Below, in pieces: positions 1 to 64,000 of a stretch of 64,000 bases of DNA. Numbering within the stretch: position 1 is the stretch's first letter; every line of letters begins with the position of its first letter. The stretch is from Bolinopsis microptera. Taxonomy: Eukaryota > Ctenophora > Tentaculata > Lobata > Bolinopsidae. Where the stretch lies: positions 20,147,975 to 20,211,974 of the forward strand of contig NC_087077.1 in NCBI RefSeq assembly GCF_026151205.1, written 5' to 3'. The position numbers and the translations under genes were made by a program. Under the pieces are notes generated by a model. It made no database searches and was not told the DNA's origin. It saw only the letters and a program-made list of their open reading frames with translations.

Positions 1-1149
1 AAAAGTGGTCGAAAGGTTCTTTTGACATTACCGTTGCACTTTTGCAGATAAGAACATGCCAGAGCTAGGGCTGCAGAACTAGTAGTGTAACTATGGTAAC
101 TAGTAGTGTTACAGGCCCTAGCAGAGTCAGGGTCAAAAGCCAAATTAAGTAACAAAAGTAGAAGCTTGTCTATCAATCGACATAAAGTATCCGAAAAGGG
201 ATAGCTGTATGACATTTTTAACTGCTTTTGACGACCAACGGGCAATGAACTAACAAGAGAGTAATCAGAGGAAAGATTAACGAGCAACAATTAAAACATT
301 TGATACAAGTTTCCTAACCTCTAATAGTATTATTTGCCATCTTTAGCCTACAAAACTAAAACACTAAGGTAACTAGTAGTGTAACTATGGTAACTACAAA
401 ACTAAAACACTAAGGGATCAAATTTCTTGACTCCAGTACCAGATGTTGTTAAAAGTGAGTGAACAGAAAACACGATGTGCTAAAGTTAAACTATGCGCAA
501 TACAGCTGCCCAATGCCCATATAACAGCTTTACAATGTCTAATGTCTATACTTATGTAACGTAGGTTCTGTAAATAGAAGTTTGAATACATTGTGAGAGT
601 AAACTGTAAACATGGTAACTATTAGTGTAACTATGGTAACTAGTAGTGTAACTATGGTAACTAGTAGTATGGTAACTGTTTACATGGCCTGACCTACCTG
701 GAGTAGTTACTAATTCACAAACTCAAAGTAATTGCTCAACAAACGTAATGATGAACTTTAAAGACCGTTACTATTGTTTGTACTAGCTATAATGGTAGTA
801 CAGTTACGGAATGTATTTGTATCGACGGTCCGCGAAGTTATCAAAAAGAACCAGAATTCATAATTATTACATTACGCAATTCACTTGGAAGCCTTAGGGT
901 GGGCTTACGGCTCATGACCGCATACATAACCATGATACGTACCTCTAGAAAATATCGATGCTCTAACAGGTATACAAATCTTTTCTCTCGGCAAGGCCGA
1001 GCAACAAACTATAACAAACTATAACATAAACTATAACTATAACATAAAGCAAAACTTACCCAACAAAAAGTCCTTGAATCGGTGCACACCTCCCAAACAG
1101 CCTGTAGATAGCGAATCTGTTCTCGGAGTACGCGCGTTACGAAAACCTC
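1..1149. other. Mostly unique intergenic DNA with scattered 21-bp module
   Basis: I see no gene here. Isolated short runs of the module GTGTAACTATGGTAACTAGTA occur near 85-115, 366-395 and 608-682. The same module builds the 63-bp satellite at 3.2 kb and the tetraspanin intron 1 array at 48 kb, so these look like seeds or remnants of that family. Confidence 0.5.
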
Positions 1150-1290
1150 GAAATTGGCAGGAACATGTTGCCACGTGACCCTAATTGAGACCAATGAGGG
1201 GGTTGCCCTGGTAACGCGTGATCTACCTGGGACTCCAATAGGAGGGTGGCAGGGTCACGTGGGTTGCTGAGCAACGCTGGTTGGTCCTGC
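1150..1290. promoter_or_regulatory. Promoter-like cluster: X-boxes, CCAAT boxes, E-boxes
   Basis: Within 140 bp I see a perfect X-box, GTTGCCCTGGTAAC (1202-1215), and a palindromic one, GTTGCTGAGCAAC (1263-1275). A third, GTTGCCACGTGAC (1167-1179), overlaps a CACGTG E-box, and a second CACGTG sits at 1256-1261. CCAAT boxes are at 1191-1195 and 1235-1239, with an inverted one (ATTGG) at 1153-1157. X-box plus CCAAT is the arrangement used by RFX and NF-Y factors at ciliary and MHC class II type promoters. The promoter role is inferred. No downstream gene could be identified on either side. Confidence 0.4.
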
Positions 1291-2261
1291 AGTTAGAGTT
1301 CTCTATCCTTTAGGGAAAGCTGGGATTTATGAGCTCTATGTCATGCACAGCGTAAATCCAGAGCCGATTAATTGCGGATAATCCTGCATATTTGCATGGT
1401 AATGTACATGTAAATATAAATGGATCTTGGTTGTCGGGTTTGTCACTTGATACCGGGTGACCCACCAACTAAGTGCAGAAACATTGACTCTTCCTGAACT
1501 GTGGCACATTTTACCAGGTTCTGAGGTCACGAGTAGTAAGCAAGCGGGGATGAGCTGACTGCTGATGTTGAAGCTATCTGCGCACAAATATTTCTAACAT
1601 AGATCAAACTCCTACTTAAAAACTAGACTATCTGATTCCCAGATGAAATAGTTATGACAAAATATCCATTCTCAAGCAGCCAGACTTTAAGGGAGCCGAG
1701 CTATGGTAACTAGTAGTGTAACTATGGTAACTAGAATCTAAAGCGGATATTCAGTTTAAACGCACGTACCGGCGTCTCCAGAAGATTACGCAGTGTTGTA
1801 AAAATAGTGGGAGGAGTAAAACTAGGTGGAGGTCGGGTCTAGAGTAGTAGTAAGAGTAAGTAAGAGAATTTTGGGGGAGGCACACGGCGGTACTGACTGT
1901 ACCGCCGTGTACCTCCGCCTAGGTACTGTACTTAGCTTTAGCCGTTCTCTTATCCCAATAAACGTTCAATAGCCTTGAGTAACTTGTAGTTTGTCGGGAA
2001 TTTTTAGTTGTAATTTATCAATATATAATTATAATAACTGGTTTAAGTAGTAAGTGAACAAGCTTTGTTTATTTATTTTATGCACATTGATATCAGTTCC
2101 AAAATATAACACGGACTTTATGATTGTTTAATTTTAAAATCGTAATCCCAGAATGTATCTGTCGGCAATCAGTAATAGTAATACATACCGATGAGGCCTT
2201 CTAAACCGCTACCGGATCATCAATTAAAATTCAGGCGATTTCATATGTGGTTTCCAAGTAA
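1291..2261. other. Intergenic DNA with one strong hairpin
   Basis: No gene is seen. Two copies of the 21-bp module lie at about 1704-1733. A hairpin at 1876-1916 has 18-bp arms with a single mismatch and a 5-nt loop. Confidence 0.4.
1876..1916. repeat. Near-perfect inverted repeat (hairpin)
   Basis: Left arm 1876-1893 and right arm 1899-1916 are reverse complements apart from one mismatch (C/T at the sixth base), around the loop TGACT. The core arm is ACACGGCGGTAC. No poly-T tail, transposon end or gene edge explains it. Confidence 0.6.
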
Positions 2262-2265
2262 ATGA

Positions 2266-2460
2266 ATCGTCTCTGGTCGCGCTATATCTCTTTCTCTCTC
2301 TCTCTGTTCTGGTCGCGCTATATATCGCTCTCTCTCTCTCTCTCTCTGTTCTGGTCGCGCTATATCTCTCTCTCTGTTCTGGTCGCGCTATATCTCTTTC
2401 TCTCTCTCTGTTCTGGTCGCGCTATATCTCTCTCTCTCTGTTCTGCAGGTCGCGCTATAT
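2266..2460 (+). repeat. CT-rich minisatellite (about 6 units)
   Basis: Units combine a CTCTCT run of variable length with TGTTCTGGTCGCGCTATAT. The variable CT tract makes unit length irregular, as expected from polymerase slippage nested in a minisatellite. The open frame here is low-complexity and not credible as a gene. Confidence 0.8.
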
Positions 2461-3222
2461 CCGATCACAATAGTTCCACTTCAGTACAGCCATTCATGCC
2501 GCTGTGCCTCATGGCCACATTTCTACTGAGCTTCCACGAGTGATGGCACCTTTAGTTTTACATTGGTGACCATTATTTTATCAGTTTTAAAGGCAAGGTT
2601 ACAGCAAGGATGGAAGTCAAGCAGGGTGGCGCCAAAGGGTCCATTAGTGATGCAGATGATGCAGATGATGACTAGTCACTTATGGTTGGACCGGAACAGT
2701 TGTCTATGCACTCCTTCATAATAACATAATATTACGTTTATAAAGAGCTTAATTAACTGCAAGTCATCCAGGGGGTCGCGCTATTCAACTACTTTGAGAA
2801 TTACCGGAAGCTTGCTGGTTTCCTGTCATCTGCATTTTGACTAAAGATCACCCAAATGACTGTGTTTTGGCTCATGCTTATCAATTATCCATGGTTAATA
2901 GTTATGAAGCTTAAACTTCATGTCGCTTACCTTAAATATTCCTTTCAATTTTCTTGTAGCCGTAAACATTCTGCCATTCCCCAAACTTTGAACAATTAGC
3001 AAACATACCGATATTTCATGCCTGAAATACCGCTAAGCTACAGCCAAGCCTTCGGTAATTACCGTTTTATCCTAATTCAAAACAGTTTGTAGCAGGTAAA
3101 TTATAAAAACAGTATAGTTTCCAGACTCCGACTAATATAATAATACTCCCGTTACTTCAGATAAGCTGCTCATTTAGTTCATAATCCCCGCTCTTATCGT
3201 ATCAGAGGGAGATAGTAGTGGT
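2461..3222. other. Unique AT-rich DNA, nothing recognised
   Basis: No convincing open frame, RNA gene or transposon end is visible. A short GATGATGCA repeat occurs near 2648-2670. Confidence 0.4.
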
Positions 3223-3225
3223 TGT

Positions 3226-6190
3226 AGTAGCTGGAGATATGTAACTATGGTAACTAGTAGTGTTACGATGGTAACTAGTAGTTGTTGTAGTAGTTGGAGA
3301 TATGTAACTATGGTAACTAGTAGTGTAACTATAGTAACTAGTAGTTGTAGTAGTAGTAGCTGGAGATATGTAACTATGGTAACTAGTAGTGTTACTATAG
3401 TAACTAGTAGTTGTTGTAGTAGCTGGAGATATGTAACTATGGTAACTAGTAGTGTTACTATAGTAACTAGTAGTTGTAGTAGTAGTAGCTGGAGATATGT
3501 AACTATGGTAACTAGTAGTGTTACTATAGTAACTAGTAGTTGTTGTAGTAGCTGGAGATATGTAACTATGGTAACTAGTAGTGTAACTATAGTAACTAGT
3601 AGTTGTAGTAGTAGTAGCTGGAGATATGTAACTATGGTAACTAGTAGTGTTACTATAGTAACTAGTAGTTGTTGTAGTAGCTGGAGATATGTAACTATGG
3701 TAACTAGTAGTGTTACTATAGTAACTAGTAGTTGTAGTAGTATAGCTGGAGATATGTAACTATAGTAACTAGTAGTGTTACTATGGTAACTAGTAGTTGT
3801 TGTAGTAGCTGGAGATATGAAACTATGGTAACTAGTAGTGTTACTATAGTAACTAGTAGTTGTAGTAGTATAGCTGGAGATATGTAACTATAGTAACTAG
3901 TAGTGTTACTATAGTAACTAGTAGTTGTTGTAGTAGTTGGAGATATGTAACTATGGTAACTAGTAGTGTTACTATAGTAACTAGTAGTTGTTGTAGTAGC
4001 TGGAGATATGTAACTATGGTAACTAGTAGTGTAACTATAGTAACTAGTAGTTGTAGTAGTAGTAGCTGGAGATATGTAATTATGGTAACTAGTAGTGTTA
4101 CTATAGTAACTAGTAGTTGTTGTAGTAGCTGGAGATATGTAACTATGGTAACTAGTAGTGTTACTATAGTAACTAGTAGTTGTAGTAGTATAGCTGGAGA
4201 TATGTAACTATGGTAACTAGTAGTGTTACTATAGTAACTAGTAGTTGCTGTAGCAGCTGGAGATATGTAACTATGGTAACTAGTAGTGTTACTATAGTAA
4301 CTAGTAGTTGTAGTAGTATAGCTGGAGATATGTAACTATGGTAACTAGTAGTGTTACTATAGTAACTAGTAGTTGCTGTAGCAGCTGGAGATATGTAACT
4401 ATGGTAACTAGTAGTGTTACTATAGTAACTAGTAGTTGTTGTAGTAGCTGGAGATATGTAACTATGGTAACTAGTAGTGTTACTATAGTAACTAGTAGTT
4501 GTTGTAGTAGTTGGAGATATGTAACTATGGTAACTAGTAGTGTTACTATAGTAACTAGTAGTTGTTGTAGTAGCTGGAGATATGTAACTATAGTAACAAG
4601 TAGTGTTACTATAGTAACTAGTAGTGTTACTATGGTAACTAGTAGTGTTACTATAGTAACTAGTAGTTGTTGTAGTAGCTGGAGATATGTAACTATAGTA
4701 ACTAGTAGTGTTACTATAGTAACTAGTAGTAGTAGCTGGAGATATGTAACTATGGTAACTAGTAGTGTTACTATAGTAACTAGTAGTTGCTGTAGTAGCT
4801 GGAGATATGTAACTATGGTAACTAGTAGTGTTACTATAGTGACTAGTAGTTGTTGTAGTAGTTGGAGATATGTAACTATGGTAACTAGTAGTGTTACTAT
4901 AGTAACTAGTAGTTGTTGTAGTAGCTGGAGATATGTAACTATGGTAACTAGTAGTGTTACTATAGTAACTAGTAGTTGTTGTAGTAGCTGGAGATATGTA
5001 ACTATGGTAACTAGTAGTGTTACTATAGTAACTAGTAGTTGTTGTAGTAGCTGGAGATATGTAACTATGGTAACTAGTAGTGTTACTATAGTAACTAGTA
5101 GTTGTAGTAGTATAGCTGGAGATATGTAACTATGGTAACTAGTAGTGTTACTATAGTAACTAGTAGTTGCTGTAGTAGCTGGAGATATGTAACTATGGTA
5201 ACTAGTAGTGTTACTATAGTAACTAGTAGTTGTAGTAGTAGCTGGAGATATGTAACTATGGTAACTAGTAGTGTTACTATAGTAACTAGTAGTTGCTGTA
5301 GCAGCTGAAGATATGTAACTATGGTAACTAGTAGTGTTACTATAGTAACTAGTAGTTGTTGTAGTAGCTGGAGATATGTAACTATGGTAACTAGTAGTGT
5401 TACTATAGTAACTAGTAGTTGTTGTAGTAGTTGGAGATATGTAACTATGGTAACTAGTAGTGTTACTATAGTAACTAGTAGTTGTTGTAGTAGCTGGAGA
5501 TATGTAACTATAGTAACAAGTAGTGTTACTATAGTAACTAGTAGTGTTACTATGGTAACTAGTAGTGTTACTATAGTAACTAGTAGTTGTTGTAGTAGCT
5601 GGAGATATGTAACTATAGTAACTAGTAGTGTTACTATAGTAACTAGTAGTAGTAGCTGGAGATATGTAACTATGGTAACTAGTAGTGTTACTATAGTAAC
5701 TAGTAGTTGCTGTAGTAGCTGGAGATATGTAACTATGGTAACTAGTAGTGTTACTATAGTGACTAGTAGTTGTTGTAGTAGTTGGAGATATGTAACTATG
5801 GTAACTAGTAGTGTTACTATAGTAACTAGTAGTTGTTGTAGTAGCTGGAGATATGTAACTATGGTAACTAGTAGTGTAACTATAGTAACTAGTAGTGTAA
5901 CTATGGTAACTAGTAGTGTTACTATAGTAACTAGTAGTTGTTGTAGTAGCTGGAGATATGTAACTATGGTAACTAGTAGTGTTACTATAGTAACTAGTAG
6001 TTGTTGTAGTAGCTGGAGATATGTAACTATGGTAACTAGTAGTGTTACTATAGTAACTAGTAGTTGCTGCTGGAGATATGTAACTATGGTAACTAGTAGT
6101 GTTACTATAGTAACTAGTAGTGTACCTAACTATGGTAACTAGTAGTGTTACTATGGTAACTAGTAGCTGTTGTAGTAGTTGGAGATATAA
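3226..6190 (+). repeat. 63-bp satellite array (about 3 kb)
   Basis: The unit is 63 bp (checked 4450 to 4513). It begins GGAGATATGTAACTATGG and contains the perfect 14-bp palindrome GTTACTATAGTAAC plus the X-box-like GTAACTATGGTAAC. Internal variants carry extra TAG/TAGTAG triplets or extra 21-bp modules. One block at about 4500-4870 recurs almost unchanged at about 5420-5790, so there is higher-order duplication. Because 63 is a multiple of 3, long frames of up to 636 codons appear on both strands; their Ser/Thr/Tyr-only composition shows that they are not proteins. The 70-bp satellite at 20.35 kb is a related family in reverse orientation. Confidence 0.95.
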
Positions 6191-6522
6191 CTGCTGGAGA
6201 TAATGAGCCATTATATATCTGCAGCGGTTATCTCCGCATTAGCTAGTTAGCTTCCATTAAAGTGCTCGTGTACACGTTAAGATACACGTCAGTGCCTTGT
6301 GACCAACAGCTCTTTGCTAATATCAGGACGCATCCTGCTCGTATAACTTATTACTTTCTGCGTACATAGTTCGCAGTATTCTTACTGTGCTTACTACAGG
6401 GATCTGCTCTGAGTCTGTATATTTGCGGTCATCACATCCGACAAATCGTCCATACCGGACAACTTATATCTGATAAGTTTATAATTTATCAGCATTCCGA
6501 CGTTTAGTCGACCAAGTTTAGT
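6191..6522. other. Unique spacer between two arrays
   Basis: About 330 bp with no recognised feature. If the EF-hand gene has an upstream exon, it could lie here or beyond the satellite. Confidence 0.35.
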
Positions 6523-6968
6523 CAGAGTTTTACATTGCTGAAGTGCTAGCTCTCTCTGTCCTCAAAGTTTTACATTACTGAAGTGCTAGCTCTGTCCTAA
6601 GAGTTTTACATTACTGAAGTGCTAGCTCTGTCCTCAGAGTTTTACATTGCTGAAGTGCTAGCTCTGTCTGCATCAGAGTTTTACATTGCTGAAGTGCTAG
6701 CTCTGTCTGCATCAAAGTTTTACATTGCTGAAGTGCTAGCTCTGTCCTCAGAGTTTTACATTGCTGAAGTACTAGCTCTGTCCTCAGAGTTTTACATTGC
6801 TGAAGTGCTAGCTCTGTCCTCAGAGTTTTACATTGCTGAAGTGCTAGCTCTGTCCTCAGAGTTTTACATTGCTGAAGTGCTAGCTCTGTCCTCAGAGTTT
6901 TACATTGCTGAAGTGCTAGCTCTGTCCTCAAAGTTTTACATTGCTGGAGTGCTAGCTCTATCTGCCTC
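6523..6968 (+). repeat. 36-bp array of 3'-splice-site-like units
   Basis: About 12 units of 36 bp, each with a core GAGTTTTACATTGCTGAAGT followed by GCTAGCTCTGTCCTCA. Across each junction the unit reads as a possible branch point (CTGAA), a pyrimidine tract (CTCTGTCCTC) and AG, which is the shape of a 3' splice site. The last unit ends TCTGCCTCAG at 6961-6970, 6 nt before the ATG of the EF-hand gene. Two units carry the variant CTGTCTGCATCAG. Frames in this array are repeat artefacts. Confidence 0.9.
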
Positions 6969-6976
6969 AGGACACT

Positions 6977-7483
6977 ATGACGGGTATGACCGCTACCTAC
7001 AAGGGGCCGGTGTCAGCTATGGAGTACCTGGGAATCAAGGTGAAGCTGACAAACGAGGAGGAACAGGAAATAAAGGACTTCTTCACTAGATACGACACTG
7101 ATGATAACGGCATGTTGGATCTGGAGGAGCTACAGAAACTGTTCGCTAACTTCAACGTGGTGGCGCTGCAGGACGACATTAAAGCGTTCTTCGAGCGAGT
7201 AGACAAGGACAAGGACGGCACAGTGGACTATGATGAGTTGATGACGTATATAGAGGAGATACTGGCTGAGAAGTACACTAGTGAGGACATAGAGAGCGCG
7301 TTTAATCTGATAGATGAGGATGGGAGTGGGGAGGTGTCGCACGAGGAGGTGGCCGTTGCCATGGCGAAGGCGGACGTGGGGATTCCTCATGATGAGATAT
7401 TGTATTTGTTGGAGGAGGCGGATCTTAATAGAGATGGGACTATCAGTTTCTCAGAGTTTAGGAGCATTCTCTTTGGACTGTGA
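6977..7483 (+). CDS. Calmodulin-like four-EF-hand calcium-binding protein
   Basis: This reads as a complete 168-residue calmodulin/troponin-C-type Ca2+ sensor. Four canonical EF-hand loops are visible: residues 40-51 (DTDDNGMLDLEE), 76-87 (DKDKDGTVDYDE), 113-124 (DEDGSGEVSHEE) and 149-160 (DLNRDGTISFSE). Each has Asp at position 1, Gly at 6 and Glu at 12, so all four should bind calcium. Spacing of 36-37 residues between loops matches two EF-hand lobes. There is a roughly 35-residue N-terminal extension compared with calmodulin. The first ATG (6977) is used; another lies 9 nt downstream. There is no signal peptide or membrane segment, so it is probably cytosolic. An AG at 6969-6970 after a pyrimidine tract suggests that the coding exon is spliced to an upstream 5' UTR exon; otherwise it is intronless. 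A candidate AATAAA lies at 7761. Partner and pathway cannot be told. Confidence 0.85.
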   Translation: MTGMTATYKGPVSAMEYLGIKVKLTNEEEQEIKDFFTRYDTDDNGMLDLEELQKLFANFNVVALQDDIKAFFERVDKDKDGTVDYDELMTYIEEILAEKYTSEDIESAFNLIDEDGSGEVSHEEVAVAMAKADVGIPHDEILYLLEEADLNRDGTISFSEFRSILFGL

Positions 7484-8510
7484 AGAGAAAAAGTAATAGA
7501 GTTGGAATTCTTAGTTGACAAAAGTGGAAAGGAGAAGTAATTTTAACTCCTTCAGTAAACATGAGGTTAAACACTTGAGTCGGTGTTGTTAACAGCTTTG
7601 AAATTCGTCGAATTGAATATTGATCAGTTTGTTTGACCTTGATAATTTGAAACTCTGAAAAGATGTGAGATTTTTTATAGAACTTAATTATTCTTCAACG
7701 GCAAATTGCCGTGGCAGTCGCTGAATGTGGCAGAGTTAAGAATACGATTTATATAATATCAATAAATATAATCAGTTCCATAATGAACGGACAGGTAAAA
7801 TGCACAACCTTTTATCTGATTCTAAGAATTATTTAGACTATTAGAGACGTGTAAGACTAAAATGAATTGAACTTGAAGTAGGTTAGATTCTTGCGTTGAA
7901 TTTTATTGATTTGTAAAATGACTGTCTTTGAATTTGTACTAAAGGACGAATATTATACTAACATAAATTGAAAAACGTGAAATCGTGTCAATTAAACTCC
8001 CGGCTAGCCGGCACGTAACGCGTCACCATGGTAACGTAACGCGTCACGTGATCGACTACGAGATGGAGCCTTTGTTCTATACTAGCTAGACGGCACTTAT
8101 ATGTTTTAAATCACCCCCTCCGGGCACTTTCTGAGTACGGGATATCGAGAGATGCTAAACTGGGGAGAAGTTGTAATTTTGTTATTTATGGTCTAATAAG
8201 TCAAATTAAGCTGAAAAAGTTCGAATATGTTTTTATTTGAGCAGGATTGTTGCCAGGTACAGGATTATACCTCAAGTATGCTGTATGACAGAGCCTCACG
8301 TGCTATTTAATTATTAATATGAACTTCTTTCTCACAATGGAGCGTGCGGCAACTATAACTATAAGGAAATAACTAAAACAAAAATCTTCTCACTTGATCT
8401 GACTCTCGTAGACCCTGTAGGGACCCTTGTTTAGCCTTAGGGTTCTGTTGTCATGTTTTGTAGTTTTTGTAACACAAGTCGTCAAACTTTCACATAAACC
8501 CACTTTAGTC
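7484..8510. other. 3' flank of the EF-hand gene and intergenic DNA
   Basis: AT-rich, with AATAAA at 7761-7766 about 280 nt after the stop. An X-box, GTCACCATGGTAAC (8022-8035), sits between two copies of GTAACGCGTCAC and next to a CACGTG. No further gene is seen. Confidence 0.4.
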
Positions 8511-8627
8511 TACCTTATCGGACCTTATTTGGACGGACATTAATTGAACGCTGGAGGCCCTTACGTTCATCTTAATGTCCGTTCAAATAAAGTCCGTTCA
8601 TTTAAGGTCCGTCCAAGTTAAAGTCCG

Positions 8628-9156
8628 TTGAATTTTTTTCAAACATTTTTCCACTTTGAACTTTTTGTCCAAAATATGACAACTATGAGAACTTTATTAT
8701 GCCTTAAGTTAACGAAGGAAAGGTTCTCCTTGGTCTGCCAGAAAACTCTACTAGTATATGAGGTTTTCAAGGGTCACTTGGCGGAAAAAGTCAACGGAAT
8801 TATGGCACTCAACAACATAGTTCATGAGTTAGTCCCCGCCAACATGACAAACTTTTTCCAGCCTCTAGATATTACGGTAAATCGTGTTGCCAAGGACATT
8901 GTCCGACGTTGTTATAGTTCATATTACTCAGGGGATGTAATGAAACAGTGCTAGGAAAACTCCAAGTGATTAAGGTTAACCTTAAGTTGTCTAAGATAAA
9001 ACCACTTCACGCCGAATGGCTTGTAAAAGTTAACACTGAAATGCAGGACCGGGGTAGTTTGATAAAAAAAAGGTTTCCATAAAGCTAGAAATCACTGATG
9101 CTTTAAGCATGGACTATTTCATGCACGAAAACCCATTTGATGAAGATGATGTGTGA
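8628..9156 (+). pseudogene. Broken DDE transposase (pogo/Tigger-like), C-terminal part
   Basis: The first frame has 108 codons up to a stop at about 8952. Its second half matches my memory of the DDE endonuclease domain of pogo/Tigger-like transposases: a VYEVFKGHL block, where the family usually has the second catalytic Asp, then VPANMTNFFQPLD and a VNRVAKD segment. After the stop, a different frame continues with a conserved-looking KPLHAEWL block and then a tail, so at least one frameshift and several stops break it. The N-terminal DNA-binding half is absent. In the first block the usual Asp appears to be replaced (YEVF). Family assignment is from remembered patterns, not a search. Confidence 0.65.
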
Positions 9157-9535
9157 TATTAGACACTGATCATGTACACATATTTTAAGATTTTTACTGC
9201 TTAACGACTGCTATTCTTACTTACTGTATAAAAAATGGATTTAAAAATCAAACCTTGATTACGTAATATAGGGGGGTCGGTCTTGATTACGGTTGATTAC
9301 GGAGGGGGGGGGGGGGGTAAAAATTGCCAAAATATTGATTACGTAATATGTGAACGACCCCTTAATAGTACAACTTTATTGAAATGACAACATAATAGAA
9401 GAGTATTAAAATATTTTTCTAAGATCAAAATGTCAATAAGTTCCGCGCCGTCTATTGTCCTTTGAGTTTGAACCCGCTAGTATATAGTAGCAACAAATGA
9501 TAAAACTAAGTAAGTAAATTTGATAATACATTTTT

Positions 9536-9950
9536 GAACTTAAAAAGGTTCTATACTGCGGTCGGCTGCTGTAATGTAATATATTGAGTGTTGAGTATTA
9601 AGATGCTTATATTATATGCTATTGTTTTAGTAACAATAAATAGTAGGTTTTCGTAACAAAAAATTTAAAAATAAAAATTGTACGTTGAACTTAAAACTGT
9701 TCTGTATTGCGGTCGGCTGCTGCAATGTAATATATTGAGTATTGAGTATTGAGATGCTTATATTATATGCTATTGTTTTAGTAACAATAAATAGTAGGTT
9801 TTCGTAAAAATAAAATACAAAAATAAAAATTGTACGTTGAACTTAAAACTGTTCTGTATTGCGGTCGGCTGCTGCAATGTAATATATTGAGTGTTGAGTA
9901 TTGAAATGCTTATATTATATGCTATTGTATTAAAAATGGATTTAAAGATC
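9536..9950 (+). repeat. About 151-bp tandem repeat (about 3 copies) inside the transposon
   Basis: Each unit includes TTCTGTATTGCGGTCGGCTG and a TGTAATATATTGAGTGTTGA block. Starts near 9536, 9687 and 9839 give 151-152 bp spacing. Copies differ by small substitutions and indels. These may be expanded subterminal sequence of the transposon. Confidence 0.8.
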
Positions 9951-10094
9951 ATTAGCTGGTATAAAAAAACGTCAAAGAAATGAAAAAAATTCGGATTTTT
10001 GATGGTTTTGAATGCCTTCTAGCGTTCATATTAATGTCCGTTCATAATAATGTCCGTTCATTTAATGTCCGTCCAAATAAGGTCCGATAAGGTA

Positions 10095-11149
10095 TACTAT
10101 CTGCAGATTGCAGTGGAATGATACTAGCGACAGTCGGTACAGTGTACAAACCTAAACCATTCCCAATTACTAGCAGATTATACTGTGTATATAAATTATA
10201 ATTTTTGTTGTCTTTTTTAGCTGTGGTAATTAAAACTGAATTTAATGAAATGGAGCGTAAATGTGATGTTTAACCGTGCGTATCGACAGATTACCGAATT
10301 ACTGTCACTTTTAATCTGACAATTTGATGACCTGTTAAATTAAATCTTACAAATTCAAGGAAATGATCATAACAGTAATTATAATCAATGACCTTTCTAG
10401 GCATTTGAATTTTAGCGACTAAATATAAACAGAGATTACTAGATTAGTGAGATAATACCAGTAATATGGGTATGCGTGGACAATGTCCACCTAGAGGGGG
10501 CTCAATAACACAAACTGATGGCTGAGCAAGTAGGGAAAGCTGACTGAGCTGACTACTCAAGCTTACTGAGCTGACTACTGATACAAAATAAAAATAGTGG
10601 TCGCTATTAGATCATCTCCCCCAATCAGCAGAAACAAGAAATTGTTTCAATACTTGTAGTTGTAACATTGATAAACCCTGAAATATATATAGTATAGCAA
10701 CAATATACCCTGAAATCAGCACAGATAATGAACTGATGGACAAGGGAGTATTTAAGTCTGTTAAATATGGAGAGCAGCCATGAAACATGCATTGCAGGGG
10801 GACTACCTTCAATAAAGTGGTTCGTTGCTACTTGAAAGTCAATCATTGGATCCCATCAGGAGCCGAGATCAAAAATTTCACCAAACCGCCTATCGTAATT
10901 CCATATAGCCAACTTGCTGTAGAAAGTTATGCCCATAGATTGGCGATGAAACAAATTTTGTGGGGTTTTTTAGGCTCTATATTTTAATTTAACCAACCTA
11001 CATTGAGAACTTATCTTTTTAAATTTGATCACAGATGGTTCCAGATACATTTTATCTCCCATACAGTTAAACAAGGAACTGAAACTACTAGGTTCCGTAC
11101 AGACTCAACTCTGCACCCATGTCAATATGTTCATTATCTTGATTTATAC
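10095..11149. other. Unique intergenic DNA, nothing recognised
   Basis: Short frames on both strands near 10610-10990 have no recognisable domain and poor composition. A minor TGACTGAGCTGACTAC repeat lies near 10540-10580. Confidence 0.35.
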
Positions 11150-11224
11150 TATACTACAAGTAACTACTAGTTACTATAGTTACACTACTAGTTACCATAG
11201 TTACTTATATCTCCCATACTATAC
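11150..11224 (-). repeat. Left fragment of the 70-bp satellite
   Basis: About one unit of the same repeat that resumes at 20350. The LTR element interrupts it, and ATAC (11221-11224) is duplicated at 20350-20353. Confidence 0.9.
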
Positions 11225-12831
11225 TGTAAGCAGTGATTAATTGAGAGGAATTTAGGGTAATATTGTGTAATATGTAGATAGTGTAATGATTATAATAAGG
11301 CGGTCGTGGGGTCCAGTATGTGACGTAGTATTTTGGGCATATATTAGTAGACGACAGTTATTGCAGTTTAAGTGCAGAGAGGTCAGTTTAACATATGTTT
11401 GAGTCAGTACGAGGTTGAATTATGGATTGTTTACAGAATACTAGTGATACTATGTTGTGGCTATCGACAGGACAGTTTGCAATTCCCGGGAAATGGTAGA
11501 TTGTTTAGACTATCAGAGCCCGGGAGGAAAATAGTGTTAGTTTTTGGAGATAGCGGAGTGCCAGTTTACCCGATCGAGAGGGGGGTCATTTTGATACCGG
11601 GCAGGTTCTGTAGCTAGAACCTGTTAAGGTTAGGTCGTTTAGTTAGGTAGATGGTTATAGTGGTAAGTATAAGATTGGCGGCCGTAGAATAGTGGGGCAT
11701 TACGTAATTACTGTTATCAGGCTTGGTTGTGGCCGACACCAGGGGATGTCTTGACAACACTGGGCTCTGGCAGAGCGGGAGTCAGCGCTGGTTGACTTAG
11801 ATAGGTAAAGCTAGACTAAGAGTAGGAGCTAGAACCGGTTAAGGTTAGGTCGTTTAGTTAGGCAGATGGTTATAGTGGTAAGTATAAGATTGGCGGCCGT
11901 AGAATAGTGGAGCATTACGTAATTACTGTTATTAGGCTTGGTTGTGGCCGACACCAGGGGATGTCTTGACAACACTGGGCTCTGGCAGAGCGGGAGTCAG
12001 CGCTGGTTGACTTAGATAGGTAAAGCTAGACTAAGAGTAGGAGCTAGAACCGGTTAAGGTTAGGTCGTTTAGTTAGGCAGATGGTTATAGTGGTAAGTAT
12101 AAGATTGGCGGCCGTAGAATAGTGGAGCATTACGTAATTACTGTTATCAGGCTTGGTTGTGGCCGACACCAGGGGATGTCTTGACAACACTGGGCTCTGG
12201 CAGAGCGAGAGCCAGCAATGGTTGACTCAGATAGGTAAAGCTAGATTAAGAGTAGGATTAACGGCAGGAAGTAGGTTGCGTAATATTTGAGGCAATATGA
12301 ATCGGAGCAATTAGGAATTTGTTGCACAGCATTTGAGGCAATATGAGTCTAAGTGACTAAGCGTTGGTTGAGCAAATATTCGATTATTCATTGTTCAGTT
12401 AAGTACCTTGGGCACCTTTATTATACCCCTTGTTTGCATTCTCACCCTATTCGATAGAGGGTCATGGTTGATACCAGACTAGTGTAAGGGACCAGGACCA
12501 GTTATGGTTGGGGCCTGGTGAGCACGGATGGAACGTGTCGTTAGAGGTTTAGAATCGACAGTGGTTATTTCAGGGCACCTAGATTAGGCACGGTCAAGGC
12601 GAGTTGACCGTGCTATCCGTGTTTTATGTTGCAGCACTAGATCGCTGAGCGTTTATGGGCGATACGAGTCTGGTTAATTAGGATTTGAAGTAGAGGTTGT
12701 CGAATTATTCATTGTATTGTTTCATAGTTTAGCTTTGTTTACCCTTTATTATCACGCTCGTTTCCATTGTCCAAACCCTTAATTAAATGCAAATAAACTT
12801 CGAACCGGGAAGCAAGTGTCGACTGCTTACA
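11225..12831 (+). repeat. 5' LTR (1,607 bp)
   Basis: Starts TGTAAGCAGTG and ends ACTGCTTACA. It contains three 215-bp subrepeats from 11613 (next starts 11828 and 12043), each including GGCGGCCGTAGAATAGTGG. AATAAA at 12792-12797 is a candidate polyadenylation signal 35 nt from the end. An 81-codon frame in both LTRs lacks an ATG and is not supported as a gene. Confidence 0.95.
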
Positions 12832-12833
12832 AG

Positions 12834-12851
12834 TGGCGCGAACGGTAGGAT
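12834..12851 (+). other. Primer binding site of the LTR element
   Basis: TGGCGCGAACGGTAGGAT begins 2 nt after the LTR. The leading TGG pairs with a tRNA CCA end. I cannot assign the tRNA. It is not the TGGTATCAGAGC expected for initiator Met. Confidence 0.55.
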
Positions 12852-14170
12852 CCTATTTTATTATAGGATAGTTTGTTTTGTATTTCAATTAAGGTAATGG
12901 AGACTATTTAGTGTGTGAGAGTGAGTCGACAGAGGTCAGGAGTATTTGTAAATATGTACGTAAACGTAATATTATACAGTGTTGTCAGTTACCATTGTTA
13001 GACTAGTGCAGTGCAAGAGCAGTAAATGAATGCTCGGTGAAGTGTAGAGTTTAAATGGTATTTTTGGGGTTTCTTTCATCATGGAGGGGAAAGGGGGTTA
13101 GATACCGGAGAGGCACAGGTTATGAGGGATTATTTTGAGGAGTATATGTCCGTCCGTTGAGGGATTGGTTCGAGAGAGTGTTTTGATGAGTTGATTCAGA
13201 GATAACCGGGTCTTATTTTAAGTTTTAAGACGGCAGACTTGACATACTTTCAGCCACCAGAGCCTCAGTGGGAGTGGCTGCCTGCTGAACCGTTCTGTAG
13301 TGTGTCAGACTTGTTTTCTTTTAGTAGCGCTACGTATTGTGATATCATGAAAGAGATAGAGGAAGAGATAGAGGAAGAGATAGAGGAAGAGATAGAGGAA
13401 GAGATAGAGGAAGAGATAGAGAAAGAGATAGAGGAAGAGATAGAGGAAGAGATATTATATAAATAAGACCCGGGTGATGCTAGCATTGGAGGTTGAAGAG
13501 AGGTTATTCGGAGAGTGGTGACGTCACTTGTAGGGAATTAGAGCGGTGTATTGATTTCAAAACTTGGAACGTTTTGAAGGGGTTTTGAAATTTGAGGGGT
13601 GCCGGGGCATGGTATTTTCTATGATGAAAGAAATTAGGACTACTTTTCTGTGAAGAGAGTGTTGAATTGACTGTCCGAATATTTGAATATGAGGAACTGA
13701 CGGAGATTAAGTCATGGAGTGACGGTGTGAGACACTGATTTATCAATTAGAGTAAAAACCGAGCAATAGAGAGCTGATAAGCGAGAGCTTTAATTATTAC
13801 ATTTGACCTGTACACTTGGTATTTTAATTAGTACATTATTGAAGAGAGAGACAGTGTTTGTATTTTAATTAGTACACTGTTGAAGAGAGAGACAGTGTTT
13901 GTATTTTATTTTAATACTTTCAACACTACTATATAACAAATAATTTGAGTCAGGGAAGCGGCACTGAGAGAGGAACTGTTGAAGAGAGAGAGACAGTGTT
14001 TGTATTTTATTTTAATACTTTCAACACTACTATATAACAAATAATTTGAGTCAGGGAAGCGGCACTGAGAGAGGAACTGTTGAAGAGAGAGACAGTGTTT
14101 GTATTTTATTTTAATACTTTCAACACTACTATATAACAAATAATTTGAGTCAGGGAAGCGGCACTGAGAG
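12852..14170 (+). other. 5' leader of the LTR element
   Basis: Mostly non-coding leader. A 12-bp repeat (GAGATAGAGGAA, eight or so copies, about 13353-13453) encodes a Glu/Ile tract in one frame that lacks an ATG; I cannot tell whether it belonged to gag. A roughly 100-bp unit containing GACAGTGTTTGTATTTTATT is repeated about three times from 13840 to 14170 (spacing 101 and 99 bp). Confidence 0.6.
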
Positions 14171-14400
14171 AGGAATTGGCAGAGATAAAGATAGCTAATG
14201 AGGTAATGATGAGAGCGCGGCAGGAGGATGAGCTAGCAAACGAGAGAGGAATTGGCAGAGATAAAGATAGCTAATGAGGTAATGATGAGAGCGCGGCAGG
14301 AGGCTGAGCTAGCAAACGAGAGAGGAATTGGCAGAGATAAAGATAGCTAATGAGGTAATGATGAGAGCGCGGCAGGAGGCTGAGCTAGCAAACGAAGAGT
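14171..14400 (+). repeat. 76-bp tandem repeat at the start of gag segment 1
   Basis: AGGAATTGGCAGAGATAAAG recurs at 14171, 14247 and 14323. Since 76 is not a multiple of 3, each extra copy shifts the frame, so only the last copy is in frame with the downstream gag. No ATG opens this frame. Confidence 0.85.
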
Positions 14401-15438
14401 TAAGGACTCAATATGATGAATTGAGGCAGCAGGGAGCACAGCTAAGAAGAGATGGATTCAGAGAGGGTAAGCTAGAAGCTAGGCAGGAGAAGGAGACCGA
14501 AAAGAGGAGAATCAGAGAAGCGAACAGAGCAGCGGGTAAGAAATACCCATTAATGAAACCTCGGATGTTTGTGCTGGGGAAACACAGCTTTAGAACCTTC
14601 CTGAGCGGGTTTAAAATATTTGCCAATGCTGCGGACATCTTGGATGAAGACTTGGTGGACATGATAATGACGTACTTGGACCCCAAGGCACAGAGGAGAG
14701 TGGAGACCCTTCGATTAACCCGGGACGAGAAGAGAAATGTAGAGGCGAGTTTGGAGAGGAGGACAGAGGTGCTATGTGATGTGCATTCAAAGGCGGGTGC
14801 AGGAAGAGACTTCTTGAGATGCGTCAGAAAGAGGAAGAGACAATTTCGGATTTTGCAGCTAGAGTCACTGACATGGCAGATGAGGCATATGCACCGGAGG
14901 AGGAGGAGATCAAGAAGACCATCAGGCTAGATGTATTTACAGCTGGGGTATTAAAGGATGAAATCGGGATCGAGTTAATCAAGTCACGAGTGCAAGATTT
15001 TGAGGCCGCGCTAAAGAGGGCAGTTAAGTTGGATGGGAGATCCTGGCGAGTCGTAGCCCTAAAACCAGGGAAGAATGAGGAGGAACTTTTGTTTCAAATC
15101 GAGGAGGATATAGAGATGGATGAGGGAGTGATAAACCGAGTGATGGAAGAGAACCGGCCGAGAAGAGACATCGGTGCTTGTTACACCTGTGGACAGCATG
15201 GACATTTCGCAAAGGAATGTAGAAAGCCCCCACTTGTCATGGATGCGGGAGACAGGGTCATATTGCAATGGATTGTACGCAAGGACACGGTGGCCGAGGA
15301 GGTCTTCAAAGAGGGCAAGATCCTCTTGTACAGAAAGCTATGGACGAAAGAAATTTATCATTGGTAGCAGGTAGAAGAACTGATAAGACATGGGAGGAGA
15401 CCAACCACCTTTGTCGACAGAGGGGATGGATTACTTGA
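14323..15438 (+). pseudogene. Broken Gag, segment 1 (two CCHC zinc knuckles)
   Basis: Three frames must be joined to follow it. The first part (to about 14810) is a charged coiled-coil-like stretch, rich in Glu, Gln and Arg, followed by a capsid-like region. The frame shifts at about 14810, where an MRQKEEETISDFAARV motif typical of Gag capsid C-termini appears. The first zinc knuckle, CYTCGQHGHFAKEC, is at 15179-15220. A further frame change lies between 15220 and 15235, and the second knuckle, CHGCGRQGHIAMDC, follows from 15235. That frame closes at 15436-15438. Gag packages element RNA in the cytoplasm. As it stands this cannot give an intact protein. Confidence 0.75.
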
Positions 15439-16774
15439 AGTGGAAACGTGAGGTCGGCATCTGGGAGTTGGGAACTTCGATAGCAGCTGCTAAGCAGGCT
15501 GCAGTGTGTGTCTTGAGGATCCAGGATTTCAAGGCAAGAGATTTTGCAACACGCTTAGAGTATATTTATATATATACTCAGAGTATATTTCTAGGTATTG
15601 ATCAACTAGAAAAGTTTGTTAGACCGGAACAAATGCAAATGACAGAATATATCGCTGAGTTCAAGTAACGATTGAACCGGATCGGAGAGTTGTTAATTAC
15701 AAGAAAGAAATTTATCATGATGGTATGTTGGCATACAGGTTGTTAACTCAGGCCAACCTGACCAAAGATCAACAGATATTGATCAAAGCGGCAATGGGGA
15801 CTCAAAAGTTGACGAGTAAAGCAATTGAGGAATGTTTGAAGAGGTGGTTCGGTGACGCTGTTTTCTGTCGTAGATCCAGACTGGAGTTAGACACAGTGAA
15901 GATTAAGGTAGAACCTGGATCGGATGTGCATTACCATAGGGGTCAGTTTGATGAAAAGGATACTGATATCAGTGGTGATAACGGAGAATATACATTCTAT
16001 CAAGGATACAATAATCGAGGACAAGGATGAAGGAAATCGTTCTCTTCTGGCGGTTATAACAATTACTCCAATGGCAGAGGGAGATCTGGAAATTACAGCA
16101 GACCATGGGAAAGAGACAAACAGCTCAATTCAAAAGAAAGGAATAACTCAGACTACAAAGATGAGTTAAATGCTATCAGTCACAAAACAGGCGATGTAGC
16201 AAGATGTTCAATTTGTGATTCAAATAAGCATTTCCGGGCAGATTGTCAACATGATCCCAATGTTAATGATGTTCGAAAGAAGGATTCGGGCTCAGTGTGT
16301 GTGTATCAGTCGTGCAGGAAGGGTTAAGAATCAAACAAAATTGACAATGACTACTGTGAGACAGTGCTGTTAGTCAATGAGACATTTAACAAGGTGTTGA
16401 TTGACACTGGGACAACCAGTAATGTGTATGGTGATGGTTGGTTGAACACATTCTTAGAGTCAATGCCTGAAGAGTTGAAGAAAAAGGTCAGCGAAGTCGA
16501 GAGAAACTTGAGTTTTCGTTTTGGAGACGGACGCGCGGTTGAATCTATCAAATGTGTCATGTTACCCGTCAAGTTGTGTAACAGAGATTTCATGTTAGAA
16601 ACATTTGTGGTTCCAGCTCCAGGAGAATTACCATTTTTGTTTTCTAGATGTAGCATAAGGCAACTGGGGGTATCATTAGACATAGAGAATGATCAGATTA
16701 TGATTGGCGGAGTACGGCAACAACTGAAAGTGACCAAATCAGGTCATTATGTGGCAGATTATGGGAAAATATGA
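15390..16774 (+). pseudogene. Broken Gag-protease, segment 2, from a different family
   Basis: Opens at ATG 15390, overlapping the end of segment 1. A WKREVGIWE block and an LAYRLLTQANLT block match my memory of a second Gag family in invertebrate LTR elements. Then come a Gly/Asn/Arg-rich stretch and one zinc knuckle, CSICDSNKHFRADC. The aspartic protease has its catalytic LIDTGTTSNV at about 16397-16430 and a GHYVADY end. Stops at 15666 (TAA, in the first frame), 16028 (TGA) and 16325 (TAA), plus a frameshift between about 15690 and 15720, break the frame. The protease frame from the last stop to 16774 is intact. There is no integrase or RT after it. Confidence 0.75.
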
Positions 16775-18742
16775 AATCAGAGAAATATACCATTGAACAA
16801 ACTGGTAGGGAAGAGAGTGTAAGGAAAGAGGAGATTGTTGATAGTGATAGTGACAGTGAAGATGAATTCTGTCCGAATGAATCAGAGGAAGTAAGCAATG
16901 AACCATCAGCAGAAGGAGTGGAAGTTTCGAGTGAAACTGAAACTTCAATAGAAGAATCTGGTAATATAGAGACCAGTAGTGAATAAGTGAAGTCAGAAAG
17001 TGTCGGTGATGAAAATAGAGACACAAGTGAGCCTGATGAATTTCAGAGTGCTTCTCGTCTGATGAGAATCAAGACTGGGTAGATGTTGTAGTCAAGAGGA
17101 ATAAGGTATTAGACTTTAAGAGTGAGGATGTCATTAGGTATAACTCAGCAGATCATACCAACGATGTGTGGCAGAGAGCAAGTGTAATTGGACCTGAATG
17201 GAAAGAAAATTCTGTAAGGAAGGAAGACATCAACGTCTGGAACTTGGTGAAAGAACCAGAAGGTACAACAATTCAATTGCGTCTCAGTGAGTGTCAAGTG
17301 CAGAAAAAATCACATGATTCTCTTAACACAGAGTCTAGTATTGATACTGTGATGATACCAAAGGAGAGATATGGTGAGGTGTGTAATCAGTTTATCATTT
17401 TGTGGAGACACAGTACGATTGGAGACAGAGAGCTGATAAATGGAGACACAGAGAGCTGATAAATGGAGACATAGACGGGTCGGAGACGAAGGCTGATAAA
17501 TGGAGACACAGAGTAGTAGTCGGAGACGAAGGCTGATAAATAGAGACACAGAGTGGTCGGAGACGAGAGCTGATAAATGGAGACACAGAGAGCTGATAAC
17601 TGGAAACACAGACGAGTCGGAGACGTGAGCTGATAAATGGAGACATAGACGGGTCGGAGACGTGAGCTGATAAAAGGAGACACAGTGTAGTCGGAGACGA
17701 GAGCTGATAAACGGAGACACAGATAGCTGATAAATGGAGACACAGAGTGGTCGGAGACGAGAGCTGATGAATGGAGACACAGAGTGGTCGGGGACGAGTT
17801 ACGGGAGAATGCGGATAGGCTGGAAGGAGATACAGAGTCAGAATGAGTCATAAGATTTATATAACAGTAGTTATATCGAAATATCAGTGCAATAGCATTG
17901 ATCACAAAAAAAAATCAGATAAATCAGAAATTACTTGGAACTGAAAGAGCTGTCGATATTGAAATGAAAATTAAAACAAAGTCTTAATAAATAACTATCA
18001 GAGAGTATCACCCAACAGGGGCGGTGAGGAGAAGATGGTTAACATACCTGGAGTACAAGAGAGACAGTGACACTAAACCCACGGATTGAGATGCGTAGTA
18101 CATCAACTTGTATTCTGAACAGAGACATCGAACGAGATCCAGAAGAAGATATCTGGAAGGAGAAAAGAGACATGAAACGAGATCCAGAAGAAGATATCTG
18201 GAAGGAGAAAAGAGACATGGAACGAGATCCAGAAGAAGATATCTGGAAGGAGACAAGAGACGTGGAACGGGATCCAGAGGAAAATATTCAGAACGAGGAG
18301 CGGAGACCTGGAGCGAGAGCCAGAAGAAGATATGTTGAACAACGAACGGAGACTCGGGACCGGATCCAGATGAGGATGTTCGCAACGAAGAATGAGACGG
18401 GGATAAGAAGAGACGAAAGAGAAAATGGACAGATAAAGTAAGCCGTTAAGTTTGGATATTGTGAAACTTTATTAAATTATTGTACCAGTATAGTAAGGTT
18501 CTAAGAAAGAACATATTTTGTTAAGTTGTGTAAGCTGTGATCGGGCAAGAGACATGGTCTATAGTAAGAGATTTTCCATTAAATTACTGTACCAGTATAG
18601 TAAGGTTCTAAGAAAGAACATATTTTGTAAAGTTGTGTAAGCCGTGACCGGGCAAGAGATATGGTCTATAGTAAGAGATTTTCCATTAAATTATTGTACC
18701 AGTATAGTAAGGTTCTAAGAAAGAACATATTTTGTAAAGTTG
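16775..18742 (+). other. Interior 3' part of the LTR element without pol
   Basis: An acidic Ser/Glu-rich frame runs 16771-16986. Frame 17166-17459 (ending KERYGEV and a short tail) vaguely resembles the spacer that precedes RT in some invertebrate pol proteins; that is a weak impression. Then come minisatellites: 17405-17800 (GAGCTGATAAATGGAGACAC units), 18115-18300 (45 bp, GATCCAGAAGAAGATATCTG) and 18471-18742 (about 107 bp, GTACCAGTATAGTAAGGTTC, three copies, the last running into the 3' LTR). No RT, RNase H or integrase motif is visible on either strand. Confidence 0.65.
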
Positions 18743-20349
18743 TGTAAGCAGTGATTAATTGAGAGGAATTTAGGGTAATATTGTGTAATATGTAGATAGT
18801 GTAATGATTATAATAAGGCGGTCGTGGGGTCCAGTATGTGACGTAGTATTTTGGGCATATATTAGTATACGTCAGTTATTGCAGTTTAAGTGCAGAGAGG
18901 TCAGTTTAACATATGTTTGAGTCAGTACGAGGTTGAATTATGGATTGTTTACAGAATACTAGTGATACTATGTTGTGGCTATCGACAGGACAGTTTGCAA
19001 TTCCCGGGAAATGGTAGATTGTTTAGACTATCAGAGCCCGGGAGGAAAATAGTGTTAGTTTTTGGAGATAGCGGAGTGCCAGTTTACCCGATCGAGAGGG
19101 GGGTCATTTTGATACCGGGCAGGTTCTGTAGCTAGAACCTGTTAAGGTTAGGTCGTTTAGTTAGGTAGATGGTTATAGTGGTAAGTATAAGATTGGCGGC
19201 CGTAGAATAGTGGGGCATTACGTAATTACTGTTATCAGGCTTGGTTGTGGCCGACACCAGGGGATGTCTTGACAACACTGGGCTCTGGCAGAGCGAGAGC
19301 CAGCAATGGTTGACTTAGATAGGTAAAGCTAGACTAAGAGTAGGAGCTAGAACCGGTTAAGGTTAGGTCGTTTAGTTAGGCAGATGGTTATAGTGGTAAG
19401 TATAAGATTGGCGGCCGTAGAATAGTGGAGCATTACGTAATTACTGTTATTAGGCTTGGTTGTGGCCGACACCAGGGGATGTCTTGACAACACTGGGCTC
19501 TGGCAGAGCGGGAGTCAGCGCTGGTTGACTTAGATAGGTAAAGCTAGACTAAGAGTAGGAGCTAGAACCGGTTAAGGTTAGGTCGTTTAGTTAGGCAGAT
19601 GGTTATAGTGGTAAGTATAAGATTGGCGGCCGTAGAATAGTGGAGCATTACGTAATTACTGTTATCAGGCTTGGTTGTGGCCGACACCAGGGGATGTCTT
19701 GACAACACTGGGCTCTGGCAGAGCGAGAGCCAGCAATGGTTGACTCAGATAGGTAAAGCTAGATTAAGAGTAGGATTAACGGCAGGAAGTAGGTTGCGTA
19801 ATATTTGAGGCAGTATGAATCGGAGCAATTAGGAATTTGTTGCACAGCATTTGAGGCAATATGAGTCTAAGTGACTAAGCGTTGGTTGAGCAAATATTCG
19901 ATTATTCATTGTTCAGTTAAGTACCTTGGGCACCTTTATTATACCCCTTGTTTGCATTCTCACCCTATTCGATAGAGGGTCATGGTTGATACCAGACTAG
20001 TGTAAGGGACCAGGACCAGTTATGGTTGGGGCCTGGTGAGCACGGATGGAACGTGTCGTTAGAGGTTTAGAATCGACAGTGGTTATTTCAGGGCACCTAG
20101 ATTAGGCACGGTCAAGGCGAGTTGACCGTGCTATCCGTGTTTTATGTTGCAGCACTAGATCGCTGAGCGTTTATGGGCGATACGAGTCTGGTTAATTAGG
20201 ATTTGAAGTAGAGGTTGTCGAATTATTCATTGTATTGTTTCATAGTTTAGCTTTGTTTACCCTTTATTATCACGCTCGTTTCCATTGTCCAAACCCTTAA
20301 TTAAATGCAAATAAACTTCGAACCGGGAAGCAAGTGTCGACTGCTTACA
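18743..20349 (+). repeat. 3' LTR (1,607 bp)
   Basis: Nearly identical to the 5' LTR. I see two substitutions near 18868 (TATACGTCAG against TAGACGACAG), one near 19813, and a short patch in the first 215-bp subrepeat that matches the third subrepeat instead, suggesting conversion between subrepeats. Confidence 0.95.
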
Positions 20350-21963
20350 ATACTACAAGTAACTACTAGTTACTATAGTTACACTACTAGTTACCATAGT
20401 TACTTATATCTCCCATACTATACTACAAGTAACTACTAGTTACTATAGTTACACTACTAGTTACCATAGTTACTTATATCTCCCATACTATACTACAAGT
20501 AACTACTAGTTACTATAGTTACACTACTTGTTACCATAGTTACTTATCTCCCATACTATACTACAAGTAACTACTAGTTACTATAGTTACACTACTAGTT
20601 ACCATAGTTACTTATATCTCCCATACTATACTACAAGTAACTACTAGTTACTATAGTTACACTACTAGTTACCATAGTTACTTATATCTCCCATACTATA
20701 CTACAAGTAACTACTAGTTACTATAGTTACACTACTAGTTACCATAGTTACTTATATCTCCCATACTATACTACAAGTAACTACTAGTTACTATAGTTAC
20801 ACTACTAGTTACCATAGTTACTTATATCTCCCATACTATACTACAAGTAACTACTAGTTACTATAGTTACACTACTAGTTACCATAGTTACTTATCTCTC
20901 CCATACTATACTACAAGTAACTACTAGTTACTATAGTTACACTACTAGTTACCATAGTTACTTATATCTCCCATACTATACTACAAGTAACTACTAGTTA
21001 CTATAGTTACACTACTAGTTACCATAGTTACTTATATCTCCCATACTATACTACAAGTAACTACTAGTTACTATAGTTACACTACTTGTTACCATAGTTA
21101 CTTATCTCCCATACTATACTACAAGTAACTACTAGTTACTATAGTTACACTACTAGTTACCATAGTTACTTATATCTCCCATACTATACTACAAGTAACT
21201 ACTAGTTACTATAGTTACACTACTAGTTACCATAGTTACTTATATCTCCCATACTATACTACAAGTAACTACTAGTTACTATAGTTACACTACTAGTTAC
21301 CATAGTTACTTATATCTCCCATACTATACTACAAGTAACTACTAGTTACTATAGTTACACTACTAGTTACCATAGTTACTTATATCTCCCATACTATACT
21401 ACAAGTAACTACTAGTTACTATAGTTACACTACTAGTTACCATAGTTACTTATCTCTCCCATACTATACTACAAGTAACTACTAGTTACTATAGTTACAC
21501 TACTAGTTACCATAGTTACTTATATCTCCCATACTATACTACAAGTAACTACTAGTTACTATAGTTACACTACTAGTTACCATAGTTACTTATATCTCCC
21601 ATACTATACTACAAGTAACTACTAGTTACTATAGTTACACTACTAGTTACCATAGTTACTTATCTCTCCCATACTATACTACAAGTAACTACTAGTTACT
21701 ATAGTTACACTACTAGTTACCATAGTTACTTATATCTCCCATACTATACTACAAGTAACTACTAGTTACTATAGTTACACTACTAGTTACCATAGTTACT
21801 TATATCTCCCATACTATACTACAAGTAACTACTAGTTACTATAGTTACACTACTAGTTACCATAGTTACTTATATCTCCCATACTATACTACAAGTAACT
21901 ACTAGTTACTATAGTTACACTACTAGTTACCATAGTTACTTATATCTCCCATACTATACTACA
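20350..21963 (-). repeat. 70-bp satellite array (about 23 units)
   Basis: The unit is 70 bp (20350 to 20420). It starts ATACTACAAGTAACTACTAG and includes GTTACCATAGTTAC. Variants are TTATCTC (a 2-bp deletion) and CTTGTTACC, and the same variant order recurs about 540 bp apart (20527 and 21086), so multi-unit blocks have duplicated. Read on the other strand it matches the 63-bp satellite (GGAGATAT, GTAACTATGGTAAC, TAGTAGTG, ACTATAGTAAC in the same order). Confidence 0.95.
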
Positions 21964-24057
21964 AAGTCGGAACTAAGTCCGATCTAGGCCAGATTTTCCT
22001 TTCCGTATATTCCTGTCTCGCAAGGGACTCGTTTGTCCCAACCTTCTTCATTGACAGACAAATAGCTTCGTGTCGGTCGGCATCGTGTTGCTGTTCCCAT
22101 AAAACTAGATCACTGGCTATAGTAGCTCAAAATGTAGCGTCCCGCAATATTTTCCATTTAACCAATTCTGAACTCCAATTCTAGTTAATTTTAATATATA
22201 TATATCTTATATATAAGATCACAGCAAGTTTAATAAAATTAACGCGTTGCTAAGCGATTTTCTGGATGTGAAAGTGAAATGACCAATGATGAGCTAAATA
22301 TGATTTTTGTCTGGAAAGATTGCCCGTGCAGTCAATTTATTGGAACCCAAGCCCTAATTTTCTGTGGCCCCACAGCTGGCAGTTCCACACGTGTCCGCTC
22401 GTTATCTTCTGATTTTAGGTCTTTAGCTAAATATAATAGGAGAGGTAATTCGATTTTACGACATTACAAAATACAGCTCTGTTCGATCGCAGTTAGGAAA
22501 TGTATTCCAGATATTAATCATCCATAATCATGATATATTTTATGGTTGCTGTTTTATTTGCTTACAATATATTAATTTTGGAGATCAGAATGTTTAACTC
22601 CAACTAACTTGGTGCCTGTTTCATTGCTTATCGACTGTTTAACTATAAGAATTAGCATATGAGCCGGATTCTGGAAATGGGAGTGCAATGACGTGTTTTT
22701 AATAGCAGAGTGGTGCAATAATTCGTAACATTACGACACTGAAGAGTTGGTGGAGCTCCGTTAATGACAGTTGAAATACCTAGAAATACCGTTACTGATT
22801 TGATATCTTTTGAATTTGACGTAAGACTGACTGGTCAAGTTGCGGCCATTGTTACCGTTACCATGGTTACGTCAGACTGACGGGTGAAGTTGCAGCCAGT
22901 GCGGTCAAACCCAACTATTGCTCAATACTCCCGTATCTTGCCGGGTAACGCCCACTTTAGTGCGTAACAAAGTACCAACTTAGCCGAGATCCTCAGAATG
23001 GAAATACCGAGCAGAGTTATATATAGGTTGAATCAGTCGCAACGGGTTAAGTTTTAAGGGTTATCATATTGTTGGAGGAAGCAGTCAGTAACCTTCGCCT
23101 CGCATTTCTTGCAGTCTCTGGAAGGAAGGGGGTGTCTTTTGACTCGCTATCTTTGATCTTGCTGAGGATGAAGGACCCGTATTTTTGACAGAGACCTCAG
23201 TGTGCGTGCTAGTTACCATAGTAACACCACTTGTAGTCAGTGTGCGTGCTGAGATAGAGATTGAGCGAGGTGAGTAGAGAAGCGAGCGAGTTGCCAGATT
23301 ATCTCTGAATTATCCTAGACTAGTTAACAATTTACTAAAATCTCAGACTTTAATCTACGCGAGGAATTATCTGCAAATCTGTTATAATCTTCCAGTTGCA
23401 ACTGTTTCAGCTGGTGTACAACTTTACAACTTGACTGTGAGTATGTGATTGCATATTATGTATCGATCGTAATTCATTATTTCTTAGTTATTTTGATTGC
23501 GTTCTAATCATAGGTTAACGTGTTCGCTGATTCAAAAAAAATTTTAAAAATACCGATGACTTACAGAGATGTGCACGTTTCTGATGACTTACAGCTGTAT
23601 ACGTGCTTTTGCATAGGAAATATTATTAGTTCAAGCTTTTAAAAAGTAATTTCATCTCCAGGTTGATGTGGAATGTGTGTTACTATCAATGATAATGTAA
23701 CGTTCTAACGTTATGAGAGGTAACTGTAAATTACAATTCAGGCTTGATTACTTTTCAGTGCACTTTTTTGATGAGGACCTGTGTAATTCCTAGGGGCACC
23801 TAAAATGTGAAGTATAAAATGTTTGCTTCGTAAAGTATCTTTGTAAATTTTAACATCAATAAATGTGTTAAAAATCACATTTCGTGCGTCATCTACGCGT
23901 TTCAATGAATAAAAGAATAAACATTTTGTTGCCGATATGTGTGTTTGTCAGCTTTGTGATATAGTCTAGAAATTATAGTATCAGCTCTGTCATGGAGACT
24001 AGAAATAGCAGTTGCAGAGTCAACTTATAGCGGCGAGCAGGGTCATAACTTATAATA
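21964..24057. other. Unique intergenic DNA
   Basis: No gene recognised. X-box-like sites occur at about 22855-22868 (GTTACCATGGTTAC) and 23213-23226 (GTTACCATAGTAAC). An 82-codon frame at 22279 has no recognisable domain. Candidate AATAAA signals lie near 23860 and 23907 without an identifiable gene. Confidence 0.4.
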
Positions 24058-24735
24058 ATAGCAGTAACCTTGGTAGCAGTAACCTTGGTAGCAATAACCT
24101 TGGTAGCAGTAACATTGGTAGCGGTAACCTTGGTAGCAGTAACCTTGGTAGCGGTAACCTTGGTAGCGGTAACCTTAGTAGCAGTAACCTTGGTAGCGGT
24201 AACCTTGGTAGCGGTAACCTTGGTAGCAGTAACCTTGGCAGCGGAACCTTGGTAGCAGTAACCTTGGTACCAGTAACCTTGGTAGCAATAACCTTGGTAC
24301 CAGTAACCTTGGTACCAGTAACCTTGGTAGCAGTAACCTTGGTAGCAGTAACCTTGGTAGCAGTAACCTTGGTAGCAGTAACCTTGGTACCAGTAACCTT
24401 GGTAGCAGTAACCTTGGTAGCAGTAACCTTGGTACCAGTAACCTTGGTACCAGTAACCTTGGTACCAGTAACCTTGGTAGCAGTAACCTTGGTACCAGTA
24501 ACCTTGGTAGCAGTAACCTTGGCAGCGGAACCTTGGTAGCAGTAACCTTGGTACCAGTAACCTTGGTAGCAATAACCTTGGTAGCAATAACCTTGGTAAC
24601 GGTAACCTTGGCAGCAGTAACCTTGGTAGCAATAATCTTGGTAGCAGTAACCTTGGCAGCAGTAACCTTGGTAGCAGTAACCTTGGCAGCAGTAACCTTG
24701 GTAGCGGTAACCTTGGTAGCGGTAACCTTCAAGAT
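24058..24735 (+). repeat. 15-bp minisatellite (about 45 units)
   Basis: The unit GTAGCAGTAACCTTG varies as GTACCAGTAACCTTG and GTAGCGGTAACCTTG. Adjacent units form GTAACCTTGGTAGC or GTAACCTTGGTACC, close to an X-box. Unit length is divisible by 3, giving Val-Thr-Leu or Gln-Gly-Tyr style frames on both strands that are not genes. Confidence 0.95.
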
Positions 24736-25477
24736 CAGTAGCAGTATAAACCTTACAGCTGGTAATTTGAGCACAGTTTATGCTGCGGATTGTATTTAGT
24801 GTATTGTCATAGTAAATATTATTTACTAAACCTAATCGACCTTGTTCGCTGTCTCTAGTGGTAGAATACAGGGTTTATTACACTGCAAAGTTATTGTCAC
24901 GCTGCAAAGTTATCTCTGCTAACGGGTCATATTTTTCATTGTACAATAGAAGGCGTACACCTTATAGATCTGTCGTTGGTGGGTATCAGTGGTTAATGGA
25001 TATGATAGTGGGTATTATTATTGTGGGTAATGGGTAATAGTGGGAATTGGGAACTCCCTCCAATTTCCTCCTGTTTGCTACTTTATACTTTTATAAGCGC
25101 CGTGTTTAGAATTTGTTTATTAACTCTACTACTCCGCAAAGCAGATAGTTATTTTCCGTTATGGCTTTATCGTCGTAAAACTGTTAAACGCTCCCTGTAA
25201 ACACTAGACATAGTATTACCGTTACCATGGTTACATACTAAACATATTAAACATAGTATTTCGTTTAGCTAATTTGTCAGTTGCTTTATCGTTTGAAAAT
25301 CCAAATAACGAATAACTAACGAGACAGCAATTTGTACGGTTGTTTAGCTGACATATGACCGGTTATATTTCTATTTCAATTCGATATTAACGCGTGCATT
25401 CAGGAAAACTTACTACTTTCTTTATATTCGATACAAACAGTTATATGTGCTCTAAAATTATTGACTACCCCGTTCTG
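24736..25477. other. Unique DNA, nothing recognised
   Basis: AT-rich. An X-box-like GTTACCATGGTTAC is at about 25221-25234. Confidence 0.35.
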
Positions 25478-26366
25478 CACGCAGTTACTCACTCAAGCAA
25501 GTGACAGTCTGCACGCAGTTACTCACTCAAGCAAGTGACAGTCTGCACACAGTTACTCACTCAAGCAAGGGACAGTCTGCACGCAGTTACTCACTCAAGC
25601 AAGTGACAGTCTGCACGCAGTTACTCACTCAAGCAAGTGACAGTCTGCACGCAGTTACTCACTCAAGCAAGTGACAGTCTGCACGCAGTTACTCACTCAA
25701 GCAAGTGACAGTCTGCACGCAGTTACTCACTCAAGCAAGTGACAGTCTGCACGCAGTTACTCACTCAAGCAAGGGACAGTCTGCACGCAGTTACTCACTC
25801 AAGCAAGGGACAGTCTGCACGCAGTTACTCACTCAAGCAAGTGACAGTCTGCACGCAGTTACTCACTCAAGCAAGTGACAGTCTGCACGCAGTTACTCAC
25901 TCAAGCAAGTGACAGTCTGCACGCAGTTACTCACTCAAGCAAGTGACAGTCTGCACGCAGTAACTCACTCAAGCAAGTGACAGTCTGCACGCAGTAACTC
26001 ACTCAAGCAAGTGACAGTCTGCACGCAGTTACTCACTCAAGCAAGTGACAGTCTGCACGCAGTTACTCACTCAAGCAAGTGACAGTCTGCACGCAGTTAC
26101 TCACTCAAGCAAGTGACAGTCTGCACGCAGTTACTCACTCAAGCAAGTGACAGTCTGCACGCAGTAACTCACTCAAGCAAGTGACAGTCTGCACGCAGTT
26201 ACTCACTCAAGCAAGTGACAGTCTGCACGCAGTAACTCACTCAAGCAAGTGACAGTCTGCACGCAGTTACTCACTCAAGCAAGTGACAGTCTGCACGCAG
26301 TAACTCACTCAAGCAAGTGACAGTCTGCACGCAGTTACTCACTCAAGCAAGGGACAGTCTGCACGC
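25478..26366 (+). repeat. 34-bp minisatellite (about 26 units)
   Basis: The unit is GTCTGCACGCAGTTACTCAC followed by TCAAGCAAGTGACA. Variants are GTTACTC/GTAACTC and AAGTGACA/AAGGGACA. Units follow one another directly with no unique spacers, so this is not CRISPR-like. Confidence 0.95.
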
Positions 26367-26888
26367 TCTGCCGTGTTGTATGTGACCCTCTCAGCTCTTC
26401 GTATGTGACCCGCCCTTGACTCTCTATCCTTCACAATAGCATTGAGCATATATTTCACAAACTGATTGTAACTCATCATTAGTAACTAATCAGATAACCT
26501 AAGTTTTTTAGAGCGCACCGAGAAGCTACAAGAACAGAGCTTGTTGTACTTGTACACAGGTAAGAAGGATGAGTGTCATTATAATGAAATCAGATACCTC
26601 ACTTTGACCTCTACTTTTTAGTTAGATACCTCACTAGTAGAGACGAAGGTAAATACTCCTTCGTAAATACTCCCAGGCAATAGTTAGGTACCTGCCGTGT
26701 CTTCGTGCTATCCTCAATCCTCATGTATATCATCCTCATTATATCGATCAGTACATTTATGCTAGACTATTTTCTGTAGAGTGTTTTTACTGTACTACAT
26801 TATAACAGACTGTATTATAGTAAACTTGGTTTGTTGATGACCCGAATACTTTCTACTAGCCAACTGTAACCGTAATTCAATACAGTTC
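26367..26888. other. Unique DNA, nothing recognised
   Basis: A short GTATGTGACCC duplication near 26379-26410. No gene. Confidence 0.35.
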
Positions 26889-27135
26889 AGACAACTTCTA
26901 GAACCACGGGACGCTACCAGTACCTCACGACGACACGACAGACAACTTTTAGAACCACGGGACGCTACCAGTACCTCACGACGACACGACAGACAACTTC
27001 TAGAACCACGGGACACTACCAGTACCTCACGACGACACGACAGACAACTTCTAGAACCACGGGACGCTACCAGTACCTCACGACGACACGACAGACAACT
27101 TCTAGAACCACGGGACGCTACCAGTACCTCCGCTC
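26889..27135 (+). repeat. 51-bp minisatellite (about 5 units)
   Basis: The unit contains ACAACTTCTAGAACCACGGG and ACGCTACCAGTACCTCACGA. Spacing is 51 bp (26891 to 26942). The last unit is truncated. Confidence 0.9.
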
Positions 27136-27251
27136 ACAACCGAGCTTTGTAGAGAGGAGTATACTGTATCTGACTGAATGATCTAGTTTTAATTTGAACC
27201 TAACTTCTGGCTTATACCTGTCATTTCAGGATCACAATCAGTTGACGTAAC

Positions 27252-27352
27252 GTTGCCTAGCAACATTTATATCTTGTAACTTATTAGTACTCAGTAACTG
27301 TTACCTAGCAACATTTATGTTTCGTTACCTATCAGCCCCGTTACCTAGCAAT
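27252..27352. promoter_or_regulatory. Three X-box sites in 100 bp
   Basis: GTTGCCTAGCAAC (27252-27264), GTTACCTAGCAAC (27300-27312) and GTTACCTAGCAAT (27340-27352). The first two fit GTNRCC-N-RGYAAC perfectly. They are not part of a regular array. The surrounding 27136-27480 is otherwise plain. Confidence 0.4.
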
Positions 27353-27498
27353 ATCCCTCGTAATTACTCAGTAATCTTGCAACACATCGAACCAAGTAAT
27401 CTTGCAACACATCGAAATGATTACACCTTTTTGAAATTTAGTTGTAACCGCGATTTGTTTTAATTTTCAGTTCTGTGAAAATACACTCTACAGCACAA

Positions 27499-27620
27499 GG
27501 ACACAAAATTTCGCGATTATTTAGGCCAAAAATTGCACCGCGACAAGCCAAACTAGGCAAAATCGCGGCGAAAATCTCGAAAATCTCGAAAATCTCGGCG
27601 AATTTGCACAACTTTCCACG
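27499..27620 (-). mobile_element. Possible diverged relative of the 149-bp hAT MITE
   Basis: GACACAAAATTTCGCGATTA, then TTTAGGCCAAAAATTG and several CGCG-containing blocks, resemble the MITE at 60084 (GGATTTCGCGATTATTTTGG). I cannot define its right end or a target duplication. Confidence 0.4.
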
Positions 27621-28674
27621 GTTTTTCAAGTGAACAAGTTGTTCTTAGGCACGTGGTTACGTGGTTCTGGAACAAGTAGTCCTATAGCATATTATCATTA
27701 TGGTCATCGGACAGAATGAGGTTTAAATCACTTAACACCTTTAATTCTTTTAATTCTATCGAGTGGTGGTCAAATTTTGCAGCTCAGTGGCTTTTTGTGG
27801 GCGACTTAGAGGTGGCGGCATGTTGCCAGCATTGTGGCATCCTTTGTATAGGTTTTTCACTATCACTATGTTCGTAGAAATATTTCCTTTACTCTCATGC
27901 GTTTTTGTCCATATTGTGTTCGCAAAGGTATGTTACTTACTTTGGTTTACTTTTGTGTGCTTCATAAAATTCTCTATCGGGTCATCAGAGTTGCTGACCA
28001 CCCGGACAGCGAGATCGCTGCCTTTATTCCACTCAAGTCCAGTAACGAGTTTCCATTTCGGCCACCTCACAACTGTGACAGCAACCTCACAACCGTAATG
28101 ACCACCTCACAACATTAACTGAGCTCTCTGCTGCAGCAAACTCTTAGTCTTACTGGCTTACTCGATATTTTGCTTTTGCATTCCTTCAATACTCATATTC
28201 AGTGCTATGAATATCCATTACTTAATTGAATGTTGCCACTAAAAATGGTTTATTAGAGTAAAAGAATGCGTACAACTACAAGTGGAAGTTTCCAGTCAGC
28301 AGGAATTAAAGCCACCGAGTCCTGGCCAGCCGGAGCTCATTTCTTTAATTTATCCAATCAATTATCATTTCAACAACTCTACTCTTCTAGGCTGACAAGC
28401 CTAATGTATGTGCTGTGAATGGTTTATTGTTTGACACGAAAACTGCGCTCTATGCATCTGGTTTAAAATCAGCTTGCACATGAACGGCTCTGTTTAGAAA
28501 TCTGCATCTCAGAGTTGCTCTGTCTTCGTTAACATCAGTTAGAGTTGTGTGTCTGGAGAGGGGTGGTTCTTAGAGTTTAAAAAAAAAAGAGAGGTTGGGC
28601 CAAGATAGCCCACGAAAGGATAGCATTGAGATGCTCTGCCTACCTCTGGGGTGTGGCAACCCTGGGGAAGGTTG
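27621..28674. other. Unique DNA, nothing recognised
   Basis: A 111-codon frame at 27763-28098 has no convincing start or domain. Shorter frames look random. An A10 tract lies near 28580. Confidence 0.35.
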
Positions 28675-31035
28675 GAGTGGGGTGGTTGTGAGCCTGGAGA
28701 GGGGTGGTTGTGAGCCTGGAGAGGGATGGTTGTAAGCCTGGAGAGGGGTGGTTGTGAGCCTGGAGAGGGGTGGTTGTGAGCCTGGAGTGGGGTGGTTGTG
28801 TGTCTGGAGAGAGGTGGTTGTAAGCCTGGAGAGGGATGGTTGTAAGCCTGGAGAGGGGTGGTTGTGAGCCTGGAGAGGGGTGGTTGTGAGCCTGGAGTGG
28901 GGTGGTTGTGAGCCTGGAGAGGGGTGGTTGTGAGCCTGGAGAGGGGTGGTTGTAAGCCTGGAGAGGGATGGTTGTAAGCCTGGAGAGGGGTGGTTGTGTG
29001 TCTGGAGAGAGGTGGTTGTAAGCCTGGAGAGGGTTAGTTGTGAGCCTGGAGAGGGGTAATTGTAAGACTGGAGAGGGGTAATTGTAAGACTGGAGAGGGG
29101 TGGTTGTGAGCCTGGAGAGGGGTGGTTGTGAGCCTGGAGAGTGGTGGCTGTGAGCCTGGAGAGGGATGGTTGTGAGCCTGGAGAGGGGTGGTTGTGAGCC
29201 TGGAGAGGGGTGGTTGTAAGCCTGGAGAGGGGTGGTTGTAAGCCTGGAGAGGGATGGTTGTGAGCCTGGAGAGGGATGATTGTAAGCCTGGAGAGGGGTG
29301 GTTGTGAGCCTGGAGAGGGGTGGTTGTAAGCCTGGAGAGGGGTGGTTGTGAGCCTGGAGAGGGATGGTTGTTAGCCTGGAGAGGGATGGTTGTGAGCCTG
29401 GAGAGGGGTGGTTGTAAGCCTGGAGAGGGGTGGTTGTGAGCCTGGAGAGGGGTGGTTGTGAGCCTGGAGAGGGGTGGTTGTAAGCCTGGAGAGGGGTGGT
29501 TGTGAGCCTGGAGAGGGATGGTTGTGAGCCTGGAGAGGGGTGGTTGTGAGCCTGGAGAGGGGTGGTTGTGAGCCTGGAGAGGGGTGGTTGTAAGCCTGGA
29601 GAGGGGTGGTTGTGAGCCTGGAGAGGGGTGGTTGTAAGCCTGGAGAGGGGTGGTTGTGAGCCTGGAGAGGGATGGTTGTTAGCCTGGAGAGGGGTGGTTG
29701 TAAGCCTGTAGAGGGGTGGTTGTGAGCCTGGAGAAGGATGGTTGTGAGCCTGGAGAGGGGTGGTTGTGAGCCTGGAGAAGGATGGTTGTGAGCCTGGAGA
29801 GGGGTGGTTGTAAGACTAGAGAGGGGTGGTTGTAAGCATGGAGAGGGGTGGTTGTGAGCCTGGAGAGGGGTGATTGTGAGCCTGGAGAGGGATGGTTGTA
29901 AGCCTGGAGAGGGGTGGTTGTGAGCCTGGAGAGGGGTGGTTGTAAGCCTGGAGAGGGGTGGTTGTAAGCATGGAGAGGGATGGTTGTGAGCATGGAGAGG
30001 GATGATTGTAAGCATGGAGAGGGGTGGTTGTAAGCCCGGAGAGGGGTGGTTGTGAGCCTGGAGAGGGATGGTTGTGAGCCTGGAGAGGGATGGTTGTTAG
30101 CCTGGAGAGGGATGGTTGTGAGCCTGGAGAGGGGTGGTTGTAAGCCTGGAGAGGGGTGGTTGTAAGCCTGGAGAGGGATGGTTGTGAGCCTGGAGAGGGA
30201 TGGTTGTAAGCCTGGAGAGGGGTGGTTGTGAGCCTGGAGAGGGGTGGTTGTAAGCCTGGAGAGGGGTGGTTGTGAGCCTGGAGAGGGATGGTTGTTAGCC
30301 TGGAGAGGGATGGTTGTGAGCCTGGAGAGGGGTGGTTGTAAGCCTGGAGAGGGGTGGTTGTGAGCCTGGAGAGGGGTGGTTGTGAGACTGGAGAGGGGTG
30401 GTTGTAAGCCTGGAGAGGGGTGGTTGTGAGCCTGGAGAGGGATGGTTGTAAGCCTGGAGAGGGTGGTTGTGAGCCTGGAGAGGGGTGGTTGTGAGACTGG
30501 AGAGGGGTGGTTGTAAGCCTGGAGAGGGGTGGTTGTGAGACTGGAGAGGGGTGGTTGTAAGCCTGGAGAGGGGTGGTTGTGAGCCTGGAGAGGGATGGTT
30601 GTTAGCCTGGAGAGGGGTGGTTGTAAGCCTGTAGAGGGGTGGTTGTGAGCCTGGAGAAGGATGGTTGTGAGCCTGGAGAGGGGTGGTTGTGAGCCTGGAG
30701 AAGGATGGTTGTGAGCCTGGAGAGGGGTGGTTGTAAGACTAGAGAGGGGTGGTTGTAAGCATGGAGAGGGGTGGTTGTGAGCCTGGAGAGGGGTGATTGT
30801 GAGCCTGGAGAGGGATGGTTGTAAGCCTGGAGAGGGGTGGTTGTGAGCCTGGAGAGGGGTGGTTGTAAGCCTGGAGAGGGGTGGTTGTAAGCATGGAGAG
30901 GGATGGTTGTGAGCATGGAGAGGGATGATTGTAAGCATGGAGAGGGGTGGTTGTAAGCCCGGAGAGGGGTGGTTGTGAGCCTGGAGAGGGATGGTTGTGA
31001 GCCTGGAGAGGGATGGTTGTTAGCCTGGAGAGGGT
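28675..31035 (+). repeat. 22-bp minisatellite (over 100 units) with 0.92-kb duplication
   Basis: The unit is GTGAGCCTGGAGAGGGGTGG plus TT, varying at TGAG/TAAG and GGGG/GGGA. The variant order from about 29670 to 30110 recurs at about 30593-31033, a shift of about 923 bp (42 units, one with a base deleted). Frames of 200-400 codons on the minus strand are repeat artefacts. Confidence 0.95.
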
Positions 31036-31544
31036 GCCATATTCCAGTAACTTGGTTGTATTATTTTAGTTCTCGGTATAATATTTCCATACGATTAAGC
31101 GACAGTCTTGTTTATATATTAACCTTTATTATATATGATAACCTAAGTCTAAGTCCGATTAGGATCACTTCCTTTATATTTTCTATTAAAATTCAATTAT
31201 CACTGCCCAGCAGTGCAGAAATAATATTTACGTACTGGAGATCGCATTTCTAGCACTTGTGTAGTTTACTGTGGATTGTTACCATAACTTGCGAGCGGGG
31301 ACGAGCGTCTCCTGTGTTAGAAGTTTCTTTATTTAAATAAATATAAAACGGGAGAAACCAAATAAGGATTGTCAGTTTGAAATGTATAGCTTGCTTTTGT
31401 TACATTTTGCTACAATTAATAAAAGCTCGCGAGTCTTAGGAGAGATGTTTCTTAGAATCTGTTTCAAAGTTCACAATAGAAAACTTTTAGTTGTCAGCAC
31501 TTCGCTGGAACAGGTTCCCGGCTCGTGCTACTCAGATTGGTAAG
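31036..31544. other. Unique AT-rich DNA
   Basis: No gene or element recognised. Confidence 0.35.
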
Positions 31545-31755
31545 TAGCCAACAGCTTCTTAGTAACCGTTACCTAGCCAACTAGCTGCTACTTAGTAACT
31601 GTTACCTAGCCAACTAGCTGCTACTTAGTAACTGTTACCTAGCCAACTAGCTGCTACTTAGTAACTGTTACCTAGCCAACTAGCTGCTACTTAGTAACTG
31701 TTACCTAGCCAACTAGCTGCTACTTAGTAACCGTTACCTAGCCAACTAGCTGCGC
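31545..31755 (+). repeat. 33-bp minisatellite (about 6 units)
   Basis: The unit is AGTAACTGTTACCTAGCCAA followed by CTAGCTGCTACTT. GTTACCTAGCCAAC is one base longer than a normal X-box. Confidence 0.9.
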
Positions 31756-32957
31756 ATTTCTCCAACTCAGTCAGCTAGCCTGATTCTAGTAGTTTCGCCC
31801 AATTCTTAACTGTCAGCACTTGAAAATCCATGAAATGTGCTCGATAATTCACTATATATTTATAGTGAGCGAAGTTAGTAGCTATTATTAGCGTCTTGGT
31901 ACTGCCCTCGCAGATTCGTTTGTTTTTTGAGTTATAACTAGATACTTGTTTAGTTTTCACTTGTTTAGTTTCACTATATTGTTTAGATTCCTTCAAACTT
32001 AATCGTGGTTCTCGTACTAATTCCTGAATAGATGCAACAATTCGTACTGTTAAGCTATTAGTAGCAGTAACCATGGTAACCAAGCTATTATTAGCATATG
32101 AAGCACGGAATAATCAGAAAAGACACAAAAAACTTGCATTTTCGGTGGTGTAAATCAGCATTTATTAAACTTCAAAGTAAACAGTAAATTACCCTCTGTA
32201 AAGTACTCAACACCTGAGTTTTCTACAAGTTTCACGGCTTCTCCCCCGATAGAATGCAAGTAGTTTACCTGTGAGGGCAGCCTAGTGCTCCAGTTTTACT
32301 TCATCTTCCACAGTCTGGACAATATCGCTGGCTACTCGGCTTAAGTAACCGTTACTTAGTAACCGTTACTTAGTTAATACTGGCTACCCTGCTTTCATCA
32401 CATTACAGTTAAAGTTACGAACCCTTTCGTAACGCTTCGATCAGAGGATCAGGTAACCTTCCCGAGCTTTCAGCAGTTTCAAAATCACGCCAATACGCCA
32501 GTCTTTTGGATCACTATCGTGGATTTCACACCGCGGTATAACCTTATTTGAGCACAGAACTTGGTTTTCGACACGTCACAACTTTACTGAGTGACGTCAC
32601 AGAAGGTGGAATATTAGGTGTCGTCATGGCAACGTGGTATATGTTCACACCTTGTAGTTTAGTTTTCAGAGAAACGTACGTACTTGTGTCGTCATGGCAA
32701 CAGACGGACTTACTGTCGTACTTACAACTCGCAACTTCGTAAAAAGTACTCAGATTTTTACTCAACAGTCGGTTTAGACTGCGTGAACTGTGACGTATAC
32801 AAATGTTTACCTATTATTTACAAAGCTATGTTTGGTCACTTGTTTTGTGTTATTTGTTTCAAACTGTACAACTACATTTAATAAATTTTGTAAATGTGTA
32901 TGATTGTTTTTGTACGATTTTTCCCGGAACTGCCCAACTGATACTCTGACTAAACTG
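31756..32957. other. Unique DNA with X-box-like sites
   Basis: GTAACCATGGTAAC at about 32067-32080, and CGTCATGGCAAC twice, near 32623 and 32690. No gene is supported; short frames here lack domains. Confidence 0.4.
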
Positions 32958-33497
32958 TGAGTTGTAGCTAGTTACTTAGTAACCGTTACTTAGCAACACC
33001 ACTACAGTTACTTAGCAACAGTCAACACCACTACAGTTACTTAGTAACCGTTACTTAGCAACACCACTACAGCTACTTAGTAACCGTTACTTAGCAACAC
33101 CACTACAGCTACTTAGTAACCGTTACTTAGCAACACCACTACAGTTACATAGTAACCGTTACTTAGCAACACCACTACAGTTACTTAGTAACCGTTACTT
33201 AGCAACACCACTATAGTTACTTAGTAACCGTTACTAAGCAACACCACTACAGTTACTTAGTAACCGTTACTTAGCAACACCACTACAGTTACTTAGTAAC
33301 CGTTACTTAGCAACACCACTACAGCTACTTAGTAACCGTTACTTAGCAACACCACTACAGTTACTTAGTAACCGTTACTTAGCAACACCACTACAGTTAC
33401 TTAGTAACCGTTACTTAGCAACACCACTACAGCTACTTAGTAACCGTTACTTAGCAACACCACTACAGTTACTTAGTAACCGTTACTTACAGTTACT
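32958..33497 (+). repeat. 36-bp minisatellite, + orientation (about 15 units)
   Basis: The unit is AGTAACCGTTACTTAGCAAC followed by ACCACTACAGTTACTT. It contains GTTACTTAGCAAC, an X-box variant. The reverse complement of this unit forms the array at 40516-40790. Confidence 0.95.
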
Positions 33498-33817
33498 ACA
33501 GTTTACTATGCTTATATGAGCGGTGCTATCATCTGTGTGTTTATTGAGGTTTTTGCATGTTTTACTCAATACTGTGTGATATATCTGTGGCTGCTCATTA
33601 TTGATTATTTATATACTTGTTCATTATTTGCATTTAGTTTGTTTTATTCCATTGTGATCTCGGTGGCGCCCAAAGAGCTGTTAGTTATTGCTGTCATGGC
33701 AACACCACTACAGTTACTCATCACGAGTCTGTTTAGTTAGCAGGTTAGCTTTGTTTTTAGATTTGCAATGATTTACTACTTGATACTCTACCTGTCAATA
33801 CGTACTATTATCACTCC
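33498..33817. other. Short unique spacer
   Basis: A 74-codon frame (33516-33740) is hydrophobic and lacks a credible start. Nothing else is recognised. Confidence 0.3.
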
Positions 33818-34212
33818 ATAGTCTAGATTCTACTACTACTGTAGTCTATAGTCTAGATTATAGTCTAGATTCTACTACTACTGTAGTCTATAGTCTAGAT
33901 TATAGTATAGATTCTACTACTACTGTAGTCTATAGTCTAGATTATAGTCTAGATTTTACTACTACTGTAGTCTATTATAGTCTAGATTATAGTCTAGATT
34001 ATAGTCTAGATTTTACTACTACTGTAGTCTATAGTCTAGATTATAGTATAGATTCTACTACTACTGTAGTCTACAGTCTAGATTATAGTCTAGATTCTAC
34101 TACTACTGTAGTCTATAGTCTTGATTATAGTATAGATTATAGTCTAGATTATCACTCCATAGTCTAGATTACTACTAGATCTACTACTGTAGTCTATAGT
34201 CTAGATTATAGT
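33818..34212 (+). repeat. Irregular TAGTCTAGATTATAG minisatellite
   Basis: Units of about 40-60 bp mix TCTACTACTACTGTAGTCTA with variable runs of TAGTCTAGATTA. TCTAGA and CTACTGTAG are palindromic, so strands can fold back. Confidence 0.85.
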
Positions 34213-34245
34213 CTAGCTATCATCATATCTACCAAGCAGAGACTA

Positions 34246-34400
34246 GAGGGTGTTTCAAAAGTCTTGTAAAATTGTAAGGATTTATTTGTTGAATAACTTT
34301 TTAATCATTTGTCTAAACTTGATTCTGTAAAAAGTTATTGTTATTTCTAAGCTTCTTAAGGTTTAGTGGCGACTTCTGGATTTCGTACGTTGCCATGGCC
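34246..34400 (+). mobile_element. Terminal fragment of a TA-flanked repeat (copy 1)
   Basis: Starts GAGGGTGTTTCAAAAGTCTT directly after TA (34244-34245). About 150 bp is similar, though diverged, to 58953-59094 in reverse orientation, sharing TTGAATAACTTTTTAATC and TTTAGTGGCGA-like blocks. TA plus this style of terminus suggests Tc1/mariner; the transposase is absent. Confidence 0.5.
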
Positions 34401-35010
34401 ACCATAGCAACCATATCAACCAGAATCAGTCCCCTAGCAACGGAGCTAAAATGTAGTTGCTTGTGTTCACCATAGCAACCATATCAACCAGAATCAGTCC
34501 CCTAGCAACGGAGCTAAAATGTAGTTGCTTGTGTTCACCATAGCAACCATATCAACCAGAATCAGTCCCCTAGCAACGGAGCTAAAATGTAGTTGCTTGT
34601 GTTCACCATAGCAACCATACCAACCAGAATCAGTCCCCTAGCAACGGAGCTAAAATGTAGTTGCTTGTGTTCACCATAGCAACCATATCAACCAGAATCA
34701 GTCCCCTAGCAACGGAGCTAAAATGTAGTTGCTTGTGTTCACCATAGCAACCATATCAACCAGAATCAGTCCCCTAGCAACGGAGCTAAAATGTAGTTGC
34801 TTGTGTTCACCATAGCAACCATATCAACCAGAATCAGTCCCCTAGCAACGGAGCTAAAATGTAGTTGCTTGTGTTCACCATAGCAACCATATCAACCAGA
34901 ATCAGTCCCCTAGCAACGGAGCTAAAATGTAGTTGCTTGTGTTTACCATAGCAACCATATCAACCAGATCAGTCCCCTAGCAACGGAGCTAAAATGTAGT
35001 TGCTTGTGTT
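34396..35010 (+). repeat. 68-bp minisatellite (9 units)
   Basis: The unit includes CACCATAGCAACCATATCAA, CCAGAATCAGTCCCCTAGCA and ACGGAGCTAAAATGTAGTTG. Units are almost identical. CCCCTAGCAAC and CCATAGCAACC are X-box half-site relatives. Confidence 0.95.
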
Positions 35011-35109
35011 CGCATCTCCGTCTATATCTCACAAATAACAACATCTCGCTCCTAGCTGGAACTTGTTGCATAATGTAGCAAGCTCTTGTTTATCCGACCC
35101 CTGATTTCC

Positions 35110-35220
35110 TGTACCACAATACCACAATATACTCCGTCCCTATTGGCTCCCAACCTCAATATACTCCGTCCCTATTGGCTCCCAACCTCAATATACTCTG
35201 TCCCTATTGGCTCCCAACCA
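35110..35220 (+). repeat. 32-bp tandem repeat (3 units)
   Basis: AATATACTCCGTCCCTATTG followed by GCTCCCAACCTC, three times. Each unit contains ATTGG, an inverted CCAAT. Confidence 0.8.
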
Positions 35221-35324
35221 CAACCCCAGCCTACTATTGGACAATGACTGAGGGACTACTCGTTGTTATAATCCATCTCTAGTTCACAAGCCCGGCATCG
35301 ATTATATCGTTAAACGTTAAACTA

Positions 35325-36050
35325 GTATACTACACTAGTTGTAGTATACTACACTAGTAGCTTAGTTGTAGAGAGTTGAGAGTTGAGAGTCTGAATGTAC
35401 AGTAGCTAATAGTACTAGTATACTACACTAGTAGCTTAGTTGTAGAGAGTTGAGAGTAGTATACTACACTAGTAGCTTAGTTGTAGAGAGTTGAGAGTAG
35501 TATACTACACTAGTAGCTTAGTTGTAGAGAGTTGAGAGTAGTATACTACACTAGTAGCTTAGTTGTAGAGAGTTGAGAGTAGTATACTACACTAGTAGCT
35601 TAGTTGTAGAGAGTTGAGAGTAGTATACTACACTAGTAGCTTAGTTGTAGAGAGTTGAGAGTAGTATACTACACTAGTAGCTTAGTTGTAGAGAGTTGAG
35701 AGTAGTATACTACACTAGTAGCTTAGTTGTAGAGAGTTGAGAGTTGAGAGTCTGAATGTACAGTAGCTAGTAGTACTAGTATAGTACACTAGTAGCTTAG
35801 TTGTAGAGAGTTGAGAGTAGTATACTACACTAGTAGCTTAGTTGTAGAGAGTTGAGAGTAGTATACTACACTAGTAGCTTAGTTGTAGAGAGTTGAGAGT
35901 AGTATACTACACTAGTAGCTTAGTTGTAGAGAGTTGAGAGTAGTATACTACACTAGTAGCTTAGTTGTAGGGAGTTGAGAGTCAGAATGTACAGTACTAC
36001 AGTAGCTAGTAGTAATAGTATACACTATACTACACTAGTAGTACTATACA
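35325..36050 (+). repeat. 41-bp minisatellite (about 15 units)
   Basis: The unit contains GAGAGTAGTATACTACACTA and GTAGCTTAGTTGTAGAGAGT. GTAGTATACTAC is palindromic. A longer variant with TCTGAATGTACAGTAGCTA appears near 35390, 35750 and 35980, marking a higher-order block of about 360 bp that is present twice. Confidence 0.95.
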
Positions 36051-36495
36051 GTATAGCACTAGGAGAGCTGCTAGATTTACACAGCGAGGTTTCGTTTACA
36101 CTAGTAACTAGGACTTGTTTACTTATCTCAAACTCTCAAATAGGTTTAATATTTTAGTGGTTTTATTACAGTGTTGTACTTCTACTATATTTTGTAGTTT
36201 GAATCTAGTAGTGTTCTGTGTTTAACTCTAAACCACTAGCTATATAAGTATATACTACAACTACTAGATATATACTACAACTACTAGATATATATATACT
36301 AGTAGCTCTTGCTATCTTTTGACTGGCATATCATTTGTTCAGGGCTACTGTAAACAATTAAACTGATATAACTACAAAACTATCAGCTTAGTACTTTAGT
36401 AACCGTTACTTAGCAACACTACTACATCTAGGTAAACTATAGGTAAAAATATAATATTAATCATAAGCTAAAATGTACTAATCTTTGTATTCTAA
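36051..36495. other. Unique AT-rich spacer
   Basis: TATATACTACAACTACTAGA is repeated near 36245-36290. An isolated fragment of the 36-bp minisatellite (AGTAACCGTTACTTAGCAAC) lies near 36399. Confidence 0.4.
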
Positions 36496-36762
36496 ATGGG
36501 GAAAAAGAAGAAACATTGTCAGTCAGTCGAGAAAATTGTCAGTCAGGCTATATGGCAGCTTTGTCGATGTTGTGACTATGCTAGTAGTGGTCCCAGGCTT
36601 GCGACTGGAATTGCGGTGTTAAATCGATTTAAAGGTATACCAACGATCCACCTCCCACTTGTTGTTTGGTACTTAGCATTAATAGTGTCAGCTGTAGCCA
36701 TTTATAGCAAGAATCTTAAAACTAAAGGGGATGACAAGGAAAAGAGGAAGGAAAAAGAATAA
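36496..36762 (+). CDS. Hypothetical small basic protein with one membrane segment
   Basis: Unrecognised 88-residue frame opening at a true ATG with a lysine cluster (MGKKKK). Residues 52-70 are hydrophobic (LPLVVWYLALIVSAVAIY), followed by a charged tail (KEKRKEKE). A CRCC cluster is near residue 23. AATAAA lies 62 nt after the stop. If real it would be a single-pass membrane protein with basic flanks. A partial, disabled copy of its 5' half follows at 36840. No homology is recognised. A coding exon of a longer gene, or a chance frame, are both possible. Confidence 0.3.
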   Translation: MGKKKKHCQSVEKIVSQAIWQLCRCCDYASSGPRLATGIAVLNRFKGIPTIHLPLVVWYLALIVSAVAIYSKNLKTKGDDKEKRKEKE

Positions 36763-36839
36763 CGGAACAAACAATTAATTAAAGTATTTACAGGAGCATT
36801 AGTTATTGTAATTACAAGCTTCAAATAAATCACTGACTA

Positions 36840-36960
36840 AATGGGGAAAAAAGAAGAAACATTGTCAGTCAGTCGAGAAAATTGTCAGTCAGGCTATATG
36901 GCAGCTTTGTAGATGTTGTGACAATGCTAGTAGTGGTCCCAGGCTTGCGACTGGAATTAG
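36840..36960 (+). pseudogene. Partial, disabled copy of the 36496 frame
   Basis: Repeats the first about 115 nt of the upstream frame almost exactly. One extra A in the A-run shifts the frame after the fifth codon, and TGTCGA has become TGTAGA, adding a stop in the original frame. Similarity ends abruptly after GACTGGAATT. Confidence 0.6.
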
Positions 36961-38399
36961 TTAGCCTTCTCCCGCTGACTTATTTTCGTCATCTCATTTG
37001 ACTCCTCATTCGTTGAAGCTCGTGATAATCCTCTGGAGTCTTTCGTCGTATCTTCTCTGTTCCGCAGATCTTGACTAAGCATCCTCTCGCATCATCACCA
37101 TCTTGATCTGGACTTCAGTCAGGACTTGTTCTTTCTTAAGACACTCCAGGGACTTCCTGATTGTTGAATAGGAACAGGAAAACTGTTGAATCCGTGGTAC
37201 TATCCCTCTGCTATGTTGCTGGATTGCGGAAGGAGAAGGATTGTTATTTTTATACTGATTTTGTTTCCACTCTTAGTGTTCCATTATAGCATTGCTTATT
37301 CAAATACTCAACCGAGTGTGATAAACCCATGTTTTTGCTTTCATAATTATGTCCGCCCAAAATGATGTCTGTCAACATAATATCCTCACAAATGAGGGCC
37401 GATAAGGTAGTTTAAAATTGAGCGGGATGCTGCAATGATCAACATTACCCACATATAAATGTCACCTCCAGTGGCTCTGCTAAAGACGATTTTACGTCCC
37501 TTCAACCATTACACAATACTAGCAGGATCCCGTCATAACACAATATGTTCTACATCGCACGAGGTTTACGAGTCCAAGTGGTGTCTTATTCCTTCCTCTT
37601 ATTCCTTGGCTAATTTTTTTGCTGATTTGAAGGCCATTAAAGCATTTGACCCAGTCAAAAAAGTTTCAGTTGTATATCTTTTACGGTTTTTGCGGAAAGT
37701 CACGTTAAAGTTGATGCCGTGGTGTCAGTAAAATGGCACGGATCCATATATATATATATATCGTCTCGCTTATATATAGTAAGATGTTCTACATAGCACG
37801 AGGTTTATCACTCATATTTTCCATTACATCAAATTCCGGCCTCATTTCCAATTTTACTTAGACTTCGAGCAAAACGTCAGATGCAACGTCAGCCATGTCT
37901 CGGAGCCACTACATTTCCCGATAAAACTAACTATAAAATTATTTTATATCGAATATGGTAAATCTTCTGCTATCATAAGATTTTTGTAAAGTGTAATTCA
38001 TACTTCAAAGTTAATTATATCGATCAGAAAGTGCACTTATCCATTTTCTTTGTTCAAATGATCAGATCATCGTAATGTTTTACTGGACATTTCCCCCTCT
38101 CTCTCTCTCTGATTTTAGTTTAAGAACCTTGTATTTTAGTGCCACTTCCATCAAATTCTAATAGTTCGTTTGAATAAAGCCTAAATAGTTAAGACAGCCG
38201 CCTAATTTTTAGGCGACATTTCCATTGTCTACCTCTCTTAAAATCATTGTAAGTATCTACAACAGTCTTTCAGACACTTTAAACAGTCATGTAGACATTT
38301 ATAACCGATTTGTTATCATTTTCAGCAGTCATAAAGACGTTTTAGCAGTGATTTAGTGATCATGTAGGCATTTACAACAGTCATGTATGCATTTCTAGA
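36961..38399. other. Intergenic DNA with a lone transposon end
   Basis: No gene recognised; a 90-codon frame at 37459-37731 has no domain I know. The block GTTCTACATCGCACGAGGTT (near 37545) recurs with one change near 37786. A short AT microsatellite is at about 37749 and a CT run near 38098. Confidence 0.35.
37349..37409 (-). mobile_element. Lone inverted-repeat end of the 8.5-kb transposon family
   Basis: TATGTCCGCCCAAAATGATG and GGGCCGATAAGGTA match, with divergence, the right end at 10030-10094 (AATGTCCGTTCA units, then GGTCCGATAAGGTA). No left end is seen nearby, so this is a relic. Confidence 0.55.
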
Positions 38400-39395
38400 T
38401 ACTTTGTAACAATTTTCAGATACTTTGTAAAGATATTAAGTACGGATTCTCTTAACTTTTGATCTCACCACTACAGTTACTTTGTAAAGATATTAAGTAC
38501 GGATTCTCTTAACTTTGTGAAGATATTAAGTACGGATTCTCTTAACTTTGTAAAGATATTAAGTACGGATTCTCTTAACTTTGTAAAGATATTAAGTACG
38601 GATTCTCTTAACTTTTGAGAAGATACTTTGTAAAGATATTAAGTACGGATTCTCTTAACTTTTCAGATACTTTGTAAAGATATTAAGTACGGATTCTCTT
38701 AACTTTTGAGAAGATACTTTGTAAAGATATTAAGTACGGATTCTCTTAACTTTTTCAGATACTTTGTAAAGATATTAAGTACGGATTCTCTTAACTTTGT
38801 AAAGATATTAAGTACGGATTCTCTTAACTTTTGAGAAGATACTTTGTAAAGATATTAAGTACGGATTCTCTTAACTTTGTAAAGATATTAAGTACGGATT
38901 CTCTTAACTTTTGAGAAGATACTTTGTAAAGATATTAAGTACGGATTCTCTTAACTTTTCAGATACTTTGTAAAGATATTAAGTACGGATTCTCTTAACT
39001 TTTGAGAAGATACTTTGTAAAGATATTAAGTACGGATTCTCTTAACTTTTTCAGATACTTTGTAAAGATATTAAGTACGGATTCTCTTAACTTTGTAAAG
39101 ATATTAAGTACGGATTCTCTTAACTTTTGAGAAGATACTTTGTAAAGATATTAAGTACGGATTCTCTTAACTTTGTAAAGATATTAAGTACGGATTCTCT
39201 TAACTTTTGAGAAGATACTTTGTAAAGATATTAAGTACGGATTCTCTTAACTTTTCAGATACTTTGTAAAGATATTAAGTACGGATTCTCTTAACTTTTG
39301 AGAAGATACTTTGTAAAGATATTAAGTACGGATTCTCTTAACTTTTTCAGATACTTTGTAAAGATATTAAGTACGGATTCTCTTAACTAACTTAT
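38400..39395 (+). repeat. 33-bp minisatellite with variable linkers
   Basis: The core is ACTTTGTAAAGATATTAAGT then ACGGATTCTCTTA, either directly joined or linked by TTTGAGAAGAT or TTTTCAGAT. A block of several units, from about 38630, recurs near 38930 and again near 39230 (about 300-bp higher-order period). Confidence 0.95.
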
Positions 39396-39531
39396 ATATA
39401 TTTCTTAACTTTTGATCTCTCAGTCGGGGGGTAGGTGCAAACTAGTATTTAAATCTGGAAACCCTGCTTCATTGCGAACCCATACTAACTTACACATGGC
39501 GCTGTCAGCACGTGCAAAGTACTGCGGGTAA

Positions 39532-39680
39532 AGTAGAGCACGTGCAAAGTAAAATAGAGCACGTGCAAAATAAAATAGAGCACGTGCAAAGTAAAATAGA
39601 GCACGTGCAAAATAAAATAGACCACGTGCAAAATAAAATAGACCAAGTGCAAAATAAAATAGAGCACGTGCAAAATAAAC
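39532..39680 (+). repeat. 21-bp array carrying CACGTG E-boxes
   Basis: The unit is AGCACGTGCAAAATAAAATA plus G, about 7 copies. Most contain the palindrome GCACGTGC; one has CCAAGTGC. No gene is tied to it. Confidence 0.9.
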
Positions 39681-40008
39681 ACAGGTGTAGCTGAATCTGC
39701 GGTCCCTGGAAGTAAGCAGTCAGCAGCATTCCTTTGTCTACTGACCAGTAAACAGTTCCTCCGCAGAACCTCCAGGACCAGGCAATCTTGTGAGGCTGTT
39801 TTGTGGCATTTCCCCTGGTGATTTCCCTCATTATTTCCTCCTCTAACACAATATGATTATACAGCTGCTGATTTTTCAAACCAGTAACCTGAGTATCCCA
39901 CCTAGGTAATTACAGTGAGAAATGCTGGACCAGTGATTTTAGTGATTAATGAGAAGTTCGCGTTATTTTGTTAACATTTGCCCTGAACTACCACTTCTAC
40001 TACTAGAG
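39681..40008. other. Unique spacer
   Basis: A minus-strand frame across 39505-39879 (124 codons) has a non-repeat N-terminal half of about 65 residues, including REITRGNATKQPHKIAW, that I do not recognise. It runs into the 21-bp array, so I do not call it a gene. Confidence 0.3.
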
Positions 40009-40420
40009 TAGGGTAGAGTCTGTAGTGTTGTTAGGTAACATGGGTAGAGTCTGTAGTGTTGCTAGGTAACATGGGTAGAGTCTGTAGTGTTGCTAGGTAA
40101 CATGGGTAGAGTCTGTAGTGTTGCTAGGTAACATGGGTAGAGTCTGCAGTGTTGCTAGGTAACATGGGTAGAGTCTGTAGTGTTGCTAGGTAACATGGGT
40201 AGAGTCTGCAGTGTTGCTAGGTAACATGGGTAGAGTCTGTAGTGTTGCTAGGTAACATGGGTAGAGTCTGTAGTGTTGTTAGGTAACATGGGTAGAGTCT
40301 GTAGTGTTGCTAGGTAACATGGGTAGAGTCTGTAGTGTTGCTAGGTAACATGGGTAGAGTCTGTAGTGTTACTAGGTAACATGGGTAGAGTCTGTAGTGT
40401 TGCTAGGTAACATGGGTAGT
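40009..40420 (+). repeat. 31-bp minisatellite with X-box (13 units)
   Basis: The unit is GGGTAGAGTCTGTAGTGTTG followed by CTAGGTAACAT. Each unit has GTTGCTAGGTAAC, an X-box form with a 1-nt centre and one mismatch. Confidence 0.95.
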
Positions 40421-40515
40421 CTTTAGCCTTATTTCTAGTAGTGTTTGAAATGGCTTCACTCGTACCTTCTATCGGAATGAACGAATACTTTTTAGTTCCT
40501 CCGAGCTAGATACTG

Positions 40516-40790
40516 TTCAGTTAGCTACTGTTGCTAAGTAACTGTAGTAATGTTGCTAAGTAACGGTTACTTAGTAACTGTAGTGGTGTTGCTAAGTAAC
40601 GGTTACTAAGTAACTGTAGTGATGTTGCTAAGTAACGGTTACTTAGTAACTGTAGTGGTGTTGCTAAGTAACGGTTACTAAGTAACTGTAGTGATGTTGC
40701 TAAGTAACGGTTACTAAGTAACTGTAGTGATGTTGCTAAGTAACGGTTACTAAGTAACTGTAGTGATGTTGCTAAGTAACGGTTAGATAC
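40516..40790 (-). repeat. 36-bp minisatellite, reverse orientation (about 7 units)
   Basis: The unit TGTTGCTAAGTAACGGTTAC then TAAGTAACTGTAGTGA is the reverse complement of the array at 32958-33497. The two arrays could pair as the arms of a 7-kb fold-back. Confidence 0.95.
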
Positions 40791-40924
40791 TGTGTGTCTC
40801 CTTGAATCAGTGCTCTTCACTGAGCTATCTCTTAGTCACTGTGCACTGTGCACTACTTGTATTACATTTGTTTGTTGCTTTGTAAGTCACAGAATCTGCT
40901 TCCTCGGTAGTGTCCTGTGAGTCC

Positions 40925-41560
40925 ATGTAGTGTTGCTAGGTAACCTGTGAATGGCACTGAATTAGGATCATGTGTTGCTAGGTAATCTGTGAGTGGCACT
41001 GAATTAGGATCATGTGTTGCTAGGTAATCTGTGAGTAGCACTGAGTTAGGGTCATGTGACATGTGTTGCTAGGTAACATGGCACTGAGTTAGGGTCATGT
41101 GTTGCTAGGTAACTGAGTGGCACTGAGTTAGGATCATGTGTTGCTAGGTAACCTGTGAATGGCACTGAATTAGGATCATGTGTTGCTAGGTAACCTGCGA
41201 GTGGCACTGAGTTAGGGTCATGTGTTGCTAGGTAACTGAGTGGCACTGAGTTAGGATCATGTGTTGCTAGGTAACTGAGTGGCACTGAGTTAGGATCATG
41301 TGTTGCTAGGTAACATGTGAGTGGCACTGAGTTAGGGTCGTGTGTTGCTAGGTAACTGAGTGGCACTGAGTTAGGGTCATGTGTTGCTATGTAACCTGTG
41401 AATGGCACTGAATTAGGGTCATGTGTTGCTAGGTAACCTGCGAGTGGCACTGAGTTAGGGTCATGTGTTGCTAGGTAACATGTGAGTGGCACTGAGTTAG
41501 AATCATGTGTTTCTAGGTAACGTGGCACTGAGTTAGGGTCATGTGTTGCTTTGTATATCT
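40925..41560 (+). repeat. About 42-bp minisatellite with X-box (about 14 units)
   Basis: The units carry TGTTGCTAGGTAACCTGTGA and GTGGCACTGAGTTAGGGTCA. Shorter units lack CTGTGA. It shares the 13-bp core GTTGCTAGGTAAC with the neighbouring 31-bp array, although the rest of the unit is unrelated. Confidence 0.95.
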
Positions 41561-43662
41561 TCAGAATTGTCTATACCTCGGTTAACCTTATGTAATATCA
41601 TTGGTATATCAGTTGGGTGCACGATAGATAGATGTAAAGGGTTATTGTAAAGTTAACATATTGGGAATATCGGGAATATTGGTGTATTCTGAATCCTCAG
41701 CTAATAGTGATCATAAATGACACTTTTCAATAAACCTAATTACTATCCACCTATCAACCGACGAGCTGATCTACTGATAATATCACATACTCCTACTATA
41801 TATTATGTGATACTATCACATACTCCTTGTATTCATACAATTTCATTATTATATGGCTTATAAGTATTCTACAAGTATTTTTCTGCATTCACTTTTCTTT
41901 GATTCTAAATTGGACCAAAGGGAATATTTCTGCAGAATTTGTTTATTTTGTTGAACTGAAAGTTTCGGCAGGCATTATGTGTGAATCTCCACAATAAGCA
42001 GGAATTTTGGAGAAATCATGATTACATAGGCTTCAGAAATTGCGGGATAATATAATAAGGCTTCGCCGTCAAATGAAATTGCGAATATTCTTCAGGGAAA
42101 AGTCGCATGGATTAATTATACACCTAAACGGTAACAGAAACTTTTAATATAATATTAACATAGATAACATAGATAGCATTATTAGTAGTTGTAGTAATAT
42201 TAGATACCATTATGGAGCAGGTGATATGTTAAGAATTGGATATGTATGTGACCGTAATCAGAAATATTTCTAATGAGATTTCAACATTTAATTTTGTTGA
42301 AAAATCAACAATAGACCAACATAATACTAACAAGCTACGCGTTTTACATCATGACTCACATATCATGCTCATACTTGCTTATATACATGTTTAAATTACA
42401 TTCATTATAAAGGCATTCATTCAAGAATATTGAACAGGTTATTTCCTTAGTCATTAGTATTTTGATAAACATTCCTAACCTTACTCAGTAGCAGTACTCA
42501 CAGGCCACAGCTCAACAGTCAACAGTAGTAATCTGGACTGTTCCTAACCTTACTCAGAATCTATTGTAAACCTGTTCACATTGTTTACCATCGCCTTTAT
42601 GTTATACCTGTTTTAGTTTTGTAGACTCTAAAATCTTTAGAAACAGATCATGTTTCATCAAACATACCGTATGTGTTGTTTGCTGAACTCTGTGACTTTT
42701 TCATATATTATTTCGTTTTACATATTCCTTTTGCAATATCTAATTTTGTTTGAATTTTTAATAGCCAATATACAGTTCTATAGTAATAATTAATATAGAT
42801 ATAGTTCTGTAATATTCGTTTAGTAAGCATTGTCAATCCCAGCATCTCATGTTCCCCAAATAGAGCGGGTATGCTGCTTTCACTTCCTTATATGGGCATC
42901 ACGTGTTCATCATGTCAGATCACGTGTTCTCCTTATATGGGCATCTCATGTTCCCCAATTAGAGCGGGTATGCTGCTCTTCACTGGAATGGTTTGTAGCC
43001 AGAATCCAAACAAAGGAGATTATATAATGTTCAGACAGCAGCTCAGTACTGTAACCATGGTAACACAGTCCTCAATTACTACTAGGTCGGAACTAAATGC
43101 GCAATTAAATTAGTTTTGGTTGAAAGCAGTAAAGTCACTAAAGATTGGCTGTACGTTTTAATCATGTTAAACATACCGACTACCTACAACCTGCACGTTT
43201 AGTGCGTGTAAACGTGTGTTATAGTACCTGTACTGCAAGTCCTGTACCAAGTCCAGTGTCCACTCTCTGTACCAAGTCCACTCTCTGGGGAATATCACTT
43301 TACCCTGATTGTTTGGGATTGCGTCGGCTTAGGTCTAATAAAAACAGTTTTGTTTTGGAAATAGTTCCCAGAGATATTTTACTTACAGTCAGAACAACTA
43401 TTTGCATAAAGAAGCTTTTGTAGGACCGATCTGCTTTTCTGTGTCATTTTTATCTTTTATTTAAAAATTTGTAATTGTGTAGACTGATAATGGCCTAGCT
43501 GATTAGATCTTCTAGTCTTTGTTTCAAGTCTTTGTTGTGTATGTAATTATATTTAAGTGCCACCGTAAATTCTTAGATAATTGAAGAAAGTTAAAGAATA
43601 GTAATTGTCTAAGTTAATAATCAGAGATGTTGTCTGTATAGTTTATCCTTTGCAGCTCCCGC
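41561..43662. other. 2.1 kb of unique AT-rich DNA
   Basis: No gene recognised. CTTATATGGGCATCACGTGT and a second similar block at about 42880-42970 form a small duplication. GTAACCATGGTAAC lies at about 43051-43064. Frames at 42830-43430 lack domains. Confidence 0.4.
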
Positions 43663-44580
43663 TGTAGCTTTATCGTTACTGTGGATAGTATTATTATGAT
43701 CAAATTCAATACTTTCTCCTGCAGCTTTATCGTTACTGTGGATATTATTATTATGATCAATACTTTCTCCTGCAGCTTTATCGTTACTGTGGATATTATT
43801 ATTATGATCAATACTTTCTCCTATAGCTTTATCGTTACTGTGGATATTATTATTATGATCAATACTTTCTCCTGCAGCTTTATCGTTACTGTGGATATTA
43901 TTATTATGATCAATACTTTCTCCTGCAGCTTTATCGTTACTGTGGATAGTATTATTATGATCAATACTTTCTCCTGTTATAGCTTTATCGTTACTGTGGA
44001 TATTATTATTATGATCAATACTTTCTCCTGTTATAGCTTTATCGTTACTGTGGATATTATTATTATGATCAATACTTTCTCCTGCAGCTTTATCGTTACT
44101 GTGGATAGTATTATTATGATCAATACTTTCTCCTGTTATAGCTTTATCGTTACTGTGGATATTATTATTATGATCAATACTTTCTCCTATAGCTTTATCG
44201 TTACTGTGGATATTATTATTATGATCAATACTTTCTCCTGCAGCTTTATCGTTACTGTGGATATTATTATTATGATCAATACTTTCTCCTGCAGCTTTAT
44301 CGTTACTGTGGATAGTATTATTATGATCAATACTTTCTCCTGCAGCTTTATCGTTACTGTGGATATTATTATTATGATCAATACTTTCTCCTGTTATAGC
44401 TTTATCGTTACTGTGGATATTATTATTATGATCAATACTTTCTCTTACAGCTTTATCGTTACTGTGGATGTTATTATTATGATCAATACTTTCTCTTACA
44501 GCTTTATCGTTACTGTGGATGTTATTATTATGATCAATACTTTCTCCTGCAGCTTTATCGTTACTGTGGATATTATGAAT
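43663..44580 (+). repeat. 51-bp minisatellite with splice-acceptor-like unit (about 18 units)
   Basis: The unit is CTTTATCGTTACTGTGGATA, TTATTATTATGATCAATACT, TTCTCCTGCAG. ACTTTCTCCTGCAG is a strong 3'-splice-site shape. Variants replace TGCAG with TATAG or TGTTATAG. The 332-codon minus-strand and 335-codon plus-strand frames arise because 51 is a multiple of 3. Confidence 0.95.
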
Positions 44581-44889
44581 ACTTTCATGTTTAACAGGCA
44601 ATGTTACTATGACTGCCATCTGATCCTAACTAATATTATGGGCAGTAAACTTACTCTGCCGACTTCTAACTGGTTACTGTCCACTTAGTATGTAGTGCTG
44701 TAACCATGGTTACACTGTAGTGTTTCACTAAGTTAGTGATTTAGTAACTCAGTTAAACAACATTTCCTGTAATTAACTGATAGTAGCCCGTCTAATGGGT
44801 TAATCTTAAACCAGTTCATCTTAGGAAGCTGGGTAGAGAGACCACTTTGTCACTACTGTAGTAAGGAGTGTAGTAAGAGTGTAATAGAA
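44581..44889. other. Unique spacer
   Basis: X-box-like GTAACCATGGTTAC at about 44700-44713. No gene. Confidence 0.35.
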
Positions 44890-45985
44890 TTGTAGACTAC
44901 TATTACTACACTATTACTACACTCCTACTACACTATTACTACACTATTACTACACTATTACTACATGCCTACTACACTTCTTACTACTACTACTACACTA
45001 TTACTACACTATTACTATACTCCTACTACACTCCTACTACACTCCTTACTACACTCCTACTACACTCCTACTATACTCCTACTACATTCGTACTACACTC
45101 TTACTACACTCCTACTACACTCCTACTACACTCCTACTTCACTCTTACTACACTCCTACTACACTCCTACTACACTCTTACTACACTCCTACTACACTAC
45201 TACTACTACTATTACTACTACACTACTACTACACTCCTACTACACTCCTACTACACTCTTACTACACTCCTACTACACTCCTACTACACTCCTACTTCAC
45301 TCTTACTACACTCCTACTACACTCCTACTACACTATTACTACACTATTACTACACATGCCTACTACACTTCTTACTACTACTACTACACTATTACTACAC
45401 TATTACTACACTCCTACTACACTCTTACTACACTCCTACTACACTCCTACTACACTCCTACTTCACTCTTACTACACTCCTACTACACTCCTACTACACT
45501 ATTACTACACTATTACTACACTATTACTACATGCCTACTACACTTCTTACTACTACTACTACACTATTACTACACTACTACTACACTCCTACTACACTCC
45601 TACTACACTCCTTACTACACTCCTACTACACTCCTACTATACTCCTACTACATTCGTACTACACTCTTACTACACTCCTACTACACTCCTACTACACTCC
45701 TACTTCACTCTTACTACACTCCTACTACACTCCTACTACACTCTTACTACACTCCTACTACACTACTACTACTACTATTACTACTACACTACTACTACAC
45801 TCCTACTACACTCCTACTACACTCTTACTACACTCCTACTACACTCTTACTACACTCCTACTACACTCCTACTACACTCTTACTACACTCCTACTACACT
45901 ACTACTACTACTATTACTACTACACTACTACTACACTCCTACTACACTCCTACTACACTCCTACTACACTACTACTACTACTCCT
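44890..45985 (+). repeat. CTACTACAC-type minisatellite
   Basis: Short units (TACTACACTCC, TACTACACTATT, TACTACTAC). A marker, ATGCCTACTACACTTCTTAC, occurs near 44966, 45357 and 45532, so blocks of about 175-390 bp are themselves duplicated. This strand is almost free of G. The 340-codon frame of Tyr/Thr/Leu is not a protein. Confidence 0.95.
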
Positions 45986-47137
45986 AATACTCTCTCCCTT
46001 GCCATGTCAGTCCGCTTCCAGGCGTTGCTGTAAAATAATCTTTAGTACAGTACATCGGTTTGATAAAATAACTGGGTCTCCAGTCTTTAGTATAATCTTT
46101 ACACGGGTTTAATAGCCCGTAAAGCTAGGTCAGTAATCACACTTATCTCTAGCTGTAGTTATCACGCACCGTCTCCCTGCCTTCGTGCTGGATCTCAGGA
46201 TCTGACCTCGTAATCACATCTAACGCTACTTTAACCAACATATAATGTATAATCATGCAGAAGACGCAGTGTACATATTATATTACGAGCCACTAATCTC
46301 AAATCTGACAACTATACATTAATAGTCCTCATTTACTGCTTTTATTTGTCTTGTCTAAATGAGGGAACCCGTCTTGCAAACAGTAAGACGAAAATCTAGA
46401 GATTTTTCCATCCGGATATTCTGTCAAGTTTGTTTGGTTGTTTTGTTCATAGAACCCGTCCCCAATCTCGTATCCAGGGTTACAGTACTGTGTTACCATG
46501 GTTACAGTAACCCGTCCCCAATCTCGTATCGGAAAACGATCCAGCTCAATTGTGAGTGTAAATATGGGTGGAAGCTGCAATGGTATAATTAATATTCTGC
46601 CATCCTGTGGTAACCACAGGTAACCACAGTGTGGTAACCACAGGTAACCACAGTGTGGTTGCAATTAACTCACGATCCTACCATCGATAAGAGTAATTAT
46701 CATTTCCGACTGCTAGTAATAATTTTAATTATAGCTCCACTCCCCAGCTATAACATGTACTTATGATTGCACCAGTCAGCGGTCTTTAGTGGTTAGTACT
46801 GGTTACTAAGGGTTACTAAGGGTTACTAAGGGTTACTAAGGGTTACTAAGGGGTCGGTGTTTTGAAGCCATTGAAATCTGGACAAGGAAATGTGGGTAAG
46901 TGTATGGTTACTATAACTACTCCTTACTGTACTAACAGAGGAGGAGAGGGGTGATCTGGGTATGACATAATCCTGGCATACAGCTTCACGGGTGTACACT
47001 GTTATAACACACTGTATAACTAGTTAATAGTACTGTATAACTAGTTAATAGTTGTAATGTTTTGTTATTTCCCACAATCGTTAGTGCGAGCTCCCTCGCA
47101 GTACTGGGATCTGATAATGCTGCTAGGAGCTGCACAC
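45986..47137. other. Mostly unique DNA with small repeats
   Basis: GTAACCACAGTGTGGTAACC-type inverted pairs at 46610-46660, GGTTACTAAG about six times at 46800-46850, GTTACCATGGTTAC at about 46493-46506, and GTACTGTATAACTAGTTAAT twice near 47020. No gene recognised. Confidence 0.4.
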
Positions 47138-47296
47138 AGTACAGTGTAACCATGGTTACAGTACTGTGTTACCATGGTTACAGTACTGTGTTACCAGGTT
47201 ACAGTACTGTGTTACCATGGTTACAGTGCTGTGTTACCAGGTTACAGTACTGTGTTACCATGGTGACAGTACTGTGTTACCATGGTTACAGTACGC
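47138..47296 (+). repeat. 22-bp array of X-box palindromes
   Basis: The unit is GTGTTACCATGGTTACAGTA plus CT, about 7 copies. Two units have lost bases (GTTACCAGGTTAC). It lies about 600 bp before the tetraspanin start codon, so it could act as a promoter-proximal element; that is inference. Confidence 0.85.
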
Positions 47297-47454
47297 TTTT
47301 GTGTGTTATCGATCAGCTTGGATCCTATAGATCGAGCTATTTTGCCGTACGATATTTACTCTGCTTTGATAGCATTTGCCGGGAATACGGATTTCTTTGT
47401 CTTTTTGCCTTTAGTGAATATTTATCTGCTATTTTTGAGTTGCCGGACGCCGGT

Positions 47455-47503
47455 ATATATATATATTATATATATATATATATAATATATATAATATATA
47501 GTA
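47455..47503. repeat. AT microsatellite
   Basis: Nearly pure TA dinucleotides with two TAA interruptions. Confidence 0.9.
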
Positions 47504-47894
47504 TCTGAAAACGGCTTAATCGACTCATTTTGAAACTTTGATTTTACGGTTGAATTATCCATAAATAAAATGGAATCATCCCATATTTAATTTTTACATC
47601 TGAGTTTAGTAACACTAACAAATTGAGAATAACATTTTATTTGAGTAAATAAACCCTGCTTGTCTGGTTTCTCTAGATAATGATAGTTTCTTACTTTACA
47701 TAACTAACTATTTCCCTTTAGTTCACTATCCTACTATTTCCCTTATTAGTTACAGTAAAGGTTTATAGTTTGCTCTAAGTTAACTTAACTTGCTCTAAGT
47801 TATTACACTAACCCACTATTTACTCTAAGTTTACTAACCCACTATTTGCTATGTAGTTTACTAACCCACTATTTGCTATGTTATAGCCGTTAGG

Positions 47895-48056
47895 ATGCAG
47901 CCGCTAATACCAGCTGAGAAGCGTATAAAGGTAGCGGACACACTCCGGCTACTATTTCACTACTGTAACATAGTAAACCTGACACTGGGACTAATAGTGT
48001 TCGGGGTGGGGGTGTCACTAGTTCTCTCCCCTCTACCTCTCCCTGCTGGCAAAGAT
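47895..48056 (+). CDS. Tetraspanin exon 1 (N-terminus and TM1)
   Basis: It encodes 54 residues: a short cytoplasmic N-terminus, TM1 (LLFHYCNIVNLTLGLIVF onwards) and the start of the first extracellular loop (SPLPLPAGKD). It ends at GAT before GTAAGT. Its last 66 nt are the part amplified 12 more times in the following intron. Confidence 0.75.
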
Positions 48057-51000
48057 GTAAGTAGTGTAACTATAGTAACTAATAGTGTTTGGGGTGGGGG
48101 TGTCACTAGTTCTCTCCCCTCTACCTCTCCCTGCTGGCAAAGATGTAAGTAGTGTAACTATGGTAACTAGTAGTGTAACTATGGTAACTAGTAGTGTAAC
48201 TATGGTAACTAATAGTGTTCGGGGTGGGGGTGTCACTAGTTCTCTCTCCTCTACCTCTCCCTGCTGGCAAAGATGTAAGTAGTGTAACTATGGTAACTAG
48301 TAGTGTAACTATGGTAAATAGTAGTGTAACTATGGTAACTAGTAGTGTAACTATGGTAACTAGAAGTGTAACTATGGTAACTAGTAGTGTAACTATGGTA
48401 ACTAATAGTGTTCGGGGTGGGGGTGTCACTAGTTCTCTCTCCTCTACCTCTCCCTGCTGGCAAAGATGTAAGTAGTGTAACTATGGTAACTAGTAGTGTA
48501 ACTATGGTAAATAGTAGTGTAACTATGGTAACTAGTAGTGTAACTATGGTAACTAATAGTGTTCGGGGTGGGGGTGTCACTAGTTCTCTCCCCTCTACCT
48601 CTCCCTGCTGGCAAAGATGTAAGTAATGTAACTATGGTAACTAGAAGTGTAACTATGGTAACTAGTAGTGTAACTATGGTAACTAATAGTGTTCGGGGTG
48701 GGGGTGTCACTAGTTCTCTCCCCTCTACTTCTCCCTGCTGGCAAAGATGTAAGTAGTGTAACTATGGTAACTAGTAGTGTAACTATGGTAACTAGTAGTG
48801 TAACTGTGGTAACTAATAGTGTTCGGGGTGGGGGTGTCACTAGTTCTCTCCCCTCTACCTCTCCCTGCTGGCAAAGATGTAAGTAATGTAACTATGGTAA
48901 CTAGAAGTGTAACTATGGTAACTAGTAGTGTAACTATGGTAACTAATAGTGTTCGGGGTGGGGGTGTCACTAGTTCTCTCCCCTCTACTTCTCCCTGCTG
49001 GCAAAGATGTAAGTAGTGTAACTATGGTAACTAGTAGTGTAACTATGGTAACTAGTAGTGTAACTATGGTAACTAATAGTGTTCGGGGTGGGGGTGTCAC
49101 TAGTTCTCTCCCCTCTACCTCTCCCTGCTGGCAAAGATGTAAGTAATGTAACTATGGTAACTAGAAGTGTAACTATGGTAACTAGTAGTGTTTGGGGTGG
49201 GGGTGTCACTAGTTCTCTCCCCTCTACCTCTCCCTGCTGGCAAAGATGTAAGTAGTGTAACTATGGTAACTAGTAGTGTAACTATGGTAACTAGTAGTGT
49301 AACTATAGTAACTAATAGTGTTTGGGGTGGGGGTGTCACTAGTTCTCTCCCCTCTACCTCTCCCTGCTGGCAAAGATGTAAGTAGTGTAACTATGGTAAC
49401 TAGTAGTGTAACTATGGTAACTAGTAGTGTAACTATGGCAACTAATAGTGTTCGGGGTGGGGGTGTCACTAGTTCTCTCCCCTCTACCTCTCCCTGCTGG
49501 CAAAGATGTAAGTAGTGTAACTATGGTAACTAGTAGTGTAACTATGGTAACTAGTAGTGTAACTTTGGTAACTAATAGTGTTCGGGGTGGGGGTGTCACT
49601 AGTTCTCTCCCCTCTACTTCTCCCTGCTGGCAAAGATGTAAGTACAGTTAATGTTGCAAATTTTGATATTCTGTAAGTTGGTCCCAATTAGACACAAACT
49701 TTCGACATTTTACCGTCCTCAAGATTTTTTAAATTTTAATACTCTGTAGCGAATTGGTTTGTTTGAACCTTTTTCGAAGAAAAAGACATTATTCTAAGCA
49801 AACAGTCAACAAATTCTTCTCAAAGTGTTATAGTATTTATATTTGTGCTGTGTTACCATGGTTACAGTACTGTGTTCTCATTGTGCCCTTATAATCTACA
49901 TGTTTATCTGCGATAGCTGATAACAGTAAATAGAACGGGTCGTCTGTCCAGCTACTTACAGATTAGAAGTTAAGATTACGTAATAAGAATAACTAACATA
50001 ATATGTCATATATATGTTATTATGTGCTAACATTACTAATAATAACGAGCTAATCCTATTCTCTCAGATCTCTGTAATCTACGGAACTTTACTGATATCA
50101 GCAGTTATAGTGATACTAGTGGTGAGTAGTAGGATATTATTAGTAATATATTACATAAATTACTAAGTAGTAGGATATTATTAGTAATATATTACATAAA
50201 TTACTAAGTAGTAGGATATTATTAGTAATATATTACATAAATTACTAAGTAGTAGGATATTATTAGTAATATATTACATAAATTACTAAGTAGTAGGATA
50301 TTATTAGTAATATATTACATAAATTACTAAGTAGTAGGATATTATTAGTAATATATTACATAAATTACTAAGTAGTAGGATATTGTAAAATCCGGATTGG
50401 AGTATTATTTATGAGTCGCATTGTTGTAATGTATTCTGGGTAAAATTATCTTTATCCCGGTTGTTGCGACAAGTAAAAATGCTCTTATTAGGGAAAGGAG
50501 ATTACTCGACGTTTCAATGTAACTACATCGTATTCATGATCTAAAAACAAGTGTTAAAAATTCAAAACGTAAAAAACATATATCTGAGGCAAAATTTGTG
50601 TACATTAATTTATTTTTAATCAATCAACTTTATCCAAAAATTCGATACAAAAAAGTCATAACAAAATAGTAGGATATTATTAGTAATATGTTACATAAAT
50701 TACTAAGTAGTAGGATATTATTAGTAATATATTACATAAATTACTAAGTAGTAGGATATTATTAGTAATATATTACATAAATTACTAAGTAGTAGGATAT
50801 TATTAGTAATATATTACATAAATTACTAAGTAGTAGGATATTATTAGTAATATATTACATAAATTACTAAGTAGTAGGATATTATTAGTAATATATTACA
50901 TAAATTACTAAGTAGTAGGATATTATTAGTAATATATTACATAAATTACTAAGTAGTAGGATATTATTAGTAATATATTACATAAATTACTAAGTAGTAG

Positions 51001-53784
51001 GATATTATTAGTAATATATTACATAAATTACTAAATAGTAGGATATTATTAGTAATATATTACATAAATTACTAAGTAGTAGGATATTATTAGTAATATA
51101 TTACATAAATTACTAAGTAGTAGGATATTATTAGTAATATATTACATAAATTACTAAGTAGTAGGATATTATTAGTAATATATTACATAAATTACTAAGT
51201 AGTAGGATATTATTAGTAATATATTACATAAATTACTAAGTAGTAGGATATTATTAGTAATATATTACATAAATTACTAAGTAGTAGGATATTATTAGTA
51301 ATATATTACATAAATTACTAAGTAGTAGGATATTATTAGTAATATATTACATAAATTACTAAGTAGTAGGATATTATTAGTAATATATTACATAAATTAC
51401 TAAGTAGTAGGATATTATTAGTAATATATTACATAAATTACTAAGTAGTAGGATATTATTAGTAATATATTACATAAATTACTAAGTAGTAGGATATTAT
51501 TAGTAATATATTACATAAATTACTAAGTAGTAGGATATTGTAAAATCCGGATTGGAGTATTATTTATGAGTCGCATTGTTGTAATGTATTCTGGGTAAAA
51601 TTATCTTTATCCCGGTTGTTGCGACAAGTAAAAATGCTCTTATTAGGGAAAGGAGATTACTCGACGTTTCAATGTAACTACATCGTATTCATGATCTAAA
51701 AACAAGTGTTAAAAATTCAAAACGTAAAAAACATATATCTGAGGCAAAATTTGTGTACATTAATTTATTTTTAATCAATCAACTTTATCCAAAAATTCGA
51801 TACAAAAAAGTCATAACAAAATAGTAGGATATTATTAGTAATATGTTACATAAATTACTAAGTAGTAGGATATTATTAGTAATATATTACATAAATTACT
51901 AAGTAGTAGGATATTATTAGTAATATATTACATAAATTACTAAGTAGTAGGATATTATTAGTAATATATTACATAAATTACTAAGTAGTAGAATATTATT
52001 AGTAATATATTACATAAATTACTAAGTAGTAGGATATTATTAGTAATATATTACATAAATTACTAAGTAGTAGGATATTATTAGTAATATATTACATAAA
52101 TTACTAAGTAGTAGGATATTATTAGTAATATATTACATAAATTACTAAGTAGTAGGATATTATTAGTAATATATTACATAAATTACTAAGTAGTAGGATA
52201 TTATTAGTAATATATTACATAAATTACTAAGTAGTAGGATATTATTAGTAATATATTACATAAATTACTAAGTAGTAGGATATTATTAGTAATATATTAC
52301 ATAAATTACTAAGTAGTAGGATATTATTAGTAATATATTACATAAATTACTAAGTAGTAGGATATTATTAGTAATATATTACATAAATTACTAAGTAGTA
52401 GGATATTATTAGTAATATATTACATAAATTACTAAGTAATAGCATATTATTAGTAATATATTACATAAATTACTAAGTAGTAGGATATTATTAGTAATAT
52501 ATTACATAAATTACTAAGTAGTAGGATATTATTAGTAATATATTACATAAATTACTAAGTAGTAGGATATTATTAGTAATATATTACATAAATTACTAAG
52601 TAGTAGGATATTATCAGTCATATATTACATAAATTACTAAGTAGTAGGATATTATTAGTAATATATTACATAAATTACTAAGTAGTAGGATATTATTAGT
52701 AATATATTACATAAATTACTAAGTAGTAGGATATTATTAGTAATATATTACATAAATTACTAAGTAGTAGGATATTATTAGTAATATATTACATAAATTA
52801 CTAATGGTGAGTTCACAAGACAGCTGGTACAGTTACAATTCCGGTTGGAACTTTGCCAACTTGGTGGCAAACATAGTTTCCTTTAGAAGAAGGTCTTCAT
52901 TAGCCACTCCTCCTGATCAGGGACAAAAGGAAATCGCGGCATGTGTGGAATCGCGATTTTCCCCATTATTTGCGACAAATTTTATGTATAGTCTTATGTA
53001 TAGTCTGTTAAAAATCGCGGTATCGCGATTTTTGGGCATAATAATTGCGATTTTCTTTTGTCCCCGCTCCTGATCAATGAGGGATATAAAATCTTTGTAA
53101 CTTAAAAGCTTTCAATCACATTACTTCACACTAAACCCTTACTCCTTCATAAACTTCAACATATTTCAGGGCATGCTGGGTATTCACGGCTGCTACTGGG
53201 TTCAAGAAAACAGACTGAAACTCTACGCTGTCTCCACGATAGCAGCTATTGTGTTAGAAGCAGGGCTCGGATCCATGGCCATTATAAAGGAGCAGTCCAT
53301 CATGGACCACATAGACTCGACCCTGGAGAACTTCAGAAGCATGAACAGTAACCATAGTAACATGCCTTTACGGGAGTACAGACAGTCTCAGTACGATACT
53401 AACGCTACCTACAAGAACATTGTGGATAACGTGCACACAGAGCTATCCTGCTGCTCCTTTATAAATATTAGCAATAACATCAGCTCCTGTCACCACCGTA
53501 TCAGTGGTACACCTCTACCAGGCTGTGTGGAAACCTTCAGGGACTTTATCAATATCAAGCTAACTTACATACGGTGTTTAGCATTCATGTTGGTTCCTAT
53601 CCAGTTGTTCTGTTTAGGGTTTGATCTGATGGTTCTGAAGACACTGCAGGTTACTAAGGAGTACGATAAGTTGGAGAGGGAACTGAGTAATAGAAAGAGG
53701 GAGAAGAGGAACAGTATGGGGTACACTACTATTGGGGATGTGGAGAACATTAACCTACAGGCTGCGTACAATAGAGTGGTGTAA
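47895..53784 (+). CDS. Tetraspanin, three coding exons
   Basis: The gene model is exon 1 at 47895-48056, exon 2 at 50068-50121 and exon 3 at 53170-53784, giving 276 residues. Both introns are GT-AG and phase 0 (donors GATGTAAGT and GTGGTGAGT; acceptors CTCTCAG and TATTTCAG). Tetraspanins organise membrane microdomains. TM1 is at about 19-44, TM2 at 55-72, TM3 at 89-111 and TM4 at 205-230. GMLGIHGCYWVQENRLKL matches the usual TM2-TM3 loop. The large extracellular loop has a CC pair (166-167), with CCS in place of the signature CCG, then single cysteines at 179 and 191: four in all. Four N-glycosylation sequons lie in it. The small extracellular loop is only about 10 residues, shorter than usual, so a missed exon in intron 1 is possible. 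The C-tail is basic (RKREKR). The start is an ATG in a good TM1 context. The stop TAA lies in GTAACCATGGTTAC. Confidence 0.8.
48057..49650 (+). repeat. Compound array of duplicated exon-1 ends and 5' splice sites
   Basis: After the true donor (G at 48057), twelve more copies of the last 22 codons of exon 1, each ending GCAAAGATGTAAGTA, have donor G at 48145, 48275, 48468, 48619, 48749, 48879, 49009, 49139, 49248, 49378, 49508 and 49638. Spacings are 88, 109, 130, 151 or 193 bp, all equal to 67 + 21n: a 67-bp exon-plus-donor part and one to six copies of the 21-bp module GTGTAACTATGGTAACTAGTA. No pyrimidine tract and AG precede the exon parts, so they are alternative donors rather than cassette exons. 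Reading on from exon 1 gives a stop at the next copy (TGT AAG TAG). Confidence 0.95.
49651..50067 (+). other. 3' part of tetraspanin intron 1
   Basis: Unique AT-rich intron. An X-box-like GTTACCATGGTTAC is at about 49854-49867. It ends TCCTATTCTCTCAG, a good acceptor, at 50067. Confidence 0.6.
50068..50121 (+). CDS. Tetraspanin exon 2 (TM2)
   Basis: A 54-nt phase-0 exon encoding ISVIYGTLLISAVIVILV, which supplies TM2. It is too short to be found by frame length and rests on its acceptor, its donor (GTGAGT at 50122) and a continuous fit to the family between exons 1 and 3. Confidence 0.7.
50382..50668 (+). repeat. Spacer block, copy 1
   Basis: Starts GTAAAATCCGGATTGGAGTA and ends CATAACAAAATAGTAGG. 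It has no coding frame or terminal repeats and looks identical to copy 2. Confidence 0.85.
51533..51819 (+). repeat. Spacer block, copy 2
   Basis: Second copy of the block, at a 1,151-bp offset, with the same flanking variant GTAATATGTTACAT on its right. Confidence 0.85.
52918..53066 (+). mobile_element. 149-bp hAT-type MITE, copy A
   Basis: Inverted termini CAGGGACAAAAGG and CTTTTGTCCCCG (one change from perfect). The perfect 8-bp target duplication CTCCTGAT (52910-52917 and 53067-53074) and a CAGGG terminus fit the hAT superfamily. The interior has several CGCGATTTT-like inverted blocks and no coding capacity. It lies in tetraspanin intron 2, about 100 bp before exon 3. Confidence 0.9.
53170..53784 (+). 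CDS. Tetraspanin exon 3 (TM3, large loop, TM4, tail)
   Basis: Terminal exon following TATTTCAG. It opens in phase 0 with GGC ATG CTG (GML), so the ATG at 53173 is an internal Met. It encodes 204 residues: TM3, the four-cysteine large loop, TM4 (LAFMLVPIQLFCLGFDLMVL) and a basic tail ending AYNRVV. Confidence 0.85.
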   Translation, partial: GMLGIHGCYWVQENRLKLYAVSTIAAIVLEAGLGSMAIIKEQSIMDHIDSTLENFRSMNSNHSNMPLREYRQSQYDTNATYKNIVDNVHTELSCCSFINISNNISSCHHRISGTPLPGCVETFRDFINIKLTYIRCLAFMLVPIQLFCLGFDLMVLKTLQVTKEYDKLERELSNRKREKRNSMGYTTIGDVENINLQAAYNRVV

Positions 53785-54377
53785 CCATGGTTACGTCTGG
53801 TAACTACTGGTTACTAGTCTGGTAGCTACTAGCAACAGAAAGAGAGAGAGAAGAGGAACAGTAATAGTGTTGTGGACTATGAAGAACATCAATCTACACA
53901 CTACATACGATACAATTACTGGTAAAGCATTCTGGTAGCGAGTTTAGTTGCCATGGCATTAGAGTTGCAATGTTTAAGAATTGCCCAATATGAACACTCC
54001 TATCTCCACATGGCTATCTACAACTAACTCTAACCTTGTATGTAACTACTCCAGGAGGAGCTATGTAAAGAGTACAGCAAGATAGGGATTGGGACAGAAC
54101 AGTGAACAGTTGGACCTTGCTACGACTTTTAAAGTTACTACAGCGTGATTTCGTGACTGTGATCTTGAATCCCGAGACCTGACTCCTGACGGAACGATTA
54201 GGTTTAATGAGAACAATTTACCACGACTGATCAATTTTAAGTCTGTGCATAATATTACAGTCTACTCGAGAGATTGGAGATATATACATGATCATGAAGC
54301 CATGACATTATAGCTGCAGTAACAGTGATCCTAGAAGTGCAAACCAATGAATGAGAGATGGGGAGATTATTATGGTG
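53785..54377 (+). other. Tetraspanin 3' flank with a decayed copy of its coding tail
   Basis: At 53828-53915, AGAAAGAGAGAGAGAAGAGG, a GTGTTGTGGACTATGAAGAA stretch and a CATCAATCTACACACTACAT stretch mirror the last 30 codons of exon 3 but with frame breaks. At 54055-54105, after ACTACTCCAG, a 16-codon frame (EELCKEYSKIGIGTEQ) ends in TGA and could be an alternative terminal exon; support is weak. Confidence 0.45.
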
Positions 54378-55125
54378 ATCTCTACTCTGGTTGTGTGACC
54401 ATGGTTACTCTGGTTGTGTGACCATGGTTACTCTGGTTGTGTGACCATGGTTACTCTGGCTGTGTGACCATGGTTACTCTGGCTGTGTGACCATGGTTAC
54501 TCTGGCTGTGTGACCATGGTTACTCTGGTTGTGTGACCATGGTTACACTGGTTGTGTGACCATGGTTACACTGGTTGTGTGACCATGGTTACTCTGGTTG
54601 TGTGACCATGGTTACTCTGGTTGTGTGACCATGGTTACTCTGGCTGTGTGACCATGGTTACTCTGGTTGTGTGACCATGGTTACTCTGGCTGTGTGACCA
54701 TGGTTACTCTGCCTGTGTGACCATGGTTACTCTGACTGTGTTACCATGGTTACTCTGGCTGTGTGACCATGGTTACCCTGGCTGTGTGACCATGGTTACT
54801 CTGGTTGTGTGACCATGGTTACTCTGGTTGTGTGACCATGGTTACTCTGACTGTGTTACCATGGTTACACTGGTTGTGTGACCATGGTTAATCTGACTGT
54901 GTTACCATGGTTACTCTGACTGTGTGACCATGGTTACTCTGGCTGTGTGACCATGGTTACTCTGGTTGTGTGACCATGGTTACTCTGGCTGTGTTACCAT
55001 GGGTACTCTGGCTGTGTTACCATGGTTACTCTGACTGTGTTACCATGGTTACTCTGACTGTGTTACCATGGTTACTCTGACTGTGTGACCATGGTTACTC
55101 TGACTGTGTGACCATGGTTACCAGA
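54378..55125 (+). repeat. 24-bp array of X-box palindromes (about 31 units)
   Basis: The unit is CTCTGGTTGTGTGACCATGG plus TTAC. Each carries GTGACCATGGTTAC or GTTACCATGGTTAC. Variants alternate GGTTG, GGCTG and GACTG. It lies about 600 bp beyond the tetraspanin stop. Confidence 0.95.
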
Positions 55126-55737
55126 GTCTCTGGCTGGATATTTATTTTTTAAAGCTCCATGTATAACTAAACCAACTTTTCTTAAAGCCTAAGTATTTAT
55201 TATTTTGAGAGTTTGCGAGATAACCGTTAGCATACGAATTTAATAATGTTGTGCTTGCTGGAGTTTCAATAACCATGGTAATTTGCGAAGTTTTAAAATT
55301 TTTCTGCGTTTTGATTTGTGCATTTTCTTTCCAACTAGTTTATACATGATCGTGTGAGATTTGCTAATTTGTTATATTTATTTTGATTTTCAACTTTATT
55401 TGAACTAACATTTACTTTGCTCAGTTTATATAACAAATATTCCGTGTTGTTACTTTGTCTAAGCGGTTTCGCAAATAATCAAAAAATAATTGACTGTCAA
55501 AAATAAATACAGTTCAGCTCTTATACCAGGTTATGTAAAGGTGGAATGCACATTCAAATTTGAGATCTGACGAAAATTACAAATGTTCTTTCTACTCAAT
55601 AATTATTTATTCATAACGATTTTATATTGTGTCTTCATCGGTCAATTGGAAGTTGGTTGAAAAGTATAGGTTAACAAATGCGATTGGCAATATTTGATCA
55701 GTACAAGTTTTGGAGGTCTAGAATGGCCAAATAACGC
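55126..55737. other. Unique AT-rich DNA
   Basis: No gene recognised. ATAACCATGGTAAT at about 55270. Confidence 0.35.
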
Positions 55738-56650
55738 CAACACGAGCAGTAACCATGGCAACACGAGCAGTGTGATATATAAACTGAGCAGTAACCATGG
55801 CAACACGAGCAGTGTGATATATAAACTGAGCAGTGTTACCATGGCAACACGAGCAGTGTAATATATAAACTGAGCAGTGTTACCATGGCAACACGAGCAG
55901 TGTGATATATAAACTGAGCAGTGTTACCATGGCAACACGAGCAGTGTGATATATAAACTGAGCAGTGTTACCATGGCAACACGAGCAGTGTGATATATAA
56001 ACTGAGCAGTGTTACCATGGCAACACGAGCAGTGTAATATATAAACTGAGCAGTGTTACCATGGCAACATGAGCAGTGTGATATATAAACTGAGCAGTGT
56101 TACCATGGCAACATGAGCAGTGTGATATATAAAGTGAGCAGTGTTACCATGGCAACACGAGCAGTGTGATATATAAACTGAGCAGTGTTACCATGGCAAC
56201 ATGAGCAGTGTGATATATAAACTGAGCAGTGTTACCATGGCAACACGAGCAGTGTGATATATAAACTGAGCAGTGTTACCATGGCAACACGAGCAGTGTG
56301 ATATATAAACTGAGCAGTGTTACCATGGCAACATGAGCAGTGTGATATATAAACTGACCAGTGTTACCATGGCAACACGAGCAGTGTGATATATAAACTG
56401 AGCAGTGTTACCATGGCAACATAAGCAGTGTGATATATAAACTGAGCAGTGTTACCATGGCAACATGAGCAGTGTGATATATAAACTGAGCAGTGTTACC
56501 ATGGCAACACGAGCAGTGTGATATATAAAGTGAGCAGTGTTACCATGGCAACACGAGCAGTGTGATATATAAACTGAGCAGTGTTACCATGGCAACACGA
56601 GCAGTGTGATATATAAACTGAGCAGTGTTACCATGGCAACACGAGCAGTC
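55738..56650 (+). repeat. 44-bp array with perfect X-boxes (about 20 units)
   Basis: The unit is GAGCAGTGTTACCATGGCAA then CACGAGCAGTGTGATATATA plus AACT. Each carries GTTACCATGGCAAC, an exact GTNRCC-NN-RGYAAC. The first two units have CAGTAACC instead of CAGTGTTACC. GATATATAAA gives a TATA-box-like element about 25 nt from each X-box. Confidence 0.95.
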
Positions 56651-57539
56651 GACAGAGTCCCCACTTTTACCAAAGACTTTATACAAAGAGGGAGAAGAAG
56701 AATAGAGTGGTGTAACCATGGTAATTTCTGTTAACTACTGGTTACTAGAAGTAACCATGGCTACATAACGCCAACACGAGCAGTCGACAGAGTCCCCACT
56801 TTTACCAAAGAGTCCCCACCTTTACCAAAGACTTTTGATTTTATGACAGATTCTGCAAACAGTCACATTGCTATTCCTCGGTCATTGCAATTAGAATATT
56901 AGTGCAGAACTATAGAATACAGAGTTGTTAAACTCTTAAACTATATCGAAACATTTGTCAAGTTATTTAGGATTCCATTAGAAAGGTATCCCATCGTGAT
57001 TCAAAGTTAAAGTTTTTGAGGCGTAGTATTTTAGGTACCCTTTAATAGCTTAGAACCTATTTTAATGCCTTAAAAACTTTGCTAAGTTCGAACTTGGCGC
57101 CCCGACTTAAAGTTTTTGACGGTTTATCAAAGAGTTGAGAGATGAAGAAGATTCGAACAAGCTGACTTTTTTACTTTCTGCATTATGCATGGCTGAACAA
57201 AAACAAATTTTCTAAATTTTATTATTAGAGCACATATTCGATGAAGAAATGTTCTATAGTTATACTGCTGTTATAGTATGAACCACTGTTATAAGAAACT
57301 GATGAACTTATTATTATTATTGATACAGCATCCAAACTCAGATCCCAAGTCCTGTAAAGTTCTTTTCTGTGTAATTTTTGCCATAAAAAAGTTGATCGAT
57401 ATAAATTTCAGTTTAAAGTTTTCTTTATTATTAATACTTTAATAAGTTAATACTAGCCCCTCTGATTCTGAAACTTAAATGGAAAGATATCAGCCTTCAT
57501 ACTCCGAGAGCAGCCACCTTAGAGGAAGAAGGCCAACAG
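56651..57539. other. Unique DNA with duplicated tetraspanin tail fragment
   Basis: AATAGAGTGGTGTAACCATGG at about 56701, followed by a TTAACTACTGGTTACTAG block, repeats the last codons, stop and 3' flank of tetraspanin exon 3 (53771-53818). CGACAGAGTCCCCACTTTTA occurs at about 56649 and 56785. The rest is AT-rich, including a segment (about 57070-57170) with diverged relatives near 61590 and 63620. Confidence 0.5.
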
Positions 57540-57724
57540 TGCAGTAACCATGGTAACAACAGTGTAACCATGGTAACAACAGTGTAACCATGGTAACAAC
57601 AGTGTAACCATGGTAACAACAGTGTAACCATGGTAACAACAGTGTAACCATGGTAACAACAGTGTAACCATGGTAACAACAGTGTAACCATGGTAACAAC
57701 AGTGTAACCATGGTAACAACAGTG
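57540..57724 (+). repeat. 20-bp array of X-box palindromes (9 units)
   Basis: The unit is AGTGTAACCATGGTAACAAC, with GTAACCATGGTAAC in each copy and no variation in the inner units. Confidence 0.95.
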
Positions 57725-59342
57725 ACAAAGACAGAAGAATTCTCCGCATAGTAGAATACTATCACTCATACTGGGATGATGTTATCTAATGGAACGTGTT
57801 TCAACAGGGGTGTAATCATTCCTACATCCCTGTATTCCTACATCCCTGTAATAAGTACGTGTTTTTGAAATTTTACAGTTTAAAATGAAGAGTTTAGGAA
57901 TCAATAGTTATTTTCACTTTTAATCATTCTTGATATTATCCTTGGATTACATTCACCGCATAATGTGTTGCTTCAAGGCAGTCTTGTTTGAAGTTCTACC
58001 TACTTTTCATAGATTTGCACACTGTATCTTGACATACACTGTATATCGTCACGCATGTTATATTGCCATGAAGTAGAATCCCTTACAGGCATTTTCTGCT
58101 CGATACGCTAGGGACCCCAGATATTCCGCATTTTTGACGGTATAATTCATTAAAAGTGTTCCTGAGATAATTAAACTGAGTTTACCCGGTTAAAACCCAA
58201 TTTTCTGTCCAAAAATAGGTTAAAAAGCTATGTCCTTTTATTTTTGAGCAAGTTAATTTCGTTGGCATATCAGAAAAATTTGCTTAAAAGTGTATTAGAT
58301 TTAGCTGCACAAGATAGTATTAATATTGTGTTATTATTTCAGGATTTCCCCGGTCAAAAATCCAATAAAATGGTGATATAGGGTTGTCGAGATACAGTGT
58401 GATTACCCTTTTCATATACTTCACAGAACGTATTCAAATAGAGTTCTCGACTTAACAACAACTGACGTTAACTAGCTGCTTTTTTACAATCACTGACTTA
58501 CTCTGGCCGTTGCCATGGTTACGTATGTTTTACGTATGCCTTCATCGTCACAGAATCAACCATGAATTCGGAATGAATTAAGAAGAGTTAATGATTGAAT
58601 TTAAAATGAATTAAGAAGAGTTAATGATTGAATTTATAATGAATTAAGAAGAGTTAATAATTGAATTTAGAATGAATTAAGAAGAGTTACCGTAATGATT
58701 GAAGCTTTTCATTCCTGCTAGCAACAAGTGTTCAGTTATTTAATTTCTTTGCTCTTTAGTAGCTTTAATTCTTTAGTCTTTTGGAATGATTCGGTGACAC
58801 TATAACTCTGATAACGACATTAGGCAATTTCTTAAAATGCAGAATGTTTTCACTTTCACCAACGTTTTGATTTGGATAATGTTTCTCTTATCGACCAAAT
58901 GAAAGACCAATATCGCCTAAAAATGATATTTTATTTGCTTGCTGGGGGACTGATAGTGGTTGTTATGGCAACATTTAGAATTCGCCATTAAACTTTAGAA
59001 CTACTAGTGACTTTTTAAAGAATGAAGTTTAGAAAAAACGGATAAAAAGTGTTATTCAAAAAGTACATCCTTGGAAGACTTTTGAAACACCCTGTAGACG
59101 TGTTGGAATCTGGTGTTGTAAAATTAGAATATTGAATATCCCGGCCCCGGCCATCCAGCTAGTGGTTGCTATGGCAACATCCTGCACAACAAAATTTAAA
59201 ACTTCATAGTTAGAGGGTAATTAAACAATTTTATATAATTTACTTGAATTGTCAGGAAAAGCACACGTACTTGAACTTTAGTTTGACACGTACCCTAGTT
59301 CGACACCTACTGTCAGTTCAACAAACCCTAAAGTTCGGCTCT
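57725..59342. other. AT-rich DNA with diverged duplications
   Basis: Segments near 57890-58010, 58435-58555 and 58690-58870 have diverged counterparts in the same order at 61690-61760, 61780-61880 and 62940-63065. A 33-bp repeat (GAATGAATTAAGAAGAGTTA units, 4 copies) lies at 58570-58690. GTTGCCATGGTTAC at about 58507 and GTTGCTATGGCAAC at about 59164 are X-box-like. No gene is proven. Confidence 0.4.
58953..59094 (-). mobile_element. Terminal fragment of a TA-flanked repeat (copy 2)
   Basis: Reading on the minus strand from TA (59095-59096): CAGGGTGTTTCAAAAGTCTT, then a region diverged from but alignable with 34246-34400. Both copies end internally at a GTTGCCATGG- or GTTGTTATGGCAAC-type site. 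Confidence 0.5.
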
Positions 59343-60000
59343 GCCAAACTTTAACTAGAGTACGCTACCTGGACTACCTGCCAAACTAGAGTACGCTACC
59401 TGGACTACCTGCCGAACTAGAGTACGCTACCTGGACTACCTGCCGAACTAGAGTACGCTACCTGGACTACCTGCCGAACTAGAGTACGCTACCTGGACTA
59501 CCTGCCGAACTAGACTACGCTACCTGGACTACCTGCCGAACTAGAGTACGCTACCTGGACTACCTGCCGAACTAGAGTACGCTACCTGGACTACCTGCCG
59601 AACTAGAGTACGCTACCTGGACTACCTGCCGAACTAGAGTACGCTACCTGGACTACCTGCCGAACTAGAGTACGCTACCTGGACTACCTGCCGAACTAGA
59701 GTACGCTACCTGGACTACCTGCCGAACTAGAGTACGCTACCTGGACTACCTGCCGAACTAGAGTACGCTACCTGGACTACCTGCCGAACTAGAGTACGCT
59801 ACCTGGACTACCTGCCGAACTAGAGTACGCTACCTGGACTACCTGCCGAACTAGAGTACGCTACCTGGACTACCTGCCGAACTAGAGTACGCTACCTGGA
59901 CTACCTGCCGAACTAGAGTACGCTACCTGGACTACCTGCCGAACTAGAGTACGCTACCTGGACTACCTGCCGAACTAGAGTACGCTACCTGGACTACTTA
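59343..60000 (+). repeat. 31-bp minisatellite (about 21 units)
   Basis: The unit is CTGCCGAACTAGAGTACGCT then ACCTGGACTAC. Almost invariant; one unit has GACTACGC and the first has CCAAACT. Confidence 0.95.
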
Positions 60001-60083
60001 GAGTGAGAAGATGTCTTTTAGCCTTGGTACGTTCTTGCCATCTTGGAGAGGGAGGCTTGCTGGCAGTTAGAGAGGGTCACACA

Positions 60084-60232
60084 CAGGGACAAAAGGATTT
60101 CGCGATTATTTTGGCCAAAAATCGCGATACCGCGAATTTTAACATACTATACATTAAACTATACATAAAATTTGTCGCAAATAATGGGAAAAATCGCGAT
60201 TCCGTACATGCCGCGATTTCCTTTTGTCCCTG
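60084..60232 (-). mobile_element. 149-bp hAT-type MITE, copy B
   Basis: Same length as copy A and in the opposite orientation. Perfect 13-bp inverted ends CAGGGACAAAAGG/CCTTTTGTCCCTG with the 8-bp target duplication GTCACACA (60076-60083 and 60233-60240). Only a few bases differ from copy A. Confidence 0.9.
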
Positions 60233-60260
60233 GTCACACAGCGTCGGCCACTAAGTGTTT

Positions 60261-61022
60261 TCGTCAGTGTCGGAAGCATTCTGTTTCGTAGGTACGTCAG
60301 TGTCGGAAGCATTCTGTTTCGTAGGTACGTCAGTTTCGGAAGCATTCTGTTTCGTAGGTACGTCAGTGTCGGAAGCATTCTGTTTCGTAGGTACGTCAGT
60401 GTCGGAAGCATTCTGTTTCGTAGGTACGTCAGTGTCGGAAGCATTCTGTTTCGTAGGTACGTCAGTGTCGGAAGCATTCTGTTTCGTAGGTACGTCAGTG
60501 TCGGAAGCATTCTGTTTCGTAGGTACGTCAGTGTCGGAAGCATTCTGTTTTGTAGGTACGTCAGTGTCGGAAGCATTCTGTTTCGTAGGTACGTCAGTGT
60601 CGGAAGCATTCTGTTTCGTAGGTACGTCAGTGTCGGAAGCATTCTGTTTCGTAGGTACATCAGTGTCGGAAGCATTCTGTTTCGTAGGTACGTCAGTGTC
60701 GGAAGCATTCTGTTTCGTAGGTACGTCAGTGTCGGAAGCATTCCGTTTCGTAGGTACGTCAGTGTCGGAAGCATTCTGTTTCGTAGGTACGTCAGTGTCG
60801 GAAGCATTCTGTTTCGTAGGTACGTCAGTGTCGGAAGCATTCTGTTTCGTAGGTACGTCAGTGTCGGAAGCATTCTGTTTCGTAGGTACGTCAGTGTCGG
60901 AAGCATTCTGTTTCGTAGGTACGTCAGTGTCGGAAGCATTCTGTTTCGTAGGTACGTCAGTGTCGGAAGCATTCTGTTTCGTAGGTACGTCAGTGTCGGA
61001 AGCATTCTGTTTCGTAGGTAGG
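60261..61022 (+). repeat. 33-bp minisatellite (about 23 units)
   Basis: The unit is GTCGGAAGCATTCTGTTTCG then TAGGTACGTCAGT. Frames of 260-280 codons exist in three frames because 33 is a multiple of 3. Stop-free translation here is a by-product, not evidence of a protein. Confidence 0.95.
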
Positions 61023-62084
61023 TTCAGGTTCTGCTTAGCAGTGTAGGAGTTAAGTTCCCAGCAGGACTAGTTGGGTGAGTATGGGGTTTAGTGCTCAGGA
61101 CAGTGGAGTCGTCTATAAGCTCAGGATTCGTTTATTAAATAAATCAAAGTTGGCCGCCGCAAATCATATTGACGCATTAAATGGCATAGTGTGTTATGAA
61201 ACTCTAGGTCTTGGTTTTTAGATATAAATGCTAAGATATATGTGATTTGATAACTTTTTTTCAAGCACGTTTATGAAGAGTTTCTTTTTGGCATAGATCC
61301 AATCAATAAAGCCATGCATCTAATGTCCGGCATAAGTTAACTATGTGTAACCATGGTAACTAGGGTAATGTCCGGCAACAGTTTTGGACGTTCCATGTTA
61401 TTCCGGCACCCTGGAATTTGACCATAAAATTAAAAGTTTCGGTACCGTTTGAAACTTTACGGAAGTTTGGTGGTCCGACAATGTTTTTGGTCCGAAGTTG
61501 GCCGGTCCGGTCATTGCCGTTCCACTATATAAGCATTCAAGTATAATCAATTTCTCCTTGTAACATCATATAAATACCTTTAAAACACCGCAAAGTTCTA
61601 ACTTGGCGCTGGTTTATCGAAGAGTCGAAGGATTGAAAAGATTTCAAACAGCTTGTTTTTATTTGATTTGAACAGTTTACTTTCACTTATCTGTCATTAT
61701 CGATAATATCCTTGGCTTACTTTTACCACATAATTTGTTGCTTTGTCTTGTTTGAAGTTCTACTTTTCACGATCAAATAGAGTCCTCGAATGAAGCTGCC
61801 AAAGGCTGCTGTTTCAGGTAAATAGGTGCAATACAGAATACTTAACAGTTTTACTTATCATTACAGGTGTCTTCATCGTCACAAAGGGTATGGTAGGACT
61901 TAACTAACTTGAGGTATTCTACTATGGTCAATAATTTAGTTAGGTTTTTGGACAGCTTGTACTTCTATAAATATATTTGATATAGTTCTATTTGATTTAA
62001 TAGTCCATCAGGGTCCAGTAGTTCTTTAGGTTTTACTGATAGCCCTGTTTGCATTCAACAGTCCATTTAACAGTCCATTTAAGG
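61023..62084. other. AT-rich DNA, partly related to 57-59 kb
   Basis: TAATGTCCGGCA occurs twice (61322, 61366) around GTAACCATGGTAAC (about 61349-61362). Possible small exons near 61791 and 61866 (each with splice-like borders) are too short to call. Confidence 0.35.
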
Positions 62085-62210
62085 ATGGAGGATGAATTCT
62101 CCGCATTCCAACAGTATTTTGTGTTGTTCACTGTGCTGATTCCGGGAAGCATTCTCTTTACGCTCTCATTATATTGTACGATAAGATATCGTTTATTTAA
62201 AATTGAATAA
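62085..62210 (+). CDS. Candidate 41-residue single-pass membrane protein
   Basis: Short frame from ATG (GGATGG context) to TAA. The acidic start (MEDEFSAFQQ) is followed by a hydrophobic stretch at residues 11-32 (YFVLFTVLIPGSILFTLSLY) and a short basic tail (RYRLFK). This layout fits a tail-in small integral membrane peptide or a last exon carrying one membrane helix. No family is recognised. The fragment GAATTCTCCGCAT, with stops after it, also occurs near 57736. Chance cannot be excluded at this length. Confidence 0.3.
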   Translation: MEDEFSAFQQYFVLFTVLIPGSILFTLSLYCTIRYRLFKIE

Positions 62211-64000
62211 TTATGGACCTGTCAAGGATTGCAGCCCAGTTAAGAGCTACTTGTGCCATGTAAGGGATAACTGAGGTCAAGTGACCACCGATCCTATCAC
62301 GTGACCGCCGAGTACAATAGGAATAGGGCTTATCTTAGTGTTTGTTTAGCTTATCAGTAGTTTTAAAAGCACTCCGTGGGAAATTGATGTGGTGTCTTGA
62401 CATTTATCTAATTCACGCGTGAGAAACTCACGCGTTACGGCGGAGTAGGGCTCGAAAGGGTGTAGTCAAGGTTCTTTTTTATTACGTTTACATTGGTTTA
62501 GCTGAAAGTGGATTAATTTGTTTAATAGTTATATCCTGTAGTACAACGTGTACTCCACCAATTGTTGAGTATTGAGACCTATTGAAAGTTATATTATGCA
62601 GCCCTACGCGATCCCTGCCAAACCAACTGAAGTCCTATAAAGCAAGTAAATTATTGATACCCCCATTTTTAATTCTATTCGGATTTCGGATTTACTTAAC
62701 ATTATCATCGAGACACACTTCTCACCTTTACTAAGTTATTGTTGAAATCTAGCGGGGCTACAACCAAATTGTTGACACACACTTCTATCCTTTTCTGTTT
62801 CTGATATCGGGACATACTTCTCGATCGTTTAGTTATAGTGACTGTAGAAATCAGCATCTGTTATAGTTAGCCCAACTTACCACTTCAGTTTGATAACGTA
62901 GAGTAAAACCTAGTTTACTACTATAAACTAATTTAGAATCTACGAAGGAAAGTTATTGATTGAAGCTTTTCTTTTCTACTAGCAACTGATATATTTACTC
63001 TTTTAGAATGTTTCAGTGGTGCTATAACGCTGATAAAAATATCAGTAATTTCCTTCAAATGCAAAATGTTTCAATTTGATGATCTGATATCTGATAAGGA
63101 TAGATAACATTTCACGTCTCTGAGCACTACTAGGATAAACACTAATTTTTACTGTAGAAATAAACGGACAGATTCCGATTTCGAATAATCAAATTGTACG
63201 ATCAGAAACTACATTCTCGGCTTTAATTTGGACGATTTGCCAGTTCCAATGCTCATAATATAATTACTAATTATGCTCATAATTACTAATTAGGCCTCTT
63301 TAGGTTTGGGCATTTTTGGCTGGGTAAAACGCACTGTAACACTGGTAACAGTAACCACTTATAACCATGGTAACCAGTTATTTGAGAATTTTCTGTACTC
63401 TGTACTCATACTCAGGGCCCGTTTATAATGTTGACCGCTAATGCAGGTTTGGTAACGCTTAAATTAGGTCCGATTTGGGAGTATTTTACTTACTGAGTAC
63501 TATAAAGTTATTATATCGTTAACTTCAGCCAATCTCGACCTGAATCCTTTCACCTCCCCTTAAAGGCGTGACATTACATCTCCTTAGAACATTACAAACT
63601 TCCCTAGCGATTAAAAGTGCAAACTTCAAGGGATTGGCGGTTTCTCAAAGACTTTTTGAATGAAAAACGATCTCAAACAGGTAAGTTTTTTAGTTTGTGT
63701 ATTGTGAGTGGCTTCTACTAATTTAAAGTTTTCTCTTTTATGCATAATATATAATATATAATAGCGCATACTTCTTTTCATACCTTCATCGGAAAACTAT
63801 GAAGAAATATTTTAGATCACAATAAATTGTAACTAAAAGGATTTTAACGGGTGATACTCGTAAAATATCTGTTCCATATATAGGACCGTCGACGAGTCCA
63901 ACTCGGCGCGCGTCCTGGTAGGTTGTAAACCTACAAAAAGGATTCACACGTGTGCACAACTCAACAGTAACCATGGTAACTAACAAATCAACAGTTATCA
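62211..64000. other. AT-rich DNA to the window end
   Basis: No gene is supported. TAACGCGTGA-type palindromic text lies near 62415. X-box-like sites are ATAACCATGGTAAC (about 63362) and GTAACCATGGTAAC (about 63967). A third diverged copy of the 57.07-kb segment lies near 63620-63720. A 66-codon minus-strand frame at 63786 has no domain. Confidence 0.4.

Follow-up and report, generated by a model that had tools for sequence, protein, structure and literature searches.

X-box arrays and cores in the window

The window analysed here, a 64,000-bp stretch of Bolinopsis microptera contig NC_087077.1 (20,147,975-20,211,974) that lies 0.72-0.78 Mb from a contig end, contains a series of tandem arrays whose units carry a near-palindromic core resembling the X-box of RFX transcription factors. 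With tandem units of ~10-100 bp, the X-box arrays qualify as minisatellites. They are located as follows:

605-668, +: short X-box array, 21-bp unit, family A, GTAACTATGGTAAC (from TRF and cores)
3213-6171, +: X-box array, 21/63-bp units, family A, 92 relaxed X-boxes (from TRF and cores)
11146-11225, -: single unit of the 20346-21964 array, severed from it by an intervening LTR-type element
20346-21964, -: X-box array, 70-bp unit made of two 21-bp family-A-like units, 46 relaxed X-boxes
32970-33489, +: X-box array, 36-bp unit, 13-mer cores GTTACTTAGCAAC / GTTACTTAGTAAC
40011-40419, +: X-box array, 31-bp unit, core GTTGCTAGGTAAC
40530-40785, -: X-box array, 36-bp unit, inverted relative of 32970-33489
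40930-41550, +: X-box array, 42-bp unit, core GTTGCTAGGTAAC
47136-47294, +: X-box array, 22-bp unit, core GTTACCATGGTTAC; unit similar to the 46475-46508 insert
47990-49644, +: higher-order X-box array, a 130-bp repeat containing family A units
54383-55121, +: X-box array, 23-bp unit, core GTGACCATGGTTAC
55738-56649, +: X-box array, 44-bp unit, core GTTACCATGGCAAC
57544-57724, +: X-box array, 20-bp unit, core GTAACCATGGTAAC

All eight cores quoted in the initial annotation were located at their positions in the window. A window search finds 24 copies of GTGACCATGGTTAC (54395-55108) and 19 of GTTACCATGGCAAC (55835-56627), and 9 copies of GTAACCATGGTAAC lie within the 57.5 kb array; GTTACCATGGTTAC is the core of the 47.1 kb array, GTTGCTAGGTAAC is common to those at 40.0 and 40.9 kb, GTTACTTAGCAAC lies at 33.0 kb with its reverse complement at 40.5 kb, GTAACTATGGTAAC is present at 3.2 and 48 kb, and GTTACCATAGTTAC is the core at 20.4 kb. 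Several of these cores are near fits only to GTNRCC-N-RGYAAC. Of the relaxed X-boxes in the window, 305 lie inside TRF arrays and 24 outside. Among the 49 window arrays with at least 2.5 copies and a unit of at least 10 bp, 11 have the core in their consensus unit, against 0.16 expected from shuffled units.

The suggestion that the core had been captured repeatedly and independently stands in part: it does recur in arrays with different flanks, yet some arrays share units. The 33.0 and 40.5 kb arrays have one common unit in inverted orientation, unit comparison reveals a common 21-bp AGTAGT-type unit at 0.6, 3.2, 20.4 and 48 kb, and the 11.15 kb piece and the 20.35 kb array form one array split by the LTR-type element. 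Fifteen X-box arrays from the window and chromosome-end samples fall into 12 groups when a shared flank 8-mer is required, 6 with 7-mers and 3 with 6-mers, all raw figures uncorrected for chance sharing; clustering by 12-mers was discarded because the core itself merged arrays. Of 33 array breakpoints, 16 lie at most 1 bp from the edge of a core, where 7.2 would be expected, by a fragile method in which a first-base mismatch accounts for some zero extensions. Both arrays and motif lean towards chromosome ends.

Two other X-box-carrying repeats occur in the genome, a ~320-bp CACGTG/X-box dispersed repeat with at least 87 matches (40 of 1070 candidates scored) and a 1243-bp tandem unit carrying GTTGCCATGGCAAC. 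BLAST finds neither in the window, and a single large mobile unit carrying all sites was rejected there on that ground. Rfam gives no match in the window or in the sampled stretches L096 and L040.

Enrichment at two spacings

In the window, GTNRC-N4-GYNAC occurs 266 times, where 20 dinucleotide shuffles average 3.25, and the gap-3 form 70 times against an average of 3.5. The genome-wide count proposed as a check places the motif far above reversed controls at gaps 3 and 4, with 4,696 GTTRC-N3-GYAAC sites versus 600 and 6,905 GTTRC-N4-GYAAC sites versus 693. Enrichment is weak at the neighbouring gaps (motif/reversed control 1549/1026 at gap 2, 1659/684 at gap 5), and a permuted palindrome shows little excess (1213 vs 1012). 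Strong enrichment is thus confined to 5-mer gaps 3 and 4, that is, spacers of 1 and 2 bp. Among gap-4 sites, 22 of 29 have the centre YATR, a narrowness that fits common descent better than many independent binding sites. A control with everted half-sites was uninformative, GTAAC being compatible with either half, and exact 5-mer palindrome discovery over array units, too strict a criterion, returned nothing.

These counts bear on the proposal that fold-back of the palindrome, through hairpins, slippage or pausing, drives repeat birth. The cores are indeed near-palindromic, but the asymmetric GTTACCATGGTTAC (1827 + 1991 sites, ~816 being expected if the halves were independent; counts include array copies) far outnumbers the perfect palindromes GTTACCATGGTAAC (786) and GTAACCATGGTTAC (212), and neither the restriction to gaps 3 and 4 nor the nearly flat permuted palindrome agrees with it. 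Since perfect palindromes are unfavoured and spacing is strict, we regard fold-back as a very improbable route.

Relation to RFX

The X-box consensus is given as GTNRCC-N0-3-RGYAAC with the monomer GTTRCY, and the motif fits it (PMC10530576, PMC3414849). Its half-sites are of the GTTRCY type and form inverted repeats, and the spacers of 1-2 bp lie within the 0-3 bp of RFX X-boxes; many sites pair one strong with one weak half, as described for Drosophila targets (PMC3414849). Unlike RFX X-boxes, most window copies reside in minisatellites or flank-duplicated inserts, and the commonest exact form counted here has a GTAAC half; these are candidate sites by sequence. The RFX DNA-binding domain PF02257 is found on contigs C9 and C4, and the C9 exon matches hRFX1 (1dp7) with E = 2.3e-24; RFX genes are present in the genome. 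Consensus match and encoded domains together uphold the reading of the motif as an RFX-type site by sequence, and RFX may bind it.

The first tektin match (C2:17630459-17630647) has an X-box, GTTGTCATGGCAAC, 213 bp upstream. Across five tektin-adjoining stretches, a near-canonical X-box is close to the gene in one (L117), a weak match lies ~2.9 kb from the gene in another (L118), and three have none. CCAAT is not enriched near single X-boxes (5/31 vs 728/4000 random positions). A separate candidate, the ctenophore loop-anchor motif, was ruled out as the core: it is described as GC-rich, with a pair of CpGs, and as a binding site of CTEP1/CTEP2, and "RFX" has no occurrence in the main text of that paper (PMC12221973).

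The motif might instead be under selection as a sponge, boundary or regulator for RFX, with arrays kept for its sake. The consensus match is in keeping with this, and the tektin X-box suggests that such sites may be used in this genome. In 32 X-box arrays, however, cores carry 231 mismatches in 7559 positions (3.06%) and flanks 261 in 7653 (3.41%), a comparison in which some arrays overlap or are nested and scatter runs in both directions; the prevalence of the asymmetric form over the symmetric one also speaks against it. The core diverges about as fast as its flanks, so that selection for a sponge or boundary function leaves no visible mark, and we consider this explanation improbable, if less so than fold-back.

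Single X-boxes flanked by direct repeats

Several single X-box pieces (X) in the window stand between two copies of a direct repeat (D), a structure denoted D-X-D:

349-415, +: 21-bp direct repeats, 25-bp family-A X-box insert
22824-22898, +: 25-bp diverged direct repeats (3 mismatches), 25-bp X-box insert
23197-23250, +: 14-bp direct repeats, 26-bp X-box insert
25208-25260, +: 10-bp direct repeats, 33-bp X-box insert
32052-32096, +: 15-bp direct repeats with 1 mismatch, the insert being the bare X-box and one further base
46453-46530, +: 22-bp direct repeats (46453-46474, 46509-46530) around a 34-bp X-box insert
61321-61377, +: 12-bp direct repeats, 33-bp X-box insert

Two single X-boxes with GTTGC halves (GTTGCCCTGGTAAC, GTTGCTGAGCAAC) at 1202-1275 (+), with CACGTG nearby, have no flanking duplication.

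In the subtelomeric sample, 8 of 30 single X-boxes have flanking direct repeats of score 10 or more (P = 3e-7), against 1.75% of random non-array positions in the window plus chromosome ends and 2.3% in the window. Controls in the same DNA gave 0/168 for CCAAT, 4/138 for other palindromic 6-mers, 3/183 for unpaired GTTAC/GTAAC halves and 2/22 for CACGTG. All eight flanked singles are GTWAC-YATR-GTWAC 14-mers (hereafter GTWAC14), giving 8/16 for this class, defined post hoc on data already seen, vs 0/14 for other types. All seven gap-3 singles score below 10, which leaves the 13-mer arrays at 33.0, 40.0, 40.5 and 40.9 kb unexplained by the duplication signal. Among 38 short D-gap-D structures (a few overlapping) in 95 kb of subtelomeric non-array DNA, five hold a full X-box where ~0.17 would be expected; in 87 kb of interior DNA, none of eight does.

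The 34-bp insert at 46492 has its empty site, lacking insert and 22-bp duplication, in two paralogous repeat copies on other contigs (L008, L053). The duplicated 22 bp belong to a dispersed repeat that holds them once and intact in both copies, indicating that the X-box piece came from outside, although an empty site would also arise by deletion between direct repeats, and this is one case in all. Among the matches listed, the insert is 95% identical over 40 bp to the 47.1 kb array unit.

Alternatively, flanked singles could be contracted arrays, their fragments scattered by segmental duplication with no mobile insert. An array of the form D(XD)n would leave D-X-D when contracted, and the array families at 3.2/48 kb and 47.1 kb have related singles nearby, among the matches listed. 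Against this, the target repeat at 46492 is intact, with its 22 bp once, in L008 and L053, and the bare 14-bp motif occurs as an insert with an unrelated D in stretch L156 (15-bp bare inserts occur at window position 32067 and at L050:2506). We hold contraction to be unlikely.

The replication set

For replication, 40 sites were chosen by eye, non-randomly, as isolated, from 100 listed places in each of two motif listings; further sites tested comprised 8 of 17 C1 sites and 11 of 20 additional stretches. Sites in TRF arrays were left out (5/30, 1/10 and 2/8, the two sites of the last set being L019 and L028). A whole-stretch rescan covered L018-L034, L100-L115 and L121-L160, excluding 45 in-array, 11 320-bp-element and 3 1243-bp-element sites. 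On C1 and C2, 5 of 39 GTWAC14 singles score 10 or more. In two of these, L021 and L136, D itself contains X-box sequence; dropping them leaves 3/37 (P = 0.027 against the 1.75% background, 0.009 against 1.14%). Other X-boxes are flanked in 1 of 16 cases, that repeat being X-box sequence. Pooling discovery and replication gives 11/53 for GTWAC14 vs 0/29 for the rest (P = 0.0065) after omission of rows with X-box sequence inside D (L021, L114, L136), or 12/54 vs 0/29, as entered in a Fisher test, with L136 retained.

A further explanation holds that open sites bound by RFX are fragile or recombination-prone, and that breaks at X-boxes near chromosome ends cause tandem duplications from which arrays nucleate on X-boxes already there, without any insertion; PRDM9 motifs in human minisatellites offer a parallel. 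Spacing and half-site rules that fit RFX, the RFX genes, the lean of arrays and motif to chromosome ends, and CACGTG close to 7 of 31 single X-boxes vs 112 of 4000 random positions all accord with it; frog subtelomeric minisatellites have been linked to recombination, with short-motif breakage named as an open alternative (PMC10794172). However, the best RFX sites fall outside GTWAC14, where flanking repeats are found at 0/14 in discovery and 1/16 in replication, and the empty sites in L008 and L053 are entirely without an X-box. We judge break hotspots doubtful, to the same degree as contraction.

A proposed route from insert to array

X-box-like cores in this genome comprise two populations, sites of ordinary RFX-type appearance and an insert-like, narrow 14-mer. 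Types with a GTTGC half or 13-mer spacing look like ordinary RFX-type sites in sequence; they occur in unique DNA, in some arrays and, as GTTGCCATGGCAAC, in the 1243-bp tandem unit. GTWAC14 behaves as a short insert. We propose, with about an even chance of being right, that X-box pieces insert with target duplication and then expand into minisatellites. A 14-34 bp piece with GTWAC14 would land at a new site, 9-25 bp of target would be duplicated on either side to give D-X-D, and slippage or unequal exchange could then turn D-X-D into a minisatellite of unit D+X. Arrays with unrelated flanks would share the core X because each array unit would be D+X. Motif enrichment, strict spacing, flanking duplications, one empty-site case and arrays with unrelated flanks are the observations underlying this proposal; we infer that expansion follows insertion, that array units serve as donor, and what the agent may be.

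The annotated idea that a mobile unit spreads the motif or that the motif drives repeat birth accordingly gains from the flanking duplications, the empty-site case and the two X-box-bearing dispersed repeats, and loses its fold-back route. Many dispersed copies with target-site-like duplications are what an ultra-short mobile palindromic element would leave, the replication set being the weaker on this point. Because the duplications differ in length, repair of staggered breaks or target-primed insertion is a better candidate than a transposase with a fixed cut; D ranges from 9 to 25 bp, unlike the fixed-length target duplication of a MITE or DNA transposon. A search for an autonomous partner or enzyme for X-box mobility found none. 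More tentatively, and short of an even chance, GTWAC14 may itself be a nuclear mobile sequence as small as 14 bp, copied with 9-25 bp duplications, each insertion supplying the direct-repeat precursor of a further minisatellite and the element so seeding many unrelated subtelomeric arrays, the agent perhaps being RFX or an X-box-reading nuclease.

Comparison with known systems

Yeast mitochondrial GC clusters are described as mobile and palindromic, single elements having flanks with direct repeats like target-site duplications (PMC4478555); a work cited there concerns, by its title, their tandem arrays. Hairpin-forming elements are reported from sponge mitochondria (PMC2800124). The X-box inserts resemble both, as far as these accounts describe them, in being tiny near-palindromic pieces with many dispersed copies and flanking direct repeats, but they are nuclear, not GC-rich and linked to minisatellite birth, and their duplications vary from 9 to 25 bp in contrast to AG or ACT at GC clusters (PMC4478555). 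In frog subtelomeric minisatellites, where pieces of transposable elements expand, arrays likewise gather near chromosome ends and short motifs are enriched in units; those motifs, however, are tetramers, and that account describes no shared 14-mer core with flanking duplications (PMC10794172).

Among the papers listed from open-licence PMC, none dealt with X-boxes in minisatellites or treated these 14-mers as repeats. The birth of a minisatellite is rarely observed; in this genome a single defined sequence recurs across unrelated flanks, and some singles bear a testable footprint, a flanking duplication and an empty site. If true, the proposal would provide a sequence-defined route from tiny insert to tandem array in an animal nucleus, and explain the mass production of apparent transcription-factor sites without selection for binding.

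PRDM9 motifs occur in human hypervariable minisatellites. The two cases are alike in that one protein motif recurs in otherwise unrelated minisatellites near chromosome ends, and differ in that the X-box is another type of motif. Haber and Louis (1998) reportedly placed minisatellite birth between short flanking direct repeats; D-spacer-D is the array precursor in that model as in ours, and here the spacer is one recurring motif.

X-box cores recur in tandem arrays toward chromosome ends

Each of the RFX-site-like (X-box) cores quoted in the initial annotation was found in the window as described. Tandem arrays occupy 44.6% of this DNA, which lies 0.72-0.78 Mb from the end of contig C6 (20,932,313 bases), and relaxed X-boxes number 305 within arrays and 24 outside them. 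The interior sample (16 stretches, 96 kb, GC 38.5%) contains 9.6% tandem arrays and a single X-box, whereas the chromosome-end sample (14 stretches, 70 kb, 0.3-0.4 Mb from contig ends) contains 24.4% arrays, with 27 X-boxes in arrays and 7 single, confined to 4 of the 14 loci, such that the contrast between ends and interior reflects few places. The core belongs to the repeat unit in 11 of 49 window arrays (0.16 expected), 4 of 43 end arrays (0.08 expected; the 14 end stretches plus stretch L037) and 0 of 21 interior arrays (0.00 expected). On contig C1 (26,206,493 bases), the first Mb holds 8 of 25 GTTACCATGGTAAC clusters and the last Mb holds none. For 30 GTAACCATGGTTAC clusters on C1-C4, the distance to an end is at most 1 Mb in 7 cases (P=0.017, with 2.8 expected) and at most 1.5 Mb in 11 (P=0.0015, with 4.1 expected). 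At the very start of contig C2 (L036, C2:1-1500), GTTACCATGGTTAC and GTTACCATGGTAAC occur at 21-bp-like spacing inside the first 300 bases. One unplaced scaffold of the Mnemiopsis leidyi assembly is described as a tandem repeat of TACATGGAGTTACAATGT (PMC11797021), which also includes GTTAC and CATGG and may represent a kindred array in this sister genus.

The motif follows RFX grammar, and perfect palindromes are not preferred

We counted the paired half-sites GTTRC and GYAAC across the genome (264.65 Mb, 232 contigs), array copies included. Forward versus reversed-control counts are 1549/1026, 4696/600, 6905/693 and 1659/684 for gaps of 2, 3, 4 and 5 bases, respectively, and 1213/1012 for a composition-matched permuted palindrome. 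These counts, together with the excess of core-bearing window arrays, show that the recurrence is real and not due to chance. Half-sites and spacing agree with the RFX X-box consensus as printed in PMC10530576 and PMC3414849, and RFX domains are encoded on C9 and C4, the former close to human RFX1. In non-array DNA, 22 of 29 gap-4 sites have the centre YATR. The asymmetric GTTACCATGGTTAC (1827 forward, 1991 reverse) outnumbers both perfect palindromes, GTTACCATGGTAAC (786) and GTAACCATGGTTAC (212), with about 816 expected if the halves were independent; self-complementarity is therefore not what is favoured, leaving the proposal that fold-back drives repeat birth without support.

Some single X-boxes are flanked by direct repeats

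BLAST of the window singles (X-boxes outside tandem arrays) against all loci collected up to that stage revealed a dispersed repeat that is broken by the X-box at 46492; the two other copies found, L008 (C4) and L053 (C8), are uninterrupted. In the window copy, a 34-bp X-box piece is flanked by two copies of a 22-bp target, and this piece resembles the repeat unit of the 47.1 kb array (a 40-bp match at 95%). Further singles share this arrangement of an insert (X) between direct repeats (D).

D-X-D singles (window positions unless stated)
381: D 21, insert 25
22857: D 25, insert 25
23212: D 14, insert 26
25221: D 10, insert 33
32067: D 15, insert 15
61347: D 12, insert 33
L047:4574: D 17, insert 31

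Because D length is variable, a transposase with a fixed cut is disfavoured.

Flanking repeats, called at a score of 10 or more, were found at 8 of 30 singles (P=3e-7), against 1.75% of random positions in window and ends, or 2.3% in the window alone. Controls reached this score at 0/168 CCAAT, 4/138 other palindromes, 3/183 unpaired half-sites and 2/22 CACGTG sites. By a split made after the fact, all positives belong to the 14-mer class GTWAC-YATR-GTWAC (8/16 versus 0/14 for the remaining singles). Conversely, 5 of 38 short D-gap-D structures in subtelomeric non-array DNA contain an X-box (about 0.17 expected), versus 0 of 8 interior ones. D-gap-D structures with any spacer are about fourfold denser in the window, L037 and L042-L055 (38 in 95 kb) than in L002-L017 (8 in 87 kb).

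For replication, we sampled 39 singles of the 14-mer class on C1 and C2, excluding arrays and two known dispersed repeats; 5 of 39 scored 10 or more. After L021 and L136 were dropped, as D itself contains X-box sequence there, L131, L154 and L156 remained (3/37; P=0.027 or 0.009 depending on background). Among other replication singles, 1 of 16 scored (L114), D again containing X-box sequence. The replication rate exceeds background and is far lower than the discovery rate. The neatest case, L156, has an 11-bp direct repeat whose spacer is exactly the 14-mer.

Relationships among arrays

That the arrays are unrelated holds in part: several have different flanks, but those at 0.6, 3.2, 20.4 and 48 kb are kin, as are the mutually inverted 33.0 and 40.5 kb arrays. 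With cores masked, 15 X-box arrays from window and ends form 12 flank groups by common 8-mers, 6 by 7-mers and 3 by 6-mers. Further C1 arrays include three (L060, L061, L062) similar to the 3.2 kb family and others with different flanks. Of 33 array breakpoints, 16 fall at a core edge (7.2 expected), by a fragile method. Within 32 X-box arrays, some nested, mismatches number 231/7559 in cores versus 261/7653 in flanks, with scatter in both directions; no constraint on cores is seen there, and the suggested role as a protein sponge finds no support.

The 20.35 kb X-box array is split, with one unit left at 11146-11225 and the remainder from 20346.

Features of the interrupting element (window positions)
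11225-12832 and 18743-20350: direct copies, 99.6% identity over 1608 bp, each holding 3 x 215-bp tandem
14780-15367: CCHC zinc-knuckle frame, between the direct copies
16328-16774: frame with protease-like DTG, between the direct copies

These features suggest a young LTR-type retroelement that inserted into the X-box array of 70-bp units, likely with a 4-bp target duplication.

X-boxes in other settings

X-boxes outside the 14-mer class lack duplications and bear more resemblance to ordinary regulatory sites. Taking all types of single together, 7 of 31 have CACGTG nearby (GTTGC-half 3/9, others 4/22) versus 112 of 4000 random positions. A dispersed repeat of about 320 bp (L038-L041, L078-L095), at times tandem, has the order CACGTG, X-box, CACGTG; a relaxed X-box is retained in 19 of 22 copies, one of which had been picked because it has an X-box, and 8 deviate at the N of GTNRCC (position 3). 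A 1243-bp unit (L096-L099, L102, L106), tandem on several contigs at about 99% identity, contains GTTGCCATGGCAAC and a frame with IALTETWL, which we take to be typical of non-LTR endonucleases. In one of five tektin stretches examined (L117, C2:17630860), GTTGTCATGGCAAC, a candidate ciliary X-box, is located upstream of the first tektin match, at a distance of 213 bp. The window also holds a tetraspanin-like open frame (53101-53784) with the X-box-like GTAACCATAGTAAC inside at 53348, four EF hands in one open frame (6956-7483) and a fragment of DDE_1 endonuclease (8622-8954).

A model of insertion and expansion

Insertion followed by D-X-D expansion is the simplest account consistent with the data; for it we infer direction, donor and enzyme. 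Short pieces carrying an X-box, probably with array units as their template, would insert into staggered breaks, and fill-in would leave D-X-D. The two D copies could then slip or exchange unequally, giving arrays of unit D+X. Such a course would explain why otherwise unrelated units have a core in common, why singles occur among arrays and why singles show local kinship. The causes initially proposed are thus borne out in part: a mobile unit combined with repeat birth gains support from D-X-D at 8 of 30 singles and the uninterrupted L008 and L053 copies, and fold-back and sponge gain none. Among known kinds, the closest in mode of action are yeast mitochondrial GC clusters, which are mobile and palindromic, as described in PMC4478555; in contrast to these, the Bolinopsis X-box inserts are nuclear, and their duplications are long and variable.
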